Shown here: in pieces, positions 1-64,000 of the stretch
How positions within the stretch are numbered: position 1 is the stretch's first letter
Layout: every line of letters starts with the position of its first letter
NCBI GenBank assembly: GCA_016462625.1
Contig: JAEMSV010000005.1
Coordinates: 1-64,000 of the forward strand
Direction of reading: 5' to 3'
Source: Solirubrobacteraceae bacterium
GTDB taxonomy: Bacteria > Actinomycetota > Thermoleophilia > Solirubrobacterales > Solirubrobacteraceae
DNA length: 64,000 bases
The notes under the pieces: model-generated
What the model saw: the letters and a program-made list of their open reading frames with translations, nothing else
What the model was told of the DNA's origin: nothing
The model's database searches: none
Made by a program: the position numbers and the translations under genes

Positions 1-8
1 CGGATCAT
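1..8 (-). CDS. First codons of a downstream gene, probably the partner response regulator (partial)
   Basis: An ATG on the minus strand ends at position 8 and overlaps the kinase stop codon as ATGA. Only Met-Ile and part of a third codon are inside the window. Kinases of this NarL-type are normally followed by a LuxR/NarL-family response regulator, so that identity is inferred from context only; nothing of the protein itself can be judged. Confidence 0.4.
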
Positions 9-1162
9 GGGGTGTCTCCGTTGGTCTGGGGGGCGAGGGGGAGGGTGAGCGTCACCGCGGTGCCATGGCCGTCGTCGGCTCGCGTGATCGTCAGCTCGGC
101 GCCGATCGTGGCCGCGCGCCCGGCCATGCCGCGCAGGCCCGAGCTGCCCGGTCGCGGGACCTCGGGCAGGCCGGCGCCGTCGTCGCGCACGCGGACGAGC
201 AGCTCGTCGTCATGGCTGGTGATGTCGACCTCGATGAGTCGGGCGTCGGCGTGACGGACGGCGTTCGTCAGCGCCTCGGCGGCGATGCGGTGCACGTGCG
301 CCCCGGTCGTCGTCGGCAGCGGCGGTGCAGTGCCGCGGACCACGATCCGGGCGTCGGACAGCATCTGCAGCTCGCCCGCGCGCTCGCGCAGCGCGTCGCC
401 GAGCTGCCGGCTCTCCACCGGCGTCCGCAGCTCGTCGATCGCCGACTCCATGTCGGCGACCGCCGCGTCGAGCTCACGCCGCGCGTGGGTGACCTGCGCC
501 GGCGGCTCCGCGATCGCGCTGAGGACGAGGTTCGCCGCGTGCAGCCGCTGCTTGGCGGAGTCATGCAGCTCCCAGGCGATCCGCTGGCGCTCGGCGTCGA
601 TCGCGAGCGTCTCCCGCTCGGTCCGCTCCTCGTCGAGCCTGCGCAGGATCGCCGCGGCGTAGCCGAGCGCGGTCGTCACGACGAGCGGCAGCATCAGGTG
701 CGTCGCGAGCGTCTCCAGCCGGGCGGTCTCGGCCAGCGTCCGGCCGGCCGGGAGGGCGGTGGCGATCGCGACCGCGAAGTACGCGAAGACGTAGCCGGCG
801 CCCCAGGCGATCGCGGGCCGGGCGCGCAGCTCGGTCGCGGGGAGGATGAGGGTCGTGAGGCCGTAGACGTAGAACGGGCTGCGCCAGTCCTCGGAGGCCA
901 GGATCAGCGCGAGGACCACCGCGGTGTCCACCACCCAGGCCGAGATCCGACGCTGCAGCGACGGCCAGCGCAGGACCGCCGCGCACGTCGCGGCCGTCCA
1001 CGCGACCGTGATGGTCACGAGCACGTCGTCGTACGCCGTCACCTGGTGCGCGCAGAGGAGGACGATCGCCGCCGCCGCGCCGAACAGGCGCGATGCGACG
1101 AGCAGGTGGACCCACAGCCCGCGTTCGGGTCCCTCCGGGGCGAGGGGGGACGACATCGACAT
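5..1162 (-). CDS. Membrane sensor histidine kinase, HisKA_3 (NarL/LiaS-like) type
   Basis: About 385 residues. The N-terminal half is hydrophobic with roughly five membrane segments and little extracellular domain, so the signal is likely sensed in or at the membrane. A short coiled region leads to the dimerisation box with ELHDSAKQR, whose His is the predicted phospho-acceptor. The HATPase_c domain follows, with N-box EALTNAVRHA, G1 box DDGAG and a GLRGM segment. The start at 1162 (MSMSS) is preferred over the ATG at 1210, which would add a charged, non-conserved leader running into the divergent promoter. The stop overlaps the next start as ATGA, implying translational coupling to a regulator lying outside the window. 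The gene is divergent from the M42 peptidase. Ligand unknown. Confidence 0.88.
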   Translation of the reverse strand: MSMSSPLAPEGPERGLWVHLLVASRLFGAAAAIVLLCAHQVTAYDDVLVTITVAWTAATCAAVLRWPSLQRRISAWVVDTAVVLALILASEDWRSPFYVYGLTTLILPATELRARPAIAWGAGYVFAYFAVAIATALPAGRTLAETARLETLATHLMLPLVVTTALGYAAAILRRLDEERTERETLAIDAERQRIAWELHDSAKQRLHAANLVLSAIAEPPAQVTHARRELDAAVADMESAIDELRTPVESRQLGDALRERAGELQMLSDARIVVRGTAPPLPTTTGAHVHRIAAEALTNAVRHADARLIEVDITSHDDELLVRVRDDGAGLPEVPRPGSSGLRGMAGRAATIGAELTITRADDGHGTAVTLTLPLAPQTNGDTP

Positions 1163-1211
1163 GCAGCATGGCTCTACCCCCTTGGCGCGGCCTAAATGCG
1201 GATCAACCATC

Positions 1212-1217
1212 TAGGGT
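1212..1217 (+). promoter_or_regulatory. -10 hexamer of the M42 peptidase gene
   Basis: TAGGGT ends 8 nt before the ATG at 1226, so the transcript is predicted to begin at or next to the start codon. There is no Shine-Dalgarno. The 63-bp spacer also has to hold the divergent kinase promoter. Confidence 0.5.
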
Positions 1218-1225
1218 CCACGGGC

Positions 1226-2290
1226 ATGCCGCTGCCCGACCATCTCCGCGCTCTCCTGACCGCCGCCGGCCCCTCCGGCTACGAAGCCGCCCCGGCCGCC
1301 GCGTTCGCCGCCGCCGCCAAGGCGTTCACCGACGATGTCTCCATCGACGTCATGGGCAGCGCGACCGCCCGCGTCCCCGGCACCGTCGAGGGTGCGCCCC
1401 GCCTGATCATCGTCGGGCACATCGACGAGATCGGCCTCATCGTCACGCACATCGACGAGAAGGGCTTCCTCTTCGTCGCCGGCGTCGGCGGCTGGGATCC
1501 GCAGATCCTCGTCGGCCAGCGGGTCGACGTCATGACCGACGACGGCGTGATCCCCGGCGTCCTCGGCAAGAAGCCGATCCACCTGCTCAAGCCCGACGAC
1601 CGCAAGAACGTGGCCGAGCTGAAGGACCTCCACATCGACATCGGCGCGAAGGACGGCGACGAGGCGAAGGGCAAGGTCCGCATCGGGGACGTCGCGGTGA
1701 TCACGGGCGAGCCGGTCGAGCTCCTCGGCGATCGCGTGATCTCACGTTCGATGGACAACCGGCTCGGCGCGTTCATCGCCCTCGAAGCGGCGCGGATCGT
1801 CTCCGAGGCGGGCGGCGCGGCGGGCGATGTCATCGCGGTCGGCGGCGTCCAGGAGGAGATCACCTTCGCGGGCGCGCGGACGTCGGCGTTCAGCCTGGAC
1901 CCCGACGTCGCGATCGTCGTCGACGTCACCCACGCGACCGACGCCCCGGGTATCGACGTCAAGGAGATCGGCGAGCACCCGTTCGGCAGCGGCGCGGTCA
2001 TCGAGCGCGGCAGCACGCTGCATCCGGCCGTCACCGCCGGGCTGATCGAGACCGCCGAGCGCGACGAGCTCCCGTACACCCTGGCCGCCACAGCGCGCGC
2101 GACCGGCACCGACGCGGACGCGGTCCATCTCTCTCGCGCGGGCGTCGCGACGGGCGTCGTCTCGATCCCGCTGCGGTACATGCACTCGCCGGTCGAGATG
2201 GTCCAGCTCGACGACATCGAGACGTGCGCGAAGCTCGTCGCCGCGTTCGCGCTGAGCCTGACGGCCGAGACGTCCTTCGTCCGCGGCTAG
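1226..2290 (+). CDS. M42-family aminopeptidase (glutamyl aminopeptidase/FrvX-like)
   Basis: About 354 residues, normal for cytoplasmic TET-type M42 aminopeptidases with a di-zinc/cobalt site. Visible ligand motifs, in order: GHIDEIGL (His ligand and Asp), SRSMDNRLG (bridging Asp), VQEEITFAGA (catalytic Glu pair), VVDVTHATD (Asp ligand) and the terminal MHSPVE segment (His ligand). The start at 1226 is chosen because residues before it are not conserved and because of the closely spaced -10. Tail-to-tail with the anti-sigma gene: the tetranucleotide CTAG at 2287-2290 supplies a TAG stop to both genes. Likely role: trimming of peptides released by proteolysis; substrate preference cannot be read. 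Confidence 0.9.
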   Translation: MPLPDHLRALLTAAGPSGYEAAPAAAFAAAAKAFTDDVSIDVMGSATARVPGTVEGAPRLIIVGHIDEIGLIVTHIDEKGFLFVAGVGGWDPQILVGQRVDVMTDDGVIPGVLGKKPIHLLKPDDRKNVAELKDLHIDIGAKDGDEAKGKVRIGDVAVITGEPVELLGDRVISRSMDNRLGAFIALEAARIVSEAGGAAGDVIAVGGVQEEITFAGARTSAFSLDPDVAIVVDVTHATDAPGIDVKEIGEHPFGSGAVIERGSTLHPAVTAGLIETAERDELPYTLAATARATGTDADAVHLSRAGVATGVVSIPLRYMHSPVEMVQLDDIETCAKLVAAFALSLTAETSFVRG

Positions 2291-2850
2291 ACCGGGGACG
2301 CCATCACCGGCGGAAGCGACGGCGCGGGGTCGTCGTCGTCCTCGCTCGTGATCGCCAGGGGCGCGTTCTGCGGTGCGCCCTTGGGCAGCATGAGCTCGGC
2401 GTCGATGCGGCCGTCGTCGTCGGTCGTGAACGTCCCGGCCGACCGTGGCGTGCCGTCCTGAATCGCCCACAGCTCGTAGGTCGTCCCGGCGGGGAGCTTC
2501 TCGCCGCTGCCCTTCAGGCTGACCTCGGCGTCCTGGATCTCCGCCGTCACCGTGCCCGCGGACCCGGTCAGCTGCACGGTGCGGTCGGCGTCGCCCTCGA
2601 GTCCGCCGAGCGTGAAGACGAGCGCGGCGAGCGCGGCCGCGGCGACGGCGGCGATGCCGCCGATCGCGTACGGACGGCGGCTGCGGCGGACCGCGGTGTG
2701 CGCCGCGGCGCGGTGATCGGGCAGCGCGCGGACGGCGCCGAGCGTCCGGGCACGGAGCTCGGGTGACGGTCCGTCGTCGGTGTAGTCGAGATCGCGGAGC
2801 AGCTCCTGCAGCTCGGGCTCGATCTGGAGGTCGTCGTCGTGCTCATCCAT
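2287..2850 (-). CDS. RskA-like membrane anti-sigma factor
   Basis: 187 residues. An acidic N-terminal cytoplasmic part (about 1-60) leads to one transmembrane helix (about 66-85, AIGGIAAVAAAALAALVF) and an extracytoplasmic RskA C-terminal domain containing the family signature YELWAIQDG followed by SAGTF. No Cys or HxxxCxxC zinc finger is present, so the sigma-binding part is of the non-zinc type or diverged. Start overlaps the sigma-factor stop by 8 bp, a tightly coupled arrangement that fixes the stoichiometry. Expected to hold the upstream ECF sigma factor at the membrane until regulated proteolysis; the inducing stress is unknown. Confidence 0.85.
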   Translation of the reverse strand: MDEHDDDLQIEPELQELLRDLDYTDDGPSPELRARTLGAVRALPDHRAAAHTAVRRSRRPYAIGGIAAVAAAALAALVFTLGGLEGDADRTVQLTGSAGTVTAEIQDAEVSLKGSGEKLPAGTTYELWAIQDGTPRSAGTFTTDDDGRIDAELMLPKGAPQNAPLAITSEDDDDPAPSLPPVMASPV

Positions 2851-3499
2851 GGCGGTGCTCCGAAAGGGTGGCCCGCAGGTGGCGCAGGCCGTAGAAGACG
2901 CGGGACTTCACGGTCCCGAGGGGCAGGTCGAGCCTCCGCGCGATCTCGGCCTGGGTGAGGTCCTCCTGGAAATGCAGGCGCAGGATCTCGCGCTGATCCT
3001 CCGAGAGGGTTAACAGCGCCGACTGCAGCTCGTCGCGGAGCAAGAGCTGCTCCTCCTCGGGGACGTTCTCGCCGGAGGACATCGTGGGGATGTCGGTGTC
3101 GAGTGAGACGACGGGCGCCTGCCCGGCGCGCTTGCGGCCGAGGTCGGCGGCGGCGCGGTAGGCGATCGTCATGAGCAGCGCGCCGACGGTCCCGCGCTCG
3201 GGGTCGAACCGCCCGGCGGCTCGCCACAGCCGGACGAAGGTCTCCTGGACGACGTCCTCGGCGGCGCCGCGATCGCCGAGCCGGCGCAGGCCGACGGCCC
3301 ACACGCGGCGCTCGTAGCGCTCGTAGAGCTCCTCGAGCGGCGCGCCGCGGTCGCCGGCGGCGACCCGCTGCAGGAGCGCGGCCTCGTGCTCGGCGTCGGT
3401 CACGCGGTGAAAGCGAGGAGCGGGTGCACGCTCGGAGCCTCTCAGAATGTGGAGGGCGAAGGGGGCCGGTATGGGGGGTGCGAGCTGAGACACACCCAT
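2843..3499 (-). CDS. ECF-type RNA polymerase sigma factor (SigK/SigL-like)
   Basis: About 218 residues from the ATG at 3499, which has GGAGAG about 8 nt upstream, supporting this start. Sigma-2 region: LEELYERYERRVWAVGL, then AAEDVVQETFVRLWR. Sigma-4 region: LSEDQREILRLHF, then the HTH LTQAEIARRLDLPLGTVKSR. Roughly 40 residues before sigma-2 are proline-rich and not conserved. Encoded directly upstream of, and overlapping with, an RskA-like anti-sigma factor, the arrangement of the SigK/RskA class, in which the pair is often autoregulated. Targets cannot be deduced here. Confidence 0.93.
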   Translation of the reverse strand: MGVSQLAPPIPAPFALHILRGSERAPAPRFHRVTDAEHEAALLQRVAAGDRGAPLEELYERYERRVWAVGLRRLGDRGAAEDVVQETFVRLWRAAGRFDPERGTVGALLMTIAYRAAADLGRKRAGQAPVVSLDTDIPTMSSGENVPEEEQLLLRDELQSALLTLSEDQREILRLHFQEDLTQAEIARRLDLPLGTVKSRVFYGLRHLRATLSEHRHG

Positions 3500-3561
3500 A
3501 CTTCGTCTCTCCGGGTTCTGGGGGTTCAGCATCTCGGCACTCGGCGTGCGAGGATGGCGCC

Positions 3562-4260
3562 ATGGGAGCCGGTCACCTCCTGCTGTTCGACATCGACGGG
3601 ACGCTGCTCCTGCGCGCCGCGGCCGCACACAAGGACGCACTGCACGACGCGCTCTGCGAGGTTCACGGGCTCGGCCCCGACCAGATCGGCCAGGTTCCGA
3701 CGGCCGGCCGCACGGACCTGGAGATCGCGCGGCACCTCCTGCTCGAAGCGGGTGTTCCCGCCGACCACATCGACGCGCGCAACGGCCTCGTGCGGGAGGC
3801 GGCGATCGCGGCGTACGCGCGTCTCTGCCCGGCCGATCTCACCGACACCGTCGCCCCCGGCATGCGGGAGCTGGTCTCCGGGCTGGCCGAGCGCGATGAC
3901 GTCCACCTTGCGCTCGTCACCGGGAACCTGGAGCCGATCGCGCGGCTGAAGCTCTCGCGCGCGGGGCTCGGCCCGTTCTTCCCGCCCGGCCAGGGCGGCT
4001 TCGGCTCCGACGACGAGGACCGCACCCAGCTGCCCGCGGTCGCCCGCGAGCGCGCGACCCGCAACGGCCTGCCCTTCCCGCGAGAGCGGACGATCGTCAT
4101 CGGCGACACGCCGCTCGACATCCTCTGCGCGCGGGCCGACGGCGTGCGGTGCGTCGCCGTCACGACGGGTCCTCACAGTGCCGCGGACCTGGCCGCGGCC
4201 GACGCGGTGGCCGGCGACGCGAAGGGCGTCGGCGACGCCCTTCGCGCGCTCGGCGTCTAG
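3562..4260 (+). CDS. HAD-superfamily hydrolase, phosphoglycolate-phosphatase-like
   Basis: 232 residues. HAD motif I is DIDGTLL near residue 9, with the nucleophile Asp and the general acid Asp two residues later. Motif II is TGN (LALVTGNLEP). Motif IV is VIGDTPLDILCA, with metal-binding Asp residues. A helical cap domain sits between motifs I and II. The best match is the Gph/beta-phosphoglucomutase-like branch, cytoplasmic and Mg2+-dependent; the physiological phosphoester is not determinable. ATG at 3562 has a weak GAGGA/GAGGAT stretch 6 nt upstream that could be read either as a Shine-Dalgarno or as a leaderless -10. Divergent from the sigma factor with a 62-bp spacer. Confidence 0.85.
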   Translation: MGAGHLLLFDIDGTLLLRAAAAHKDALHDALCEVHGLGPDQIGQVPTAGRTDLEIARHLLLEAGVPADHIDARNGLVREAAIAAYARLCPADLTDTVAPGMRELVSGLAERDDVHLALVTGNLEPIARLKLSRAGLGPFFPPGQGGFGSDDEDRTQLPAVARERATRNGLPFPRERTIVIGDTPLDILCARADGVRCVAVTTGPHSAADLAAADAVAGDAKGVGDALRALGV

Positions 4261-4332
4261 ACACGCTGGCGGGCGGTCACGCTGAACGTTCTGTGCCCTG
4301 ACTTATGGAGTCGTAATGCCCCAAGGGCTGGA

Positions 4333-4338
4333 TACACT
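4333..4338 (+). promoter_or_regulatory. -10 hexamer of the HEAT-like gene
   Basis: TACACT with 9 nt to the ATG at 4348; no Shine-Dalgarno and no good -35 at 16-18 bp. Confidence 0.5.
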
Positions 4339-4347
4339 CGGAGTCCG

Positions 4348-4884
4348 ATGAGGAGCGCGGAGTTCCGGAACCTCGTGTACGACGCGCAGCACGATGCTGA
4401 TCACCTGTTCTCGCTGCTGGACCATCCTGCGGCTCAGCGTGACGAGGAGTTGGCAGCGACCGCCATCGCGATGACGCGGCGTACGGAGGTGACGCCCGCC
4501 GTTCGTGTGCGGCTCCATGAACTGACACGAGACGGACGGACCGCTGTGCGGCGCTCGGCGGTGGCGGTCCTCGCCGAATCCGCCGAGGTTGGGGACATTG
4601 ACGTCTTGTGCACGGCGTTGGTTGACGTGAACCCGGCTACGCGCCGGTGGGCCGCCATCGGGTTGGGCAGCGTTGTCGACCATCTGGATGGCGTCAGTCT
4701 TGAGACCGCCGTGGCGACCCCGGACGCGGGCGTCCGCTACGAGCTCGCCAAGCATCTGGAGTCCGGCGATGCGGAGCAGAGAGCCGCGCTCACCCGGCTC
4801 GCCCGTGACGACCGGTGGCGCGTTCGGCGCGTGGCGCGCCGCAAGCTTCGGCGGGGCGGGGCGTCCGCCTCGTCCGGCGCGTAG
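4348..4884 (+). CDS. HEAT-repeat-like helical protein of unknown function
   Basis: 178 residues, almost wholly alpha-helical by eye, with three to four HEAT/PBS-like units (for example TAVRRSAVAVLAESAEVGD, then ATRRWAAIGLGSVVD, then AGVRYELAKHLESGD). The C-terminus is Arg-rich (WRVRRVARRKLRR), suggesting nucleic-acid or acidic-partner contact. No enzymatic motif and no signal peptide. Third-position G/T is more frequent than in the flanking genes, so the composition is slightly off and recent acquisition is possible. HEAT-like adaptors usually mediate protein-protein contacts; no partner is suggested by the neighbours. Confidence 0.7.
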   Translation: MRSAEFRNLVYDAQHDADHLFSLLDHPAAQRDEELAATAIAMTRRTEVTPAVRVRLHELTRDGRTAVRRSAVAVLAESAEVGDIDVLCTALVDVNPATRRWAAIGLGSVVDHLDGVSLETAVATPDAGVRYELAKHLESGDAEQRAALTRLARDDRWRVRRVARRKLRRGGASASSGA

Positions 4885-4915
4885 CCGCCTACCGTCAGCG
4901 GGCCCGCGGCAGCGC

Positions 4916-4945
4916 GCGGGGCGGCGTCCGAGGACGCCGCCCCGC
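4916..4945. terminator. Bidirectional hairpin between convergent genes
   Basis: Perfect inverted repeat with 14-bp arms (GCGGGGCGGCGTCC) around a 2-nt centre, placed between the convergent stops at 4884 and 4963. There is no T-tract on either strand, so it would be a U-less intrinsic terminator or an mRNA 3-prime stabiliser. Confidence 0.75.
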
Positions 4946-4962
4946 CGGCCCTGCTCAGCGAC

Positions 4963-5718
4963 CTAGTTCGAGCACTTGGCCGAGCCCTTGCCGCTCTCGG
5001 ACTTGTCGTCGCGGTAGGTGACCTTGACCTCGAACGGCAGCTTGCCGCCCGAGCAGCCGGCGGTGTTGACGAAGCCGACGGTCTTGTCGCCGATCTTCTT
5101 CTTGGCATCGACCTTCAGCGAGAACTCGGTGACCGTGGTGAAGACGCCCGGCACCGGCTGCTGCAGGTTCTCGGGCACCTCGTTGAGCAGGGAGATCCCG
5201 TAGGGCTCCTCACCGCTCTGGATCTTGCCGGTCAGCACGGAGTCGATCCGCAGGGGCGTCGTGCCCTCGATCAGCATGAAGAGCCGGTAGCCCTTGCCGT
5301 TGTAGGCGGTCAGCTTGAGCTGTTCGACGATGCCGCCCGCGGCGCCGCCGACGACCTTGCCGGAGCCGATCCTCGCGCTCGACGAGCACTTGTGGTCGCG
5401 GACGTCGTCCTGCGTGCAGGACGGGAACGCGACCGGGTTGAAGAGCAGCGGGTAGGGCAGCTTCGCCTCGATGGACTTCGTCGCGCCCGATCCGTCGGCC
5501 GCGCCGACATTCGCGCCGGTGATCTTGGCGCTGAAGTTGAACGTCGCGGCCTTCGGCGCAGCCGGCGTGCCGACTTTGCTCGGGCTGACCGTGACGTTCA
5601 TGTTGACCGCTGCGTGCGCTGACCCGGCGCTGAGAGCGGTGATGGCCACGACTGTGGCGGCAAGCGCGCGAGCACGCGCTGCAGTGGAGTACTCCCCCCG
5701 GAGGAACATGGTTCGCAC
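4963..5718 (-). CDS. Secreted protein of unknown function
   Basis: 251 residues. The N-terminus has a Sec signal peptide: basic start, hydrophobic run ALAATVVAITALSAGSAHA, likely cleavage after AHA. The mature part is Ser/Thr/Gly/Lys-rich and beta-rich in appearance, with four to five Cys (FPSCTQDDV, DHKCSSS, TAGCSGG, SAKCSN) that could form disulfides outside the cell. No catalytic motif recognised. The start is GTG at 5718 with AGGG close upstream, or ATG at 5709; both give the same mature protein. It lies 16 bp downstream of the DsbA-like gene in the same direction, so the two may be co-transcribed, which would fit a thiol protein next to a disulfide-containing secreted protein (inference). 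Confidence 0.65.
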   Translation of the reverse strand: MRTMFLRGEYSTAARARALAATVVAITALSAGSAHAAVNMNVTVSPSKVGTPAAPKAATFNFSAKITGANVGAADGSGATKSIEAKLPYPLLFNPVAFPSCTQDDVRDHKCSSSARIGSGKVVGGAAGGIVEQLKLTAYNGKGYRLFMLIEGTTPLRIDSVLTGKIQSGEEPYGISLLNEVPENLQQPVPGVFTTVTEFSLKVDAKKKIGDKTVGFVNTAGCSGGKLPFEVKVTYRDDKSESGKGSAKCSN

Positions 5719-5734
5719 CGTACCCTATGTACGG

Positions 5735-6595
5735 TTACGCACGTGTCAGTTCGGTCCAGAATGCGTCGGTCCCGGACGGGTGTTCGACGGCGTCCTCCCC
5801 AATCAGCCGCTCCCGCGCGGTCTCGCGATCGACTCCGGCAACGGCCGCGACCTCTGCCGTGGCGAGGGGCTCACCGGCCCACGTGAGGATCTCGTTGACC
5901 GTCTCCGGATCGGGCCGCTGCGCGAGTGCCGGGCCGCAGTTGGCGAGCACGACCTCGTAGACCTCGATCGGGTTGAAGCCCGGAATCACTGCAGATGGGC
6001 CGTCCTCGTCGCCCAGCACGTAGGTCGGGCACGTGTACCGGCGGCCGCCCTCCCAGTTCGCGAGCCGGCGGTCGAGCGCGGCGGCTGCGGGGAGCGGATG
6101 GCGTGCGGCATCCTTGTCGGCCGCGAGGGCCGCCTGGATCCCCGGTTCCGTGATCCAGCCGGCGACGGTCGCGGGGTCGAGCCCGGCCTTCGTGATCGCG
6201 GCGTCGATGGCGTCGGGCTCGTCGATGACCGTGGTCGTCGTCATCTGGGTGAGGCGCAGGGCGCGCAGCACGCGCTGCGCTGCATCCTCACCGGCCTTCT
6301 CCCGTGCAGCGACCACGGCCGCACACGCCGGCGCGGTGGCCGCGAGGTGCGAGCGCAGGGCCGTGTCGAACGGCATGCCCGGGTCCTTGCTCAGCCGCTC
6401 ATAGCCGGTCTGGACCATCTCGTTCGTCAGGCCCTTGGCCTCGTAGTCCGCCCGCGACTCGCTGAGCACAACCATGCGCGTCCGCCACGCGATCTGGTCC
6501 CCGTAGACCCACTGCAGCCGGCGCCGGATCGGCTCGGCCGAATACGCGAACGGGCAGTTCGGGTCGGTGAAGTGCTCGATCGAGATGGACGCCAT
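5735..6595 (-). CDS. DsbA-family (thioredoxin-fold) oxidoreductase-like protein
   Basis: 286 residues. The N-terminal strand and active-site loop read FTDPNCPFAYSAEP, the DsbA/FrnE/HCCA-isomerase position. The motif is CPFA, so the second redox Cys of CxxC is absent and only a monothiol mechanism or a non-redox isomerase/transferase role is possible. The cis-proline segment appears late (YTCPTYVLGDE), followed by a helical C-terminus. No signal peptide, so cytoplasmic. ATG at 6595; immediately upstream lies a long perfect palindrome that also contains the -10. Likely same transcription unit as the secreted protein downstream. Could be an FrnE-like or glutathione-S-transferase kappa-like enzyme. 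Confidence 0.75.
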   Translation of the reverse strand: MASISIEHFTDPNCPFAYSAEPIRRRLQWVYGDQIAWRTRMVVLSESRADYEAKGLTNEMVQTGYERLSKDPGMPFDTALRSHLAATAPACAAVVAAREKAGEDAAQRVLRALRLTQMTTTTVIDEPDAIDAAITKAGLDPATVAGWITEPGIQAALAADKDAARHPLPAAAALDRRLANWEGGRRYTCPTYVLGDEDGPSAVIPGFNPIEVYEVVLANCGPALAQRPDPETVNEILTWAGEPLATAEVAAVAGVDRETARERLIGEDAVEHPSGTDAFWTELTRA

Positions 6596-6597
6596 GT

Positions 6598-6624
6598 CGC
6601 AACCACGCTAGCAGCGTGGTTGCG
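6598..6624. repeat. Perfect 12-bp-arm inverted repeat between ettA and the DsbA-like gene
   Basis: Arms CGCAACCACGCT and its complement flank a 3-nt centre. It fills most of the 36-bp gap between the ettA stop and the DsbA-like start and includes the candidate -10 (TAGCGT on the minus strand). It can be the ettA terminator (no T-tract follows) or an operator for the DsbA-like gene; position alone cannot decide. Confidence 0.7.
6605..6610 (-). promoter_or_regulatory. -10 hexamer of the DsbA-like gene
   Basis: TAGCGT on the minus strand, 9 nt before the ATG at 6595, lying in one arm and centre of the palindrome 6598-6624. Confidence 0.4.
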
Positions 6625-6631
6625 CGCGCAA

Positions 6632-8287
6632 TTACTGCCGGACGAGCTTCTTGTAGCTGATCCGGTGGGGGCGATCCGCCTCGGCGCCGAGCCGCTCGCG
6701 CTTGTTCTCCTCGTACGCCTCGAAGTTCCCCTCGAACCAGACGACCTGCGAATCGCCCTCGAAGGCGAGGACGTGGGTCGCGATCCGATCGAGGAACCAG
6801 CGATCGTGCGAGATGACCACCGCGCAGCCGGCGAAGCTCAGCAGCGCCTCTTCGAGCGCGCGCAAGGTGTCGGTGTCGAGATCGTTCGTCGGCTCATCGA
6901 GCAGCAGCAGGTTGCCGCCGGACTTCAGGAGCTTCGCGAGATGCAGCCGGTTGCGCTCACCGCCGGAGAGCTTGCCGACCTTCGTCTGCTGGTCGCCGCC
7001 CTTGAAGTTGAACGACGAGCAGTACGCCCGCGAGTTCATCGTCTGCTCGCCGACCTTCAGCTGGTCCACGCCGCCGGAGATCTCCTCCCAGACGGTCTTG
7101 TCCGGATCGAGCGCGTCGCGGCTCTGATCGACGTAGGCCAGCTGCACCGTCTCGCCGACCTTCAGCGAGCCGCCGTCGGGCTGCTCCTGGCCGGTGATCA
7201 TCTTGAAGAGCGTCGTCTTGCCGGCGCCGTTGGCGCCGATCACGCCGACGATGCCGCCGGGCGGGAGCTTGAAGCTCAGGTCCTCGATCAGCAGGCGGTC
7301 GTCGAAGCCCTTCTTCAGGTGGTCGGCCTCGACCACCACGCCACCGAGACGCGGGCCCGCGGGGATGTGGATCTGGACCTCGTCGAGCTTGACGTTGCGG
7401 TCAGCGGCGAGCAGCGCCTCGTAGTTGTTCAGGCGCGCCTTGGACTTCGTGCGGCGGCCCTTCGGGTTCTGGCGGACCCACTCGAGCTCCGCGGCGATCG
7501 TGCGCGCGCGGGATGCGTCGACGCGATCCTCCTGCTCCATGCGCTTCTGCTTCTGCTCGAGCCACGAGGAGTAGTTGCCCTCGTACGGGATGCCCCTGCC
7601 CCGATCGAGCTCGAGGATCCAGCCGGCGACGTTGTCCAGGAAGTACCGGTCGTGGGTGACCGCGACGATCGTGCCGGGGTACGCGGCGAGGTGCTGCTCG
7701 AGCCACTGGACCGACTCCGCGTCGAGGTGGTTGGTCGGCTCGTCGAGGAGCAGCAGGTCGGGCTGGCGCAGCAGCAGGCGGCACAGCGCGACGCGGCGCC
7801 GCTCGCCGCCGGAGAGCTTGGTGACCTCGGCGTCGGAGGGCGGCAGGCGCAGGGCGTCCATGGCCTGGTCGAGCCGGTTGTCGAGGTTCCAGCCGTCGGC
7901 CGCGTCGATCTGCTCCTGGAGCTTGGCGAACTCGTCCGCCGTCTCGTCGGAGTAGTTCATGGACAGCTCGTTGAAGCGGTCCATCAGCGCCTTGACCTCG
8001 GACACGCCGTCCTCGACGTTGCCGCGGACGTCCTTGCTGTCGTCGAGCTGCGGCTCCTGCAGGAGCAGGCCCACCGTGGCGTCGGGCGCGAGCATCGCGT
8101 CGCCGCGGACGTCGGTGTCGGTCCCGGCCATGATCTTCAGCAGCGACGACTTGCCGGCGCCGTTGTAGCCGAGGACGCCGATCTTCGCCCCGGGCAGGAA
8201 GCTGAGCGAGACCTCGTTGAGCACGGTCTTGTCCGGGGGATAGACCTTGGACAGCTTGTGCATCTGGAAGATGTACTGGTGAGCCAT
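6632..8287 (-). CDS. ettA: Energy-dependent translational throttle protein EttA (ABC-F ATPase)
   Basis: 551 residues, the usual EttA length. Two ABC ATPase domains on one chain: Walker [10 protein letters not shown] (residues 40-48) and GANGAGKTT; signature motifs [12 protein letters not shown] and [13 protein letters not shown]; Walker B with [12 protein letters not shown] and [12 protein letters not shown]. The interdomain P-site tRNA-interaction linker follows domain 1 ([20 protein letters not shown]). No transmembrane part, so this is a soluble ribosome-associated factor that binds the E site and gates the first peptide bond according to the ATP/ADP ratio. The opening [18 protein letters not shown] is typical of the family. 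Single gene with its own promoter. Confidence 0.96.
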
Positions 8288-8296
8288 GAATCGCCC

Positions 8297-8302
8297 AGGA
8301 TA
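8297..8302 (-). promoter_or_regulatory. -10 hexamer of ettA
   Basis: TATCCT on the minus strand, 9 nt upstream of the ettA ATG; no Shine-Dalgarno. Confidence 0.5.
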
Positions 8303-8375
8303 GTCGGGCTCAAGGCACGGTCGGCCTAACCGATTCAGGGGATGCCCACCGCCTTCGTGTCAGACGCGTCCCGCC

Positions 8376-10985
8376 GTGCCCCTGCCGCCCGTCTCCGCAT
8401 CATCCGCGCGTCCCTCCTCGGACCGCCACCGGTCCCGCCATCGGGTGACGGCGATGGTCGTGCTGGTGCTCAGCGGTCTCACGGTCGCGGCGGCCGTGTA
8501 CGTCGCCGGCATCGACCGGCGCGCCCGCGCGGACCGGCAGCGCAGCCTCGCCGAGCGGGCCGCGATCGTCCTGGAGCGGACCACCGCGTCGCCGCTGCGC
8601 CAGGTCGAGACGATGTCGTGGGCGCTCGGCGGCAAGGACCGTGTGTCCGCCGTGGACTTCCAGCAGCTCGCGCGGCGGGCGCTGCCGGGCCAGCCGCTCG
8701 TCTCCGGCCTCTCGTTCGCCGAGCGCGTTCCTGCGTCGGGCGCGGCCCGGTACGTCACACGCAGCGCGGTCGCCGAGTCACGGGTCGCCCGGTTCACCCG
8801 CGGCACGATCGACACCCGCGCCTTCCCCGACGCCCGGGCCGACGCGCTCCGCATGGCCGAGCGCACGCTCGCGTCTCGCTCGACGCCGGTGCTCCCGGGC
8901 AGCGGGAAGACGCCGAGCGTTGTCGCCATCTACACGCCCGTGCTCGGGTCCGGCGAGCGCCGCCGCGCCCGCGTGCTCGGTGCGCTGCTCGCCGTCTACG
9001 ACGCCCGGGCCGTGGTCACCGCGCTCGAGCGGACCATGCCAAAGGTCCCGTTCGCCGTGTCCGTCGCGGGGCGGCCGTTGCAGGGCTCGGCATCCCCGCC
9101 GCCGGGCGCGGTCCGCCACCGGGTGGAGGTCGCCGGGCAGCGGTACGAGATCGCGGTCGGCCAGCACCGGCGGCTCCCCTGGCTGACGCTCGCGGTCCTG
9201 CTGATCGGCGGCGTCATCACCGCCTGCGTGGGCGCCCTGACCTTCGTCACCCGCCGTCGTGAGGAATACGCGATGGAGCAGGTCGGGCGCCGGCTGGCCG
9301 AGCGCGACGCCGCCGAGGAGCGGTTCTCCGCCGCCTTCGCCCACGCGCCGATCGGCATGGCGCTGGTCGCCCTCGACGGCGAGATCCTGCAGGCCAACGC
9401 GGCGTTCTCGTCGATGGTCGGCGCCGAGCGGGCCCGGCTCGCGGGACGCCCGCTCGTGGCGGTCTTCGTCCCCGGTGAGCGCACGTGGGTCTCCGAGTCG
9501 CTCGGCATGCTCGAGCCCGGGCTCCAGCGGGTCGTGCACGGCGAGCGGCGCCTGCTGCACGCCGACGGGCACGTCGTGTGGACGGAGGTCAGCCTCACGC
9601 TGACGCGCGACGGCCTCGGGGAGCCCGAGCATCTCCTCGCGCAGTTCGAGGACATCTCCGAGCGGCGCCGGTACGAGGCGCACCTGCGCCACCTCGCCGA
9701 CCACGACCCGCTCACCGGGCTCTACAACCGCCGCGCCTTCGAGCGCGAGCTGGACCGCCATCTCGAGCGGGTCCGTGGGGAGGGCGCGCGCGGCGCGGCG
9801 ATCGTCGTCGACGTCGATCACTTCAAGCAGATCAACGACCTGCAGGGCCACCACGCGGGGGACGATCTCATCCGCGCCATCAGCCGCGGGCTGCGCCAGC
9901 GGCTGCGGCTCGGCGACGTGGTCGCCCGGCTGGGCGGCGACGAGTTCGCCGTCCTGATGACCGAGGGCGGGCGCCCCGAGGCGCGGCATCTCGCGAACCT
10001 GGTGCTCGACGCGATCCGCGAGCAGACCTTCGTTACCTCGAGCGGCCGCGCCCGCCAGGTCACCGGCAGCGCCGGGATCGCGTTCTTCGACGGGAACGAG
10101 GATGCGACGGGGGAGACGATCCTCGTCGATGCCGATCTCGCGATGTACGACGCCAAGGAGGCCGGCCGCGACCGCATCGCCGAGGCGACGCCCGCCGAGG
10201 CCCGTCACGCGGGCACGCGCACGCGCCTGACATGGATGGACCGCATCCGCGACGCGCTCGAGGACGAGCGGTTCGTCCTCTACGCCCAGCCGATCGTCTC
10301 GCTGGAGAGCGGGAACACCGAGCAGTACGAGCTGCTCCTGCGCATGCGCGACGAGCACGGCGAGATCGTGCCGCCGGGCGCGTTCCTGTCGGTCGCCGAG
10401 CGCGGTGGCTTGATCGGTCGCATCGACCGCTGGGTCGTGCGGCGGGCCATCGACCTGCTCGCGATCAGCGGCGACGACGGCCCGACGCTCGAGGTCAACC
10501 TCTCCGGCTCGTCGATCGGCGACGACGTCCTCCTCGAGCTCATCGAGCAGCGGCTGCGCGAGACCGGCGTGTCGCCCGAGCGGCTCGTCTTCGAGATCAC
10601 CGAGACGGTCGCGGTGGCCGACGTGCCGCGCGCCCAGGCCTTCGCGGCCCGGCTGAACGAGCTCGGGTGCCGCTTCGCGCTCGACGACTTCGGCTCGGGC
10701 TTCGGCTCCTTCTACTACCTCAAGCACCTGCCGTTCGACTTCCTGAAGATCGACGGCGAGTTCGTCCGCGACTGCGCGCAGGACAAGACCGACCGGCTGA
10801 TCATCAGTGCGGCCGTCGACATCGCGCGCGGGCTGGGCAAGCACACGATCGCCGAAGTCATCGAGGACGACGGAACGTGGCAGGCGCTGCGCGACCTCGG
10901 TGTCGAGTACGGGCAGGGCTTCTTCCTCGGCCGGCCGATGCCGGTGGAGGAGATGCTGGCCGCGCATCAGCAGGCACTCGGCTAG
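8376..10985 (+). CDS. CHASE-PAS-GGDEF-EAL bifunctional c-di-GMP enzyme
   Basis: 869 residues if started at the GTG at 8376; the ATG at 8454 is an in-frame alternative that would begin at the first membrane helix. Order: TM1 (about 27-45), extracytoplasmic CHASE-like sensor (to about 260), TM2 (WLTLAVLLIGGVITACVGAL), PAS domain (AHAPIGMALVALDG onward), GGDEF (RLGGDEFAVLM) and EAL. The diguanylate cyclase carries the RxxD inhibitory I-site (RLGD) five residues before GGDEF. The EAL domain reads ELLLRM at the signature, EVNLS (Asn), EITET (Glu), DDFGSGFGS (Asp pair), FLKIDGEF (Lys/Asp) and GQGFFLG, so phosphodiesterase activity is plausible; the usual AEGVE loop is AEVIED. Opposing activities are probably switched by the sensor. 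Neighbours do not show the output. Confidence 0.9.
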   Translation: MPLPPVSASSARPSSDRHRSRHRVTAMVVLVLSGLTVAAAVYVAGIDRRARADRQRSLAERAAIVLERTTASPLRQVETMSWALGGKDRVSAVDFQQLARRALPGQPLVSGLSFAERVPASGAARYVTRSAVAESRVARFTRGTIDTRAFPDARADALRMAERTLASRSTPVLPGSGKTPSVVAIYTPVLGSGERRRARVLGALLAVYDARAVVTALERTMPKVPFAVSVAGRPLQGSASPPPGAVRHRVEVAGQRYEIAVGQHRRLPWLTLAVLLIGGVITACVGALTFVTRRREEYAMEQVGRRLAERDAAEERFSAAFAHAPIGMALVALDGEILQANAAFSSMVGAERARLAGRPLVAVFVPGERTWVSESLGMLEPGLQRVVHGERRLLHADGHVVWTEVSLTLTRDGLGEPEHLLAQFEDISERRRYEAHLRHLADHDPLTGLYNRRAFERELDRHLERVRGEGARGAAIVVDVDHFKQINDLQGHHAGDDLIRAISRGLRQRLRLGDVVARLGGDEFAVLMTEGGRPEARHLANLVLDAIREQTFVTSSGRARQVTGSAGIAFFDGNEDATGETILVDADLAMYDAKEAGRDRIAEATPAEARHAGTRTRLTWMDRIRDALEDERFVLYAQPIVSLESGNTEQYELLLRMRDEHGEIVPPGAFLSVAERGGLIGRIDRWVVRRAIDLLAISGDDGPTLEVNLSGSSIGDDVLLELIEQRLRETGVSPERLVFEITETVAVADVPRAQAFAARLNELGCRFALDDFGSGFGSFYYLKHLPFDFLKIDGEFVRDCAQDKTDRLIISAAVDIARGLGKHTIAEVIEDDGTWQALRDLGVEYGQGFFLGRPMPVEEMLAAHQQALG

Positions 10986-11005
10986 AGCCGAGCTCCGGAC
11001 CGCGC

Positions 11006-11011
11006 TACATT
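11006..11011 (+). promoter_or_regulatory. -10 hexamer of the J-like/TPR gene
   Basis: TACATT, 6 nt before the ATG at 11018, within the 32-bp gap after the GGDEF-EAL gene. Confidence 0.55.
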
Positions 11012-11017
11012 CGCCCG

Positions 11018-12262
11018 ATGGCTGGGATCCTCGATGTTGAGCAAGCGTTGCTGCTGCTCGAGCTCGAGCCGCCGTTCGATCAGCGCGCGGTCCAGTTGGC
11101 GCGCCGCAGGATGGCGAAGGTCTGGCACCCGGACATCGCGCCGCCCGGCAAGCAGTACGAGCACGAGCGTCACCTGAAGGCGATCAACGAGGCCGCCGAC
11201 CAGCTCGAGTCGCTGGCCGAGCAGTCGCGCAACGGCAGCGTCTCGCGGACCGCGGTGAAGGTCAGCGCGGCAGCCACCCGCAAGGCCCGGGCCGAGGAGG
11301 GCCAGCGCCGCTACGAGGCCGAGCAGGAGGCGCGGGCGCGAGCCGCCGACCAGCAGAAGTACGATCCGTTCGGCGACCGCACGCCCGACCACTCGGTCGT
11401 GCACCGCTACGCGCGCTGCCTCTCGTACCCCGAGTGGGGCGTCGGCAGCGTGACCGGCATCTACTTCACGGGCGAGGGCGACGACATCCAGCAGTGGGCG
11501 CGCCTGAAGTTCCAGCTCGGCGTGCGCACGGTGCCCGCCGGCTCCCTGCAGTTCGTCGACTTCTCCAAGCCCGACCCGGGCGCCGAGCGCGTGCAGCGGT
11601 TCATGACCGCGGCGCAGCACGCGATGCACGTGGGCGACTACCCGCTGGCCGCCCAGCGCCTCGTCTACGCGCGCGACGCCGAGCCCGACAACACCGCGGT
11701 GCTTCGGCTGCTGACGCTCGCGTTCTGGCAGGCCGGCAATCTCGACGCCGCGGGCCGCACGGTCCGTGACTGGATCCGCGCTGAGGACTCCCGCCCCGCG
11801 CCACACCGCTTCGCCGCCCGCATCTACGAGCAGATGGGCGCGGTGGATCTCGCCGAGGAGGCTGCGCGCCGGGCCGTGGACCGGGCGCCGACTGACGCGT
11901 CGGCGTGGGAGCGGCTCGGCCGCCTGCGCCTGCGCCTGCTCGACCGCCAGGGCGCGACCGACGCGCTGGAGAACGCGCGCCGCCTCGGCCCAACGGCGGA
12001 GGGGCTGCTCGACCTCGCGCTGGCCTACCACCTGGCCGGCGACGTCGGCGCGGAGGTCACGGCGTGCGAGCAGGCGACGCTGCTGGCGCCCGAGAGCGGG
12101 CCGACGTGGTCGCGCTACGCGCACGCGCTCGCCCGGACCGACCGGGTGACCGACGCGATCGCGGCGTGTGAGCGCGCGCTGCGGCTGCAGCCCGACGACG
12201 AAGTGCGTGCGCTGCTGGACCGCCTGCTCGACGAGGCGCCACGGGTCCTGCCTGCGGCCTGA
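11018..12262 (+). CDS. J-domain-like N-terminus fused to TPR repeats
   Basis: 414 residues. Residues 1-75 look like a DnaJ J-domain: helix II, then KVWHPDIAPP with the diagnostic HPD, then a helix with KAINEAADQL. A charged coiled region follows (RRYEAEQEARARAADQ), then a KOW/SH3-like stretch (YPEWGVGSVTGIYF), then about five TPR units (ERVQRFMTAAQHAMHVGDY to the end) with periodic A/G/Y/P positions. A DnaK-recruiting adaptor that presents clients through the TPR solenoid is the simplest reading, but the J-domain is minimal. Convergent with the VOC gene across a long hairpin. Confidence 0.75.
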   Translation: MAGILDVEQALLLLELEPPFDQRAVQLARRRMAKVWHPDIAPPGKQYEHERHLKAINEAADQLESLAEQSRNGSVSRTAVKVSAAATRKARAEEGQRRYEAEQEARARAADQQKYDPFGDRTPDHSVVHRYARCLSYPEWGVGSVTGIYFTGEGDDIQQWARLKFQLGVRTVPAGSLQFVDFSKPDPGAERVQRFMTAAQHAMHVGDYPLAAQRLVYARDAEPDNTAVLRLLTLAFWQAGNLDAAGRTVRDWIRAEDSRPAPHRFAARIYEQMGAVDLAEEAARRAVDRAPTDASAWERLGRLRLRLLDRQGATDALENARRLGPTAEGLLDLALAYHLAGDVGAEVTACEQATLLAPESGPTWSRYAHALARTDRVTDAIAACERALRLQPDDEVRALLDRLLDEAPRVLPAA

Positions 12263-12266
12263 TGGC

Positions 12267-12312
12267 CGAACGTTGAGATTCCGGGGTCAGAGCCCCGGAA
12301 TATCAACGTTCG
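12267..12312. terminator. 46-nt hairpin between convergent genes
   Basis: Two 20-nt arms with one mismatch around TCAGAG. The arms begin CGAACGTTGA and end TTCCGGGG. The hairpin starts 5 bp after the TPR stop and ends 4 bp before the VOC stop, so it serves both convergent units. No T-tract. AACGTT at the outer ends makes it unusually AT-containing for this region and suggestive of a dispersed palindromic element. Confidence 0.7.
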
Positions 12313-12315
12313 ATC

Positions 12316-12747
12316 TCAAGGAAGCTCCGGCAGCCCGCGCTCGTCCAGCGGCCAGCCCGGGTTGTGGGCGAACTCCCACAGGTGGCCGTCGGGGTCGGTG
12401 ACGTACGAGGTGTAGCCGCCCCAGGGCGTCTCTTCGGGCTCGGTGCGCGGCGTCGCCCCGGCCGCCACCCATTCCGCGAACACCGCGTCGACGGTCGCGC
12501 GGTCGGGGAGGTTCATCGACAGCGACGACCCCCGGAAGGCCTGCGGCGGATCGTCGGGGAGATGCGCGTCCTCGGCGAGGTTGGTCGCGCCCCACAGGCC
12601 CAGGTGGGTGCCCGCGCCTTCGAAGAACGTCACGTCGCCCTCCACCGAAGAGGACGACTTGCGGAAGCCGACGGACTCGTAGAACGCGGTCGCGCGCGGG
12701 ACGTCGGTGACGCCCAGGGTGACGAGGCTCAGCCGGAGATCGCTCAT
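12316..12747 (-). CDS. VOC-superfamily (glyoxalase/bleomycin-resistance-like) protein
   Basis: About 143 residues from MSDLRLSL at 12747. Two beta-alpha-beta-beta-beta modules: LVTLGVTDVPRATAFYESVGF, and SYVTDPDGHLWEFAHNPG, which is the typical C-terminal VOC signature with the metal-type Glu in WEF. Single-domain VOC proteins bind divalent metal as dimers and act on, or sequester, small electrophiles or antibiotics; the substrate is not assignable. A DHA2-type exporter gene follows 22 bp upstream on the same strand, so it may be downstream in that unit, although it has its own -10. Confidence 0.8.
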   Translation of the reverse strand: MSDLRLSLVTLGVTDVPRATAFYESVGFRKSSSSVEGDVTFFEGAGTHLGLWGATNLAEDAHLPDDPPQAFRGSSLSMNLPDRATVDAVFAEWVAAGATPRTEPEETPWGGYTSYVTDPDGHLWEFAHNPGWPLDERGLPELP

Positions 12748-12754
12748 CCGGCTG

Positions 12755-12760
12755 AGCCTA
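12755..12760 (-). promoter_or_regulatory. -10 hexamer of the VOC gene
   Basis: TAGGCT on the minus strand with 7 nt to the ATG at 12747; it lies in the short gap after the MFS gene. Confidence 0.5.
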
Positions 12761-12767
12761 CCCACGC

Positions 12768-14165
12768 CTACGCGGCCTCAGGCACCGCCTCCGCAGCCAC
12801 CGAACGGCGACCCATCAGCGCAGCGAACACCACCGCGCCGGAGATCGCGATCACGGCACACACGATCGCCGCGTTGTGGAACCCGTCGACGTACGCCTGC
12901 GGGTCGCCCCCGCCCAGCGCGGCACCCGAGGGGAACAGCGCGCCGAGCCCGGCGACACCCACCGCGATGCCCGCCTGTCGGAACGTGTCGTTCACGCCCG
13001 CCGCGAGGCCCGCGTCGCGCATCGGCACCGAGGACAGCGCGATCGCCGACACGGCCGGGTTGAACAGGCCGGTGCCGATCATCGCGATGACCATCGTCGG
13101 CAGCAGGATCGTCCACGAGGAATCGACCTGCACCATCACGGCGAGCGCCATGCCGACGCCCACGAGCAGCAGCCCGATCGTCACCATCGCCGGCTGCGAG
13201 ACCTTGTCGCCCAGCGACGCCGTCGCGCCCGACACGAGGAACATCACGATCGTCGCCGGCAGGTAGACCAGGCCGGCCTCGATCGCCGACAGCCCCAGGA
13301 TCTGCTGGAGGTACAGCGTCGTGTAGAGGAACACGGCGAAGAACGAGGACGAGATCGCGAACGCCGCGACCTGCGCGCCCGTGAACGCCCGGTTCCTGAA
13401 CAGGCCGAGCGGGAGCATCGGCTGCGCGACGCGGATCTCGATCACCGCGAAGGTGATCAGGAACGCCGTACCGGCACCCAGCAGCAGGACGATCTGCCCA
13501 CTGCCCCAGCCCTCCTCGTTGCCCCGGAGGAGCCCGGTCACGATGAACACGAGCGCCGCCCCGAGTGCGACCTGACCCGGCCAGTCGATCGGGCGGGCGA
13601 GCGGGTCGACCGACTCGCGCACGTACATGAGCGTGATCGCGATCAGCGCGATGCCGATCGGGACGTTGACGAGGAAGATCCACTCCCAGCCGAGGCCGGT
13701 CGTCAGCGCCCCGCCGACGAGCGGGCCGACGGCGAACGCGGCGCCGATCGACGCGCCATAGGCCGCGAGGGCCGAGGCGCGCTCGGCATCACCCGGGAAC
13801 GCGTCGGCGAGGATCGCCAGCGAGCACGCGAACATCGCAGCAGCGCCGAGGCCCTGGACCGCCCGGGCGACGTCGAGCATCACGATGTCCGACGCGAACG
13901 CGCACGCCGCCGAGGACGCGCTGAACAGCACCAGGCCGCCGACGAAGACGCGTTTGCGCCCGAGGCGGTCGGCGATGGATCCGGCTGTGAGCACCACCGC
14001 CGCGAGGGCGACGGTATAGGCATCAACCACCCACTGAAGACCGGAGAGGCCTGCATCGAGGTCGGCGCCGATATCGGAGAGGGCCGTGTTCACCACGGCG
14101 ATGTCGAGCATGAGCATCGCGGTGGCAGCACACACGACGAGGAGGGTCCAGCGCTGGCGGGTCAT
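12768..14165 (-). CDS. MFS drug exporter, DHA2 (EmrB/QacA, 14-TM) type
   Basis: 465 residues. ATG at 14165 has AAAGGA at a good distance. The sequence is hydrophobic throughout. Motif A is SIADRLGRKRVFVGG in the TM2-TM3 loop; motif C of drug antiporters is AAFAVGPLVGGAL in TM5; motif D1-like LDIAVVNTALSDIG sits in TM1. Predicted proton-coupled exporter of lipophilic or cationic compounds. Length and motif order match EmrB-like members, although there is no EmrA partner, as is usual in Gram-positives. The next gene upstream is divergent across 234 bp. No local regulator gene is evident. Confidence 0.9.
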   Translation of the reverse strand: MTRQRWTLLVVCAATAMLMLDIAVVNTALSDIGADLDAGLSGLQWVVDAYTVALAAVVLTAGSIADRLGRKRVFVGGLVLFSASSAACAFASDIVMLDVARAVQGLGAAAMFACSLAILADAFPGDAERASALAAYGASIGAAFAVGPLVGGALTTGLGWEWIFLVNVPIGIALIAITLMYVRESVDPLARPIDWPGQVALGAALVFIVTGLLRGNEEGWGSGQIVLLLGAGTAFLITFAVIEIRVAQPMLPLGLFRNRAFTGAQVAAFAISSSFFAVFLYTTLYLQQILGLSAIEAGLVYLPATIVMFLVSGATASLGDKVSQPAMVTIGLLLVGVGMALAVMVQVDSSWTILLPTMVIAMIGTGLFNPAVSAIALSSVPMRDAGLAAGVNDTFRQAGIAVGVAGLGALFPSGAALGGGDPQAYVDGFHNAAIVCAVIAISGAVVFAALMGRRSVAAEAVPEAA

Positions 14166-14399
14166 TCGGAGTCCTTTCAGGACGGTTGGTGCGGACGAGG
14201 ATCTATCCTGCGGCCGCGCGATACATCCGCCATCGGGTGTGACCCCTAACCCACCCCCAGGGTTTGCGTGGCAGATGGTCGTCCAGGGAACCCCGAAAGT
14301 GGTCAGTTCGGAGCCGCCACAGCCGATCTCCCTGGGAAAGCGGGCGCTCGACGCCTGCACCTGCCCGCCTCCCGCCCGAATCGACCCCCCATCACCACC
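14166..14399. other. Longest intergenic spacer (divergent promoter region, 234 bp)
   Basis: Separates the divergent MFS exporter and secreted glycosidase-like genes. It holds the MFS Shine-Dalgarno at its left end and a CGATACATCCGC 12-mer at 14219 that recurs at 16848 before amt, followed in both places by CCCCAGGG. No coding potential or RNA structure that I can support. Confidence 0.5.
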
Positions 14400-16094
14400 A
14401 TGCGCCGACTGCTCACCTGCTGCACGCTCCTGCTGGCCTTCGCCGCGCCCTCCTCGGCGCTGGCCGCGGAGCCCGGACTCAACGTCCAGGGCGCCGACAA
14501 CGGCGGTCATGCCGAGTACATGGACATGCTTTCGGAGACCGGGGCCAAGTGGTCCCGGCACTTCCTCGAGTGGGACCGCTTCGAGCCGGCCAAGGGCCAG
14601 ATCGACGAGTCCCTCCTGAACTTCTACAAGCAGACGATGGCCGCCGAGCAGGCGCGCGGCGTCAAGACGATGCTGACCGTCGTCCACACGCCCGGCTGGG
14701 CCAACGGCGGGATGCCGAACACGTACCCGCCGACCGATCCCAAGGACTTCGCGAAGTTCATGGCCCGCATCGCGCGGGAGTTCGCCGGCCAGGCCGAGGT
14801 CTACGAGATCTGGAACGAGGAGGACGAGGGGATCTTCTGGGGCGGCGCCGTCGACGCGGCCCGCTACACCGGGCTCCTCAAGGAGGCGTACCCGGCGATC
14901 AAGGCCGTCGATGCGAACGTCTCGGTCGCCTTCGGCCCGACGACGGGCAACAACTACGGCTACCTCGAGCAGGCGTACGCCGCCGGCGCGAAGGGCTTCT
15001 TCGACGCCGTCTCGGTCCACACCGACACGGCCTGCAACATCGCCTCGCCGAACGAGTTCTACAAGGAGCCGAACGGCCGCATCGGTCAGTTCCCGTTCCT
15101 CGGCTACCGCGAGGTCCGCGCTTCGATGCTGGCGCAGGGCGACGACAAGCCGATCTACATGTCCGAGCTCGGCTGGTCGACGACGACCACCCAGTGCGCC
15201 CGCGGCGCCTGGGCCGGCCAGAAGGCCGCCGGCGTGAGCGAGGCCAAGCAGGCCGCGTTCCTCGCGCAGGCCTATCACTGCCTCGCCGCCGACCCCTACG
15301 TCCAGATCGCGATCTGGTTCGAGGGCAAGGACCGCACCGCGAACGACACGGAGCTCGGCCGCTACGGCCTGCGTCGTTCTGACGGGAAGAACAAGCCCGC
15401 CTACAAGGCCTTCCAGGAATTCGCGAAGGGTGGCGACAAGCTGACCGGCCCGTGTGGCGATTTCAGCCCGCCGACCATCCGCATCCACTCGCCGGGCCTG
15501 AACCGCAAGGTGTTCGACAAGCTCGTCTTCCGCGCCGACACGACGGACAAGGACGTCGCGCGGATGACGTTCTCGGTCGACGGCGTCGAGGTGGAGAACT
15601 TCACCCCGCCGAAGGGCTCGCCCGTGGGCACGGTCCGCGACTACGTCAAGAACCCCGCCTACCGCAACTGGCAGGGCGTCCGCAAGCTCCCGTTCGGCGC
15701 GCACACGCTGACCGTCGAGGCCAAGGACCTGTCGGGCAACGTCAGCGAGCAGTCGATCCAGTTCTTCCGGGTCGACCCCGCCAAGCTGCCGCCGCAGAAG
15801 ACCACGTTCCAGAAGGTCAAGCTGACCGGCAAGGGCCTGAAGCGCTCCCTGAAGGGCAAGCTGATCTCGCCGGGCCTGGACTTCGGCATCACCGGCAAGG
15901 TCCAGGTCGTCTGGCAGGCCAACCGCAAGGGCAAGTGGAAGAAGATCCACGGCGGCACGAAGAACGCGAACAAGGCGTTCACCTTCAGCCAGAAGCTCAA
16001 GTTCAAGGGCAAGTGGCGCGTGCGGCTCGAGTTCCAGGGCCCGAAGCCGTACAAGAAGTCCGCGACGAAGTGGACGCAGTTCACGGCGAAGTGA
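14400..16094 (+). CDS. Secreted clan-A glycoside-hydrolase-like protein (GH39/GH5-like) with beta-sandwich tail
   Basis: 564 residues. Signal peptide MRRLLTCCTLLLAFAAPSSALA. TIM-barrel-type catalytic part to about residue 345: acid/base motif YEIWNEEDEG (Asn-Glu) and candidate nucleophile YMSELGW, the two-glutamate pattern of clan GH-A retaining enzymes. Next comes an Ig-like module (SPPTIRIHSPGLNRKVFDK to FFRVD), then a Lys-rich beta domain (about 475-564, NRKGKWKKIHGG onward) that may bind polymers or the cell wall. Ig-like and basic tail modules suggest action at the surface or on an extracellular polysaccharide. Substrate unknown. A smaller secreted relative with the same NE/TE layout lies at 44676-45707. 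Confidence 0.8.
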   Translation: MRRLLTCCTLLLAFAAPSSALAAEPGLNVQGADNGGHAEYMDMLSETGAKWSRHFLEWDRFEPAKGQIDESLLNFYKQTMAAEQARGVKTMLTVVHTPGWANGGMPNTYPPTDPKDFAKFMARIAREFAGQAEVYEIWNEEDEGIFWGGAVDAARYTGLLKEAYPAIKAVDANVSVAFGPTTGNNYGYLEQAYAAGAKGFFDAVSVHTDTACNIASPNEFYKEPNGRIGQFPFLGYREVRASMLAQGDDKPIYMSELGWSTTTTQCARGAWAGQKAAGVSEAKQAAFLAQAYHCLAADPYVQIAIWFEGKDRTANDTELGRYGLRRSDGKNKPAYKAFQEFAKGGDKLTGPCGDFSPPTIRIHSPGLNRKVFDKLVFRADTTDKDVARMTFSVDGVEVENFTPPKGSPVGTVRDYVKNPAYRNWQGVRKLPFGAHTLTVEAKDLSGNVSEQSIQFFRVDPAKLPPQKTTFQKVKLTGKGLKRSLKGKLISPGLDFGITGKVQVVWQANRKGKWKKIHGGTKNANKAFTFSQKLKFKGKWRVRLEFQGPKPYKKSATKWTQFTAK

Positions 16095-16114
16095 CCTTTG
16101 ACCGCGGGCGGGGA

Positions 16115-16120
16115 TACTCT
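16115..16120 (+). promoter_or_regulatory. -10 hexamer of nucS
   Basis: TACTCT, 8 nt before the GTG at 16129; no Shine-Dalgarno. Only 20 bp separate it from the preceding stop. Confidence 0.55.
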
Positions 16121-16128
16121 CCCCGCCC

Positions 16129-16800
16129 GTGCGTCTGATCGTCGCCCGCTGCGAAGTCACCTACACCGGCCGGCTCACCGCCGTCCTGCCCGAGGCGCTG
16201 CGCCTGCTGATGCTGAAGGCCGACGGCTCGGTGATGGTCCACGCGGACACCGGGGGCTTCAAGCCGCAGAACTGGATGACCCCGCCGACGGTCATCGAGG
16301 AGTCCGACGACCACATCGTCGTCCGGAAGTTCGCGGGCAAGACCGAGGACCGGCTCGACATTCGCATCGCCGAGGTCATCTCCGATGTGACCCACGACAT
16401 GGGCGAGGCGGCGGAGCTCGAGAAGGACGGCGTGGAGGCGCATCTACAGGAGGCGCTCGCCGCTGCGCCGCAGTGGTGCGGCGAGGGCTTCCGCCTGGTG
16501 CGCCGCGAGTGGCCGACCGACATCGGCCCCGTCGACCTCATGTGCCGGGACGAGGACGACGGCTGGATCGCGGTCGAGATCAAGCGCATCGGCACGATCG
16601 ACGCCGTCGAGCAGCTCACCCGCTACCTCGAGCGCATCAGGCAGGACCCGGCGATGGCCGAGGTCCGCGGCATCCTCGCGGCACAGGCCATCAAGCCGCA
16701 GGCCCGCGTGCTTGCCGAATCGCGTGACATCGGGTGGGTCGAGGTCGATCTCGCAGTGGTGCGAGGCGACCGCGAGCCGGACCTCACGCTGTTCACGTAG
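16129..16800 (+). CDS. nucS: Mismatch-specific endonuclease EndoMS/NucS
   Basis: 223 residues, the normal actinobacterial NucS length. N-terminal DNA-binding/dimerisation beta domain (MRLIVARCEVTYTGRL to about 105) and a C-terminal RecB-like nuclease domain with the active site running GPVDLMCRDEDDGWIAVEIKR; the Asp, Glu and Lys of the D-x(n)-ExK motif are present. NucS cleaves both strands at G-T, G-G and T-T mismatches in actinobacteria that lack MutS/MutL, working with the beta clamp. The C-terminal DLTLF is close to the clamp-binding peptide seen in family members. GTG start with a leaderless-type promoter. Single gene followed by a hairpin. Confidence 0.95.
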   Translation: MRLIVARCEVTYTGRLTAVLPEALRLLMLKADGSVMVHADTGGFKPQNWMTPPTVIEESDDHIVVRKFAGKTEDRLDIRIAEVISDVTHDMGEAAELEKDGVEAHLQEALAAAPQWCGEGFRLVRREWPTDIGPVDLMCRDEDDGWIAVEIKRIGTIDAVEQLTRYLERIRQDPAMAEVRGILAAQAIKPQARVLAESRDIGWVEVDLAVVRGDREPDLTLFT

Positions 16801-16804
16801 CGGC

Positions 16805-16821
16805 CCCGCGCCAGGCGCGGG
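16805..16821 (+). terminator. Short GC-rich hairpin after nucS
   Basis: CCCGCGCC and its complement around one central base, 5 nt after the nucS stop; no T-tract. Effective stem 6-7 bp. Confidence 0.45.
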
Positions 16822-16906
16822 CCCGGAACCAGGGGTAGACGGTCTGTCGATACATCCGCGGTGGATTGCCTCCCGCATGTCGAGTGATCCGCGGGAACCC
16901 CAGGGC

Positions 16907-16912
16907 TAGCGT
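16907..16912 (+). promoter_or_regulatory. Candidate -10 for amt with a leader
   Basis: TAGCGT about 54 nt before the amt GTG, preceded by a CCCCAGGG stretch. The leader carries a good Shine-Dalgarno (GAGAGGAAA), unlike the leaderless genes around it. Confidence 0.35.
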
Positions 16913-16966
16913 GCCGCCGGGCGCTGCTTCAGCGCTGAGCAGTAGCCAGATAGAGAGAGGAAACTC

Positions 16967-18223
16967 GTGGACAGCGGACAAATCGCCTGGTACCTGACTG
17001 CCGGGGTCATCGTTCTTTTCATGACACCGGGCATCGCGTTCTTCTACGGGGGCCTGGTCAAGTCGAGGTCGGTCATCAGCATGCTGATGCTGAGCTTCGG
17101 CGCCATGGGCATCGTCGGAGTGCTGTGGGTGCTCTACGGCTTCAACATGGGCACCATGGCCAGCGGGGACGGGAACTTCATCCCCCACTTCGTCGGTAGT
17201 CCGTTCTCGGACTTCGGACTGACCGACATGGCGAAATCCGGGGAGAACGACGGCTTCCTGGCCGTGTTCTACGGCTCGACCTTCGCGATGGCGACCGTCG
17301 CGCTCGTCTCCGGCGCCATCGCCGATCGCGCGCGCTTCCTGCCGTGGATGCTCTTCGCCGGGCTCTGGGCGACGTTCAACTACTTCCTCGTCGCGGGCTG
17401 GGTGTGGAGCCCGGGCGGCTGGGTCTTCGAGCTCGGTGACACGCTCGGCTTCGACGTCTCCACCATCGACTACGCCGGTGGCACCGCGGTGCACATCAAC
17501 TCGGCCGCGGCTGCTCTGGCTCTCGCGATCGTGCTCGGCAAGCGCGTCGGGTTCGCCAAGGGCGCCGACAAGGCGCACAACGTGCCGCTGACGCTCATCG
17601 GTGTGGCCATCCTCTTCATGGGGTGGTTCGGATTCAACGGCGGCGCAGCCGCGCTGGTGAAGTTCGACAGCCTGGGCCTGATCATCGTCAACACGTTCGT
17701 CGCGGCGACAGCGGGCATCCTCGGCTGGATCGCCATGGAGCGCATGAAGGAGGGCAAGGCCACCTCGGTCGGCGCCGGCTCCGGCGCGATTGCCGGTCTC
17801 GTGGCGATCACCCCGGCCTGCGCCAACCTGTACCCGGTCTGGGCGATCCTGCTCGGCCTGCTGGCCGGTGGCCTGTGCTGCTGGGCGGTCGAGCTGAAGT
17901 ACAAGTTCGGCTTCGACGACTCGCTTGACGTGGTCGGTATCCACGGCGTCGGCGGCTTCCTCGGCTGCTGGTACCTCGGCTTCTTCGCCACGGACACCGG
18001 GCTGTTCTTCGGGGCCGGCCCCGAGCAGCTCGTCGTCCAGGTGCTCGCGTCGGTCGGCGTGGCCGTGTTCTCGCTGGTGATCACATTCATCATCGGCGGG
18101 GCGATCGAGAAGACCATCGGCTTCCGCGTCGCGAACGAGGACGAGCTCGCCGGCGTGGACCAGACGGTGCACGGCGAGGAGGCGTACGCCTTCAACCCCG
18201 ACCCCGAGCCGGTCCCCGCCTGA
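16967..18223 (+). CDS. amt: Ammonium transporter (Amt/Mep/Rh family)
   Basis: 418 residues, 11 membrane helices, no separate signal peptide. Opening MDSGQIAWYLTAGVIVLFMTPGIAFFYGGLVKSR is reduced here to the key part FFYGGLVKSR, an Amt hallmark. The twin pore histidines are in GGTAVHINSAAAAL and DVVGIHGVGG. The cytoplasmic tail is acidic (ANEDELAGVDQ). Trimeric electrogenic NH4+ channel/transporter expected. GTG start with GAGAGGAAA upstream. No glnK/glnB gene follows, so PII control, if any, comes from elsewhere. Confidence 0.95.
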   Translation: MDSGQIAWYLTAGVIVLFMTPGIAFFYGGLVKSRSVISMLMLSFGAMGIVGVLWVLYGFNMGTMASGDGNFIPHFVGSPFSDFGLTDMAKSGENDGFLAVFYGSTFAMATVALVSGAIADRARFLPWMLFAGLWATFNYFLVAGWVWSPGGWVFELGDTLGFDVSTIDYAGGTAVHINSAAAALALAIVLGKRVGFAKGADKAHNVPLTLIGVAILFMGWFGFNGGAAALVKFDSLGLIIVNTFVAATAGILGWIAMERMKEGKATSVGAGSGAIAGLVAITPACANLYPVWAILLGLLAGGLCCWAVELKYKFGFDDSLDVVGIHGVGGFLGCWYLGFFATDTGLFFGAGPEQLVVQVLASVGVAVFSLVITFIIGGAIEKTIGFRVANEDELAGVDQTVHGEEAYAFNPDPEPVPA

Positions 18224-18249
18224 TCCCAGACTCCCGACTCCCGGGATGA

Positions 18250-18296
18250 ACAACGGGCCGTCTCCTGCGCCTCAGTAGCAGGGGGCGGCCCGTTGT
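18250..18296. terminator. Bidirectional terminator hairpin between amt and the SulP gene
   Basis: Perfect 11-bp outer arms (ACAACGGGCCG) plus a second, nearly perfect inner stem (CTCCTGC with GCAGGGG). Lies between convergent stops at 18223 and 18305. TTGT at the right end gives a weak T run for the plus strand. Confidence 0.8.
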
Positions 18297-18304
18297 CTGT
18301 GGAC

Positions 18305-19981
18305 TTACGCGGCCACGGGGATCCCGTCGCGCTGAAGATGCGACAGCGCGTGGTCGATCGCGTCGGGCGTGGAGGCGAAGACGTGGTTCTCGTGGCGCAG
18401 GCGATCCAGCACCCCGAGTTGCTCGAGGAGGCGCTCGTGCTCGGGCCGCAGACCGCTGAGCAGGACGACGATGTCGCGCCCCTCGAGCGTGGTGATCGTG
18501 TCGGCCAGGAGGGCGGCACCGGAGGTGTCCAGCGACATGAGGTGGGCGAGGCGGAAGATGACCACGCGCACATCGCCACGCACCGTCGGATCGACGAGCG
18601 CGGTGTGTGACGCCGCGAAGAACAGCGGACCGTCGAAGCGGTAGGCGATGACGTGGCGGTCGAGCAGCGTGCGCTCCTCGCCGGCATGGTCGGTGGTGTC
18701 CAGCGGCCGTTCTTCGACGCTTGCGATGCGGGCGTAGGCGCGGAGCGCGATGATCACGGCGACCCCGAGCCCGATGAGCACAGCGGTCACGAGATTGAGG
18801 AAGAGGGTCGCCGCGGCTGTGATCAGCAGGACGGCGCCGTCGGCGGGAGCGGCGCGCAGCATGGTGCGCACCGAGGAGAGGTCGACCATGCGGGCCGTGG
18901 TCGCGAAGAGCACGCCGGCGAGCGCCGCCAGCGGGATCCAGGCCACGAGTGAGGACGCGGCGAGCGCGACGACCAGCAGCGCCACGGAGTGCGTCACGGC
19001 TGCGAGCCGGGAGCGTCCGCCGGCGCGCACGTTCACGGCGGTGCGCGCGATCGCGGCGGTGGCGGGTACGCCGCCGACGAGCGGGGTGACGAGATTCGCC
19101 AGGCCCTGGCCGACGAGCTCGCGATCGGGGTCGTGGCGGGTGCCGACGGTCATCGCGTCGGCGACCGTCGCCGACAGCAGGCTCTCCAGGGCGGCGAGCG
19201 CGGCGACGGCGAGCGCGGCAGGGAGCAGACCGCCGAGGTCCCCGAGGCCGACGTCCGGGAGCGACGGCAGGGAGAGCGGGCTCGGCAGCTCGCCGATCCG
19301 GGCGATGTCGAGGTCGAACACGCGGCACGCGACCGCCGCGGCGGCGACGGCGCCGAGGGCGACCGGCAGCCGCGGCCACCGCCCGCCGGCGAGCAGGATG
19401 GCCGCGGTCACCGCCACGGCGATGAGTGGCGCGATCAGCGCCGGCGACGCGATGAACGCGTTCACGGCATCGGCCGCGAGGGCCAACGGTCGGTCGCCGT
19501 CCGCCGACACGTTGAGCGCGGAGGGGACCTGCCCGAGCGCGATGACGGCGGCGATGCCGATCGTGAATCCCTCCACGACGGGGAGCGGGACGAAGCGCAT
19601 CGCCCGCGCCGCGCCCGACCACGCGAGGAGGAGGAGGATGGCGCCGGCGAGCATTCCGACCGCGAGAACGCCTCCGGGGCCGTGCGCGGCGACGATCGGC
19701 ACGAGCACGACGGTCATCGCGCCGGTGGGCCCACTGACTTGCAGGTCGCTGCCGCCGAACATGGCCGCCACGAACCCGGCGACGATCGCGCTCGTCAGGC
19801 CCGCTCCTGCGCCAAGCCCGGAGGCGATGCCGAACGCGAGCGCCAGCGGGAGCGCCACGACCGCGACGGTGAGCCCTGCGACGATGTCGGGCCCCGGCTG
19901 GGCGCGCATGGCGGCGAGGTCTTCCCGTTGCGGGGCGAGCTCGCGGACCCGTCGCCCGAGTGAGGAGGCAGGATTGGTCAC
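18305..19981 (-). CDS. SulP/SLC26-family anion permease with STAS domain
   Basis: 558 residues. About 12-14 membrane segments; GPDIVAGLTVAVVALPLALAF and SDLQVSGPTGAMTVVL are SulP signatures of TM1 and TM3. A cytoplasmic STAS domain starts near residue 450 (RHVIAYRFDGPLFFAASH, MSLDTSGAALLADTI). Family members import sulfate or act as Na+-bicarbonate symporters; the substrate is not decided by sequence reading. GTG start overlaps the ArsR stop as GTGA, so the permease is translationally coupled to, and probably controlled by, the ArsR-type repressor. An ArsR partner might point to a redox, sulfide or metal-linked signal. Confidence 0.9.
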   Translation of the reverse strand: MTNPASSLGRRVRELAPQREDLAAMRAQPGPDIVAGLTVAVVALPLALAFGIASGLGAGAGLTSAIVAGFVAAMFGGSDLQVSGPTGAMTVVLVPIVAAHGPGGVLAVGMLAGAILLLLAWSGAARAMRFVPLPVVEGFTIGIAAVIALGQVPSALNVSADGDRPLALAADAVNAFIASPALIAPLIAVAVTAAILLAGGRWPRLPVALGAVAAAAVACRVFDLDIARIGELPSPLSLPSLPDVGLGDLGGLLPAALAVAALAALESLLSATVADAMTVGTRHDPDRELVGQGLANLVTPLVGGVPATAAIARTAVNVRAGGRSRLAAVTHSVALLVVALAASSLVAWIPLAALAGVLFATTARMVDLSSVRTMLRAAPADGAVLLITAAATLFLNLVTAVLIGLGVAVIIALRAYARIASVEERPLDTTDHAGEERTLLDRHVIAYRFDGPLFFAASHTALVDPTVRGDVRVVIFRLAHLMSLDTSGAALLADTITTLEGRDIVVLLSGLRPEHERLLEQLGVLDRLRHENHVFASTPDAIDHALSHLQRDGIPVAA

Positions 19982-20310
19982 GCGGTGAGCTGCGAGCGCA
20001 GCCCATCTTGCTCGTCGAGGAGACCCTTCAGGAGCGCACGCGCGGACAGGAGCAGCTCGCGGACCTCGGGCAGCGCTATGGCGTAGCGGACCTCACCGCC
20101 CTCGCGGCGCTGGATGACAAGCCCCGCGCGGCGCAGGACGGCGAGCTGCTGGGACAGGTTGCTCGGCTCGATCTCGATCTCGGCCAGCAGCTCGTGGACC
20201 GCGTGGTCGCGCTCGCTGAGGAGCTCGAGGATGCGGATGCGGGCAGGGTGTCCGAGCGTGCGGAAGAACTCCGCCTTGGCCTGGTAGAGCGGAAGTCCGG
20301 AGGTCGTCAC
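19978..20310 (-). CDS. ArsR-family winged-helix repressor
   Basis: About 110 residues from the GTG at 20310. HTH: HPARIRILELLSERDHAVHEL, then EPSNLSQQLAVLRRAGLV (recognition helix), then wing REGGEVRYAIA. No CxC metal site of the ArsR/CadC type is present, so the inducer is not obviously a thiophilic metal. GTG 20310 is preferred over the upstream ATG at 20328 because the stretch between holds a perfect TATAAT. Forms an operon with the SulP permease. Confidence 0.88.
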   Translation of the reverse strand: MTTSGLPLYQAKAEFFRTLGHPARIRILELLSERDHAVHELLAEIEIEPSNLSQQLAVLRRAGLVIQRREGGEVRYAIALPEVRELLLSARALLKGLLDEQDGLRSQLTA

Positions 20311-20317
20311 CTGAACG

Positions 20318-20323
20318 ATTATA
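20318..20323 (-). promoter_or_regulatory. Consensus -10 (TATAAT) of the arsR-sulP operon
   Basis: TATAAT on the minus strand with 7 nt to the GTG at 20310, in the AT-richest stretch of the window. Directly upstream is TGAA-N6-TTCA (20328-20341), a candidate ArsR operator. Confidence 0.6.
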
Positions 20324-20380
20324 CACATGAAGAACTATTCAAGTCTGAGAGGTCACTTCGGCCACCTCCCGCGCTGGCGT

Positions 20381-20419
20381 ACCTGACGGCTGTCAGGTAA
20401 CTTCCTGACGCATGTCAGG
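20381..20419. promoter_or_regulatory. Twin dyad operators over the tetR promoter and start codon
   Basis: CCTGAC-N4-GTCAGG occurs at 20382-20397 and again at 20404-20419, centres 22 bp apart (two helical turns). The two sites flank the -10 hexamer TAACTT at 20398-20403, and the second contains the ATG at 20412. Strong candidate for autorepression by the TetR encoded here. Confidence 0.75.
20398..20403 (+). promoter_or_regulatory. -10 hexamer of tetR
   Basis: TAACTT, 8 nt before the ATG at 20412, sandwiched between the two dyads. Confidence 0.6.
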
Positions 20420-21041
20420 TAAGGCCCCGACCCGGCGGACCCGCCTCGCGCCCGACGAACGCCGAGCACGACTGCTCGCGGCCGCTGCCGCTGAGTTCGC
20501 CTCCCGCGGCTACGACGCCGCGTCGCTCCGTGCGATCGCGACCGGGGCGGGCGTCACGACGCCGATCGTCTACGACCACTTCGGCTCGAAGGCGGGGCTC
20601 TACGCCGCCGTCGCCCAGGAGGCTGCGACCTCACTGAATGCATCGTGGACGACGCCGCAGGGTGAGACGCCCGAGGAGATCTTCCGCGCGATGGTGGAGA
20701 GCATCTTCGCGTGGATCGAGGCCTTTCCGCACGGCTGGCGGATCATCTTCGCCGAGCCGCCGTCCGATCCCGCCGTCGCCGAGGTGCTCGCCGTCGGCCA
20801 GGCCGACGCCTCCGCTGCGATCGCCCATGCGCTGGCGGCGTTCTCGGTCGCGCCGCCGCCGGGCCTCGACGCAGCGCGCGGGCACGCCGCGTACGCCGAG
20901 GCCATGAAGTGGGCCGTCAACGGCCTCGCTGCGTGGTGGTGGGAACACCGTGACGTCCCGAAGGACACCGTCGTCGCCGTCGCCACGGACGTCCTGTGGC
21001 GCGGGCTCGCCGACCTCACCGACCAGAAGGAGCACCCATGA
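20412..21041 (+). CDS. TetR-family transcriptional regulator
   Basis: 209 residues. N-terminal HTH: RRARLLAAAAAEFASRGYDAASLRAIATGAGVTTPIVYDHFGSKAGLY in family register, with recognition helix around TTPIVYDHF. The variable helical C-terminal domain has a WWWEHRD patch, a probable aromatic ligand pocket. Sits under two perfect CCTGAC-N4-GTCAGG dyads that overlap its own promoter and start, so autorepression is very likely. Its stop overlaps the SnoaL-like start as ATGA; the pair forms one operon. Divergent from arsR across about 100 bp. Confidence 0.9.
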   Translation: MSGKAPTRRTRLAPDERRARLLAAAAAEFASRGYDAASLRAIATGAGVTTPIVYDHFGSKAGLYAAVAQEAATSLNASWTTPQGETPEEIFRAMVESIFAWIEAFPHGWRIIFAEPPSDPAVAEVLAVGQADASAAIAHALAAFSVAPPPGLDAARGHAAYAEAMKWAVNGLAAWWWEHRDVPKDTVVAVATDVLWRGLADLTDQKEHP

Positions 21042-21553
21042 GCACCCCTGCCGTGTCGCCCGCGCTCGACCGTGCGGTCGCGACGACCACACGCCTGCGC
21101 CAGGCCGCCCAGGCCGGGGACGTCGAAGGGTTCGTGCAGCTGCTCGCGCCCGACGTCGTCCTGCATTCGCCGATCACCACCCGGGTCCAGTTCCGCGGCC
21201 GCGACGAGCTGCGGACGCTGATGACCGCGGTGTTCGCCTCGCTCGAGGATCTCGAGTACTTCGCCGAGACCGGCGACGAGACCACGCGCGCGCTGTTCCT
21301 CCGCGCGCGGATCGGCAGGCAGGACGTCGAGGAGGCCATGCTCGTGCGCCTCGGTGACGACGGCCTCGTCGCCGAGCTGCGTGTCTGGTTCCGGCCGATG
21401 CCGGGCCTGGCGACCCTCATGGCGGCGCTGGGCCCAAAGCTCGCGCGGACGACCAAGGGCCGGATGCGCGCGGTGCTCATCACCGCCATGACGAAGCCGC
21501 TCGTCTTCCTGACACGGACCGGCGACGCGGCGGCGGTGAAGCTCGTCTTCTAG
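21038..21553 (+). CDS. SnoaL/NTF2-like fold protein
   Basis: About 171 residues. Alpha-helix then cone-shaped sheet pattern: RLRQAAQAGDVEGFVQLLAPDVVLHSPI, then FRGRDELRTLMTAVFASLEDLEY, as in SnoaL/nuclear transport factor 2 proteins. The family includes isomerases, hydratases and ligand-binding proteins; no catalytic dyad can be assigned. Start at 21038 has AAGGAG upstream and overlaps the TetR stop. Probably metabolises or binds the ligand sensed by that TetR. Confidence 0.75.
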   Translation: MSTPAVSPALDRAVATTTRLRQAAQAGDVEGFVQLLAPDVVLHSPITTRVQFRGRDELRTLMTAVFASLEDLEYFAETGDETTRALFLRARIGRQDVEEAMLVRLGDDGLVAELRVWFRPMPGLATLMAALGPKLARTTKGRMRAVLITAMTKPLVFLTRTGDAAAVKLVF

Positions 21554-21569
21554 GCCTTGGCTCCGTCCG

Positions 21570-22214
21570 CTACAGGGCGGCGACGAACGCCTTCAGCTTC
21601 GGCGCGGCGCCGGTGATCACCGGGCCGTGGCCGAGCGCGACGATGTCCGGCTCGAGCTCGGCGACCTTGCGCTCGGACTGGCGGTTCAGCTCCGGGTCGA
21701 GCGTGAACGGCCCGAACGGCTGGCGCAGGCCCGCGATCGTCGTGAAGATGTTCATGTTGAAGAAGACATCGCCGGCGATCAGCACGCGGTCGCGCTCGCG
21801 CCACAGCGAGATGTGGCCCGGGGAGTGGCCGGGCGTGTCGAGGACGAGGAAGTCGCCGATCGTGTCGCCCTCCTTCAGCTCCTCATCGACCGGGACGGCG
21901 GGGAAGCCCGCCGTCATCCGGCCGAACGCGCCCATCTTCGTCTCGGGCACGCCGCTGCGGGCCGCCGGAGCGTCCTTGACGCCGACCAGGAGGGGCACAC
22001 CCAAGCCCTCCGTGACGGCCTTCGACCCGCCGGCGTGGTCCCCGTGCGCGTGCGTGAGGACGTGGCGCTGAACCTGGCCGGCGAGCTCCTTGGCGAGCTT
22101 CTTGCCGTGCATCGGCAAGCCCGCGTCGACGAGCGTGTCCCCGACGAGGTAGGCGTTGATCCCGTCGCGTGGCGTGAGGGCGATCTGGACGACGTCGTCG
22201 GCGATCTGGCGCAT
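21570..22214 (-). CDS. MBL-fold metallohydrolase
   Basis: 214 residues, a compact metallo-beta-lactamase fold. Metal motif VLTHAHGDHAGG (HxHxDH), third-site His in DTPGHSPGH, Asp in IAGDVFF, final His in ALGHGPVI. Closest style is the glyoxalase-II/hydrolase branch of small MBL proteins; no lactonase or RNase signature beyond the core. Convergent with the SnoaL-like gene. Cytoplasmic. Confidence 0.88.
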   Translation of the reverse strand: MRQIADDVVQIALTPRDGINAYLVGDTLVDAGLPMHGKKLAKELAGQVQRHVLTHAHGDHAGGSKAVTEGLGVPLLVGVKDAPAARSGVPETKMGAFGRMTAGFPAVPVDEELKEGDTIGDFLVLDTPGHSPGHISLWRERDRVLIAGDVFFNMNIFTTIAGLRQPFGPFTLDPELNRQSERKVAELEPDIVALGHGPVITGAAPKLKAFVAAL

Positions 22215-22220
22215 GGCGTG

Positions 22221-22226
22221 AACCTA
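22221..22226 (-). promoter_or_regulatory. -10 hexamer of the MBL gene
   Basis: TAGGTT on the minus strand, 6 nt before the ATG at 22214. Divergent from the crotonase promoter 33 bp away. Confidence 0.5.
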
Positions 22227-22258
22227 TCGACCGAGGAGATGTCCAGCACGCAGCTGGA

Positions 22259-22264
22259 TAGGGT
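22259..22264 (+). promoter_or_regulatory. -10 hexamer of the crotonase gene
   Basis: TAGGGT, 6 nt before the ATG at 22271. Confidence 0.5.
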
Positions 22265-22270
22265 CGGGCC

Positions 22271-23038
22271 ATGTCCCAGCCCGTCCTCACCGAGCGCCGC
22301 GACGGCGTGCTGCTCATCACCCTGAACCGTCCCGACCAGCGCAATGCGGTCAACCGCGAGCTCGCCGAGGGCGTCGCCGCCGCGATGGACGAGCTCGACG
22401 GCGACCCCACCCTGGCGGTCGGCGTTCTCACCGGCGCCGGCAGCGGCTTCTGCGCGGGCATGGATCTCAAGGCGTTCGCGTCGGGCGGTGCTCCGCCGTG
22501 GGTCGAGGGACGCGGCTTCGCCGGGATCGTCGAGCGCTCCGCTGACACGCCGCTGATCGCCGCCGTCGAGGGCTTCGCCGTCGCGGGCGGGCTGGAGATC
22601 GCCTTGGCGTGCGACCTGCTCGTCGCCGCGGAGGGCGCCAAGCTCGGTGTGCCGGAGGTCAAGCGGTCGCTGATCGCCGCCGGCGGTGCGCTCCTGCGGC
22701 TGCCTCAGAGGCTGCCCGCGGGGATCGCCGCCGAGATGGCCCTCACCGGCGATCCGATCACCGCCGAGCGCGGCTACGATCTCGGGCTCGTCAACCGCAT
22801 CGCGCCCATCGGCCAGGCGGTCGACGTCGCGCTCGAGCTCGCGGCCGCGATCGCCGCGAACGGCCCACTCGCGCTGACGGCCACGAAGAAGATCCTGCGC
22901 GACGGCCGCGACTGGGACGAGGGCGAGTTCTTCGAACGCCAGCGCCCCTACGTGGAGCCCGTCATGACCTCGGCCGACGCGCAGGAGGGCGCTGTCGCAT
23001 TCGCCGAGAAGCGCTCCCCGGTCTGGCAGGGCCGATAG
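22271..23038 (+). CDS. Enoyl-CoA hydratase/isomerase (crotonase family)
   Basis: 255 residues. LNRPDQRNAVN near residue 20 and the oxyanion-hole segments GSGFCAGMDLKAF and AVEGFAVAGGLEIALACDLLVA are diagnostic. The second catalytic position reads GVPEVKRSLIAAGGALLRLP, with Glu in PEVKR. Such enzymes hydrate 2-enoyl-CoA in beta-oxidation or amino-acid breakdown, but the family is broad and the acyl group cannot be stated. Monocistronic. Confidence 0.9.
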   Translation: MSQPVLTERRDGVLLITLNRPDQRNAVNRELAEGVAAAMDELDGDPTLAVGVLTGAGSGFCAGMDLKAFASGGAPPWVEGRGFAGIVERSADTPLIAAVEGFAVAGGLEIALACDLLVAAEGAKLGVPEVKRSLIAAGGALLRLPQRLPAGIAAEMALTGDPITAERGYDLGLVNRIAPIGQAVDVALELAAAIAANGPLALTATKKILRDGRDWDEGEFFERQRPYVEPVMTSADAQEGAVAFAEKRSPVWQGR

Positions 23039-23120
23039 AAGGCGCGATAGCACACTCTGAACACACTTGTACAGACGGTCCAAGCCCAGTCGGCCCCCGG
23101 GAGGAAATACCGGAAACTCC

Positions 23121-23149
23121 TTGTTCGCAGGGCCTTCGGTGCCGACAAT
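23121..23149 (+). promoter_or_regulatory. Promoter of the first S51 peptidase gene
   Basis: TTGTTC at 23121-23126, a 17-bp spacer, GACAAT at 23144-23149, then 6 nt to the ATG at 23156. Best complete -35/-10 pair in the window. Confidence 0.65.
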
Positions 23150-23155
23150 CGAAGC

Positions 23156-23899
23156 ATGGTGGGTCGACTCCGACAGATCGTCGCCTTCGGCGGTGGCGGC
23201 TTCTCAATGGAAGCCGGCAATCCGTTGCTCGACGACTACGTGCTGTCCCTGACGGGCAAGGAGCGCCCAAAGGTCTGCTTCGTGCCGACGGCGTCCGGTG
23301 ACGCGGATCACTACGTGGTCCGCTTCTACCGCGCGTTCAACGCGGCACGCTGCGAACCGTCGCACGTCTCGATGTTCCGCCGCGACAAGGGCGGTGGCAT
23401 CGACGAGTGCGTCGGCGAGCACCTGCTCCAGCAGGATCTGATCTACGTCGGCGGCGGCAGCGTCATCTCGCTGCTCGGCGTCTGGAAGGCGCACGGCCTC
23501 GACGAGATCCTGCTCGAGTGCTGGCGGCGCGGCATCGTGCTCTGCGGTCTCTCCGCCGGCTCGCTCTGCTGGTTCGAGCAGTCGGTCACCGCGTTCCACG
23601 GCGCTCCCATGAAGGTCGAAGGGCTCGGCATGCTCCCCTACTCGAACTGCGTGCACTACGACGGCGAGCCGGCCCGGCGCGCGGAGTACCACCGCTTCCT
23701 CGCCGAGGGCATGATCCCCGGCTACGCGGCCGAGGACGGCGCGGCACTGCACTTCATCGGGGATGACCTCGCGCGGGTCGTCTCCTCACGGCCGAAGTCG
23801 AAGGCCTACCGCGTCGAGCACACCGGGGGTGAGGTGAGCGAAGTGGCGATCCAGCCGACGTACCTCGGTGCCGAGACCCTCGCGCTCGCGGCGGCCTGA
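23156..23899 (+). CDS. Peptidase S51 (dipeptidase E-like), copy 1
   Basis: 247 residues. Glycine-rich start IVAFGGGGFSME, then FVPTASGDADHY, YVGGGSVISLLGVW, nucleophile elbow GLSAGSLCWF (Ser) and CVHYDGEPAR (His/Asp region), matching the alpha/beta fold of S51 peptidases. Length is that of PepE-type aspartyl dipeptidases rather than cyanophycinases, and there is no secretion signal. Role: hydrolysis of small acidic or modified peptides (family inference). The next gene is a close paralogue 17 bp away, so this is a tandem duplication. Confidence 0.85.
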   Translation: MVGRLRQIVAFGGGGFSMEAGNPLLDDYVLSLTGKERPKVCFVPTASGDADHYVVRFYRAFNAARCEPSHVSMFRRDKGGGIDECVGEHLLQQDLIYVGGGSVISLLGVWKAHGLDEILLECWRRGIVLCGLSAGSLCWFEQSVTAFHGAPMKVEGLGMLPYSNCVHYDGEPARRAEYHRFLAEGMIPGYAAEDGAALHFIGDDLARVVSSRPKSKAYRVEHTGGEVSEVAIQPTYLGAETLALAAA

Positions 23900-23905
23900 G
23901 ACAAT
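23900..23905 (+). promoter_or_regulatory. -10 hexamer of the second S51 gene
   Basis: GACAAT again, overlapping the stop region of copy 1, 11 nt before the ATG at 23917. The same hexamer as copy 1, suggesting that the promoter was duplicated with the gene. Confidence 0.4.
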
Positions 23906-23916
23906 TCCGCGCACGG

Positions 23917-24693
23917 ATGCGCACGATCTTCGCCATGGGGGGCGGGGGCTTCACCATGGAGCCCGAAAATCCCGCCCTCGACGACTACATCCTCTCTCTC
24001 GCCGGCAAGCCGGCGCCGAAGGTGCTGTTCCTGCCGACGGCCAGCGGGGATCCGAACGAGCACATCCACAAGTTCATGGGTGCATTCGGGAGCAAGGTCT
24101 GCGAGCCCGAGCACCTGTCGCTGTTCCGGCTGGGCTCGAATCCCGTCGACCTCGAGGCGCTCCTGTTCGCGCAGGACATCATCTACGTGGGCGGCGGCTC
24201 GATGCGAAACCTGCTCGCCATCTGGCGCGTCCACGAGCTCGACCGGATCCTGCGCGAGTGCTGGGAGCGCGGCATCGTGCTCGCCGGCCTGTCCGCCGGG
24301 GCGATGTGCTGGATGCAGTGGGGCGTCACCAAGAGCGGCGGCCGTCCCGAGCGCTGCCAGGGGCTCGGCTACCTCACCGGCTCGCTGAGCGTCCACTACG
24401 ACGGTGAGCCCGACCGGCGGCCCGTCTTCCTCCAGGGCGTCGCCGATGGCGAGCTGCCCGACGGGTGGGGCGCCGACGACGGCGTCGGCCTGCTGTTCCG
24501 CGACCAGGAGTTCATCGAGGCGGTCTCGTCGCGCCCTGCCGGCCGCGCGTTTCGCGTCGAATGGCGCGACGGCGAGGCGGTGGAGACGCCCCTCGAGGTG
24601 CGCTACCTCGGCGGGGCCTCCAACGCCACGCCGCGGGTCTCTGACGACATCGCCGAGTTCCGGGCCATGCGCTACGGCGCGATGGGCCGCTGA
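23917..24693 (+). CDS. Peptidase S51 (dipeptidase E-like), copy 2
   Basis: 258 residues, paralogous to the preceding gene along its whole length: IFAMGGGGFTMEPENPALDD, FLPTASGDPNEH, YVGGGSMRNLLAIW, GLSAGAMCWMQWGV (Ser nucleophile) and SVHYDGEPDRRP. The copies have diverged around residues 70-80 and at the C-terminus (copy 2 adds SNATPRVSDDIAEFRAMRYG), so different substrates are likely. No signal peptide. Confidence 0.85.
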   Translation: MRTIFAMGGGGFTMEPENPALDDYILSLAGKPAPKVLFLPTASGDPNEHIHKFMGAFGSKVCEPEHLSLFRLGSNPVDLEALLFAQDIIYVGGGSMRNLLAIWRVHELDRILRECWERGIVLAGLSAGAMCWMQWGVTKSGGRPERCQGLGYLTGSLSVHYDGEPDRRPVFLQGVADGELPDGWGADDGVGLLFRDQEFIEAVSSRPAGRAFRVEWRDGEAVETPLEVRYLGGASNATPRVSDDIAEFRAMRYGAMGR

Positions 24694-24705
24694 CGAACGG
24701 AACTG

Positions 24706-24775
24706 CGCCAATCTGGCGAGTTGGCGGGGACAGAACCTCCACGGCGGCGCGCAGCGCATGCACTCGGCGTACGCT
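24706..24775 (+). promoter_or_regulatory. Promoter region of the REC-kinase/REC-EAL operon
   Basis: A dyad CGCCAA-N9-TTGGCG (24706-24726) lies upstream of a candidate -10 TACGCT (24770-24775). The predicted short leader carries AAGGAGG. Candidate regulated promoter. Confidence 0.4.
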
Positions 24776-24797
24776 GACTTTGAAGGAGGACTGCTCA

Positions 24798-26330
24798 ATG
24801 GAGACGCCTTTCTCGGACGCTTCGCGTCCGACGCGGGTCTTGGTCGCGGACGACGAGCGTCCGCTCCGCGACGCGATCCGGGAGTTGATCGATTCCGATC
24901 TCGCGTGTGAAGTGGTCGGCACTGCCGGCGATGCCGAGGAGGCGTTGTCGCTCGCGCGGGAGCACGATCCGGACGTCGTGATGGTGGACGTCCGCATGCC
25001 GCACGGCGGCGGGCAGCGCGTCGCCGAGGAGCTGCAGCTGTCGTCCCCCCGCACACGGGTGCTGGTGCTGTCCGCCTATGCCGACCGCACCACGGTGGTC
25101 ACGATGATGAGGGCCGGAGCGATCGGGTATCTGGTCAAGGGCGCCTCTTCGTCCGAGATCCTCGAGGCTGTGCACCGCGCTGCGCGCGGGCAGGCCAGCT
25201 TGTCCGCCGAGCTTGCAGCGGGGGTCATCGACACGATGTCCGGCGACATCGCCGAGCAGCGCGCATCCGAGCAGCTGCTGCGCCACAGCGAGGAGCAGAC
25301 TCGCGGCCTGCTCGAGCATGCGCCGGACGCGGTGGTGATCGTCGACGAGGACGGCCAGATCGTGCTGGTCAACCACCAGACGGAGGAGATGTTCGGGTAC
25401 GCGCGGACCGAGCTCGCCGGCCAGCGGGTGGAGATCCTCCTTCCTGACCGGTTCGTCGACCGCCATCACGTGCATCGCTCGGGGTACATCAGGGATCCGC
25501 GCACACGGGAGATGGGCATCGGCCGCGAGCTGGCGGGACGACGCAAGGACGGAAGCGAGTTCCCGGTCGACATCTCGCTCTCGGCGACCGAGACCGAAGG
25601 CGGGCGACTCGTGACGGCCTTCGTCCGTGACGCGACCGACCGGAAGGTGCTCGAGGAGATGCGGCGCCGGGAGGCCGAGCGCCGGGTCCTGCTGGGCCAC
25701 CTCGTGGCCGTCGCCGAGGACGAGCGCAAGCGCATCGCCGCAGACATCCACGACGACTCGATCCAGGCCATGGCGGCCGCGAGCATCCGGCTGCAGATCC
25801 TGCGCCGTCGACTGCACGGCGAGGAAGAGCTGTCGATGCTCGACGAGCTGGCCAGGACCACCGACCTCGCGATCGAGCGGCTTCGCCACCTCCTCTTCGA
25901 GCTCAGGCCGCCTGCTCTGGACCGTGAGGGAATCGTCCCTGCGCTGCAGCTCTACCTCCGCGAGGCCGGCGGCGGCGTCCGCTACCGGCTCGAGGAGGAT
26001 CTCCACCACGAGCCGCCTCCGGACACCCGCGTCATCCTCTACAGGTTGGCTCAGGAGGCGCTGACCAACGTCCGCAAGCACGCGGCGGCATCGGCGGCCA
26101 CGGTGATCCTCGACGAGCACGACGCGGGGTATCGGCTGCGGGTCGCCGACGACGGCGTCGGCTTCGACACCGGGGCGGCGGGGCCGGTTCCGGGCCACCT
26201 CGGGCTCGCGGCCATGCGTGAGCGAGCCGAACTCGCCGGCGGCCATCTGCACATCGACAGCGAGCTGGGAGCCGGAACGACGGTCGAGGTCTGGATCCCG
26301 CCGGTCACCGTCCAGGTGGCTCACCCGTGA
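24798..26330 (+). CDS. Hybrid REC-PAS-histidine kinase (NarL/HisKA_3 type)
   Basis: 510 residues from the ATG at 24798, which has AAGGAGG about 8 nt upstream; the TTG 18 nt earlier is unlikely. Order: receiver domain (residues about 13-130; acidic pocket ADDE, phospho-acceptor VVMVDVRMP, Lys in YLVKGAS), a coiled linker, PAS (LLEHAPDAVVIVDEDGQIV onward), HisKA_3 box with IAADIHDDSIQAMAAAS (His), and HATPase_c (QEALTNVRKHA, DDGVG). No membrane segment, so soluble. An N-terminal receiver ahead of the kinase implies that the kinase is itself a phosphorelay target. Stop overlaps the REC-EAL start as GTGA. Confidence 0.9.
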   Translation: METPFSDASRPTRVLVADDERPLRDAIRELIDSDLACEVVGTAGDAEEALSLAREHDPDVVMVDVRMPHGGGQRVAEELQLSSPRTRVLVLSAYADRTTVVTMMRAGAIGYLVKGASSSEILEAVHRAARGQASLSAELAAGVIDTMSGDIAEQRASEQLLRHSEEQTRGLLEHAPDAVVIVDEDGQIVLVNHQTEEMFGYARTELAGQRVEILLPDRFVDRHHVHRSGYIRDPRTREMGIGRELAGRRKDGSEFPVDISLSATETEGGRLVTAFVRDATDRKVLEEMRRREAERRVLLGHLVAVAEDERKRIAADIHDDSIQAMAAASIRLQILRRRLHGEEELSMLDELARTTDLAIERLRHLLFELRPPALDREGIVPALQLYLREAGGGVRYRLEEDLHHEPPPDTRVILYRLAQEALTNVRKHAAASAATVILDEHDAGYRLRVADDGVGFDTGAAGPVPGHLGLAAMRERAELAGGHLHIDSELGAGTTVEVWIPPVTVQVAHP

Positions 26331-27541
26331 GAGAGCCTGCGGCGGGCCGGATCTCGGTCCTTGTCGCCGAAGACGACGAGCCGATGCGATCAGCGCTCGC
26401 GGCGCTCGTGGAGGCGGAGCCCGACCTGGCGCTCGCGTCGGCAGTCGGGACGGCCGCGGAGGCGATCACGGCGGCCGAGGACCTGCTGCCCGACGTCGCG
26501 CTCCTCGACGTGCGCATGCCGGGGACCGGTGTCCATGCCGCTCGGGAGCTGCGCCGCAGGGTGCCGGGGTGTCGCGTGCTCGCCCTCTCGGCCGCCGAAG
26601 ATCGTCGGACGGTGTTCGAGATGCTCGAGGCGGGGGTCGTCGGCTACCTCGTCAAGGGCGCCTCGGTCGACGAGATCTCGAACTCGATCCGTCGTGCGGC
26701 GTCGGGTCAGTCAACGCTGTCGGGCACGGTCGCGGGCGGGGTCATCAGCGAACTTGCGGGCGAGCTGCAGAGCCGCCGCGAGCGCGACGAGCAGCTGCGG
26801 GATCAGCGGGCGGTCGTGCGAGCCCTCATCGAAGAGCCGGGCTGCCTGTCGATCGTGCTCCAGCCCGTGTGCCGGCTCGATTCGGGCGAGCTCGTCGGCC
26901 ACGAGGCGCTCGCCCGGTTCGACAGGGAGCCCCGGCAGGCTCCGGACCTCTGGTTCCGCGCGGCCGACGAGGTGGGTGAGGGTGCCGACCTCGAGGTCGC
27001 GGCGCTCGAGCGGGCGCTGAGGCGGCTCGAGGAGCTTCCTGCTGACACCTTCCTGGCGGTTAACGGCTCGCCGTCGCTATTCACGCGCGCCGACGTCCAA
27101 CGGCTCCTGGGCGGCGTGGCCTCTGAGCGGATCGTGCTCGAGATCACCGAGCACGCGCCCGTGGCGGACTACGACGAACTGGCGGCTGGACTTCAGCCGA
27201 TGCGTCGTCGTGGTGTCCGCCTGGCGATCGACGACGCGGGCGCCGGGTACGCGAGCCTCCGCCACATCCTCCGGCTGTTGCCGGACCTCATCAAACTCGA
27301 CCGCACCCTCGTGGCGGGGATCGAGGAGGACCGGGCGCGGCAGGCGCTTGCGAGCGGGATCATCTCGTTCGCCGACAAGATGGGGATCGGCATCGTCGCC
27401 GAGGGCATCGAGGTCGAAGCCGAGCTGCAAACCCTGCGCGCGCTTGGAGTCCCGTACGGCCAGGGATACCTGCTGGCCCGACCCGGCCGCGCGCCCCTGC
27501 AGGCCGCGGTCCCCCTCCCGGGCGACCGCGGCGATCTGTGA
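26327..27541 (+). CDS. REC-EAL response regulator (c-di-GMP phosphodiesterase)
   Basis: 404 residues. Receiver (AEDDEP pocket, ALLDVRMPG phospho-acceptor, YLVKGAS Lys) closely resembles the receiver of the upstream kinase, suggesting duplication. EAL domain: HEALARF, FLAVNGSPS (Asn), EITEHAP (Glu), AIDDAGAGYASL (Asp pair), LIKLDRTLV, VAEGIEVEAE, YGQGYLLARP. All catalytic positions appear intact, so c-di-GMP hydrolysis to pGpG under phosphorylation control is expected. GTG start overlaps the kinase stop. Convergent with the His-rich membrane protein 6 bp away. Confidence 0.92.
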   Translation: MREPAAGRISVLVAEDDEPMRSALAALVEAEPDLALASAVGTAAEAITAAEDLLPDVALLDVRMPGTGVHAARELRRRVPGCRVLALSAAEDRRTVFEMLEAGVVGYLVKGASVDEISNSIRRAASGQSTLSGTVAGGVISELAGELQSRRERDEQLRDQRAVVRALIEEPGCLSIVLQPVCRLDSGELVGHEALARFDREPRQAPDLWFRAADEVGEGADLEVAALERALRRLEELPADTFLAVNGSPSLFTRADVQRLLGGVASERIVLEITEHAPVADYDELAAGLQPMRRRGVRLAIDDAGAGYASLRHILRLLPDLIKLDRTLVAGIEEDRARQALASGIISFADKMGIGIVAEGIEVEAELQTLRALGVPYGQGYLLARPGRAPLQAAVPLPGDRGDL

Positions 27542-27547
27542 GCAGGC

Positions 27548-29401
27548 TCAGCCCGGGACGGCGACCGGCGGGGACGGGCGTCGGGGCGCGGATGCCGGAC
27601 GGGCATCGGCACTCGGCGTCGGTTCGCCGTCCTCGTCCGGGTCGGTCGAGGCGCGCGCGATGCCCATCGCCAGGGCGGTGATGAACGCGCCGCACAGGAA
27701 CACCATGAGCAGCGCCGCCGGGGTCCACAGCCAACCGGGGACGTAGTCCCTGCGCTCGGTCTGCATGACGTCGTGGTCGGAGCCGAACGCCGTGCTGAAC
27801 TGCTCCGGGCGGGTCACACCGGGGGTCGGGATGCTCGGCTCGCGGGGGAGGTAGAGCGGGATGTTCAGCATCGCCCGGCCGGAGTTCATGCGCAGCTGCG
27901 ACTTCCACGTGCCGTGCAGCGGCACCGGGTCGGCCGAGCGGTAGACGCCCGGGGCGATCTCCTCCATCTGGACGGGCTTGATGCCGCCGCCCTGCCAGGA
28001 CATCGCGACGAGCCACTCCGCGTCCCTCGCCTTGGCCGACGGGATGCGCGCGGTGACGATCGCCTCGCGGCCGTCCTTGCTCGCGACGGGCGTGAGCGTG
28101 ATGTCGGCCCGCAGGTCGGTCGGGTTGCTGACCCACAGCGCGTTGGCGCCCAGGACGACGAGGACCGCGGCCGAGCCCCATGCGGCGGTGCGGCGGACGC
28201 GCTTGACGGGCAGGTCCCCGCGCATCGCGGCGCCGAGCAGGGAGCCCAGCAGACCCCCGGCCAGGCCGGCGAGCAGCGCGGTCGGCAGGCCCTCGGGGAT
28301 GAGCGCCGGCTGCCAGGGCAGCGGCATCGCGATCTGCGTCCAGCCGTACATGACGGCGAAGCTCGTCAGGCCGACGACCGGACCGGTGATCGCGCCGAAC
28401 CGGATCGGGTCGCGCTCGAGCTTGCGGTTCCAGGCCAGGGCCTCGACCACGACGGCCTCGGCGATGAACAGCGGCATCGCCGGCGCGGTCTGGCCGAGCA
28501 GGATCACGGCGATCTCCATCGCCCCGCGCGCGACGAGGTACATCGCGACGACGCGCAGCGCCCCGCCGCGGCCGAGCCACAGCCGCCCGCAGGTGAGCGC
28601 CAGCGCGGCGGCCAGCGACATGAGCAGCGGCTGCCACACCATGCGGAACTGCGGGATGCCCCAGTCGAACTCGGTCGCCCAGAACGCGATCGCGAACAGG
28701 AGGGCACCCGGGAGCAGGGTGCGGACGATCTGCTCGCCGACCGAGCGGGCTGGGTCCGACGGCTTCTGGCCGACCGCGCGCTTGGCCTCGAGCACGAGGA
28801 CGGCGAGGACCGGGACGGACAGGATCGCGCCGTTGATCATCACCAGATGGGTCGGGCCCCAGAGGGTGACGTCCTGGCCGAACATGCGGTGCCAGACGTC
28901 GTCGAGGGGGAAGCCGGTCAGCGCGAACGCGCCGCAGACGAACATGAGCAGGCCGCCGACGGGGGCGGTCATGCCGCCGGGCAGCGTCACCGCGCGCACC
29001 GACGGGTGCTTCGCGTGCTGATGCAGGCCCACCGAGAGCAGCCCGGCGGCGAACAGGGAGTAGAGCGCGTACAGGATGAAGTAGTGCGACGGGTTGGCCA
29101 GCGGGCCCTCGTCGCGGCCGACGCCAGCGTGCAGCGAGATGTCCCAGAAGACGCCGAACCCGCCCGAGATCAGGCCGATCGAGCCGACAGCGAAGGGCAG
29201 CGCCGCCCACGGCTCCATCCCCAGGAACTTCGCGCTGGCATCACCGGCGCGCTGGAGGAGGGTCGTCTTGCCCTTGATGTGCGCGAGCACGAGCGACAGG
29301 AGCAGCCCGGTGGCGACCGACGCGAAGACGGTGGCGATGGCGATCTGGGCTTCAGGGGCGCCGGCAGCGGGTGCGTTGGCGGCGGCAAGCAGGGTGGACA
29401 T
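27548..29401 (-). CDS. Polytopic membrane protein with FixH/YtkA-like C-terminal domain
   Basis: 617 residues. About 12 membrane helices to roughly residue 460, then an extracytoplasmic beta domain (DITLTPVASKDGREAIVTA, GGGIKPVQMEEIAPGVYR, VPLHGTWKSQLRM) resembling FixH/YtkA, then a last helix and an acidic/Pro-rich tail. Membrane-embedded His residues (DISLHAGVGRD, NPSHYFILY, GLHQHAKH, DDVWHRMF, WGPTHLVM) suggest heme or copper ligation. ATG at 29401 has GGAGGAG upstream. Divergent from a tetR across a spacer with three TGTACA iterons, so probably repressed by it. I do not recognise a characterised function; copper handling or respiratory-complex assembly is a guess. Confidence 0.7.
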   Translation of the reverse strand: MSTLLAAANAPAAGAPEAQIAIATVFASVATGLLLSLVLAHIKGKTTLLQRAGDASAKFLGMEPWAALPFAVGSIGLISGGFGVFWDISLHAGVGRDEGPLANPSHYFILYALYSLFAAGLLSVGLHQHAKHPSVRAVTLPGGMTAPVGGLLMFVCGAFALTGFPLDDVWHRMFGQDVTLWGPTHLVMINGAILSVPVLAVLVLEAKRAVGQKPSDPARSVGEQIVRTLLPGALLFAIAFWATEFDWGIPQFRMVWQPLLMSLAAALALTCGRLWLGRGGALRVVAMYLVARGAMEIAVILLGQTAPAMPLFIAEAVVVEALAWNRKLERDPIRFGAITGPVVGLTSFAVMYGWTQIAMPLPWQPALIPEGLPTALLAGLAGGLLGSLLGAAMRGDLPVKRVRRTAAWGSAAVLVVLGANALWVSNPTDLRADITLTPVASKDGREAIVTARIPSAKARDAEWLVAMSWQGGGIKPVQMEEIAPGVYRSADPVPLHGTWKSQLRMNSGRAMLNIPLYLPREPSIPTPGVTRPEQFSTAFGSDHDVMQTERRDYVPGWLWTPAALLMVFLCGAFITALAMGIARASTDPDEDGEPTPSADARPASAPRRPSPPVAVPG

Positions 29402-29435
29402 CCGGCTCGGACTCCTCCGGGAGGCTGGACAGTGA

Positions 29436-29479
29436 TGTACAGGACTGTATGTACAACAGTGTATGTACATTGTCGTACG
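29436..29479. promoter_or_regulatory. TGTACA iterons between the membrane-protein gene and tetR
   Basis: TGTACA starts at 29436, 29450 and 29464 (14-bp period), twice preceded by GTA, with a related CGTACG at 29474. Lies upstream of both divergent genes. Likely binding array for the adjacent TetR. Confidence 0.7.
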
Positions 29480-29526
29480 TCGCCCGTCAAGCCCAACGAT
29501 CGTCCGCCTCTGCGAAGCTCTCGCCC

Positions 29527-30132
29527 GTGCCTGCGCCCCGAATGAACGCCGATGAGCGGCGAAATCAGCTCCTCGACATCCTGTGCGACGTCGTCCTCAG
29601 CGAGGGCTTCGCGGCGGTCTCGATCGACCGGATCGCCCGCGACGCGAACATCGCCCGCACGGTCATCTACTCGCACTTCGGCAACCTCGACGGCATGCTC
29701 GAGGCGCTCATCGACCGGACGACCGACCGCGCGATGTCGCAGGTGCGCAGCGTCGTGCCGGACTTCCCGCTCAGCGCGGAACCTGCAGAGGTGCTGGCCG
29801 ACGCGATCGGGACGTTCACCACCATGGTCCGGACCGACCCGGTGACCTGGCGCATCGTGCTGCTGCCCGCTGACGGCGCTCCTGCGCAGCTCCGCGAGCG
29901 CATGGTCTCCGCCCGCGACGCGATCCAGACCCTCCTTGCGCCGCTGGTGGAGTGGGGGATCGGCGCGATGGGCGTCGTGGACCTGAACCTCGACGTCGAG
30001 CTGCTTGCCCACTCGATCGTGCTGCTCGGGGAGGACGGCGCGCGGCTGACGCTCACCGACCCCGAGCGCTATCCGCCGGAACGCCTGCAGGCGTTCGCCG
30101 GCTCGCTCGTGGCCGCCGTGACCCGCAGCTAG
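29527..30132 (+). CDS. TetR-family regulator of the divergent membrane protein
   Basis: About 201 residues from the GTG at 29527, or 196 from the ATG at 29542. HTH: RRNQLLDILCDVVLSEGFAAVSIDRIARDANIARTVIYSHFGNLDGML in family register, recognition helix around ARTVIYSHF. C-terminal ligand domain helical and unremarkable. Head-to-head with the His-rich membrane protein gene and the iteron array, the classical layout for local repression. Shares the CTAG stop overlap with the convergent second tetR. Confidence 0.85.
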   Translation: MPAPRMNADERRNQLLDILCDVVLSEGFAAVSIDRIARDANIARTVIYSHFGNLDGMLEALIDRTTDRAMSQVRSVVPDFPLSAEPAEVLADAIGTFTTMVRTDPVTWRIVLLPADGAPAQLRERMVSARDAIQTLLAPLVEWGIGAMGVVDLNLDVELLAHSIVLLGEDGARLTLTDPERYPPERLQAFAGSLVAAVTRS

Positions 30133-30701
30133 GCCGCGAAGCCGACCAGCACGCCGCGCTGGACGACCTTCTCGGCCTCCTCGGCGGAGAAGTCGCCCTG
30201 GGTGAAGCCCCGGATCGCGGAGAGCATCAGGCCCTCGAGCGCGAAGCCGATGGCGAGCGCCGAGACGTCGTCGGTCAACTCGCCGGACTCCTGGGCCTCG
30301 CGGATCATCGGGAGGACCATCGCCTCGAATGCCTCTCGTGCCCCGTCGTGGTGGCGCGGGTCCTGCTCGACGATGAGCCGGTATGGATCGGCGAGGGCGA
30401 AGAGATCGGAGATCAGCCGGCGCAGGCGTGCCACCGGCGTGTCCTGCTCATCGAGCAGCGGCGAGCCGTCGGCGATGATGTGCTGGGCACGGCTGAACGC
30501 GCGCTCGCGCAGCGCATCGACGACCTCCTCGCGGGAGGCGAAGTGCCGGTACAACGTTGCGCGCCCGACACCCGCAGCCTCTGCGATCTGGACCATGCTT
30601 GCGTCCGGGTCCTCCGCGATGAGCGCGGCGGCCTGATCGAGGATGCGGACTCGGTTGCGCTCCGCGTCCGCGCGTGGGGTGCGAGATCCGTTCGACGCCA
30701 C
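30129..30701 (-). CDS. TetR-family regulator
   Basis: About 190 residues from the GTG at 30701; ATGs at 30728 and 30758 are alternatives. GTG 30701 is chosen because TACGAT lies 6 nt upstream, matching the pattern of neighbouring genes. HTH: RILDQAAALIAEDPDASMVQIAEAAGVGRATLYRHFASREEV in family register (recognition helix GRATLYRHF). The C-terminal part has a TetR_C-like bundle. Follows yjbQ on the same strand; targets unknown. Convergent stop overlap (CTAG) with the other tetR. Confidence 0.85.
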   Translation of the reverse strand: MASNGSRTPRADAERNRVRILDQAAALIAEDPDASMVQIAEAAGVGRATLYRHFASREEVVDALRERAFSRAQHIIADGSPLLDEQDTPVARLRRLISDLFALADPYRLIVEQDPRHHDGAREAFEAMVLPMIREAQESGELTDDVSALAIGFALEGLMLSAIRGFTQGDFSAEEAEKVVQRGVLVGFAA

Positions 30702-30707
30702 GTCCAC

Positions 30708-30713
30708 ATCGTA
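30708..30713 (-). promoter_or_regulatory. -10 hexamer of the second tetR
   Basis: TACGAT on the minus strand, 6 nt before the GTG at 30701; used to choose the start. Confidence 0.45.
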
Positions 30714-30747
30714 AACGACGCCGTTCATCTTTTGTGGCGCGCCTCCG

Positions 30748-31170
30748 CTATTCGCCATGCAACGTGACCGTGAGCCGGCGGGGGCCGCCGGCGTCGCGGT
30801 GCTCGCACAGATAGACGCCCTGCCACGTCCCGAGGTCGAATCCGCCGTCGGCGATCGGCAGCGTGAGCGACGGTCCGAGCAGCGACGCCTTGATGTGGGC
30901 GGGCATGTCGTCGGGGCCTTCGAAGGTGTGCGTCCAGCCTCCGAACGTCTCGGGGACGGCCGCGTTGAACCACGTCTCGAAGTCGCGACGGACGTCGGGG
31001 CTCGCGTTCTCGTTCAGCGTCAGCGATGCCGAGGTGTGGCGGATGAACAGATGCGCGAGCCCGACCTGCAGGCCCCGCAGCTCCGGCATCGCCTCGACGA
31101 TCTCGGCCGTGACGAGATGGAACCCGCGCGGCCGCGGGCGCAGCGTGATCTCGCGGCGGAACCAGCTCAC
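30748..31170 (-). CDS. yjbQ: YjbQ/UPF0047-family protein (secondary thiamine-phosphate synthase-like)
   Basis: 140 residues. Signature HLFIRHTSASLTLNENASPDV (the conserved His-Thr-Ser-Ala-Ser, shortened here to HTSASLTLNENA) and the C-terminal LGTWQGVYLCEHRD are diagnostic. Family members form trimers, and E. coli YjbQ has weak thiamine-phosphate synthase activity; the real role is unsettled. GTG at 31170 overlaps the ATL-like stop as GTGA, and a -10-like TAGATT sits inside the end of that gene, so both coupled and independent expression are possible. Confidence 0.88.
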   Translation of the reverse strand: MSWFRREITLRPRPRGFHLVTAEIVEAMPELRGLQVGLAHLFIRHTSASLTLNENASPDVRRDFETWFNAAVPETFGGWTHTFEGPDDMPAHIKASLLGPSLTLPIADGGFDLGTWQGVYLCEHRDAGGPRRLTVTLHGE

Positions 31171-31439
31171 TCGCTCAAATCTACGGGCATCCGGGCCACG
31201 GCCATGTCGACCTTCGTGCCGCGGAAGGGCACGCCCTCGTCGTCCAGCAGCGCGCGCTGGCGGTCGCCCTGGGTCAGGGAGCCGTCGGCGCGGACGACCC
31301 GCCACCACGGAATCGTCGGGTCGTCGGCGTATCGCAGCACCGTCCCGGCGAACCTCGGTGCGCCTGGCGACACGTCGCCGTAGCTGCGCACGAAGCCCTC
31401 CGGGATCGCCCGGATACGCCGGACGACCGCACCGCTCAG
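31167..31439 (-). CDS. MGMT/Atl1-family alkyltransferase-like protein (start uncertain)
   Basis: About 90 residues. VVRRIRAIPEGFVRSYGDVS is the family HTH opening (key part IPEGFVRSYGDV) and PWWRVVRADGS occupies the place of PCHRV in alkyltransferases. The acceptor Cys is replaced by Trp, the mark of ATL proteins that bind O6-alkylguanine and flip it for nucleotide excision repair. No in-frame ATG, GTG or TTG lies near the expected N-terminus. The CTG at 31439 gives a protein of family length, so a non-canonical start or a sequence error is implied. Coupled to yjbQ by GTGA. Confidence 0.7.
   Translation of the reverse strand: MSGAVVRRIRAIPEGFVRSYGDVSPGAPRFAGTVLRYADDPTIPWWRVVRADGSLTQGDRQRALLDDEGVPFRGTKVDMAVARMPVDLSE
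31178..31183 (-). promoter_or_regulatory. Possible internal -10 for yjbQ
   Basis: TAGATT on the minus strand, 7 nt before the yjbQ GTG but inside the ATL-like coding sequence. Confidence 0.35.
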
Positions 31440-31447
31440 CGAACGTC

Positions 31448-31453
31448 TAGCAT
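31448..31453 (+). promoter_or_regulatory. -10 hexamer of the membrane-protein gene
   Basis: TAGCAT, 10 nt before the ATG at 31464; overlaps the promoter/start region of the divergent ATL-like gene. Confidence 0.45.
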
Positions 31454-31463
31454 CTCCGGGCTC

Positions 31464-32249
31464 ATGACCGAGCTCCTCGACCTCCGCCGCCCCCGGGACC
31501 TCTCCGCTCTCGTCGGCGAAACCTTCCGCGTCTGGGCCGGTCACGCGCCGGTCTTCCTCGCGCTGGCGTTCGTGTTCGTCGCGCCGGCGGTCATCCTCGT
31601 GGACGGCATCTGGGTCGGTGCCTGGCGCGACCCGGAGGCCACGAACGCGACCGCCGACGCGGTCAGCCAGGTCCTGTTCACACTCGTGATTCCGCCGCTG
31701 ATCACCGCGGTGCACGTCGTGGCCGTCGTGGACCTGTCCGAGGGAAGGGCGCCGGCGGTCGGCCGTTCGCTGCGCGCCGCACTGGCGCTCGCGCTGCCGC
31801 TTGTCGCGGCGACCTGCCTGTACACGCTGCTGGTCGGCATCGGCCTCATCGCCCTCATCATCCCGGGGATCTGGCTCGGTGTCGCGTGCTACTTCACCGC
31901 GCAACACGTCGCCTACGAGCGGACGAGTGCGGTCACGGCGGTCCGGGAGAGCATGGCGCTCGTCACCGGCCACTGGTGGTGGACCTTCGGCGTGCTGCTG
32001 GTGGTCGGCCTGCTGCTTGCCCTCTCCGGCGGCATGGTCGGGCTCGTCGGCGTCGTCGCCGGCGTGATCATCGGTGGCGTCGCCGGAGGGGTCATCCTCA
32101 TCGTGACGATGACCATCGTGCAGACGGCGCTCTACTCGCTTGGCGCGCTCGCCGGCACACTCCTCTACTTCTCGCTGCGGGCACAGGGCGACCGCGACGT
32201 CCCGGTGCCCGCGCCGGGGCCGTTCGGCCCCGTGCCCGAGCGTCCGTGA
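31464..32249 (+). CDS. Polytopic membrane protein of unknown function
   Basis: 261 residues with about six hydrophobic segments. FRVWAGHAPVFLALAFVFVA and IIPGIWLGVACYFTAQHVAYER resemble the membrane domain found in glycerophosphodiester-phosphodiesterase-type and DUF975-like proteins, in which a LIPGIW-type segment is common. No catalytic motif. The C-terminus is Pro-rich (VPVPAPGPFGPVPERP). Convergent with the kgd gene 9 bp away. No function assigned. Confidence 0.6.
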   Translation: MTELLDLRRPRDLSALVGETFRVWAGHAPVFLALAFVFVAPAVILVDGIWVGAWRDPEATNATADAVSQVLFTLVIPPLITAVHVVAVVDLSEGRAPAVGRSLRAALALALPLVAATCLYTLLVGIGLIALIIPGIWLGVACYFTAQHVAYERTSAVTAVRESMALVTGHWWWTFGVLLVVGLLLALSGGMVGLVGVVAGVIIGGVAGGVILIVTMTIVQTALYSLGALAGTLLYFSLRAQGDRDVPVPAPGPFGPVPERP

Positions 32250-32258
32250 GCTTCGCGG

Positions 32259-35200
32259 CTAGCGCTCGCCCGGCGTCTTCGCCGGGTACAGCGAGACGGG
32301 CACCGACAGGTCGAGCGCGGTGCGGATGATCCGCGACTGCTCGCTCGCGTGGGCGACCGGGTAGCCCTCGCCCGGTGAGGCGCGCTCGGGCCGGCCGATG
32401 TAGCCGAACCGCAGCCGCTCGGGGAGGACCTGCATGAGGCGCGGGAACATGTGCGCGCGAGCGCCCATGTTGCGCGGCTCCTCCTGGACCCACACGACCT
32501 CTTCGAGGTTCGGGTAGCTCTCGATGAGCTCCAGGATCTGGCCCTCGGGGAACGGATAGAGCAGCTCGACGCGGCCGACGGCCAGGCCTTCCTGGTCCTG
32601 CCGGTCGGCGTGCCCGACGAGGTCGTAGTAGATCTTGCCGGTGCAGAGGACCAGGCGCTTGACCTTGTCGTGCTCCACGCGCGGCTCGCCGAGGACCGGG
32701 AAGAACTTCGTCTCCGAGAGGTGCTGGATCCGGTTGGTCGCCTGCGGCAGGCGCAGGAGCGACTTCGGGGTCATGATGACCAGCGGGCGCTGCTTGGCGA
32801 TGCGCGCCTGACGGCGGATCAGGTGGAAGTACTGCGCGGGCGTCGTGAGGTTCGCGACGCGGATGTTGCCCTCCGCGGCGAGCTGCAGGAAGCGCTCCAT
32901 GCGGCCGGAGGAGTGTTCCGGACCCGAGCCCTCGTAGCCGTGCGGGAGCAGCAGCGTCAGGCGCGTGGTCTGGCCCCACTTGGCCAGGCCGCTGATGATG
33001 AACTGGTCGATGATGACCTGGGCGCCGTTGACGAAGTCGCCGAACTGGGCCTCCCAGAGGACCAGGGTCTCGGGCGCTTCCGCGGAGTAGCCGTATTCGA
33101 AGCCCAGGCACGCCTGCTCGGAGAGCGGCGAGTTGTGCATCTCGAACGGGGCGAGCGCGCCCGGCAGCGACTGCACCGGCGAGATCGTGCGTCCGGTCTT
33201 GTGGTCGTGCAGGACGAGGTGGCGCTGGCTGAACGTGCCGCGCTCGACGTCCTGGCCGGTCAGGCGGATCGGCGTTCCCTCGGTGAGCAGCGACGCGAAC
33301 GCGAGCGCCTCGGCGTGCGCCCAGTCGATGCCGCCTTCGTCACCCAGCGCCTCGCGCTTCTTCTCGAGCTGCTTGATGAGCTTCGGGTGGACGTTGAAGT
33401 CGTCCGGCACCGCCAGCATTTCCTGGTTCAGCGAGCGCAGGCGATCGGCGTCGACCGCCGTCGGGACGTCCGGGCTCGGCGAGCGGTCGAGCTGGTACTC
33501 GCCCGTCTGCTGGCTCGGCTCGCCGGCTTCGGCGGCCGCCTTGATCTTCGCCTTCAGGGCCTGGTGGAGCTCGGTGAGGTGGTCCCAGATCTCGGCGGTC
33601 CGGGCCTCGACCTCCTGCTTGGTCACCACGCCGTCGACGATGAGCTTGTCGGCCCACAGCTGCGAGACGCGCTTGTGCTGCTTGATCAGCGCGACCATCT
33701 CGGGCTGCGTGTAGGCGGGCTCGTCGGCCTCGTTGTGCCCGAAGCGGCGATAGCCGATGAGGTCGATGACGACGTCGTGGCCGAACTCCTTGCGGAACGC
33801 CAGCGCGAGCCGGACGGCGCTGATACACGCCTCCGGATCGTCGGAGTTCACGTGGAGGATCGGGATGTCGAAGCCCTTCGCCAGATCGGACGCCCAGTGG
33901 GTGGAGCGGGAGTCCTCCGGGTCGGTGGTGAAGCCGACCTGGTTGTTCTGGATCAGGTGGATCGTGCCGCCGACGTTGTAGCCGTCGAGCGCCTGGAGGT
34001 TCAGCGCCTCCGCGACGACGCCCTGGCCCGGGAAGGCCGCGTCGCCGTGCAGGACGACCGCGACGGCCGCGGCGTTGTCGCGCGTGGCGTGCGGGCCACG
34101 GCGGTTCGTCTGGGCCGCGCGGGTGGCGCCCTCGACGACCGGGTGGACGAACTCGAGGTGCGACGGGTTGCTCTCGAGGTTGACGAGGATCGACTCGTCG
34201 TTGGCGAGCTGGTAGCTGCCTTGGGCGCCGTGGTGATACTTGACGTCGCCGGTGCCGCCCTGCGGGATCGTCGTGATCGCCTCGAGCGTGGAGGCGCCCT
34301 CGAACTCCGCGAAGATGTTGTCGTACGGACGGCCGAGGTTGTGCGCGAGCACGTTGAGGCGGCCGCGGTGCGCCATGCCCACGACGACCTCGTGCGCGCC
34401 GTTGCCGGCCGAGAGCTGGATGAGCTCGTCGAGCATCGGCACGGTCATGTCGAGGCCCTCGATCGAGAACTGCTTCTGGCCGAGGTAGGCCTTGTGCATG
34501 AAGCGCTCGAACGCGTCGACCTTGATGAGGCGGCCGAGCAGCCACGTCTTCTCTTCGCTGGTCAGCGGCGTGCGGAACGCGCCGGTCTCGATCTTCTCGC
34601 GCAGCCAGGTCCGCTGACGGTGGCTGGCGATGTGCTCGATCTCGTAGGCGATCGTGCCGCAGTAGACGTTGCGCAGGTGCGGCAGCGCGTCGGCGACCGT
34701 ATCGCCGGGCACGCCGACGCGGACGATCTTCGCCGGGATCTGGCGCATGAGCTGCGGGGTGAGGCCGAGCGGCTCGGGATCGAGTGACGGGTCGCCCTCG
34801 GGCTCGGTGCCCAGCGGGTCCAGGCGCGCGGCCAGGTGGCCGAAGGTCCGGTACGCCTTGACGATCGCCGTCGCGGCCTGCACGGCCTGGAGCAGCTCCT
34901 CGTCGGGCGCGATGCCGGCCGACGGCGCGGGCGCGGCAACGGCGGCGCCGGTCTGGATCTGCGGGGTGGGCGCCTCGGGCTTCGGGCCGATGGCCGCGCC
35001 GATGTCGGAGAACAGGCTCTCGTAGAACTCGTGCTCGCCCTGCAGGTACTCCTCGACGAGCTTCAGGAACCGGCCGGATTCCGCGCCCTGGATCACCCGG
35101 TGGTCGTACGTCGAGGTCATCGACATGACCTTCTCGGCGCCGATGGCCTCGCCGATCCCGCCGAGGCCGACGGGGTAGGCGATCGAGCCCGTCGCGACGA

Positions 35201-36536
35201 TGGTGCCGTTGCCGGTCATCAGGCGCGGGACCGACGCGACGGTGCCGATGCCGCCCGGGTTCGTCAGCTGGATGTTCGCGCCCGTGAGGTCGTCGGCGGT
35301 CAGCTTGTTCTCACGCGCGCGGGCGATGAGGTCGTTGAACGCGTCGAGGAAGCCCTGGAACGGGAGGCGGCCGGCGTCCCGGATGACCGGCACCATGAGG
35401 GTGCGCGAGCCGTCCTTCTTCTCGACGTCGACGGCGATGCCGAGGTTGACCGCGCCGTCGTCGATGCGGAACGGCTTGCCGTCGCGCTCCTCGAAGTGGT
35501 GGGCCATGACCGGCATCTGCTCGGTCGCGGCACGGGCGATCGCGTAGGCGATCAGGTGCGTGAAGGAGACCTTCTGGCCGGCGGCCTTCAGCTGCTTGCG
35601 GCGGCCGTCCATCTGGGTGACGGTGAGGGTGCGGAAGGAGGTCGCCGTCGGGATCTGGCGGCTCTCGTCCATGTAGCGCGCGAGCATCGCCGCGCCGCCC
35701 TTGAGCTGGGTGGCCTTGGCGCCCGAGGCGGCAGCGGCTCCGCCGCCATCCTTCGCGGCGAGGACGTCGTCCTTGACGATGCGCCCGCCGGGGCCGGTGC
35801 CCGCGATGCCGGCGACGTCAACGCCCTCGACGGCGGCGACGCGCGCGGCGACGGGGGTGATCGCAGCGTCGCCTGCGACGGCGGGCGTCGTGGGCGCCGA
35901 GGTCGGGGCCTCAGGCGCGGCGGCGGGGGCCGAAGCGGATGCAGACCCGCCCGCCCCGACGGCCATCCGGGCGATGACCTGGCCGACCGTGACCGTGTCG
36001 CCCTCTTCGGTCAGGATCTCGGTGATCGTGCCCGCGCCGGGGGCGGGAAGCTCCATGTCGACCTTGTCGGTCGACAGCTCGACGATCGTGTCGCCGTCGG
36101 CGACGGTGTCGCCGACCTTGACGGCCCACTCGAGGATGGTGCCCTCGGTGACCGACTCGCCGCCCGCGGGGGTGACGATGTCGACGATTTCGGCGGGGGC
36201 GTCCGACGGGGCCTCCGGCGCGGCGATCGCGCCGTTGCCATGCCCGTTGCCGGAGCCGTTCGCGGCGGCTGCGGGGGCGCCGCCGTTCGTGGAGATCTCG
36301 GCGAGCAGCTGTCCGACGGTCACGGTGTCGCCCTCGGCGACGTGCACCTTCACGAGGGTGCCGGACTCGGGTGCGGGTACCTCAGCGTCCACCTTGTCGG
36401 TGGAGATCTCGACGAGCGTCTCGTCGGCGGCGACCGTGTCGCCTTCGCCCTTGTGCCATTCGAGCACGGTGCCTTCCGACACCGACTCCCCCATCTGGGG
36501 CATGACGACCTGGATCGTCGTATTGACAGCTGCCAT
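32259..36536 (-). CDS. kgd: Fused 2-oxoglutarate dehydrogenase E2-E1 (Kgd/OdhA type) with two lipoyl domains
   Basis: 1425 residues from the ATG at 36536, which lies 4 nt after the DUF3817 stop. Order: lipoyl domain 1 (about 8-82, ISTDKVD with Lys48), a Gly/Asn linker, lipoyl domain 2 (about 118-192, LSTDKVD with Lys158), peripheral-subunit-binding domain (about 226-260, ITPVAARVAAVEGVDV), E2 acyltransferase core (about 280-520, YDHRVIQGAESG with His479), then the ThDP-dependent E1 (from about 570, GMAHRGRLNVLAHN and VKYHHGAQGS). Mycobacterial Kgd and corynebacterial OdhA, as I know them, lack lipoyl and binding domains and borrow the lipoyl arm of AceF; this chain could be self-sufficient apart from E3. 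TCA-cycle step 2-oxoglutarate to succinyl-CoA. Last gene of a Nudix-DUF3817-kgd unit. Confidence 0.95.
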   Translation of the reverse strand: MAAVNTTIQVVMPQMGESVSEGTVLEWHKGEGDTVAADETLVEISTDKVDAEVPAPESGTLVKVHVAEGDTVTVGQLLAEISTNGGAPAAAANGSGNGHGNGAIAAPEAPSDAPAEIVDIVTPAGGESVTEGTILEWAVKVGDTVADGDTIVELSTDKVDMELPAPGAGTITEILTEEGDTVTVGQVIARMAVGAGGSASASAPAAAPEAPTSAPTTPAVAGDAAITPVAARVAAVEGVDVAGIAGTGPGGRIVKDDVLAAKDGGGAAAASGAKATQLKGGAAMLARYMDESRQIPTATSFRTLTVTQMDGRRKQLKAAGQKVSFTHLIAYAIARAATEQMPVMAHHFEERDGKPFRIDDGAVNLGIAVDVEKKDGSRTLMVPVIRDAGRLPFQGFLDAFNDLIARARENKLTADDLTGANIQLTNPGGIGTVASVPRLMTGNGTIVATGSIAYPVGLGGIGEAIGAEKVMSMTSTYDHRVIQGAESGRFLKLVEEYLQGEHEFYESLFSDIGAAIGPKPEAPTPQIQTGAAVAAPAPSAGIAPDEELLQAVQAATAIVKAYRTFGHLAARLDPLGTEPEGDPSLDPEPLGLTPQLMRQIPAKIVRVGVPGDTVADALPHLRNVYCGTIAYEIEHIASHRQRTWLREKIETGAFRTPLTSEEKTWLLGRLIKVDAFERFMHKAYLGQKQFSIEGLDMTVPMLDELIQLSAGNGAHEVVVGMAHRGRLNVLAHNLGRPYDNIFAEFEGASTLEAITTIPQGGTGDVKYHHGAQGSYQLANDESILVNLESNPSHLEFVHPVVEGATRAAQTNRRGPHATRDNAAAVAVVLHGDAAFPGQGVVAEALNLQALDGYNVGGTIHLIQNNQVGFTTDPEDSRSTHWASDLAKGFDIPILHVNSDDPEACISAVRLALAFRKEFGHDVVIDLIGYRRFGHNEADEPAYTQPEMVALIKQHKRVSQLWADKLIVDGVVTKQEVEARTAEIWDHLTELHQALKAKIKAAAEAGEPSQQTGEYQLDRSPSPDVPTAVDADRLRSLNQEMLAVPDDFNVHPKLIKQLEKKREALGDEGGIDWAHAEALAFASLLTEGTPIRLTGQDVERGTFSQRHLVLHDHKTGRTISPVQSLPGALAPFEMHNSPLSEQACLGFEYGYSAEAPETLVLWEAQFGDFVNGAQVIIDQFIISGLAKWGQTTRLTLLLPHGYEGSGPEHSSGRMERFLQLAAEGNIRVANLTTPAQYFHLIRRQARIAKQRPLVIMTPKSLLRLPQATNRIQHLSETKFFPVLGEPRVEHDKVKRLVLCTGKIYYDLVGHADRQDQEGLAVGRVELLYPFPEGQILELIESYPNLEEVVWVQEEPRNMGARAHMFPRLMQVLPERLRFGYIGRPERASPGEGYPVAHASEQSRIIRTALDLSVPVSLYPAKTPGER

Positions 36537-36540
36537 TGCT

Positions 36541-36876
36541 CTAAGAAGCCACTCTAGCGCTCGATTGTTTCGGACGCGTGCCCTGTCCAGACCCAGCATC
36601 CCGACTTCTCCGGGCGAACTCCCAGCTGCCGATGAACGGCCCGATTCCGCCCAGCACCGCGACCGCCGTGGCGAGCCGCAGGTCGATGACCCTCAGGGCG
36701 AGCGCGATGATGCACGCGATCGACATGAGGATCCAGCCGACGCCGTGCGTCAGCCCAAAGATGAACTCGGCGCCGGACAGGCCCGGCACGAGCCAGACGA
36801 CCAGCAGCGCGATGTACACGGCGGAGTGGGTGAAGGAGGCCCACTTCAGCCGCTCGAAGGTGAGGATGCGCGTCAC
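36541..36876 (-). CDS. DUF3817 small membrane protein
   Basis: 111 residues, three membrane helices. RLKWASFTHSAVYIALLVVW and GLTHGVGWILMSIACIIAL fit the DUF3817 pattern of conserved polar residues between helices. GTG at 36876 overlaps the Nudix stop as GTGA. Placed between the Nudix gene and kgd in one transcription unit. No biochemical role known to me. Confidence 0.78.
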   Translation of the reverse strand: MTRILTFERLKWASFTHSAVYIALLVVWLVPGLSGAEFIFGLTHGVGWILMSIACIIALALRVIDLRLATAVAVLGGIGPFIGSWEFARRSRDAGSGQGTRPKQSSARVAS

Positions 36877-37529
36877 GCGAGCATCACGGCCATGCGGCGC
36901 AGCGGTTCGTCGGCCTCCGGCGGCCACTCCGCCGGGTCGGCCGGCCACCACGCGTGCGCGTCGTGCTCGTGGTCCATCGTGACCTCCGCCCCCTCGGGCA
37001 GCCACGCCTGGCCGAGGTACATGACCATCCCCTGCGGGAGGCGCAGGAGCGCTTCGCCCCACACGCGCTCGGGGGTCACGCTCCACTCCTCGTGCAGCTC
37101 ACGCGCGAGCGTGTCGGCAGGACTCTCGCCCGCGTCCACCGCGCCGCCGGCGCCGAGCGCCCAGCGGCCGGCCCACGACGACACCCACGGTGCGCGCCGG
37201 CCCGCCAGCCAGCGCCCGTCGTACGCGCGCGTGACACAGAGGGCGGAGAGCGATGCGTGCTGATCGCCGTCGACCAGGCGGAGCGCCCAGCGGATCGGCT
37301 GCAGCTCGACGTGCAGCTCGTCGCCGCGCGCGCTGTAGTCCACGAGGCGGGCGGCGACGCCGTCGTGCGAGGGTGAACCGCGGTCGCGCAGCTCGGCGAT
37401 CTTGCGGTCCGCGGCGGCGGTGGCCTCGGCTCCGGGTTCGAACGGATCCTCGCGCCATTCGGCAACGACGCGATCCGCTGGCCAAGGGCCGCGCGCGAGG
37501 ATGTCGATGCCCGGGGCGGAGGTGCTCAT
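36873..37529 (-). CDS. Nudix hydrolase
   Basis: 218 residues from the ATG at 37529. The Nudix box reads GAVDAGESPADTLARELHEEW, with the REL-x-EE metal-binding core (key part RELHEEW); the final Gly position is Ser. The N-terminal 90 residues (DILARGPWPADRVVAEWRED) form an extra domain of the size used for substrate choice in NADH or ADP-ribose hydrolases. Substrate unknown; coupled to DUF3817 and then kgd. The start could also be the GTG at 37547. Confidence 0.85.
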   Translation of the reverse strand: MSTSAPGIDILARGPWPADRVVAEWREDPFEPGAEATAAADRKIAELRDRGSPSHDGVAARLVDYSARGDELHVELQPIRWALRLVDGDQHASLSALCVTRAYDGRWLAGRRAPWVSSWAGRWALGAGGAVDAGESPADTLARELHEEWSVTPERVWGEALLRLPQGMVMYLGQAWLPEGAEVTMDHEHDAHAWWPADPAEWPPEADEPLRRMAVMLA

Positions 37530-37691
37530 CGCAAACGTCGTTCTCACACTAGATGATTGATTCGCCATCCAGCCGTCGGCCGTTTCGATGCGGTCTTGAG
37601 TGGACACGTCACACAGGATTTCTCGCGTGCGTAGGATCGCGCGAGATCGGGAAGGACCTTTTCGGTCGTCCTCCGGAGAGGCAAGGAAACC

Positions 37692-37889
37692 GTGGCGTTG
37701 CTGCAGCTGGTGTTCGTCGTCGTCGCACTGTGGGCCGTTGTCATGACGGTCGCGCTCGCGCTCGTGAGCGGGATCGGCGCTGCCGCCGCGTCGGCGGACC
37801 GCAACGCCCGCCGCCTCGTCCGCATCCAGCACGCGGCGGCGACCCCGAGGCCGCTCGGTCGCGTGAGCGCCGTCCAGCGCTCGCGGTAG
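37692..37889 (+). CDS. Small single-pass membrane protein
   Basis: 65 residues. One hydrophobic helix LLQLVFVVVALWAVVMTVAL (about 3-26), then a basic cytoplasmic tail (ADRNARRLVRIQ). GTG start with GGAGAGGCAAGGAAACC upstream, so translation is credible despite the size. It stops 6 bp before the end of the convergent PAS-GGDEF gene. No family recognised. Confidence 0.55.
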   Translation: MALLQLVFVVVALWAVVMTVALALVSGIGAAAASADRNARRLVRIQHAAATPRPLGRVSAVQRSR

Positions 37890-37895
37890 CGCCCG

Positions 37896-39263
37896 TCAGT
37901 CCGTCGGGGCGGCCAGCGTGATCTGGTCACCACCCGCGGTCTTCGCGCGGTACAGCGCCGCGTCCGCCGCACCCATCCACGCGTCGACGTCGAGTTCGCG
38001 AGCCAGGATCGCCACGCCCGCGCTCGCCGTCGAGCGACCCGCGTTCGGCCCGTCGCCGACGTGCAGACCACGGATCGCCTCGACGATCCGCTCGGCCGCC
38101 TGGCGTGCGCGGTCCTGATCTGCGTGCGGGAGCAGGACGGCGAACTCGTCGCCGCCCAGCCGTGCGCAGTGGTCGGACTCGCGCAGCACGGCGGACAGCG
38201 TCTGCGCCACCCGGCGCAGGAACGCGTCGCCGGCCGCGTGGCCGAGGTGGTCGTTGATCGACTTGAAGCGGTCGAGGTCGATGAGCAGCAGCGCCGCGTC
38301 GCTCTTGTACCGGCGCGCGTGCGCGACGACGCGGTCGAGCTCCTCCTCCATCCGGCGGCGGTTCCACAGCTCGGTGAGGTCGTCGTGGGTCGCGAGGTGC
38401 GCGAGCGCCGCCTCGGCCCGCTTGCGCTCGGTGATGTCCTGCAGGTGCGAGACGAAGTGCCGCGGTGCACCATCGGGGCCGCGGATCAACGACACGCTGA
38501 GCAGCACCCAGACGACGCCTCGGTCCTTGCGCAGGAAGCGCTTCTCCATCTGGTACTCGGTGCGCGTCCCGTCGAGGACCTCGCGCACGAGGTCGAGGTC
38601 GGCCTCGAGGTCGTCGGGGTGGGTGATGTCCTGGAACGAGCTGGAGAGCAGCTCCGCGGCCGAGAACCCGAGGAGCTCGCAGACCGCGTGGTTCACGCGG
38701 AGCCACGACCCATCGGGGGACACGAGCGCCATGCCGATCGGCGCGCCCTCGAAGGTGCGGCGAAACAGCTCTTCGGTCTCGCGCAGCGCCGCGTCCGCGC
38801 GCTTGCTCTCGGTGATGTCGCGCGCGACGCCGACGTAGCCGATCGCCCCGCCCTCGGCGTCGAGGATCGGTGTGACGATGAGGCTCACGGGGAAGCGGGC
38901 GCCGTCCTTCGCGACGTAGGTCCACTCGCGCTGCTCGGCCCAGTGGCCCTCGGCTTCGGCGAGGAAGACGCCGAAGCCCGGCTCGACGCCGAGCTCGGCG
39001 GCGCGGGCCGCCACCTCTTCCGGCGCGTGGATCGTCACGGGCGTGTGGCGGCCGATCATCTCGGCGGCGGCATAGCCGAGCATGCGTTCCGCCCCCTCGC
39101 TGAACACCGTGATGGTCCCGTCGGGAGTGGCCGCGATGATCGCGACCTCGGTGAGTGCGTGCAGCACGCTGCTCAGCAGGTCGGCTTCGCGCAGGGCGGC
39201 GGCGATGGCGGCGGCGGGCGGTGATCCGCCGGGAGCTGCCTCGTTGCCGTTCAGTTCGTCCAT
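37896..39263 (-). CDS. PAS-PAS-GGDEF diguanylate cyclase
   Basis: 455 residues, no membrane helix. Two PAS domains: about 28-155 with PAC motif YVGVARDITESKRA, and about 160-280 with HFVSHLQDITERKRA. The GGDEF domain has ARLGGDEFAVLLP and the RxxD I-site (RESD) five residues ahead, so the enzyme should make c-di-GMP and be product-inhibited. The second PAS (EGAPIGMALVSPDG) is similar to the PAS of the CHASE protein at 8376. A possible -10 TACAGT lies 15 nt upstream of the start. Confidence 0.92.
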   Translation of the reverse strand: MDELNGNEAAPGGSPPAAAIAAALREADLLSSVLHALTEVAIIAATPDGTITVFSEGAERMLGYAAAEMIGRHTPVTIHAPEEVAARAAELGVEPGFGVFLAEAEGHWAEQREWTYVAKDGARFPVSLIVTPILDAEGGAIGYVGVARDITESKRADAALRETEELFRRTFEGAPIGMALVSPDGSWLRVNHAVCELLGFSAAELLSSSFQDITHPDDLEADLDLVREVLDGTRTEYQMEKRFLRKDRGVVWVLLSVSLIRGPDGAPRHFVSHLQDITERKRAEAALAHLATHDDLTELWNRRRMEEELDRVVAHARRYKSDAALLLIDLDRFKSINDHLGHAAGDAFLRRVAQTLSAVLRESDHCARLGGDEFAVLLPHADQDRARQAAERIVEAIRGLHVGDGPNAGRSTASAGVAILARELDVDAWMGAADAALYRAKTAGGDQITLAAPTD

Positions 39264-39311
39264 CGCCCAGCTGCGCGAACTGTAGACCCCGCCGCAGCGG
39301 GGCGCCGCCGG

Positions 39312-39716
39312 TCAGCCCGAGCCGTTCGCGGCCGGCCGGTACGTGCCGAAGCTCCAGACGTGGCCTTCGGGGTCGCGCACGCTGAACTCGCGGGAGCCGT
39401 ACGGGGTGTCACGGAGCGCCATGGCGAGGTCCGCGCCGGCGGCGACGGCGCGCGCGTGGAGCGCGTCGGGGTCGGCGACGTAGGCGTACGTGGACGTGAT
39501 CCCCTGGTCGTACTCGAGGTGCTCGGCGCTCGGTTCCGGGAACCCGCCGAGCATGATCATCCCGTCGCCGAACACGAGCTCGGCGTGGGCGACGGTGCCG
39601 CTGGCGTCGTCGCGGAAGACGTCCTGTGGCGTGAAGCCGAGCGCCTCTTCGAGCCAGGCGATCGCGGCGTCGGGATCGCGGTAGCGCAGGGCCGGATAGA
39701 AGGTGGGTGCGGTCAT
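39312..39716 (-). CDS. VOC-superfamily (glyoxalase-like) protein
   Basis: 134 residues. ALRYRDPDAAIAWLEEALGF opens the first module, and SREFSVRDPEGHVWSFGTYRP closes the second (key part DPEGHVWSFG). Metal-binding Glu is not obvious, so it may be a binding protein of the PhnB/YdeN type. The ATG is 10 nt after the AraC stop in the same operon, a common AraC-VOC pairing. Confidence 0.82.
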   Translation of the reverse strand: MTAPTFYPALRYRDPDAAIAWLEEALGFTPQDVFRDDASGTVAHAELVFGDGMIMLGGFPEPSAEHLEYDQGITSTYAYVADPDALHARAVAAGADLAMALRDTPYGSREFSVRDPEGHVWSFGTYRPAANGSG

Positions 39717-39726
39717 GCCGCAGGTT

Positions 39727-40626
39727 CTACGCCGCGCGGGCCGTGCCGTCTTGGACGGAAGTGACCTCCTGCTCCACGGCGCGCGCGATGCCGCCGTCGG
39801 GGGCGCGCTGGGCCAGCCACGCCCGGGGTGCCATGCCGGAGAAGTCGCGGAAGTCGCGGTTGAAGTGCGACTGGTCGTAGTAGCCGCAGTCCAGCGCGAC
39901 GCGGCCGAGATCGGTGTCGCCGGCGCCGGCCCGCCCGAGGATCTCGATCGCGTGCTCGAAGCGCAGGACCCGGCCGAGGGCCTTCGGCGGGACGCCGACC
40001 TGCTCGCGGAACCGCTCGGCGAGGTGGCGCCGGCTCCAGCCCAGCTCCTCGGTCAGCGCGCGGACCGGGACGGCGCCGCGGGTGGCGCGCAGCCGGCCGA
40101 CCGCCCACTCCACGCCCGGTGCGGGCTCCGGGCCCGCGGCGATCCGGCCGATGAGCCACGCGTCGGCGAGATCGAGCCGCGCCCGCCAGTCCTTCGCGCC
40201 GGCGAGCTGCTCGGGGAGGCTGCGGGCGCCGGCGTCGCGCTCGAGGAGGTCGTCGAACGCGACGACCTCGCCGGCGAGGTCGCGCATCGACATCGCCAGC
40301 AGCCGGTGGGCGCCGAGCGGGGTGAGGTCGGCCTGGATCCCGGTCACCGTCCCGGTCTGCTCGGTGTAGGCGGCCGTGCCGTGGACTCCGGCGACGAACG
40401 CGTGGTGCGCGGACGTGCTCCCGTTGTGCTCGAGGGTCCAGCCGTCGCCGCCGAACCCGACGATCAGGGCGACCTTGCCCGACGGCAGCTCGAGCCGCCG
40501 CAGCGGACCGCCGCTCGTCTCGGTGAAGCCGATGAGCCGGTGCACATGGGCGCGGAGCAGCGGGTGTGCCGGCCGCCAGGCGACCTCCCACGACGAACCC
40601 TCCGATCGCCCGCGCACAACGTGCAT
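39727..40626 (-). CDS. AraC-family transcriptional regulator
   Basis: 299 residues. An N-terminal sensing domain of about 150 residues (WRPAHPLLRAHVHRLIGF onward) and a C-terminal double HTH (VRALTEELGWSRRHLAERFREQVG; then LGRVALDCGYYDQSHFNRDFRDFSG, key part DQSHFNRDF) typical of AraC. Only 2 nt separate its ATG from the Ppx stop and 10 nt its stop from the VOC gene, so it is in a ppx-araC-VOC unit and may control the VOC gene. Ligand unknown. Confidence 0.88.
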   Translation of the reverse strand: MHVVRGRSEGSSWEVAWRPAHPLLRAHVHRLIGFTETSGGPLRRLELPSGKVALIVGFGGDGWTLEHNGSTSAHHAFVAGVHGTAAYTEQTGTVTGIQADLTPLGAHRLLAMSMRDLAGEVVAFDDLLERDAGARSLPEQLAGAKDWRARLDLADAWLIGRIAAGPEPAPGVEWAVGRLRATRGAVPVRALTEELGWSRRHLAERFREQVGVPPKALGRVLRFEHAIEILGRAGAGDTDLGRVALDCGYYDQSHFNRDFRDFSGMAPRAWLAQRAPDGGIARAVEQEVTSVQDGTARAA

Positions 40627-40628
40627 CG

Positions 40629-42155
40629 CTACACCTCGATCTTCAGCTTCCGCTCGAACGCCCGGCCGAACAGCTCCACCTCGCGCTCGGCCGCCCAGCG
40701 CGCGACATCGATGCCCTCGTCGGCCTCGAGGGTCAGGCGGACCGTCTCGTCGTCCGCCGACACCCGGGCCGCGGTGACGCTCTGATCGCGGCTGCGCTCC
40801 AGATCCTCCCCGAGCCGCAGCAGGACGGCAAGGCGGTCCAGGCGCCGGTCATCGCCCGGGCCGGAGAGCTTCCGGAACGTGTCGAGGTCGGGCATGCCCT
40901 TGCGGTGGTAGCGCGCGGCCTGCGCGATCATCGCGACCTCGATCGGCGAGTAGCCGGGCAGGCCCGCGTTGAGGATGAGGTAGCGCGAGTGCTTGTGGTG
41001 ATCGTCGTAGTCGACGCGCATCCCGATGTCGTGGAGCATGCACGCGGCCCAGAGCAGCTGGCGTTCGACGGGGTCGCCGGGGAAGACGCCGGAGTCGGCG
41101 AGCGCGTCGAAGATCCCGAGCGCGAGGGCCCCGACGTGGGCGGTGTGGGCGGGATCGACCTGGTACTGCGCGGCGAGGTTCAGGACGCTCTCGCGGCGGA
41201 TGTCGGGGAAGAGGGGCGGGTCGTGCTCGGCGTTGTGCTCGGAGAAGAACACGCCCTCGCGCAGGCCCGCCTCCGTCACCTCGAGCGCGTCGAACCCGCC
41301 CTCACGCAGGACCGTCTGCACGACGACCGCGCCGGCGAGGATGACGTCGGCGCGCGCCGGCTTGATCCCACGGACCTTGCGTCGCTCGGCGGGCGGGAGC
41401 GCGGCCAGCCGCTCGACGAGCGCGTCGAGGGCGTCGGCCTGGATTGCGAACCCCTGCACGCCCATCGACGGGAGCTCCGCGGCCGCCTGCGTCGCGGCGC
41501 CGAGGTTGCGGACCGTGCCGCCGATGCCGACGATCCGATCGCCGGCCTTGGGGAGCCACGACGCACCGTCGCGCAACTCGGTGCGGACGTGCTCGCGCAG
41601 CGCCTCCAGGGCTTCGGGTTGGGCGGGCGCGTCGCCCTCGAGGAACCGCTCGGTCATCCGGACCGCGCCGAGCGGCCAGGAGGCGAGCTTGTCGGCCGTG
41701 CGGTCGCGCGTGCGCACGAGCTGCATCGAGCCGCCGCCGAGATCGAGGACCACGCCGTCGCGAAGCGTCGTCGAGTTCACCGCGGCGAGGTACCCGTAGC
41801 GCGCCTCCTCCTCGCGGGACAGCACCTCGATCCGCAGCCCCGACCGCTCCTCGGCCGCCTCGACGAACTTGTCGCGGTTGGTCGCGTCGCGGATCGCGCT
41901 CGTCGCGACCGCGCGGATTCGCTCGGGCGCGATCTTCGTCGCCCGGCAGAAGTGCGCGAACACGTCGATGGTGTCCAGCGCGCGATCCATCTGTTTGCGC
42001 CCGAGCCTGCCGTCCTTGCCGACGTGCTCGCCGATCCTCACCTGCTCGAAGATCTCGTCGCTGCGCCGCCAGAACGCCGGGCCGGCGGAGAAGACGACGA
42101 GGCGGAACGAGTTGGAGCCGAGGTCGATGACCGCGGTTCGCTGCGGGTCGGGCAT
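40629..42155 (-). CDS. Exopolyphosphatase/pppGpp phosphohydrolase (Ppx/GppA) with HD domain
   Basis: 508 residues. ASKHA actin-like fold: AVIDLGSNSFRLVVF (phosphate 1), VLDLGGGSMQLVRT (phosphate 2) and VGIGGTVRNLGAA (adenosine/hinge region). The C-terminal third is an HD-type helical domain with LHDIGMRVDYDDHHKHS. Long-form Ppx/GppA of this size degrades polyphosphate and/or pppGpp; which one cannot be told by eye. Cytoplasmic or membrane-associated. Probably transcribed with araC and VOC; the gloA-like gene lies 29 bp upstream. Confidence 0.92.
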   Translation of the reverse strand: MPDPQRTAVIDLGSNSFRLVVFSAGPAFWRRSDEIFEQVRIGEHVGKDGRLGRKQMDRALDTIDVFAHFCRATKIAPERIRAVATSAIRDATNRDKFVEAAEERSGLRIEVLSREEEARYGYLAAVNSTTLRDGVVLDLGGGSMQLVRTRDRTADKLASWPLGAVRMTERFLEGDAPAQPEALEALREHVRTELRDGASWLPKAGDRIVGIGGTVRNLGAATQAAAELPSMGVQGFAIQADALDALVERLAALPPAERRKVRGIKPARADVILAGAVVVQTVLREGGFDALEVTEAGLREGVFFSEHNAEHDPPLFPDIRRESVLNLAAQYQVDPAHTAHVGALALGIFDALADSGVFPGDPVERQLLWAACMLHDIGMRVDYDDHHKHSRYLILNAGLPGYSPIEVAMIAQAARYHRKGMPDLDTFRKLSGPGDDRRLDRLAVLLRLGEDLERSRDQSVTAARVSADDETVRLTLEADEGIDVARWAAEREVELFGRAFERKLKIEV

Positions 42156-42184
42156 GCGGGCCGGAGGCTACGGCCTGCGGCGGA

Positions 42185-42565
42185 TCAGCCCGGGTTCTTC
42201 TCGATCAGCTCGATGCGGTAGTCGTCGGGGTCGCGCACGAAGCACAGCAGCGAGCCGCCCTCGCGCACCGAGTACGGCGGCTTCTCGGGCTGGATGCCGA
42301 GTGTCGCGAGCCGCTCGAGCGTCCCCGTCATGTCCTCGACCGTGATCGCGATGTGGTTGTAGCCGGTGCCGTGCGTGTAGCTGTCGACGCCGAAGTTGTA
42401 GGTCAGCTCCAGGCGCGGGCCGTCGCCGGGGAGGCCCATGAAGACGTTGACTGCCTCGTCGCGGATGGGCATCCGGCTGAGCTCCTCGAAGCCCAGCTTC
42501 TCGTAGAAGGCGACGCTGCGGTCGATGTCGCCGATGCGGTAGCAGGTGTGGATGAGCTCGGGCAT
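42185..42565 (-). CDS. Lactoylglutathione-lyase-like VOC protein (GloA type)
   Basis: 126 residues, GloA-like throughout: HTCYRIGDIDRSVAFYEKLGF, LELTYNFGVDSYTHGTGYNHIAI (key part LELTYNFG) and CFVRDPDDYRIELIE. Metal ligands His, Glu, His, Glu appear in place (IHTCYR, ELTYNFG, YNHIAI, IELIE). Actinobacteria of this group lack glutathione, so the thiol cofactor is probably mycothiol or another; inference. The ATG at 42565 faces the UbiB gene across two back-to-back promoters. Confidence 0.88.
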   Translation of the reverse strand: MPELIHTCYRIGDIDRSVAFYEKLGFEELSRMPIRDEAVNVFMGLPGDGPRLELTYNFGVDSYTHGTGYNHIAITVEDMTGTLERLATLGIQPEKPPYSVREGGSLLCFVRDPDDYRIELIEKNPG

Positions 42566-42571
42566 GCGGTC

Positions 42572-42596
42572 GAGGCTACCCACGCCGGGTAGCCTC
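42572..42596. promoter_or_regulatory. Inverted-repeat divergent promoter of gloA-like and ubiB-like genes
   Basis: GAGGCTACCC-N5-GGGTAGCCTC is a perfect 10-bp inverted repeat. Each arm contains TAGCCT reading outward: minus-strand hexamer 42573-42578 is 7 nt from the ATG at 42565, and plus-strand hexamer 42590-42595 is 13 nt from the ATG at 42609. Transcription both ways from overlapping -10 elements. Confidence 0.6.
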
Positions 42597-42608
42597 CGCA
42601 TCGAGTCC

Positions 42609-43991
42609 ATGAGCAAGGACGACAAGATCCCCACCGGGCGGCTGCGCCGCTCGTCGCAGGTCGGTCGCCTCGCCGCCACGCAGGCGGCCAAGCAGGTGGG
42701 CACCCGCGCGGCCAACGTCGTCCGCAGCGACGAGGCCGGCCGCGCCGCGCTCGACCGCCGCCAGCTCGAGACCGCCGAGCAGATCGTCGCCGCGCTCGGG
42801 ACGATGAAGGGCGCCGCGATGAAGCTCGGGCAGATGCTGAGCTTCATGGACGTCGGCCTCGTTCCCGAGGAGTTCCGCGAGGACTTCCAGGCCAAGCTCG
42901 CCGAGCTGCGCGACGCTGCCCCGAAGGTCTCCTTCAAGGAGATGCGCAAGGTCATCGAGGGCGAGTACGGCGAGAAGCTCGACGAGGTCTTCGAGACATT
43001 CGATCCGGTGCCGGTCGCGGCTGCCTCGATCGGACAGGTCTACAAGGCGCGCCTGCACGACGGGCGCGACGTCGCCGTGAAGGTCCAGTACCCCGGCATC
43101 GGCGCCGCGGTCCGTGCCGACATGCAGAACCTCGGGTTGATCCTGCGCCTGATGAAGGGCGTCGCGCCCGGCCTCGACCCGAAGGCCCTCGGCGAGGAGA
43201 TCCGCGAGCGCATCGACGAGGAGCTCGACTACGAGCTGGAGGCGAGCAACCAGCGCACGCTCGCCCGCATCTACGACGGCCACCCGTTCATCATCGTCCC
43301 GAAGGTCATGACCGACCTCTCGCACGAGAAGGTCATCGTCAGCGAGTTCGTCTCCGGCCGCGGCTTCGAGGAGTGCAAGCAGCTCCCCGACGAAGAGCGC
43401 AACCGCATCGGCGAGATCATCTTCCGCTTCTACTTCGGCTCGATGTACCGCCACCACCAGTTCAGCGGCGATCCGCATCCGGGCAACTCGATGCTGCTCG
43501 ACGACGGGCGGATGGCGTTCATCGACTTCGGGCTCTTCAAGCGGCTCCCCAAGGAGGTCGCCGACTTCGAGCTGACGACCCAGCGGCTGGGGATCGAGCG
43601 GCGCGGCGACGAGCTGATCGAGCACCTCACCGAGGGCGGTTGGATCACCGGGAGGAACGCGTACGAGCCCGAGGAGATCCTGTACCAGTTCGACGAGTTC
43701 GTCGGCTGGTACACGAAGAACGAGCCCATCGAGCTCACCCCCGAGTACGCGACTCGGGTGATGCTGGAGATGAGCGATCCGCGGTCCTCGTTCTTCGGGA
43801 AGATGCGCCACGAGACGCTGCCGCCCGACCACCTCTTCGGCCGCCGGCTGGAGACGCTCACGCTCGCCGTGCTCGGGCAGCTGCGTGCGACGGCGAACTG
43901 GGGCGCGATCGCCCGCGAGTGGATCGACGGCAGTCCGCCGGTCACCGAGCTCGGCCGCGAAGAGGCCGAGTTCTACGCCGGCGTCTCATGA
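42609..43991 (+). CDS. ABC1/AarF/UbiB-family atypical kinase
   Basis: 460 residues. KxGQ-type motif AAMKLGQMLSFM, Ala-rich loop VAAASIGQVYKA, VAIK-equivalent DVAVKVQYPG, catalytic loop FSGDPHPGNSMLL and metal loop FIDFGLFK are all present. Members act as ATPases or kinases in isoprenoid-lipid and quinone metabolism at the membrane; in actinobacteria menaquinone is the likely context. The stop overlaps the VTT gene as ATGA. Confidence 0.93.
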   Translation: MSKDDKIPTGRLRRSSQVGRLAATQAAKQVGTRAANVVRSDEAGRAALDRRQLETAEQIVAALGTMKGAAMKLGQMLSFMDVGLVPEEFREDFQAKLAELRDAAPKVSFKEMRKVIEGEYGEKLDEVFETFDPVPVAAASIGQVYKARLHDGRDVAVKVQYPGIGAAVRADMQNLGLILRLMKGVAPGLDPKALGEEIRERIDEELDYELEASNQRTLARIYDGHPFIIVPKVMTDLSHEKVIVSEFVSGRGFEECKQLPDEERNRIGEIIFRFYFGSMYRHHQFSGDPHPGNSMLLDDGRMAFIDFGLFKRLPKEVADFELTTQRLGIERRGDELIEHLTEGGWITGRNAYEPEEILYQFDEFVGWYTKNEPIELTPEYATRVMLEMSDPRSSFFGKMRHETLPPDHLFGRRLETLTLAVLGQLRATANWGAIAREWIDGSPPVTELGREEAEFYAGVS

Positions 43992-44674
43992 GCGACCGCG
44001 CGCGCCTGCGCAGTCTCCTGCTGGTCATCGGGGTCGTGTTCACGGCGACGGCCGTGCTGGCGCTCAGCGGGCTCGCCTCGCCCGACGAGGTCGAGCAGTG
44101 GGTCGACGACCACATCCGCGATCCGGTGCGCGATCTCGGGCTGCTCGGCCCGGTCCTGTTCGTCGTGGTGGGGTCGCTGCTGACCGTGATGCTCTTCCCC
44201 GGCCCCGTCCTGTGCGCCTGCGGGGGCGTGATCTTCGGCACCGCCGTCGGCATCCCGACGGTGCTCGTCACGATCGTGACCGGGGCGGCGCTGGCGTTCT
44301 CGCTATCGCGCTGGTGGGCGCACGACTCCGTCGAGCGGATCGTGGTGGACAAGGCCCGGGTCCAGGCGCTGCGCGCGTGGATGGGGCGCCGCGGCTTCGT
44401 CGCCGTGCTGCTCGCCCGCGCTGCGCCGGGAATGCCGTACAACCTCGTCAACTACGCGTGTGGGCTGACGCCGGTCGGGCTCGGCGCGTTCGTCGCGGCC
44501 ACCGCCCTCGGTGCCGCCCCGCGCACCGCGGCCTACGTGGCGCTCGGTGGATCGTTCGGCGATCTGCGCTCGCCGGGCGCGATCGCGGCGGTCGCGGTGC
44601 TCGCGATCATGGGGATCCTCGGCGCGACACTGCTCGCGCGCGATCTGCGCGCGACCGTCCGGGCTCCCGGTTGA
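43988..44674 (+). CDS. VTT-domain (TVP38/TMEM64/DedA-like) membrane protein
   Basis: 228 residues, about six membrane segments. PGPVLCACGGVIFGTAVGI and the RRGFVAVLLARAAPGMPYNLVNYACGLTPVG block (key part ARAAPGMPYNLVNY) are VTT signatures with the Arg and two Pro of the re-entrant helix. DedA/VTT proteins are candidate lipid scramblases or flippases for carrier and phospholipids. Coupled to the UbiB-like kinase, which fits a membrane-lipid theme. Tail-to-tail with the secreted glycosidase-like gene. Confidence 0.88.
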   Translation: MSDRARLRSLLLVIGVVFTATAVLALSGLASPDEVEQWVDDHIRDPVRDLGLLGPVLFVVVGSLLTVMLFPGPVLCACGGVIFGTAVGIPTVLVTIVTGAALAFSLSRWWAHDSVERIVVDKARVQALRAWMGRRGFVAVLLARAAPGMPYNLVNYACGLTPVGLGAFVAATALGAAPRTAAYVALGGSFGDLRSPGAIAAVAVLAIMGILGATLLARDLRATVRAPG

Positions 44675-44675
44675 G

Positions 44676-45707
44676 CTACTTCGCGCGGCCCTTGCTCTTC
44701 GCGCGCAGCTGGGCGCAGCGCGCTGTGCCCTGCTGCACCGGCGAGGACGCCTGCAGCGCGCCGCTGAGGACGTCGAACGCCGGCCGGGCGCGGCCGTCGG
44801 GGTTGATGACCCCGGTGTCGAACCGGTCCTTCGGCGCGGCCTGCCAGTTGTAGACGTAGATGCGCTTGACCCGGCATGGGTACTTCGACATGAGATCGAG
44901 CGCGAACGCAAGCGCCCGGGCGGCCCGCGCCTCGTCGTAGTTCAGGCGGGTCTCGTCGTAGGTGAGCATCTGGACGATGCCGCCGGTCTCGGTGAGCCAC
45001 ACGTCGGCCTTCGTCGCGCGGAGTGCCTCGCGCGTGCCCGCCGTCGAGAAGTAGTTCGCGGAGATGTAGTTGTGCAGGCCCCAGATCGAGACCTTGCGGT
45101 GGTGCTTGATGCGCAGCCGCTTCTCGTAGGACTTCATCCATCCGCCGACGCCCTGCGTGTCCAGTGGGTCGCCCGCGACGACCTTGCACTTGCGACACAC
45201 CTCGAGGATCGCGTGGTGGTAGTCCGCCACGCGCGACGGGTTCTTCGCCGTCGGCTGGCCCGGGTGGTTGGACTCGTTCCACGGCGAGACGTACTTGACC
45301 CACTTGTACTTCTTGTGGAATTTCGTGAACTCGCGCTTGTACTGCTTGACCGTCGGCAGGTAGCACGGGCGCGCCGGGCAGTTGTTACCGCGGGTGCGGT
45401 CGAACGCGACGAGCGGCTGGATGCCCGCGACCTTCGCGTGGTTCAGCCAGTCGGCGACTGTCTTCGGGTCGCGGCTGATCGCGTTCCAGGGCAGGATCAC
45501 GCGCGCCGTCCTGATCCCGATCTGCTTGAGACGGGGGTCGTAGAACGTGCTCGGCTTGTTGTCGCTCACGCCGACCGTATGGCTGCCGGTGACCGCCTTG
45601 GCGGGAGAGGCCGACATCGCGAGCAGGAGCAGGAGCGCTCCAACAGCGATCGCCCCTGCCAGAAGACGAGCAGCAGTTTTCCGGTCGGCTTCCATGCCTC
45701 GGGTCAC
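44676..45707 (-). CDS. Secreted clan-A glycosidase-like protein
   Basis: 343 residues from the GTG at 45707, chosen because GATAAT lies 7 nt upstream; the ATGs at 45695 and 45737 are alternatives. A signal peptide follows the basic start (LLAGAIAVGALLLLLAMSASPAKA, cleavage after AKA). The barrel part holds YVSPWNESNHPG (acid/base Glu) and VWLTETGGIV (nucleophile Glu), plus paired Cys (NNCPARPCYL, VCRKCKV). Architecture like the larger protein at 14400 but without C-terminal modules. Substrate unknown; probably an extracellular glycan. Confidence 0.78.
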   Translation of the reverse strand: MTRGMEADRKTAARLLAGAIAVGALLLLLAMSASPAKAVTGSHTVGVSDNKPSTFYDPRLKQIGIRTARVILPWNAISRDPKTVADWLNHAKVAGIQPLVAFDRTRGNNCPARPCYLPTVKQYKREFTKFHKKYKWVKYVSPWNESNHPGQPTAKNPSRVADYHHAILEVCRKCKVVAGDPLDTQGVGGWMKSYEKRLRIKHHRKVSIWGLHNYISANYFSTAGTREALRATKADVWLTETGGIVQMLTYDETRLNYDEARAARALAFALDLMSKYPCRVKRIYVYNWQAAPKDRFDTGVINPDGRARPAFDVLSGALQASSPVQQGTARCAQLRAKSKGRAK

Positions 45708-45714
45708 GTTCTCG

Positions 45715-45742
45715 ATTATCGGCAAGTCGATGCGCATCTCAA
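45715..45742 (-). promoter_or_regulatory. Promoter of the secreted glycosidase-like gene
   Basis: On the minus strand TTGAGA (45742-45737), a 16-bp spacer, GATAAT (45720-45715), then 7 nt to the GTG at 45707. Confidence 0.6.
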
Positions 45743-45804
45743 ACCCGAACACACGGTTGCAGGCGTGAATGCGGTTCGCGCGCCGGATTTTCGAGTGTTT
45801 CGCG

Positions 45805-47226
45805 TTATCGGGCGGACGGGAGGGTCTGGATCTGGAGCAACGAAGTCGTCCCGGGCCGGCCGCTCGGCAGTCCGGCGGTGACGCCGACGCGCTGGCCCGG
45901 CTGGCACCAGCCGAGTTCGACGACACGGCGACAGGCGTCCTCGATCAGCTCTTCGGTCGTCTCCATGCGCGGCATCGAGGAGGCCTGGACGCCCCACATG
46001 AGGCCGCAGCGGCGCACGGTCTCCTGGCCGGGGGAGAGCGCGTAGATCGGCACGGAGGGCCGGTGGGCGCTCACGAGCCGCGCCGAGCGGCCCGACAGCG
46101 TCGGGATGACGAGCGCGTCGAGGCCCAGCTCGCGCGCGGCGACACAGGCGGAGTGGGCAAGCGTGTAGGCCGGGTCGCGCTCGTCGCGATGCACCCGCGA
46201 CTCGTTCCACAGCTGGTACGGGATCGCGCGCTCGGTCGTGGTCGCGATGGCGGCCATCATCTCGATGGCGCCGACCGGGTGCTCGCCGATGGCGGTCTCC
46301 TGGCTGAGCATCACGGCGTCGGTCCCGTCGAGGATCGCGTTCGCGACGTCGGTCGCCTCGGCGCGGGTCGGGCGCGAGGACGTCACCATCGAGTCGAGCA
46401 TCTGCGTCGCGGTGATGACGGGGCGCGCCAGGCGCCCGGCGAGGCTGATGAGGTGCTTCTGCGCGAGCGGGACCTCTTCGATCGGCAGCTCGATGCCGAG
46501 ATCGCCACGGGCGACCATGAGGCAGTCCGCGGCGCGGGCGATCGACTCGGCGCGCTCGACGGCCTGCGGCTTCTCGATCTTCGCGATCAGGGGAAGGCGC
46601 GTGTAGCGGCGCACCACCTCGACGTCCTCGGCGCGGCGGACGAAGGACAGCGCGACGAGGTCGACGCCGATCTCCTCGCCGATCCCCAGGAGGCGCAGGT
46701 CCTCGTCGGGGACGGACGGAAGGGCGTTGGCCTCGCCCGGGACGTTGAGCCCCGCGCGGCTCCCGACGCGGCCGCCGAACTCGACGACGGCGTCGAAGCT
46801 GCGCTTCTCGCGGTCGACCTCGCCGGCGCGCAGGCGGATGCGCCCGTCGGACAGGTAGAAGACCTCGCCGGGCTGGATGGCTTCGGCCAGGCTCGGGTGC
46901 CCGACCGAGAGGTGCGTCGCGTTGCCGGGGATCTCCTCACCGCAGGTGAAGTGGATCGTGCTGTCGGACTGCAGCATCACGGTCTCGCCCTCGACGGGGC
47001 CGATGCGGAGCTTCGGTCCGGGGAGGTCCTGCAGGACGGCGACGGGGCGCCCGGCCGCGTCGGCAGCGGCCCGCAGGCGCTCGACGTTCTCGGCGTGCAG
47101 CTCGGGCGTGCCGTGAGAGAAGTTCAGCCGAGCCACGTCCATCCCCGCGTCGACCATCCGCTTCATGGTCTCGGGATCGCGTGAGGCAGGTCCGATGGTC
47201 GCAACGATCTTGGTCCGCCTGGTCAC
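45805..47226 (-). CDS. pyk: Pyruvate kinase
   Basis: 473 residues. RRTKIVATIGPASRDPETM opening, AVLQDLPGPKLRIG, IAKIEKPQAVE (catalytic Lys), MVARGDLGIELP (metal Glu/Asp) and ITATQMLDSMVTSSRPTRAE (key part TQMLDSM) are all canonical. The C-terminal domain (HSACVAARELGLDALVIPT onward) is intact. Final ATP-forming step of glycolysis, cytoplasmic tetramer. GTG start with TACTTT 7 nt upstream. Confidence 0.97.
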   Translation of the reverse strand: MTRRTKIVATIGPASRDPETMKRMVDAGMDVARLNFSHGTPELHAENVERLRAAADAAGRPVAVLQDLPGPKLRIGPVEGETVMLQSDSTIHFTCGEEIPGNATHLSVGHPSLAEAIQPGEVFYLSDGRIRLRAGEVDREKRSFDAVVEFGGRVGSRAGLNVPGEANALPSVPDEDLRLLGIGEEIGVDLVALSFVRRAEDVEVVRRYTRLPLIAKIEKPQAVERAESIARAADCLMVARGDLGIELPIEEVPLAQKHLISLAGRLARPVITATQMLDSMVTSSRPTRAEATDVANAILDGTDAVMLSQETAIGEHPVGAIEMMAAIATTTERAIPYQLWNESRVHRDERDPAYTLAHSACVAARELGLDALVIPTLSGRSARLVSAHRPSVPIYALSPGQETVRRCGLMWGVQASSMPRMETTEELIEDACRRVVELGWCQPGQRVGVTAGLPSGRPGTTSLLQIQTLPSAR

Positions 47227-47233
47227 CCCATGG

Positions 47234-47239
47234 AAAGTA
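47234..47239 (-). promoter_or_regulatory. -10 hexamer of pyk
   Basis: TACTTT on the minus strand, 7 nt before the GTG; no Shine-Dalgarno. Confidence 0.55.
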
Positions 47240-47250
47240 CTCGGCCTTGG

Positions 47251-47283
47251 GGCGGCTCCCCACCGCTTCGGTGGGGAGCCGCC
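47251..47283 (-). terminator. Perfect 15-bp hairpin after the methyltransferase gene
   Basis: Arms GGCGGCTCCCCACCG and complement around a 3-nt loop (CTT), about 80 bp past the methyltransferase stop and just before the pyk promoter, so it insulates pyk. No T-tract. Confidence 0.8.
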
Positions 47284-47363
47284 GCCGGGACGTCAGCGCA
47301 CGCTCGGCCGCGGCCGCGGGCGTGGAGGACGCAGAGGCGGGTGGAGCAGCGTCGATGCGTGCA

Positions 47364-48188
47364 TCACGCGGCCTTCCGCGCGACGATGACGAGGTACTCG
47401 CTCTCGACGGCCCAGGTGCCATCGGTGGCGACGTTCAGTTCCTCGCACATGGCGAGCAGCGCGTCGCGCAGCTCGGTCCACCGGCCGCTCTCGCTGAGCT
47501 TGTTCCGGGCCTGCAGGACCGGGCCGTAGCGATCGACGAACGTGTCGAGCCACGCCTCGGCCGACGTGTCCGCGAACCGGACGGAGCCGCGCTCGAACGC
47601 CAGCTCGACCGGATGCTCGGCGAACAGCTCCTCGACGTGGTCGATCCGGCCCCAGCCCGGAGGGGGCGAGGCGAACGCGGGCGGCGTAGGAAGAAACGGG
47701 CCCATGATCGACCAGAAGCGGCCGATGAACCCGTCCGCTGCCCAGTTCCCCAGCGCGATCGTTCCGCCGGGACGACACACGCGGACGAGCTCCGCCGCGA
47801 CGACCTCGTGGCGGGGGGCGAACTGCACCCCGATGGCCGACAGGACGACGTCGAAGCGCTCGTCCTCGAACGGGAGATCCTCCGCGTCGGCGGCGATCCA
47901 CTCGAGGTCGACGCCCGCCTGCTCCGCGCGGCGCCGACCGGCGACGAACAGCTCGGGCGTGAGGTCGGTGGCGATCACGCGCCCGCCCGCACGAGCGGCG
48001 GGGATAGCGGCGTTCCCCGTCCCGGCCGCGACGTCGAGGACTTCGTTGCCCGGCCGGACGCCCGCGCGGGTCGCGGTGTGCTCGCCGACGGCGCTGACGA
48101 GTTCCGCGACGGCGGGGTAGTCCCCGGAGGCCCAGGTCTTGCGATGGGTGTCCTTCATGGCCTCAAGGGCCGGGATGGTGGCGCTCAC
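47364..48188 (-). CDS. SAM-dependent methyltransferase (class I, UbiE-like)
   Basis: 274 residues. GTG at 48188 has AAAGGAGG 6-7 nt upstream. Motif I is VLDVAAGTGNAAIPAA, motif II VIATDLTPEL (acidic residue for the ribose), then DAEDLPFEDERFDVVLSAIG (key part LPFEDERFD) and RVCRPGGTIAL. No N-terminal targeting. Small-molecule acceptor expected but not identified. Directly follows the SARP-like regulator with a dyad and a 12-bp direct repeat in the gap. Confidence 0.9.
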   Translation of the reverse strand: MSATIPALEAMKDTHRKTWASGDYPAVAELVSAVGEHTATRAGVRPGNEVLDVAAGTGNAAIPAARAGGRVIATDLTPELFVAGRRRAEQAGVDLEWIAADAEDLPFEDERFDVVLSAIGVQFAPRHEVVAAELVRVCRPGGTIALGNWAADGFIGRFWSIMGPFLPTPPAFASPPPGWGRIDHVEELFAEHPVELAFERGSVRFADTSAEAWLDTFVDRYGPVLQARNKLSESGRWTELRDALLAMCEELNVATDGTWAVESEYLVIVARKAA

Positions 48189-48201
48189 GAGCGCCTCCTT
48201 T

Positions 48202-48255
48202 CGATCGGTTGTGTGCCGATCGTGCGGGCTGGCCGTGTGAGCGACCGTGTGAGCG
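48202..48255 (-). promoter_or_regulatory. Dyad plus tandem 11-mer repeats upstream of the methyltransferase
   Basis: CGATCGG-N7-CCGATCG (48202-48222) lies next to two copies of CCGTGTGAGCG at 48233 and 48245 (12-bp period). SARP regulators bind direct repeats, so this is a plausible site for the BTAD protein encoded upstream. Confidence 0.45.
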
Positions 48256-50016
48256 TCAGCTGATGGCCGCCGCGAGGGCCGGGTTCTCGATGTCGGCCGC
48301 CAGGATCCGGGCGGATTCGAGTGCGCCCGCGTCGCCCAGGCGCGCGGCATGGACGAGGTTGCGCACGGTGAGCTCGCGCATCTCCGTGCGCGCGGCGAGC
48401 GCACCCAGCGCCCGGACCATCCGGCCGGCGCGTTCCTCGTCGCCCTCCCCGAGCGCGGCGACCGTCCCCGCGTCGAGGACGTGGCCCTGCACCCAGACGT
48501 AGCGGTCCGAGGCGCGGGTACAGCGCGTGCGCGCCTCGTCGATCCAGCTGCGGCCCGCTTCGCTGCGGCCCTGCGCGTGCTCGAGCAGGGACAGGCCGCG
48601 CGCGGCCATGCCCTCCCAGCAGGGGTCCTGCAGGTCGCAGGCCATCGCGAATGCGCGCTGCAGCCGGTCGGCCGCCCGGTCGGTCTCCCCGACCCGGAGG
48701 TCGAGCTCTCCGCGCATGGCCTCCGGCCAGGGCAGGAACGCGAGCCAGCGCTCGGACTCGACGATCTCCATCGAACGGTCCAGCGCCTCCGCCGCCGCCG
48801 CGTGGTCTCCCCGCAGGAGGTGGATGCGCCCGATGAGCGACTCGGAGAACGCGACGCGACGCCACTCTCCGGCGCGCTCGCCGTGCTCGACGGACTGCGT
48901 CAGGGACGTCAGAGCGCCCGGGTAGTCGCCCATGTCGGAGCGGTTCTGACCCTGAACGGCGAGGATCGCCGCGTGCTCGCTTGCGCTGGCCGCCAGCCGG
49001 TCGGCGCGCGCGAGGCGCTCCTCAACCGATCCGCGGCGGCCCGCGAGGGTGTCCGTGTACGCGAGCTCACGCAGTGCGCCGACGAGCGTCTCACGGTCCC
49101 CGATGCGCTCGGCGATCGCCATCGCCTGATGCAGGGACAGCGCACCCTCCTCGTCGCGCCCGCGAACCGCGTGGACCAGGGCGGAGCCGAGGGCGAGCAG
49201 GGCACGGGCCTGGACGACGTCGTCGCCGCACGCCTCCGCCTCGCCGCAGGCCTGGCGCAGGAGCCCGACCCCGTGCTCGGCCGCGCCCGCGCCGAGCGCC
49301 GCCTCACCGGCCTCGAGGTGCGCCTGCGCGGCCGCTCGGCCGCCGGTCGCGCGCGCGCCGCTGTCGGCCACCGGCCCCGCGGCGTGCCGCAGTGCCGGCG
49401 AGGGCTCGCTGCCCAGCTCGCGGCGGAACAGGCGGCGGCACGCCTCGACTTGCTCGAGCGCACCGGCACGATCGCCGCGCGCGACGAGGGCGCGGACCAG
49501 GAGCTCGTGATGCTGCTCGTCGAACGGGTCGACGGCGACGAGCTGTGCGGCGAGCTCGGCCGCGCGCGCGGGATCGCGAGCGGCGAGGGCCTCGAGCGCG
49601 CCGTCGTGGAGCACGGCCGCCGCCTGCCCCGCGTAGCGCCCGCGCGTGACCACGAGCCAGGACTCGAACGCCGGGCTCGTCGCAAGCTCCATCCCCGCCA
49701 GCAGCTCACCGCCGGCGGAGGGCGCATGCACGTCGACCTCCACGCCCGGCGCGAGCGTCACCGTCACCGGATCGCCCTCGATGGTCGCGATCCCGTCGAG
49801 CGCCCGGCGCAGCTGGGCGAGGTTCCACCGCAGCGCGCCGAGCGGGTCGTCGGCGTCGGCGAACAGCAGCTCGGCGAGCTGACGGCGGCTCGCGGGGCGC
49901 TCGGCGAGCAGCAGGTACGCGAGCAGCGCCCAGGACTTGCGTCCCTTCGGGGCGGACACCGCCTCCCCCTCACGCAGGATCGCCGGTGCGCCAAGGAGCT
50001 GAATGGTGGCGCGCAC
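48256..50016 (-). CDS. BTAD/SARP-type transcriptional regulator with helical repeats
   Basis: 586 residues. N-terminal winged helix of the OmpR/SARP kind (MRATIQLLGAPAILREGEAV; then RKSWALLAYLLLAERPASRRQLAELLF, key part ALLAYLLL), then the bacterial transcriptional activation domain (about 100-240, ELAAQLVAVDPFDEQHHELLVRALVARGDR), then TPR-like repeats to the end. No NB-ARC ATPase between them, so it is shorter than AfsR. No signal or membrane part. Upstream of a methyltransferase gene in the same direction. GTG start. Probable activator; inducer unknown. Confidence 0.88.
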   Translation of the reverse strand: MRATIQLLGAPAILREGEAVSAPKGRKSWALLAYLLLAERPASRRQLAELLFADADDPLGALRWNLAQLRRALDGIATIEGDPVTVTLAPGVEVDVHAPSAGGELLAGMELATSPAFESWLVVTRGRYAGQAAAVLHDGALEALAARDPARAAELAAQLVAVDPFDEQHHELLVRALVARGDRAGALEQVEACRRLFRRELGSEPSPALRHAAGPVADSGARATGGRAAAQAHLEAGEAALGAGAAEHGVGLLRQACGEAEACGDDVVQARALLALGSALVHAVRGRDEEGALSLHQAMAIAERIGDRETLVGALRELAYTDTLAGRRGSVEERLARADRLAASASEHAAILAVQGQNRSDMGDYPGALTSLTQSVEHGERAGEWRRVAFSESLIGRIHLLRGDHAAAAEALDRSMEIVESERWLAFLPWPEAMRGELDLRVGETDRAADRLQRAFAMACDLQDPCWEGMAARGLSLLEHAQGRSEAGRSWIDEARTRCTRASDRYVWVQGHVLDAGTVAALGEGDEERAGRMVRALGALAARTEMRELTVRNLVHAARLGDAGALESARILAADIENPALAAAIS

Positions 50017-50051
50017 CTCGCAACCTTGGCATAGTGCCGCGCGAGCTTGCC

Positions 50052-50315
50052 ATGCCGCGTTACTTCGTCACCAGAGTGCTGGGAGAGATCTCCGACGAGG
50101 AGCTTGACGCCGCAGCGCACAACTCGACCCGCGTGCGCGAGGAGTCGTTTCCGGACATCGGGTGGGAGCACTCCCACGTCGTCCGCACCCCGGAGGGACG
50201 GACGGGCTACTGCGTCTACGTGGCGTCGGACCCCGATCGCATCCGCGCACACGCCGCCGCGGCTGGGCTGCCCGCGGACTCCGTGCTCGAGATCGAGCGC
50301 GACCTCCTGCCTTAG
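50052..50315 (+). CDS. DUF4242-family small protein
   Basis: 87 residues, ferredoxin-like pattern: MPRYFVTRVLGEISDEELDA, EESFPDIGWEHSHVVRTPEG (key part IGWEHSHV) and YCVYVASDPDRIRAHAAAAGLPAD. DUF4242 proteins of the SCO4226 type bind nickel as small oligomers; the His in WEHSHV could be ligands here. Divergent from the SARP-like gene (35-bp spacer) and convergent with the M29 peptidase through a shared TTAG. Confidence 0.75.
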   Translation: MPRYFVTRVLGEISDEELDAAAHNSTRVREESFPDIGWEHSHVVRTPEGRTGYCVYVASDPDRIRAHAAAAGLPADSVLEIERDLLP

Positions 50316-51400
50316 CCGATCCCGATGAACCGGCCGTGCTGCTGCACGAGCTCGCCGTCGGCGTAGAGCCGCCCGCCTGGGCGTAGGTCGCAGATCAGGT
50401 CCCAGTGGAGGCTCGACCGGTTCTTCCCGCCGGTCTCCGGGTACGAACGTCCTAGCGCGAGGTGCACTGTCCCCCCGATCTTCTCGTCGAAGAGGATCGT
50501 CCCGGTCGGACGGTCGATGCCGAAGTTCGTGCCGATGCCGAGCTCACCAAGGCGCTTGGCACCGTCATCGACGGCCAGTGCGTGGCGGAGGTAGTCCTCA
50601 CCCTCGTCGGCGCTGGCCTCGATGACCTCGCCGTCGCGGAACGTGAGGCGCACCCCGGTGACGTGGACGCCGGCCGGGGAGGACGGGACGTCGAAGGTGA
50701 TCGTCCCGTTCGCGCTCGTCTCCAGCGGCCCGGTGAAGACCTCGCCCGACGGCATGTTGCGGCGTCCGTCGGAGTTCACCCACGTGCGGCCCTTGACGTC
50801 GAGGGTGATGTCGGTGCCGTCACTCTCGATGCGGATCTCGCGCGCCTTCTTCAGCCGGCCGATGAGCTGCTCCTGGAACTCGCGCAGCTCGCCCCACGCC
50901 CGGACCGGGTCGACCTGGCCGAGGAACAGCGCCCGGCTAACGAAGTCCTCGTACTCGGCGAGGGGCATCCCGGCGCCTTCGGCGAGCGCCTCGGTGGGCC
51001 AGAGCGTGCTGCACCACGTCTTGCGCATCGTGATCTCGCGGATCGGCTGTCGGCCGAGCGCGGCGCGCTGGAGGATCTCCGGGGCGACGTCTGCGAGCGC
51101 GCGCGTGTCCTCCGGGGCCTGGATGCCGAGGTGCGACGCGGCCTTGCGGGCCTCGTAGTAGGCGATGTCGGGCGGCTCGTCGAGCTGGCGGTCGCGCGCG
51201 TGCTCGTAGAAGAGCTGCGCCGCGCCGGGAAGCTCAGCGCGGATGATCGGCCACGCCTCGCGCTCGAGGATCGCGCGCTGGAGCTCGAGCAGGAGCGGCG
51301 CGGCGAGCGTCGTCGACCGGACCAGGACCTGATGGCCCGGCTGGACGTCGAGGCAGTAGCCGGTCAGCAGATCGGCGAACTTGCCGGCGTCGAGGCCCAT
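50312..51400 (-). CDS. M29-family aminopeptidase (AmpS/thermophilic aminopeptidase T)
   Basis: 362 residues, normal M29 length. Two-domain family with metal ligands near the C-terminus: EASADEGEDYL (Glu), LGIGTNFGI, ILFDEKIGGTVHLALGRSYPETGGKN (Glu, His, Tyr; key part DEKIGGTVHLALG) and SLHWDLICDL (His, Asp). Cytoplasmic broad-specificity aminopeptidase with two Co/Zn/Mg ions. The ATG shares its A with the stop of the aminotransferase gene (TGATG), so it is translationally coupled. Confidence 0.92.
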   Translation of the reverse strand: MGLDAGKFADLLTGYCLDVQPGHQVLVRSTTLAAPLLLELQRAILEREAWPIIRAELPGAAQLFYEHARDRQLDEPPDIAYYEARKAASHLGIQAPEDTRALADVAPEILQRAALGRQPIREITMRKTWCSTLWPTEALAEGAGMPLAEYEDFVSRALFLGQVDPVRAWGELREFQEQLIGRLKKAREIRIESDGTDITLDVKGRTWVNSDGRRNMPSGEVFTGPLETSANGTITFDVPSSPAGVHVTGVRLTFRDGEVIEASADEGEDYLRHALAVDDGAKRLGELGIGTNFGIDRPTGTILFDEKIGGTVHLALGRSYPETGGKNRSSLHWDLICDLRPGGRLYADGELVQQHGRFIGIG

Positions 51401-52590
51401 CAGGCCTGCCAGCCCTCGTGCAGCGCGGCCAGCGGATCGTGCGGGTCGCGGCCGAGCTCCGCGGCCACCGCGGCGAGCAGCGCCGCCTGCGGCTCGAGCT
51501 GCGCGCCGACGCCCATCACGCCGATCCGCCACAGCTTCCCGGCCAGCGGGCCGAGGCCGCCGGAGATCTCGATGTCGTGCTCGAGGAGCAGGGCGCGGCG
51601 GACCGCCGCCTCGTCGATGTCGTCCGGGACGCGGACCGCGAGCAGCGGGTGGAGCGTCTCGTCGGCGGGCGCGAGCCGCGGGAACCCGAGCGTGGCGAAT
51701 CCGTCGCACAGCGCCTCGTGGGCGCGGCGGTGGCGCTCCCAGCGGTTCGGCAGCCAGTCGTCGACGACGGCGATCCGCAGCGCCTCGCGCAGCGCGACGT
51801 TCATGTTCGTCGGCGCCGTGTGGTGGTAGGCGCGCGCGGGAGCGTCGCTCGACGGGAGCCAGTAGTCGAGGACCAACGTGAGGTCGAAGTACCAGGAGGG
51901 CACGCGGGTCTTGCGGCCCTTCAGCTTGGCGATCGCCCGCTCGCCGAACGTGATCGGGGCGAGCCCGGGAGGCGCGTTCAGGCACTTCTGCGAGCCGGAG
52001 AACGCGGCGTCGACTCCGGCCTCGTCGATGCGCAGCGTGTGGCCGGTCAGCGAGGTGACGCAGTCGAGCAGGAAGAGTCCGTCGCGCGCGTGGATCGCGT
52101 CGCCGAGACCGTCGAGCGGCTGCGCGACCCCGGTCGACGTCTCGCCGTGCACGACGAACAGCGCGGCGGGCGCCGGGTCGTCCTCGACCGCGGCGATCAG
52201 CGCGGCGGGATCGATCGCGCGGCCCCACTCGGCCTCGACGCGGACGACCTCGGCCCCGTGGCGCTCGAGCTCGTCGGCCATGCGCACGCCGAACAGGCCG
52301 TGCACGCCGCAGACGACGCGGTCGCCCGGCTCGATGAGGTTGGCGACCATCGCCTCCATGCCCGCGCTGCCGGTGCCGGAGACGGGGAACGCGACTCGGT
52401 TCTCGGTGACGAACGCGGTTCGCAGCAGCTCGGCGACCTCGTCCATGACCTTCCCGAAGGCGGGGTCGAGATGCCCGAGCGTCGGATGCGCGAGCGCGGC
52501 GAGGACGCGGTCGGGTACGGGGCTCGGACCGGAGCCGAGCAGAAGGCGCTCGGGGAGGCGATCGAGGTCGGGGGTGATGGTCGTCGTCAT
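51400..52590 (-). CDS. Class-V aminotransferase (alanine-glyoxylate/serine-pyruvate type)
   Basis: 396 residues. PLP lysine in FSGSQKCLNAPPG; HGETSTG and DCVTSLTGH (Asp to the pyridine nitrogen) precede it. N-terminal RLLLGSGPSPVPDRV and YHHTAPTNMNVALREAL (key part HHTAPTNMN) fit AGXT/Agx1-like enzymes. Transamination of alanine or serine to glyoxylate is the likely reaction. Operon: hypothetical protein, this gene, then M29 peptidase, with ATGA and TGATG overlaps. Confidence 0.92.
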   Translation of the reverse strand: MTTTITPDLDRLPERLLLGSGPSPVPDRVLAALAHPTLGHLDPAFGKVMDEVAELLRTAFVTENRVAFPVSGTGSAGMEAMVANLIEPGDRVVCGVHGLFGVRMADELERHGAEVVRVEAEWGRAIDPAALIAAVEDDPAPAALFVVHGETSTGVAQPLDGLGDAIHARDGLFLLDCVTSLTGHTLRIDEAGVDAAFSGSQKCLNAPPGLAPITFGERAIAKLKGRKTRVPSWYFDLTLVLDYWLPSSDAPARAYHHTAPTNMNVALREALRIAVVDDWLPNRWERHRRAHEALCDGFATLGFPRLAPADETLHPLLAVRVPDDIDEAAVRRALLLEHDIEISGGLGPLAGKLWRIGVMGVGAQLEPQAALLAAVAAELGRDPHDPLAALHEGWQA

Positions 52591-52937
52591 GGGGCTTCCA
52601 GGTCGGGGAACCACTCGGCAAGGTGTTGGCGCAGGGCGTCGCGGATGAACGCGCGCTCCTCCTGCGTGGCCATCCGGAAGCGCATCAGCAGCGGCTTCTG
52701 GCCCTTCGTCGTGACGTCGCTGATCGTCCACGTGACGGCCAGGCGCTCGAACAGGAACTCCACCGCGCGGTGCCACGAGTCCTCGGTCTGCCGGGAGAGG
52801 TCGTGGAGCGTCTCGGCGTACTCGAGCCGGGTGGCGGGCGTCATGCTGCCGCGGAGCTCGAGCGCCCCGGCGTCGCCACCGTCGTAGGTCGAGGTGGGCG
52901 CCTTGAGCTTGGAGCGTTGGCGGTTGCGCTTGCCCAT
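52587..52937 (-). CDS. Small basic protein of unknown function
   Basis: 116 residues. Basic N-terminus MGKRNRQRSKLKAPTSTYDG, then helices (TRLEYAETLHDLSRQTEDSWHRAVEFLF) and FRMATQEERAFIRDALRQH. First gene of the aminotransferase-peptidase operon (ATGA overlap). No family I recognise; the KRNRQRSKLK start could contact RNA or ribosomes. TAGATT lies 7 nt before the ATG. Confidence 0.65.
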   Translation of the reverse strand: MGKRNRQRSKLKAPTSTYDGGDAGALELRGSMTPATRLEYAETLHDLSRQTEDSWHRAVEFLFERLAVTWTISDVTTKGQKPLLMRFRMATQEERAFIRDALRQHLAEWFPDLEAP

Positions 52938-52944
52938 CCCGCCA

Positions 52945-52950
52945 AATCTA
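52945..52950 (-). promoter_or_regulatory. -10 hexamer of the hypothetical-aminotransferase-M29 operon
   Basis: TAGATT on the minus strand, 7 nt before the ATG at 52937. Confidence 0.55.
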
Positions 52951-52973
52951 GTGATCGGGGGAGCTCCGAACGG

Positions 52974-53007
52974 GATTCACCACTCACGGCAACGCGATGC
53001 ATACGGT
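52974..53007 (+). promoter_or_regulatory. Promoter of FG-GAP gene 1 with conserved GATTCACCA box
   Basis: GATTCACCA at 52974-52982, 19 bp, then TACGGT at 53002-53007, then 6 nt to the ATG at 53014. Same box and same 19-bp spacing as before FG-GAP gene 2. Confidence 0.6.
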
Positions 53008-53013
53008 CTCGGC

Positions 53014-54747
53014 ATGTCCATGTTCACGCGCGTGTTCCTTCTCGCAACGGCCGCCGTGGCGCTGCTCCCCGGCGGCGCCGAAGCGGCGATCACCACAGAG
53101 CTGCACACCACGATTCTCGGCGGGGGACTGACCCCGCGCGACGCGGGTGACGTCAACGGTGACGGGCGTGGCGATGTGCTGGTTCGTCTCGACGACACAC
53201 CGGCCTGGGCGGTCGTCCTCGGCGCCGCGGAGAAGGGGACGGTCGACGTCCGGACCGCCGGCCCGCGGGTGCTGACGATCAAGGCGCCCCCGTACTCCTC
53301 GTGGGTCGAACCGGTCGGTGACGTCAACGGCGACGGCAGGGATGACATCGGCGTCGGGCAGATCTCCTACACGGACCAGGGGAATCTCCCGAGCTATGTC
53401 GTGTTCGGCCGTGGCGCCGGGACGGTGGATCCGGCGGCCCTGGGGACCGGCGGTCTCGTGTTCACCGCGGCGGGCTTCGAGACCCAGCGCCTGATCCCGG
53501 TCGGCGACGTCAACGGCGACGGCCGCGCCGACATCGGCTTCCTTGGCCGGCTGCCGCGCAAGGCCGACGGTCTCCAGCTCGACGTCGCCGCCGTCGCGTT
53601 CGGTCGCGCGGCACCCGGCGCCATCGACGCCGGCAGGCCGGGCGCCGGCTTCCTGATCGGCAGCTCGGCGGCGAAGGGCTACGACGGCGCGACGCTCGCG
53701 AGCGTCGGGGACGTCAATCGCGACGGGAAGGCCGACCTGCTCGTGGACGTCTCGCCCGGCAATAGGGCCCGGACGGTGCTGGTGTATGGGCGTGGCGCGG
53801 ACAAGGCCGTCATCGACGTCGAGAAGCTCGGGACCGACGGCGTCGACATCCCCGGTCAGGCGAGCATCATCAACGCGTGGCCCGGTGACCTGGGCGACTT
53901 CAACGGGGACGGGCTCAGCGACCGGCGCGTCGAGTGGCCGGTCGTCTCGGGGAAGGACACGATCACCTTCAGCTCTCGCACCGCGGTCCTGTACGACCTC
54001 GTCGCCCCTGTGTCGCGAGGTCTCACGCTCCTCGCTCCCGCCCCGACGGTCGGCACGGGCGCCACCGGCACGGCCGGGAACCTCGTCGGCGACGATCTGA
54101 ACGACCTCCTCGTCGACTCGACGTACTACCCGGCGATCACCGGCCGCGGCATCAGCCGCTACCCGACGAGCGTGTACCACCGCTCCGCGGTCGTCCCCGG
54201 AACGACGGCGACCGCGTCCGTCAACGTCGAGACCGCGTCGTCCGTCGCGCACCTCGACGCGCTGCCCGCCGATCAGGTCTCCGCTTTTCGCCTGCAGCGC
54301 AACCCGAGCGGCACGCGACAGCTCGTGACGCGGCGCGACACCAGCGGGATCTACCGGATCGACTCGGCCGCATACATCTATGACGTCGTCGATCGGCCAG
54401 GGGCGGACGCCACCCCGCCGGTGGTGACCCGGTTCGGCTTCGACGTCCCGCTGGTCGAGAACGACTGCGGGAGGACCTGCCCGATCTGGCCCGGCCCGGC
54501 GGAGGCGCACCTGCGGCCGACGGTGAACGAGGCTGCGACCGTGGAGCTGAAGATCACGTGGTCGGGCAACGGCCAGACGGTCGCGACCGGGAAGGCGATC
54601 GTCCCGGCCGGGCAGTTCCCGTTCTCGTTCTCGCCGATCAAGGACCCGCCGGTCCTCCCGGCCGGGCGCTACACCGCGACACTTGTGGCGACCGACCTGG
54701 CAGGCAACAAGGCCGCGCCTGTCACCGCCACGGTGACTGTTCGCTAG
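53014..54747 (+). CDS. Secreted FG-GAP/VCBS repeat protein 1
   Basis: 577 residues. Signal peptide to about residue 24 (FLLATAAVALLPGGAEA). Then about six blades of an integrin-alpha-like propeller, each with a calcium loop of the form GDVNGDGRxDx (positions about 44, 101, 165, 230, 290), some degenerate (DDLNDLL). The tail holds an Ig-like domain ending DLAGNKAAPVTATVTV. No enzymatic motif; such proteins bind ligands or matrix at the surface, and calcium is likely needed. Paralogue of the gene at 58765 with the same domain order; leaderless-type promoter here. Confidence 0.85.
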   Translation: MSMFTRVFLLATAAVALLPGGAEAAITTELHTTILGGGLTPRDAGDVNGDGRGDVLVRLDDTPAWAVVLGAAEKGTVDVRTAGPRVLTIKAPPYSSWVEPVGDVNGDGRDDIGVGQISYTDQGNLPSYVVFGRGAGTVDPAALGTGGLVFTAAGFETQRLIPVGDVNGDGRADIGFLGRLPRKADGLQLDVAAVAFGRAAPGAIDAGRPGAGFLIGSSAAKGYDGATLASVGDVNRDGKADLLVDVSPGNRARTVLVYGRGADKAVIDVEKLGTDGVDIPGQASIINAWPGDLGDFNGDGLSDRRVEWPVVSGKDTITFSSRTAVLYDLVAPVSRGLTLLAPAPTVGTGATGTAGNLVGDDLNDLLVDSTYYPAITGRGISRYPTSVYHRSAVVPGTTATASVNVETASSVAHLDALPADQVSAFRLQRNPSGTRQLVTRRDTSGIYRIDSAAYIYDVVDRPGADATPPVVTRFGFDVPLVENDCGRTCPIWPGPAEAHLRPTVNEAATVELKITWSGNGQTVATGKAIVPAGQFPFSFSPIKDPPVLPAGRYTATLVATDLAGNKAAPVTATVTVR

Positions 54748-55928
54748 GTGCCGGCGGCCGCGCGCAGCTGCGCGGCCACGTCGCCGAGGATCGGCTCGGC
54801 GTGGCCCGGCCACGCCGCCGCCGGCTCGAGGTCGGCGAGCTTGCGCAGCGAGTGCCGCGCCTGGTCGGTGTCGTAGTTGTAGGCGTCCAGCGGCACGTAG
54901 GCCGGGACGTCCTTCGCCCAGAAGTTCACCGTGTAGAACGCGTCCGTCGTGAGCGCGATCCGGTCCGAGGGGCGGAACAGCGTGATCTGCCCCGGGGCAT
55001 GGCCGGGCATGTGCACGACGCGGAAGCCCGCGACCTCGTCGCCTTCGCTGAGGGTCTCGGCGATCGGGGTCGGCCCGCCATCCCACACCCAGCGGTGCGC
55101 AGCCCGGTGGATCCAGCGATGGGGAGCGGGGACGTCGCGTAGCTTGTCGTCCCAGTAGCGCCAGCCGCCGCTGCCCTCCGCGTCGATGCGCTCGTCGGTG
55201 TGGCAGTAGACGGGAACGCCGAGTGCGGGTGCGGTCCCGCGGTGGTCGGTGTGGCCGTGGCCGAGCACGACCCGCGTCAGCCCGCCGAGCCGCGCGGCGG
55301 CGGCCCGTACGGACGGCAGCATCACGCGCGCCCCCGCGTCGAACATCAGGACACCCTCGCCGTCCTGCACGAAGTACACGTTGCAGCGCCCGAGCGCGCC
55401 CTGCAGGCGCCAGACCCCGTCGGCGACCTCCGTCGCCTCCTGGTGGTCGTTCATCTTCTGGCCGAAGCGCACGCGGGCGTTGAACGCCTGCTTGCCTGTC
55501 TCCTCGGCGCGCGATCCCTCGGGCGGCAGGCCGCCGACCTGTCGCAGCAGCGTGGCGCTGTCGGCGTAGGCGTCGTTGCGCACGACCTTGCCGTTGCGCA
55601 CGCGCACGACGTCCGTGCCCTCGAGGAAGAGCGGCGCGCCGTTGGGCTCCAGGCCCTGCAGCTGCCCGGGGCCCGCGAAGGTCCCGCGGGCCTGCCAGCG
55701 GACGACGCCGACGTCACCCTCGGAGACGAAGTCGAGGATCTCGAAGTCGAAGTCCGGGACGGCCTCCCACAGCTCGTCGAAGAACGCCACGACCTCCGCC
55801 TTGCCGCCCTTCGGCAGCACCCCGCGGATCTCGACCTCCGCGTCCTCGGCGTACCACTCGCGCTGCGCGCCGCGGTCACCCTGCTCGATGGCCTCGAAGT
55901 AGGCCCGTGCCTTCGCTCCCTCGCCCAT
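54744..55928 (-). CDS. SnoaL-like domain fused to MBL-fold hydrolase
   Basis: 394 residues. Residues 1-130 are a SnoaL/NTF2 domain (ARAYFEAIEQGDRGAQREWY, AFFDELWEAVPDFDFEILDF, GTDVVRVRNGKVV). From about 165 a metallo-beta-lactamase fold follows: VVLGHGHTDHRG (HxHxDH), HMPGHAPGQ (His), LTTDAFY (Asp), AWPGHAEPI (His). No stop or frame change between them, so this is a real fusion. The SnoaL part may shape or dimerise the active site. Cytoplasmic; substrate unknown. Convergent CTAG stop overlap with FG-GAP 1. Confidence 0.85.
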   Translation of the reverse strand: MGEGAKARAYFEAIEQGDRGAQREWYAEDAEVEIRGVLPKGGKAEVVAFFDELWEAVPDFDFEILDFVSEGDVGVVRWQARGTFAGPGQLQGLEPNGAPLFLEGTDVVRVRNGKVVRNDAYADSATLLRQVGGLPPEGSRAEETGKQAFNARVRFGQKMNDHQEATEVADGVWRLQGALGRCNVYFVQDGEGVLMFDAGARVMLPSVRAAAARLGGLTRVVLGHGHTDHRGTAPALGVPVYCHTDERIDAEGSGGWRYWDDKLRDVPAPHRWIHRAAHRWVWDGGPTPIAETLSEGDEVAGFRVVHMPGHAPGQITLFRPSDRIALTTDAFYTVNFWAKDVPAYVPLDAYNYDTDQARHSLRKLADLEPAAAWPGHAEPILGDVAAQLRAAAGT

Positions 55929-55935
55929 GGGGGCG

Positions 55936-55941
55936 AGCCTA
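55936..55941 (-). promoter_or_regulatory. -10 hexamer of the SnoaL-MBL gene
   Basis: TAGGCT on the minus strand, 7 nt before the ATG at 55928. Confidence 0.55.
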
Positions 55942-55953
55942 CCTACACGCGCG

Positions 55954-56196
55954 CTAGGCCTGGTCGGGCCAGTGGCCGTGCTCGTCGAAGTACCTGCGCG
56001 CGGCCTGCTCGTCGTCGCGCTCGGACTCGCCGCTGACGCCGACGCGGTGCAGGATGTTCAGGAGGAAGACCGACAGCCCGGCGCCGATGAGCGCAGCCCC
56101 GCCGTCGGCGGACTCGAGGTTCGGGTTGATCGCGAAGGCGATGAGGCCGGAGAGCACGATCAACGCCGGCAGGATGTACCGAACGAAGAACAGCAC
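55954..56196 (-). CDS. Small two-helix membrane protein
   Basis: 80 residues from the GTG at 56196. Two hydrophobic stretches (VRYILPALIVLSGLIAFAIN and GAALIGAGLSVFLLNILHRV), then a charged tail (ERDDEQAARRYFDEHGHWPD). The tail motif YFDEHGHWPD is common in small actinobacterial membrane proteins, but I know no function. Start chosen from TAGACT 7 nt upstream. Confidence 0.65.
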   Translation of the reverse strand: MLFFVRYILPALIVLSGLIAFAINPNLESADGGAALIGAGLSVFLLNILHRVGVSGESERDDEQAARRYFDEHGHWPDQA

Positions 56197-56203
56197 GACA
56201 CCC

Positions 56204-56209
56204 AGTCTA
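56204..56209 (-). promoter_or_regulatory. -10 hexamer of the small membrane protein gene
   Basis: TAGACT on the minus strand with 7 nt to the GTG at 56196; it overlaps the lipoprotein stop codon. Confidence 0.5.
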
Positions 56210-56644
56210 GTTCGTGCGGTCGTCCGACAGCGCAACGGCGGCGATCGGCTGCCGGTCGCGCTCGAGGTCCTGCAGTTGAGGGCCGAGCCGGAGGTCCGAC
56301 CAGTCGGGGTCGGTGAGGATCGCGGCGAACGCGCCGTCCTTCGTCGACCGTGCCGCCCGGTCGTCTGCGGATGCGGCGGGGGTCGGCCGCCAGCCGGCGG
56401 CGAGCATTCCGCGCCAGACCACATCGCGGACCGCGGCCGAGGAGCGCAGCGGCGGGTCGGCTTCCAGGGACGGCGCGATCAGGAGGTACCGGCGGCACAT
56501 CTCGGGCGTGACGGGGCACTCGTACGAGTGCCCGATGACGCGGACGGCCTCGGGCAGCGCGAGTGCCTCGGTGGGCGGCGCGTCCTCATCGGCCGCGCAG
56601 CCGGCGAGCACGAAGACGGCGACGAGGGCGAGAGCGAGCCGCAT
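56207..56644 (-). CDS. Putative lipoprotein
   Basis: 145 residues. Lipobox VFVLAGCAADED with Cys19 after a short hydrophobic signal, so the mature protein is anchored at the outer face of the membrane. One Cys pair in the mature part (YECPVTPEMCRR). No known domain. TACGGT lies 7 nt before the ATG. Divergent from the MBL gene. Confidence 0.65.
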   Translation of the reverse strand: MRLALALVAVFVLAGCAADEDAPPTEALALPEAVRVIGHSYECPVTPEMCRRYLLIAPSLEADPPLRSSAAVRDVVWRGMLAAGWRPTPAASADDRAARSTKDGAFAAILTDPDWSDLRLGPQLQDLERDRQPIAAVALSDDRTN

Positions 56645-56651
56645 CGGCGGA

Positions 56652-56657
56652 ACCGTA
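56652..56657 (-). promoter_or_regulatory. -10 hexamer of the lipoprotein gene
   Basis: TACGGT on the minus strand, 7 nt before the ATG at 56644. Confidence 0.5.
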
Positions 56658-56696
56658 CCGATGGGTAGGACGCGACGAGACTGGCCGGTTGGCCAG

Positions 56697-56702
56697 TAGC
56701 CT
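56697..56702 (+). promoter_or_regulatory. -10 hexamer of the MBL-fold gene
   Basis: TAGCCT, 8 nt before the GTG at 56711. Confidence 0.5.
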
Positions 56703-56710
56703 GGCTCGCC

Positions 56711-57715
56711 GTGACCCAGACCGCCCGCAAGCGCGAACTCGGCCGCGGGGAGCGCGTTCTTCCCGGCGTGTGGCGCCTGCGCCTCCCGCTCCCGTGGCCC
56801 GGAGTTCCGCACGGCAACGCGTGGGCGCTCGCCGCAGGCGACGGCATCGTCCTCGTCGACACCGGCATCCACGAGCCGGGCTCGATGGACCAGCTGGTCC
56901 GTGCGCTCGACCAGGTCAACCTCAAGCTCGAGCACATCAAGCTGCTCGTCTGCACCCACGCGCACAGCGACCACTACGGCCAGGCCGCGACGATCGTCGA
57001 CCAGATCGGCTGCGAGCTGTGGATGCACCCGGCCTACGAGGACATGGTCAAGCACGCCGAGGACCCGGAGGGCGCCCTGAACCGCCGCCTGGAGATCGCC
57101 CTCCAGAGCGGGGTTCCCGAGGCGCCGCTGCGGAAGTTCGCCGAGGAGCGCAAGGGCGCGAACCCCGGCATCGCGCGGGTCATCGCTCCGGATCGCCCGC
57201 TGGTCCCCGGCGTCGAGATCGAGACCGACCTCGGCACGTGGACGGTCCACAACACACCCGGCCACGCGCCGAACCACGTCTGCCTGTTCCAGCCCGAGCA
57301 CCGGCTGCTCATCAGCGGCGACCACCTCCTCGGGCGCGTCAGCCTGTTCTTCGACCACGGCTACACGCCCGACCCGGCCGGCGAGTTCCTCGCGTCGCTG
57401 GACGTCGTCGAGGGGCTCGACGCGCGGCTCTGCCTCGCGGGCCACGGCCGCACGTTCAGCGACCTGCAGGCGCACATCGACGCCAATCGCAAGCTGGTCC
57501 ACGAGCGGCTCGACGCGGCGGAGCGCGTCGTCTCCGAGAGCGGGCCGATCTCGCCCTTCGACGCGGCGTTCGGCGTGTACGGCGAGGCGATCAAGCACAT
57601 TCCGCCGTACTGGTGGACGACGAAGATGATCGTCTACATGGAGCACCTCGAGGTCACCGGGCGCGTGCGCAGGATCACGGAATCCGGCGAGCCCGACCGG
57701 TTCGTCAAGCCGTAG
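56711..57715 (+). CDS. MBL-fold metallohydrolase, long form
   Basis: 334 residues. Metal motifs LVCTHAHSDHYGQ (HxHxDH), HNTPGHAPNHVCL (His), LISGDHLLG (Asp) and LAGHGRTF (His). A C-terminal helical extension (HIDANRKLVHERLDAAERV to WWTTKMIVYMEHLEVTGRVRR) resembles the LACTB2/winged-helix-like tail of type-II MBL enzymes. Substrate unassigned. metF starts about 25 bp downstream. Confidence 0.88.
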   Translation: MTQTARKRELGRGERVLPGVWRLRLPLPWPGVPHGNAWALAAGDGIVLVDTGIHEPGSMDQLVRALDQVNLKLEHIKLLVCTHAHSDHYGQAATIVDQIGCELWMHPAYEDMVKHAEDPEGALNRRLEIALQSGVPEAPLRKFAEERKGANPGIARVIAPDRPLVPGVEIETDLGTWTVHNTPGHAPNHVCLFQPEHRLLISGDHLLGRVSLFFDHGYTPDPAGEFLASLDVVEGLDARLCLAGHGRTFSDLQAHIDANRKLVHERLDAAERVVSESGPISPFDAAFGVYGEAIKHIPPYWWTTKMIVYMEHLEVTGRVRRITESGEPDRFVKP

Positions 57716-57739
57716 TTCCTCTAATCTCCTGTGCCAACG

Positions 57740-58639
57740 ATGCGCATCGACGAGATCATCGAGAACGCCGCCCGCCCGGTCTTCTCCTTCGAGTTCTTCC
57801 CGCCCAAGACGCCTGAGGGCGAGGCCAACCTCCAGCGCGCGCTGGAGGAGCTGCAGGCGCTCAAGCCCGACTACGTCTCCGTGACGTACGGCGCGGGCGG
57901 ATCGACCCGCGGCAAGACGCTGGACATCATCGGCGACATCAAGCGCCAGCACGGCCTCGAGGCGATGGCGCACTTCACGTGCGTCAACGCGACGACCGAC
58001 GATCTCCGCGGCGTGCTGAACGAGATGCGCGAGGCCGGCATCGACAACGTGCTCGCGCTCCGCGGCGACCCGCCCGCAGGGCAGGAGCGCTGGACGAAGA
58101 CCGAAGGCGGCCTCGAGTACTCACGCGAGCTGGTCGAGCTGATCGAGGACGAGTACGAGTTCGCGATCGGCGCGGCGTGCTTCCCCGAGGTCCACATCGA
58201 CGCGAGCGACGCCGAGGCGGACCTGCGCTACCTCAAGGAGAAGGTCGACGCCGGGGCCAAGTTCCTCATCACCCAGCTCTTCTTCGACAACGCGTACTAC
58301 TACGACTTCGTCGATCGCGCGCGGGAGATCGGCATCGACGTCCCGATCATCGCGGGCATCATGCCGATCATGAACGCGGGCCAGGTCAAGCGGATGACCG
58401 CGATGTGCGGGTCGGCGATCCCCGAGGCGCTCCAGGAGCAGCTCGAGCAGCGCGCCGATGATCCCGCGGCGGCCGCCGAGCTGGGTGTCGCCTACGCGAC
58501 GCTGCAGTGCGCGGATCTGCTCGCCAACGGCGCGCCGGGGATCCATTTCTACACGCTGAACAAGTCGCCCTCCACCCGGGCGATCCTCAGTGCGCTGCGG
58601 CTGATGAAGCCGTGGGAGCGCGCCGGCGCACCCGTCTAG
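57740..58639 (+). CDS. metF: 5,10-methylenetetrahydrofolate reductase
   Basis: 299 residues from the ATG at 57740; a GTG 9 nt earlier is possible but lies too near the -10-like TAATCT (57722-57727). FSFEFFPPKTPEGEANL, VSVTYGAGGSTRGKTLD, NVLALRGDPPAG (the FAD/folate site) and ITQLFFDNAYYYDFVDRA (key part QLFFDNAYYYDF) are canonical. FAD-dependent reduction to 5-methyl-THF for methionine synthesis. Short form without the eukaryotic regulatory domain. Confidence 0.95.
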   Translation: MRIDEIIENAARPVFSFEFFPPKTPEGEANLQRALEELQALKPDYVSVTYGAGGSTRGKTLDIIGDIKRQHGLEAMAHFTCVNATTDDLRGVLNEMREAGIDNVLALRGDPPAGQERWTKTEGGLEYSRELVELIEDEYEFAIGAACFPEVHIDASDAEADLRYLKEKVDAGAKFLITQLFFDNAYYYDFVDRAREIGIDVPIIAGIMPIMNAGQVKRMTAMCGSAIPEALQEQLEQRADDPAAAAELGVAYATLQCADLLANGAPGIHFYTLNKSPSTRAILSALRLMKPWERAGAPV

Positions 58640-58678
58640 AATCCGGCTCGTTTCAGCCCCTCCGGGTGAACGGAATTC

Positions 58679-58721
58679 GGTGAACCTGATTCACCAAGGG
58701 CGTGCGGCCACGACGTAGCGT
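58679..58721 (+). promoter_or_regulatory. Promoter of FG-GAP gene 2 with conserved GATTCACCA box
   Basis: GATTCACCA at 58688-58696, 19 bp, then TAGCGT at 58716-58721; spacing identical to FG-GAP 1. Here the box is also the right half of the dyad GGTGAA-N5-TTCACC (58679-58695). The transcript would have a leader of about 35 nt with AGGAGG before the ATG. Confidence 0.6.
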
Positions 58722-58764
58722 TGCGGCCGCGCTCGGGTCCCCCGACCCACCCCCAGGAGGCCGT

Positions 58765-60504
58765 ATGTCCTCGTTCGTCCGCAGGTCCGCCCTGCTCTTG
58801 CCCTGCCTCGCCGTATCCGCACTCGCGGCTCCGGCAGCTGCCCCCGCGGCCACAACCGCGGAGCTCCACACCACGATCACCGGTTTCGCGAAGTACGAGA
58901 TGCGCGCCCAGGAAGCGGGCGACGTCAACGGCGACGGCCGCGCCGACGTGCTCGTCTCCTCCGGGTACTGCGGGCCGGTCCGCGTCGTCTTCGGCGCGGC
59001 CGCCGGCGGCACGGTGTCGCTCGACGCGCTCGGCGCCCGAGGCCTGACCATCACGGGCCCGGACGGCGAGTGCATCACTCCGGTGCGCCTCGGGGACGTC
59101 AACGGCGACGGCCGGGACGACATCGGCCTCGCGCCGAACGACAACCCCTACCGGGCCGAGATCACCCCGGGCCGCGTCGTCTTCGGCCGGGCGGCAGGCA
59201 CGGTCGACGCCGGAGCGCTCGGGAGCGCCGGCCTGACGCTGACCCCCGGCAGTGGGGTGACGCTCCGCAGCATGTTCCGCGTCGGCGACGTCAACGGCGA
59301 CGGGAAGGCCGATGTCGGCCTCGCGGAGACCTTGACGCTTCCGGGCGGTACGCCGCGGACGGCGGCGGGCGCGCTGTTCGGACGCGCCGCTGGCGGGTCG
59401 ATCCCCGTCTCGACGGCGACCGGACTGCACGCCGTGCGCGGGGGTGAGCCCGGGTCCGCCGACAACGTCGCCGAGGTCTCTCCGGCCGGCGACGTCAACG
59501 GCGACGGGAAGGGCGACATGATCGTCGCCCTCGCCCCACGAAACACGCAGCTCGTCTACGGCCGGACGACGGCCGGGGTCGTCGACGTCGCCGCGCTCGG
59601 CGCATCCGGCGCGGACATTCCGGGCCAGGAGGGCGCCGTCTGGGACCCGCTCGGCGACATCAACGGCGACAAGCTCCCCGACTACGCGACGACGCTCCTG
59701 AGCGGGAACGACGCCGACTACCCGCAGGTCGCCATGTTCAGCTCGCGGACCGGGCCGCTGTTCCCGCTGGCCGACCCGGCGTCCCGCGGGCTGAAGATCC
59801 GCGCGAGCCTCGGCGATCTCGGCTTCGGCCAGCTCGGCGCGACCGGCGATCTGAACGGCGACGGCCGCGGGGAGGTCTCTGCGGTGGCGAGCTACCCGAT
59901 CCGGTCCTCCAACCCGGACAACCTCAACTCCGAGACGGATCCGCTGAGCCTCAACTACCTCGTCGCGGGGACGACCGCGACACGGTCGGTCGATCTGCGG
60001 ATCGCCGGGTCGTGGGGCATCCGCCTCGACGCGATCCCGGATCGCTACTCGCTCGTGGGCGGTCTGCGCTTCACCGGTGCCGGCAAGGGCCAGGTCCTGG
60101 CCGAGGGCGCGACGCAGCTGCGGGTGTACGACGTCGTCGACCGGCCCGCGCCCGCCGCGGACACGACGGCGCCCGTCGTGTCGAACCTGCGGTTCGCCAA
60201 CGCGAGGATCCGCGGCGCGTGCGGCGCCCTCTGCTTCACGCGGGATCCGGCGCAGACCAACCTGACGTTCTCCGTCGGCGAGCGGGCATACGTCGATCTG
60301 TCCTTCCGCCGCGATGGCACGTCGTCGGTCATCACCGCGAAGGGCTCGATGTACCCCGGCCCCGCGTACCTCCGCGTCTACGGCCAGTCGGGCAAGTTCG
60401 GCGGGAACCTGCTGCCCGCCGGACGCTGGACCGCGACGCTCACCGCCACGGACATGGCGGGGAACAAGAGCGCGCCCGTGACCGCCTCGATCACGGTGCT
60501 CTGA
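58765..60504 (+). CDS. Secreted FG-GAP/VCBS repeat protein 2
   Basis: 579 residues, paralogue of the protein at 53014. Signal peptide ALLLPCLAVSALAAPAAAPAA, then blades with calcium loops GDVNGDGRADV, GDVNGDGRDDI, GDVNGDGKADV, GDVNGDGKGDM, GDINGDKLPD and GDLNGDGRGEV, then an Ig-like tail ending DMAGNKSAPVTASITV. The start after the signal, ATTAELHTTITG, matches AITTELHTTILG in copy 1. No enzyme motif. AGGAGG upstream of the ATG, unlike copy 1. Confidence 0.87.
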   Translation: MSSFVRRSALLLPCLAVSALAAPAAAPAATTAELHTTITGFAKYEMRAQEAGDVNGDGRADVLVSSGYCGPVRVVFGAAAGGTVSLDALGARGLTITGPDGECITPVRLGDVNGDGRDDIGLAPNDNPYRAEITPGRVVFGRAAGTVDAGALGSAGLTLTPGSGVTLRSMFRVGDVNGDGKADVGLAETLTLPGGTPRTAAGALFGRAAGGSIPVSTATGLHAVRGGEPGSADNVAEVSPAGDVNGDGKGDMIVALAPRNTQLVYGRTTAGVVDVAALGASGADIPGQEGAVWDPLGDINGDKLPDYATTLLSGNDADYPQVAMFSSRTGPLFPLADPASRGLKIRASLGDLGFGQLGATGDLNGDGRGEVSAVASYPIRSSNPDNLNSETDPLSLNYLVAGTTATRSVDLRIAGSWGIRLDAIPDRYSLVGGLRFTGAGKGQVLAEGATQLRVYDVVDRPAPAADTTAPVVSNLRFANARIRGACGALCFTRDPAQTNLTFSVGERAYVDLSFRRDGTSSVITAKGSMYPGPAYLRVYGQSGKFGGNLLPAGRWTATLTATDMAGNKSAPVTASITVL

Positions 60505-60514
60505 GAGCGAGCCG

Positions 60515-62242
60515 TCACCGGTCCAGCAGCTGGCCGATCACCTCGTCGGTGGCCCCGGTCGAGAGGGCCAGCTGCAGGGCCGTGGCGGCGACGAACCCGA
60601 GGGTCCCGTCGTCGCGGGCGCGGGTCACCCCGGCCCGCAGCCCGTCGGCGAGCTCGTCCTCGCTGAGCGTGCGGCGGGTGTCGGGGTCGACGAGGTTCAG
60701 CAGCAGCTCCTCGCGGGAGATCTTCAGCTTGCACGCACCACCGTCGAGGACCGAGAGCAGCACGCGCTGCACGTCGTCGTACTGGGCGTCGCTCTTGGGC
60801 CGTTCTCGCGCCCCGCACGGGTTGCGGGTCGCGGTCGGCTCGTAGGTCCCGCCGCCCGAGGCGACGTACCCGATCGCCAGGCCGCCGCCGATCAGTGCGG
60901 CGACCCCGGCGCCAGCGAGCGCCGCGCCGCGGGCCAGCCCGGTGGTGAACAGCAGCGGGATGAGCGCCAGCAGCGCGAGCAGCCCTGCGAGCTGAAGCGA
61001 GCGCGAGAACGCGGCGGTGCCGGCCCGGTCGAGCTGGTCGTCGAGGGTGTCGGCGATGGCGTTGATCACCTGCGGATCCCCGTCGACGCCGGTGAACGCG
61101 GGTGCGAGATCAGGCAGGCGACCGTCGGCCGCGGTGACCGTGTCGGCGAGCTTCTGCGCGAGATCGATCTTCGCCTCCAGCCCGATCGGCGCGTCGAGGA
61201 GGACGGCGAGGCCGGCGCGCTCGGTGCGGTCCTGTTGCGTGTCGAGGTCGGCGGTGAAGACGGGTGTGAGCAGCAGCAGGCCGACGACGACGCCGGCGTG
61301 GCGGGCCATGATCGTCCAGCTCGCCGGGCCCGCGAGCGTCGTGACGTGGGGGACGGCGACCGTCGTCAGCGCGGGGAGCGCGGCGCCGAGCCCGAACCCG
61401 ATGAGGGCCTGCGGGGCGACGAGCCACCACCACGAAGCGTCGGGCAGGAGGCCGAGGGCGACCAGGCCGCCCGCGACCGCCACCGTGCCCGCACCCGCCG
61501 CCGCGGCGACCGGGATCCGCGCCTCCAGCGGGCGGGCGAGGATCGCGGCGACCGGCATCACGCTCACGGCGACGGCCGCGCCTGCCGGACCGTAGCGCCA
61601 GCCCTCGATGAGCATCACGACGAGCAGGAACAGCGCGGCCGTCAGCGCCGCGCTGAGGAAGGCCAGCGCCAGCAGCGGGCCGAACGCCGGACGGCCGCTG
61701 CCATCGTCGCGTTGCAGGACCCCCACGCCCAGCAGCCCGCCGATCGCGAGCAGGGCGACCGGGGCCTGGAGCGCGAACATGGCCTCCCACGACAGGTACT
61801 CCGTGAGCAGGCCGCCGGCCGCCGGGCCGAGGACGGCGCCGAGCACGCCCGCCAAAGCCCACGTGCGCAGTCCGGCCGACGGCACGCGCGGGTCGGGGTC
61901 GTCCCCCGCGCGGACGAGCGCGAGCGCGGCCGCGACCACGGCGGCGCCCGCGACGCCCTGCACCACGCGGCCGGCGATCAGCATCTCCAGCGAGGTCGCC
62001 TTCGCGCACACCAGGCAGGCGGCGGCGAAGATCACGAGCCCGCCGGCGTACGCCGGTTTGGGTGCCAGCCGCGCGGCCGGGATCGCCGCCACCGCGAGCG
62101 CGATGTTGAAGGCGGTCAGCACCCAGGCCACGCCGGCCACCGTCGCGTCGAGCGAGCGCAGGATCTCCGGCAGCGCGAGCGTGACGACCGACGAGTCGGC
62201 CAGCACGAGGCCGGCTGCGAGGGCGGGGAGGAAGCGGCGCAC
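60515..62242 (-). CDS. MFS transporter with long C-terminal extension
   Basis: 575 residues. 12-14 membrane helices: DSSVVTLALPEILRSLD in TM1, RVVQGVAGAAVVAAALAL, and AVLGPAAGGLLTEYLSWEAMF (motif C region, key part GPAAGGLL). Motif A is weak (ARLAPKPAYAGG lacks the DRxGRR core), so transport is likely but the coupling ion is not clear. An extracytoplasmic loop between late helices (about 310-400) and a soluble C-terminal 110 residues (NPCGARERPKSDAQYDD; REELLLNLVDPDTRRTLSED) are unusual. GTG start, 5 nt after the small upstream gene. Confidence 0.78.
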   Translation of the reverse strand: MRRFLPALAAGLVLADSSVVTLALPEILRSLDATVAGVAWVLTAFNIALAVAAIPAARLAPKPAYAGGLVIFAAACLVCAKATSLEMLIAGRVVQGVAGAAVVAAALALVRAGDDPDPRVPSAGLRTWALAGVLGAVLGPAAGGLLTEYLSWEAMFALQAPVALLAIGGLLGVGVLQRDDGSGRPAFGPLLALAFLSAALTAALFLLVVMLIEGWRYGPAGAAVAVSVMPVAAILARPLEARIPVAAAAGAGTVAVAGGLVALGLLPDASWWWLVAPQALIGFGLGAALPALTTVAVPHVTTLAGPASWTIMARHAGVVVGLLLLTPVFTADLDTQQDRTERAGLAVLLDAPIGLEAKIDLAQKLADTVTAADGRLPDLAPAFTGVDGDPQVINAIADTLDDQLDRAGTAAFSRSLQLAGLLALLALIPLLFTTGLARGAALAGAGVAALIGGGLAIGYVASGGGTYEPTATRNPCGARERPKSDAQYDDVQRVLLSVLDGGACKLKISREELLLNLVDPDTRRTLSEDELADGLRAGVTRARDDGTLGFVAATALQLALSTGATDEVIGQLLDR

Positions 62243-62247
62243 GCGGT

Positions 62248-62538
62248 TCAGTCCGCGGCGGGGTCGCGCTCGGGGGTGAGCCCCTCGGCGACCATCGGCC
62301 GCCCGTTGAGCTCGTACCGCACGTCGACGCTGTGGTGCTCGCGGTAGGTGCCGATGCCCCAGGCGCCGAGGAACCAGCGCCAGAACCCGAGCTTGCCCTC
62401 CTGCACGAGCGACCGCGTGAACCGCAGCTCGCCCTCGGCGAGGTCGTAGTCGACCCCTTCCTGCTGGGGCACGCCGTTGATGTAGACCGACAACGGAGGC
62501 TGGACCTGTGCGGGCAGGCGAATGACGGAACCGGTCAC
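62248..62538 (-). CDS. Small conserved-type protein of unknown function
   Basis: 96 residues, beta-rich by eye (PPLSVYINGVPQQEGVDYDL, ELRFTRSLVQEGKLGFWRWF). VYINGVPQQEGVDYDL resembles the tail/receptor-binding strand pattern VNGVLQxxxxDY found in many small proteins, but no family is certain. GTG start with TACGCT 6 nt upstream. Likely cotranscribed with the MFS gene 5 nt downstream. Confidence 0.6.
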   Translation of the reverse strand: MTGSVIRLPAQVQPPLSVYINGVPQQEGVDYDLAEGELRFTRSLVQEGKLGFWRWFLGAWGIGTYREHHSVDVRYELNGRPMVAEGLTPERDPAAD

Positions 62539-62544
62539 GGTCGG

Positions 62545-62550
62545 AGCGTA
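62545..62550 (-). promoter_or_regulatory. -10 hexamer of the small protein-MFS operon
   Basis: TACGCT on the minus strand, 6 nt before the GTG at 62538. Confidence 0.5.
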
Positions 62551-62581
62551 TCCGGGGTGGGGTGGGGGCCGGTGTCCTCGC

Positions 62582-62587
62582 TATCGT
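62582..62587 (+). promoter_or_regulatory. -10 hexamer of the YgjP-like gene
   Basis: TATCGT, 8 nt before the ATG at 62596. Confidence 0.5.
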
Positions 62588-62595
62588 CGCCGCGG

Positions 62596-63255
62596 ATGTC
62601 CGCCGAGCCCGCTTACGCCCTCCGCCGCTCCGATCGGGCGCGCCGGGTGCGGGTGAGCGTCCGGGACGACGGCATGGTTGAGGTCGTCCTGCCGCGCCGG
62701 GCGCCCGAGCGGCTCGCCGACGAGGCGATCGTCGAGCTCGCCCCGTGGATCGCCCGCCGCCGCGCGGAGGTCGAGCAGACCCAGGCGCTGCTCGCCGAGC
62801 GCGACGGCACGCTGCCGTTCCTCGACGAGGTCTTGACGCTCCGCCCCGAGCCGGGCCGCACGCGGGTGCACCGTCGCGGCGACCTGCTGCTCGTCCCCGA
62901 CCACGATGCCGAGCCGGCGATCGAGCGCTGGTACCGTCGGGCGGCGCGGGCCGAGATCGAGCCGCGCGTCGCCGAGGCGACGGCCGCCATCGGCGTCGAG
63001 TCGACCAAGCTCACGATCCGCAATCAGCGCAGCCGCTGGGGGTCGTGCTCGGCGACCGGCGCGCTGTCGTTCAACTGGCGCCTGCTGCTCGCGCCCTCGG
63101 AGATCCTCGACTACGTCGTATGGCACGAGGCCTGCCACCTCGTCCACATGGACCACTCGCCCTCGTTCTGGGGGCTCCTCGCCGCCCACCGGCCGGACTA
63201 CCGCCAGCCCAAGCGCTGGCTGCGCCGCCACGGCGCGACGCTCGTCCTCAGCTGA
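62596..63255 (+). CDS. YgjP-like (DUF45/M48-related) metal-dependent hydrolase
   Basis: 219 residues. RNQRSRWGSCSATGALSFNWRLLLAP (key part SRWGSCS) and VVWHEACHLVHMDHSPSFW (HExxH-like HEACH with a third His) are the YgjP/WLM signature. Predicted zinc metalloprotease fold; physiological substrate unknown. Start chosen at 62596 because of TATCGT 8 nt upstream and the family-like opening. A perfect palindrome follows. Confidence 0.9.
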   Translation: MSAEPAYALRRSDRARRVRVSVRDDGMVEVVLPRRAPERLADEAIVELAPWIARRRAEVEQTQALLAERDGTLPFLDEVLTLRPEPGRTRVHRRGDLLLVPDHDAEPAIERWYRRAARAEIEPRVAEATAAIGVESTKLTIRNQRSRWGSCSATGALSFNWRLLLAPSEILDYVVWHEACHLVHMDHSPSFWGLLAAHRPDYRQPKRWLRRHGATLVLS

Positions 63256-63305
63256 GGCGGGCCGGCCCCTCAAGGTCGGCGTGTCCGGGGCGACTAGAAG
63301 CGGGT

Positions 63306-63329
63306 GGCATCCCCGGATCCGGGGATGCC
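63306..63329. repeat. Perfect 24-bp palindrome between the YgjP-like gene and the chemoreceptor gene
   Basis: 12-bp half-site GGCATCCCCGGA with no spacer, ending 30 bp before the receptor ATG. As RNA it would fold into a 10-bp stem with a 4-nt loop. Either the YgjP-like terminator or an operator for the receptor gene. Confidence 0.7.
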
Positions 63330-63359
63330 GGACCCCTTGTATCAGGAGCCGATCCGACC

Positions 63360-64000
63360 ATGATCTCTGTCCGCCACTGGAGCCTGCGCACGAAGCTGCT
63401 CGCCGGGTTCGGCGTCGTGCTCGTCCTCCTGGGCCTGACCGCCGCAGGCGGCATCGTCGCCATGAACCGCCTCGCGTCCGTCGAGCGGCAGACCGAGCGG
63501 GAGATCCATCCGCTGGTCGCTGCGGCCGGCGATGCGAAGGCGGCGTTCGCCGACACCCACTACGCGCAGGCGGCTTCCGTCGTCACGGGGGACCGCGAGG
63601 ACTTCCAGGACGACCGCGGCACCTTCGAAGACACGCTGCGCAGTGTCGGCACTCGGGTCCGGACCGACAAGGACCGGGCGCGGTTCGCCGCCGTCCGCCA
63701 GGCGTATGAGACGTACATGCGCGCCGACGCCAAGCTGGTGACCGCGGGGCGCTCTGGCGCAGCGGCTGCCGCCGAGGTCCTCGGCACGGACGTCGACGAA
63801 TCCGCCGACGGCGTGAGCGAGCAGCTCGACGGCCTCGTCGCCCAAGCCGGCGCCGATCAGGCCGCTGCCGCCGAGGACTTCCAGGACACGCGCACGAGCG
63901 CGACCCGGCTGCTCATCGGCCTCAGCATCGGAACGATCCTGCTCGGGCTCGCGCTCGCGCTTCTGATGGGCCGCTCGTTCACGGGCCGCGCCCGGAGGAT
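63360..64000 (+). CDS. Methyl-accepting chemotaxis-type receptor (partial; runs off the window)
   Basis: First 213 codons of an open frame that continues past the end. ATG at 63360 with AGGAG about 11 nt upstream. The cytoplasmic start SVRHWSLRTKLLAGFGVVLV is typical of 4HB_MCP/HAMP proteins, followed by TM1 (to about 35, LVLLGLTAAGGIVAM), a four-helix-bundle sensor domain with coiled helices (EREIHPLVAAAGDAKAAFAD), and TM2 (LLIGLSIGTILLGLALALLMG) at the window end. The signalling domain is not in view, so a histidine kinase or guanylate cyclase with the same sensor is not excluded. Confidence 0.7.
   Translation, partial: MISVRHWSLRTKLLAGFGVVLVLLGLTAAGGIVAMNRLASVERQTEREIHPLVAAAGDAKAAFADTHYAQAASVVTGDREDFQDDRGTFEDTLRSVGTRVRTDKDRARFAAVRQAYETYMRADAKLVTAGRSGAAAAAEVLGTDVDESADGVSEQLDGLVAQAGADQAAAAEDFQDTRTSATRLLIGLSIGTILLGLALALLMGRSFTGRARR

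Follow-up and report, generated by a model that had tools for sequence, protein, structure and literature searches.

The window, by which we mean the whole 64,000-nucleotide stretch analysed here, belongs to a genome of the Solirubrobacteraceae (class Thermoleophilia, phylum Actinomycetota) with a G+C content of 71%. It contains 56 called genes, and an Rfam scan of it returned no matches at gathering scores. On both strands, TANNNT hexamers lie shortly before many of the start codons (Table 1).

Table 1. Hexamers preceding start codons in the window, with the distance from hexamer to start codon
Hexamer	Position	Strand	Nt to start	Start	Gene or remark
TAGGGT	1212..1217	+	8	ATG 1226	aminopeptidase-like; Svornostia orthologue: TANNNT at 7 nt
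TACGGT	5717..5722	-	7	ATG 5709	Svornostia orthologue: TANNNT at 7 nt
TAGCGT	6605..6610	-	9	ATG 6595	DsbA-like; within inverted repeat AACCACGCT-GCT-AGCGTGGTT, mostly retained in Svornostia
TATCCT	8297..8302	-	9	ATG 8287	EttA
TACATT	11006..11011	+	6	ATG 11018	
TAGGCT	12755..12760	-	7	ATG 12747	
TACTCT	16115..16120	+	8	GTG 16129	NucS; in loop of GGGCGGGG/CCCCGCCC
TATAAT	20318..20323	-	7	GTG 20310	ArsR-type regulator
TAACTT	20398..20403	+	8	ATG 20412	TetR-type regulator; flanked by GTCAGG and CCTGAC
TAGGTT	22221..22226	-	6	ATG 22214	
TAGGGT	22259..22264	+	6	ATG 22271	enoyl-CoA hydratase family
GACAAT	23144..23149	+	6	ATG 23156	not TANNNT, outside the 27; letters and spacing identical in Svornostia
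TACGAT	30708..30713	-	6	GTG 30701	uncertain start (coding-only: 30728)
TAGATT	31178..31183	-	7	GTG 31170	absent at Svornostia orthologue's called start
TAGCAT	31448..31453	+	10	ATG 31464	predicted short leader
TAGAGT	36551..36556	-	14	ATG 36536	predicted short leader
TAGCCT	42165..42170	-	9	ATG 42155	exopolyphosphatase-like
TAGCCT	42573..42578	-	7	ATG 42565	glyoxalase family; divergent pair, left half
TAGCCT	42590..42595	+	13	ATG 42609	UbiB-like; divergent pair, right half; 11 nt from left hexamer
	42566..42608	.			divergent intergenic region, 43 nt; back-to-back palindrome AGGCTACCC/GGGTAGCCT
GATAAT	45715..45720	-	7	GTG 45707	not TANNNT, outside the 27; letters and spacing identical in Svornostia
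TACTTT	47234..47239	-	7	GTG 47226	pyruvate kinase
TAGATT	52945..52950	-	7	ATG 52937	
TACGGT	53002..53007	+	6	ATG 53014	
TAGGCT	55936..55941	-	7	ATG 55928	absent at Svornostia orthologue's called start
TAGACT	56204..56209	-	7	GTG 56196	
TAGCCT	56697..56702	+	8	GTG 56711	metallo-beta-lactamase fold
TAATCT	57722..57727	+	12	ATG 57740	predicted short leader
TACGCT	62545..62550	-	6	GTG 62538	divergent with 62596
TATCGT	62582..62587	+	8	ATG 62596	YgjP-like

TANNNT hexamers before start codons in the window

Start codons were assigned in two ways. Coding-only starts were chosen by coding score alone, ignoring any upstream signal, while refined starts also used the upstream signal, hexamer included, and are partly circular for that reason. 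With coding-only starts, a TANNNT ended 6-9 nt before the start codon in 20 of the 56 genes (36%), compared with a mean of 0.74 and a maximum of 4 in dinucleotide shuffles (1000 rounds); for 6-14 nt the count was 24 of 56 (shuffles: mean 1.68, maximum 6). None of the 776 internal in-frame start codons in the window had a TANNNT at 6-9 nt. Refined starts placed a TANNNT at 6-14 nt in 27 of the 56 genes (48%).

An earlier reading of this DNA, made from sequence only, had proposed such a hexamer in at least 28 genes, close to the number obtained here. The limits that it set, 1212 and 62587, are the first and last hexamers of the set, and all 11 of its example hexamers were recovered with the same coordinates and distances. 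Nine of these have the TANNNT form; those at 23144 and 45720 read GACAAT and GATAAT. In both of these cases the coding-only caller puts the start further downstream (at 23207 and 45617, respectively), while the proposed starts, 23156 and 45707, are favoured by the Svornostia orthologues, which carry GACAAT-ATG and GATAAT-GTG at equal spacings. Read from GTG 47226, the pyruvate kinase matched its profiles from their first positions, compared with only from about position 20-27 for the shorter coding-only call.

The sequence-only reading had also held that hexamer genes lack a Shine-Dalgarno sequence, and indeed a match of 5 nt or more was found in none of the 27 TANNNT genes compared with 9 of the 29 others (refined starts; Fisher p 0.002). 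Its further claim, that genes without the hexamer tend to have AGGAGG-type sites, describes about one third of them, the remaining 20 of 29 having no Shine-Dalgarno match of 5 nt or more either. The hexamer also varied with the upstream neighbour (genes counted at refined starts): in the window it preceded 16 of 24 genes with an opposite-strand neighbour and 0 of 9 at same-strand gaps below 15 nt, and in the relative loci 283 of 440 versus 41 of 242. The contrast was weaker in a 400-kb sample of Svornostia (31 of 104 versus 11 of 93).

Several further trends were tried as components of the signature and set aside. A conserved -35 hexamer, to be expected some 17 nt ahead of the -10, was rejected, as no position from -26 to -14 exceeded 0.06 bits in the alignments (81 and 398 promoters). 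Stems of 6 or more centred on the hexamer were in excess in the window (4 of 24 versus 0.78 expected), and the excess was weak both in the Svornostia 400-kb sample (6 of 68 versus 2.87) and in its syntenic sample (3 of 32 versus 1.27); placement within an inverted repeat is retained as a local observation and not as a general rule. One such case, GTCAGG/CCTGAC around the hexamer at 20398..20403, is a candidate autoregulatory operator of the TetR-type regulator. A preference for ATG at spacers of 9 nt or more and for C at -1 at spacers of 6-8 nt were both striking in raw counts and weak by families (ATG: 6-8 versus 9-14 nt, p 0.07, and 9-14 nt versus non-TA, p 0.047; C at -1: versus 9-14 nt, p 0.11, and versus non-TA, p 0.07). 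Once collapsed to families, the -1 pyrimidine and ATG trends, which would have aided in placing the transcription start site (TSS), are thus weak.

Conservation, spacing and regional share

Among 46 orthologous pairs between the window and Svornostia (one match was removed as a duplicate), the hexamer was present in both members of 19, in the window only in 4, in Svornostia only in 1 and in neither in 22 (p 7e-8). Svornostia keeps it in 19 of the 23 orthologues of window TANNNT genes, while most flanking letters have changed. The spacing was profiled at the coding-only starts of the 1112 usable genes of 80 relative loci. One gene had the hexamer at 5 nt, and 72, 115, 53, 55, 38, 25, 14 and 12 genes had it at 6-13 nt, respectively, above a further-upstream background of about 3.5 per position. 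The sharp cut-off at 6 nt, a spacing at which an RNA starting 7 nt past the -10 would still include the whole start codon, fits leaderless transcription.

The share of hexamer genes is regional: in the syntenic 100 kb of Svornostia (24 of 93) it is roughly double that in ten other stretches sampled from that genome (43 of 329 genes in 400 kb; Fisher p 0.006), and the window share exceeds that of these ten stretches with p 0.0001. Outside the syntenic stretch, hexamer genes make up 13% (43/329) to 22% (74/329) of Svornostia genes. A count over the whole Svornostia genome, made without gene calls, gave 696 sites versus 239 for the reversed pattern. The high share remarked on in the sequence-only reading is thus a property of the window and is regional rather than shown genome-wide, the other Svornostia stretches being poorer. 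In a phylum comparison of 53 of 296 genomes, picked by eye for a control density below 60 per Mb, Svornostia ranks third; at least one qualifying genome was left out (G269, with an excess of 84 per Mb and counts of 9 versus 0 for the symmetric pattern), and its inclusion would leave the rank unchanged.

A symmetric element between divergent genes

In relatives, the two hexamers of divergent genes frequently overlap. The commonest gap between them is -2, an overlap of 2, which accounts for 29 of the 113 pairs and, counted by pair family, for 12 of 42. In 33 Solirubrobacterales genomes, chosen from those of the 80 relative loci and mostly ones with longer loci, ANNNTANNNT lay between divergent genes with start codons 22-30 nt apart at 227 sites, compared with 20 for the reversed-pattern control. 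The TANNNTA geometry (18 bp) was rejected, with only 67 sites versus 28 in the control in these genomes. In Svornostia, CATN{6,9}ANNNTANNNTN{6,9}ATG had 9 matches, with about 2 expected from the reversed control. When 20 shared-element sites were checked, the coding signal called both starts exactly at 7, one at 8 and none at 5. The sequence geometry in relatives is that described for bidirectional promoters, with divergent putative -10 elements that have bases in common and predicted TSSs 7-25 bp apart. That divergent pairs in Solirubrobacterales often carry one common, symmetric, putative -10 element is new here.

The window pair 42565-/42609+ is not fused, its hexamers implying a TSS distance of about 36 bp. 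It belongs to a series of pairs at a glyoxalase gene in which homologous regions of relatives often have one shared ANNNTANNNT. Across species, the start-to-start gaps in this series are as short as 18 nt and reach 90 nt or more, and within this one gene neighbourhood the state changed between fused and separate at least seven times, counted without regard to direction.

Probable start-codon promoters, alternative readings and known systems

From the sequence, position, conservation and geometry of the hexamers we infer the sigma factor, the TSS, the mode of translation and the use in two directions. About half of the window genes probably have a promoter directly before the start codon, so that their mRNAs would start with the first codon or close to it. 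Taken together, the results very probably reflect sigma-A -10 elements that yield leaderless or near-leaderless mRNAs and that, between divergent genes, have merged in relatives. In this model TANNNT would be recognised by the primary sigma factor, without a recognisable -35, and RNA polymerase would start at the start codon or no more than a few bases from it. Spacers of 6-8 nt would give a leaderless mRNA and those of 9-14 nt a leader of a few nucleotides; hexamers 9 or more nt from the start would thus imply short leaders rather than none. Ribosomes would initiate on these mRNAs without a Shine-Dalgarno sequence. Genes that directly follow another gene, together with a minority of the others, would use Shine-Dalgarno sites or no signal found here.

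The leaderless interpretation put forward in the sequence-only reading is supported by the position and sequence of the hexamers, the missing Shine-Dalgarno sequence, conservation between species and the cut-off at 6 nt. Some of the same facts might suit a signal acting in RNA, an A/U-rich ribosome contact within a real leader, since the hexamer lies roughly where a Shine-Dalgarno sequence would and its genes have none. The hard edge at 6 nt, the rarity of the hexamer right behind another gene and the mapped TSS at the start codon of mycobacterial nucS (PMC12649562) argue against such a signal, as does the apparent use of the same TA base pairs for both strands in divergent pairs, which is simple for a DNA element; we consider it very improbable. 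Still further from likely is that the pattern reflects chance or start choice. TANNNT is common, starts may be picked beside it and the refined starts are partly circular, but the coding-only starts (20 of 56 versus 0.74), the internal starts (0 of 776) and the gene-call-free count in Svornostia (696 versus 239) reject this explanation.

For the symmetric divergent sites, promoters with overlapping -10 elements have to be weighed against palindromic repressor operators that merely overlap promoters. Pairing was analysed at 38 of 66 matched sites, G324 being omitted whole together with five G297/G298 sites that resemble repeats. Full palindromes exist, with all three inner positions paired in 6 of these 38 sites and 1 of 29 locus pairs. 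The innermost position is paired at 20 of the 38 sites, where 13 would be expected, and in 16 of the 29 locus pairs; a TetR-type regulator belongs to one of the divergent pairs, and the inverted repeats of the window centre on hexamers beyond expectation. However, the two other inner positions pair near expectation (16/38 and 14/38; expected about 12 and 15), the excess of stems is weak in the Svornostia 400-kb sample, and what recurs is A...TA...T at a fixed distance to both start codons. Operators as the main function of these sites are therefore judged unlikely. We favour, with some reserve, a common -10 element, in which the ten bases of ANNNTANNNT would form the whole promoter and nearly the entire intergenic region. 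With a promoter that extends no further than the start codon, divergent genes can be placed back to back. Two -10 elements would have merged repeatedly, by shrinkage and fusion of separate start-codon promoters, into ANNNTANNNT, whose central TA would serve both strands; a single element could fire a leaderless mRNA either way, the orientation of RNA polymerase picking one of the two.

If true, fused start-codon promoters would impose mutually exclusive firing on neighbouring genes. That two divergent genes can run off one common -10 when promoters touch start codons is testable, and the glyoxalase-gene series offers a natural experiment on promoter fusion. The leaderless trait is measured here in parts of a deep-branching class of Actinobacteria, and the literature searched yielded no report of this kind for that class. 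Usual counts go genome by genome, and caution is needed, as the share of one region can be twice that of other parts in a related genome.

Genes with a -10 at the start codon and leaderless mRNAs are already well documented in Actinobacteria. In the survey of Zheng et al. (2011, PMC3160421), a TANNNT situated some 10-12 bp ahead of the start was likewise read as a -10 box and the genes as leaderless, and only operon-proximal genes were argued to be capable of using it; the TANNNT genes of the window are mostly operon-proximal or single. The survey gives a TA-led share of 19.2% on average (range 2.3-29.8%), compared with 36% in the window at coding-only starts (6-9 nt) and up to 48% at refined starts (6-14 nt); an excess over that range is not shown for Solirubrobacterales as an order, Svornostia outside the syntenic stretch having 13-22%. 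For nucS of M. smegmatis, 5'-RACE placed the TSS at the first G of GTG (PMC12649562). That gene and its orthologue in the window, the latter known from sequence alone, have in common a GTG start, a TANNNT -10, no -35 found and a short distance from the preceding gene (46 bp and 34 nt, respectively). In Deinococcus-Thermus, a different phylum, a -10 motif directly precedes about 30% of ORFs on average (PMC12340547), an arrangement like that of the window; the main text of that article uses neither "bidirectional" nor "divergent".

Bidirectional promoters of E. coli and Salmonella also have opposite-strand -10 elements with common bases (PMC12825309, PMC10268837). There a TSS distance of 18 bp is commonest and 23 bp, the distance computed for ANNNTANNNT, is among the common ones listed, whereas the 23-bp geometry is the dominant one in Solirubrobacterales (227 versus 20 in the control, against 67 versus 28 for the 18-bp TANNNTA). 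The shared element of Solirubrobacterales further differs in that its start codons flank it and both predicted products are leaderless. The start-codon promoter that neighbouring genes in the relatives appear to share is a compact version of promoter types already known.

TANNNT hexamers before the start codons of the window

With genes called by a codon model blind to upstream signals (coding-only starts; 56 genes counted), TANNNT, the putative -10 element, lay 6-9 nt before the start of 20/56 window genes. In 1000 dinucleotide shuffles of the sequence upstream of these genes the count averaged 0.74 and never exceeded 4, thus bearing out the enrichment expected from the sequence-only reading, and TANNNT stood at this spacing before 0/776 internal in-frame start codons. 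With refined starts, which combine coding score and upstream signal and are partly circular, the hexamer was found at 6-14 nt in 27/56 genes (6 nt in six, 7 nt in nine, 8 nt in five, 9 nt in three, and 10, 12, 13 and 14 nt in one each). The same reading held that such genes lack a Shine-Dalgarno sequence; indeed, a match of at least 5 nt occurred in 0/27, versus 9/29 other window genes (p 0.002).

All 11 hexamers cited in that reading were found with the letters given, and nine are TANNNT. The other two, GACAAT before 23156 and GATAAT before 45707, recur with identical spacing and letters in the orthologues of the relative Svornostia, so that counting TANNNT only probably gives slightly too low a figure. 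The pyruvate kinase start proposed there, GTG 47226 with TACTTT at 7 nt, is upheld by a profile match from the first positions and by higher scores; from the coding-only start, 47166, the first ~20 profile positions found no match.

Among 46 orthologous pairs between the window and Svornostia (one further match, a duplicate, was left out), 19 had the hexamer on both sides and 22 on neither; it was confined to the window in four and to Svornostia in one (p 7e-8). Most flanking letters differed. Gene order is common to the two over ~75 kb (orthologues within Svornostia 1.40-1.50 Mb). The window has a G+C content of 71.3%, and the best relatives of its UbiB-like protein (42609-43991) come from Solirubrobacteraceae (locus L001, 90%; Svornostia abyssi, 89%). 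A MAG contig labelled Bifidobacterium breve (L002) encodes a protein 86% identical to it beside the same glyoxalase-family neighbour, and this label looks wrong. The tRNA-Tyr predicted in the window is probably a false call, since Rfam gave no match at its position.

Spacing, gene context and size of the share

In the 80 relative loci (1112 genes), a single gene had the hexamer at a spacing of 5 nt, 72 genes had it at 6 nt and 115 at the 7-nt maximum, after which numbers tapered to ~16 nt. An RNA whose first base lies 7 nt beyond the final T of the -10 element would carry the whole start codon if the spacer were at least 6 nt, but not if it were shorter. The sharp edge at 6 nt is a prediction of leaderless initiation, and the tail of longer spacings implies leaders of a few nucleotides.

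Counted per gene with refined starts, the motif preceded 283/440 (loci), 16/24 (window) and 31/104 (Svornostia 400 kb) genes with an opposite-strand upstream neighbour. It was rarer in all three samples at same-strand gaps <15 nt (41/242, 0/9 and 11/93, respectively), and frequent too at same-strand gaps of 15-59 nt (75/152, 9/11 and 15/40). No -35 signal was found upstream of the aligned hexamers. An A directly after the hexamer was about tenfold scarcer in start-codon promoters (4/480) than after TANNNT further upstream (17/203; p 1e-6; loci L001-L080, Svornostia stretches and window), averaging 0.2% over 143 gene families.

For coding-only starts at 6-9 nt, the window's 20/56 compares with 24/93 genes in the syntenic Svornostia 100 kb and 43/329 in ten other Svornostia stretches (400 kb; Fisher against these, 0.0001 for the window and 0.006 for the syntenic stretch). 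Refined starts at 6-14 nt gave 34/93 and 74/329, against 27/56. The share in this region is roughly double that in the rest of Svornostia as sampled, so the window share should not stand for a genome average. Throughout the Svornostia genome, counted without gene calls, TANNNTN{6,8}ATG occurred 696 times versus 239 for the reversed pattern; this excess, 90 per Mb, ranks 3 of 53 phylum genomes (median 47), picked from 296 for a low control count. Published leaderless shares in Actinobacteria range over 2.3-29.8%, averaging 19.2% (PMC3160421).

A putative -10 element shared between divergent genes

Among 301 divergent pairs from the window, Svornostia stretches and loci, TANNNT preceded both refined starts in 113. 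The distance between hexamers peaked sharply at -2 (29/113 pairs, 12/42 pair families; 14/51 with coding-only starts), corresponding to ANNNTANNNT, in which a single TA is common to both strands and start codons lie 22-30 nt apart. In 33 whole genomes, CATN{6,9}ANNNTANNNTN{6,9}ATG occurred 227 times versus 20 for the reversed control, the alternative overlap TANNNTA 67 versus 28, and hexamer pairs with a 2-nt gap 16 versus 1. The scarcity of TANNNTA is consistent with avoidance of A after the hexamer. At 20 shared-element sites examined singly (Svornostia 9, Solirubrobacter deserti 11), both starts coincided with coding-only starts in seven, one in eight and none in five; the shared-element pairs tabulated below are among the seven.

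The pattern totalled 117 versus 37 in the 53 phylum genomes, and 99 versus 35 without three known Solirubrobacterales (G001, G101, G273), although the rest may include further kin; it thus seems to extend beyond this order. It correlates with leaderless excess (Spearman 0.41, p 0.002; 53 genomes), but the five of these genomes that exceed 7 Mb showed no excess (10 versus 10).

In both window pairs the two promoters are separate. In the 57 rows with a gene divergent to the glyoxalase gene (window and 56 loci), the element is fused (gap -2) in 15; other gaps are -7 in one, 5 to 11 in ten and 18 or more in nine, and TANNNT is missing on one or both sides in 22. A quick-method protein tree requires at least 7 changes between fused and separate states, a count that gives no direction. 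The right-hand partner is frequently different; among sequences with gaps under 90 nt, locus L013 alone combines a fused element with the window's own partner.

The inner letters of shared-element sites pair near expectation save at the innermost position, so most sites are not full operator palindromes. Inverted repeats also enclose some single hexamers. Those before nucS and the DsbA-like gene, each with an upstream same-strand gene 34-36 nt off, could be operators, or terminators fused to promoters; the repeat before the TetR-type gene is a likely candidate for an autoregulatory operator.

Divergent pairs, inverted repeats and predicted tRNA
Feature	Position	Description
Glyoxalase family / UbiB-like	42565- / 42609+	43 nt between starts; two TAGCCT back to back, 11 nt apart
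Divergent pair	62538- / 62596+	hexamers 31 nt apart; counterpart in locus L025 fused
MatE-family transporter / unnamed protein		shared element, both coding-only starts coincide
DHDPS-family protein / glycosyltransferase		shared element, both coding-only starts coincide
TetR regulator / protein with SnoaL-like match slightly below Pfam cut-off		shared element, both coding-only starts coincide
nucS inverted repeat	16106-16128	-10 hexamer within repeat
DsbA-like gene inverted repeat	6595-6620	-10 hexamer within repeat
TetR-type gene inverted repeat	20392-20409	GTCAGG-TAACTT-CCTGAC, perfect 6 bp, framing -10 hexamer
Predicted tRNA-Tyr	33942-34022 (+)	within minus-strand gene 32259-36536 (1425 aa)

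Relation to known systems

Neither leaderless genes nor shared -10 promoters are new in kind. No report of leaderless genes in Thermoleophilia (including Conexibacter and Solirubrobacter) was found in the literature searched, most subscription journals lying outside it; nor, by title or abstract, was anything on point joining them with bidirectional or divergent promoters, the founding bidirectional-promoter paper also lying outside. An earlier description may therefore exist. For E. coli bidirectional promoters, the distances listed are 18, 10 and 23 bp (PMC12825309), and 18 bp is commonest in E. coli/Salmonella (PMC12825309, PMC10268837); by our arithmetic this equals TANNNTA, the overlap counted here at 67 versus 28. 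According to PMC12649562, 5'-RACE on M. smegmatis nucS put the 5' end at the initial G of its GTG start; a -10 of the TANNNT type was seen, and no -35 was found. The window's NucS gene (16129) likewise starts with GTG, with TACTCT 8 nt before it.
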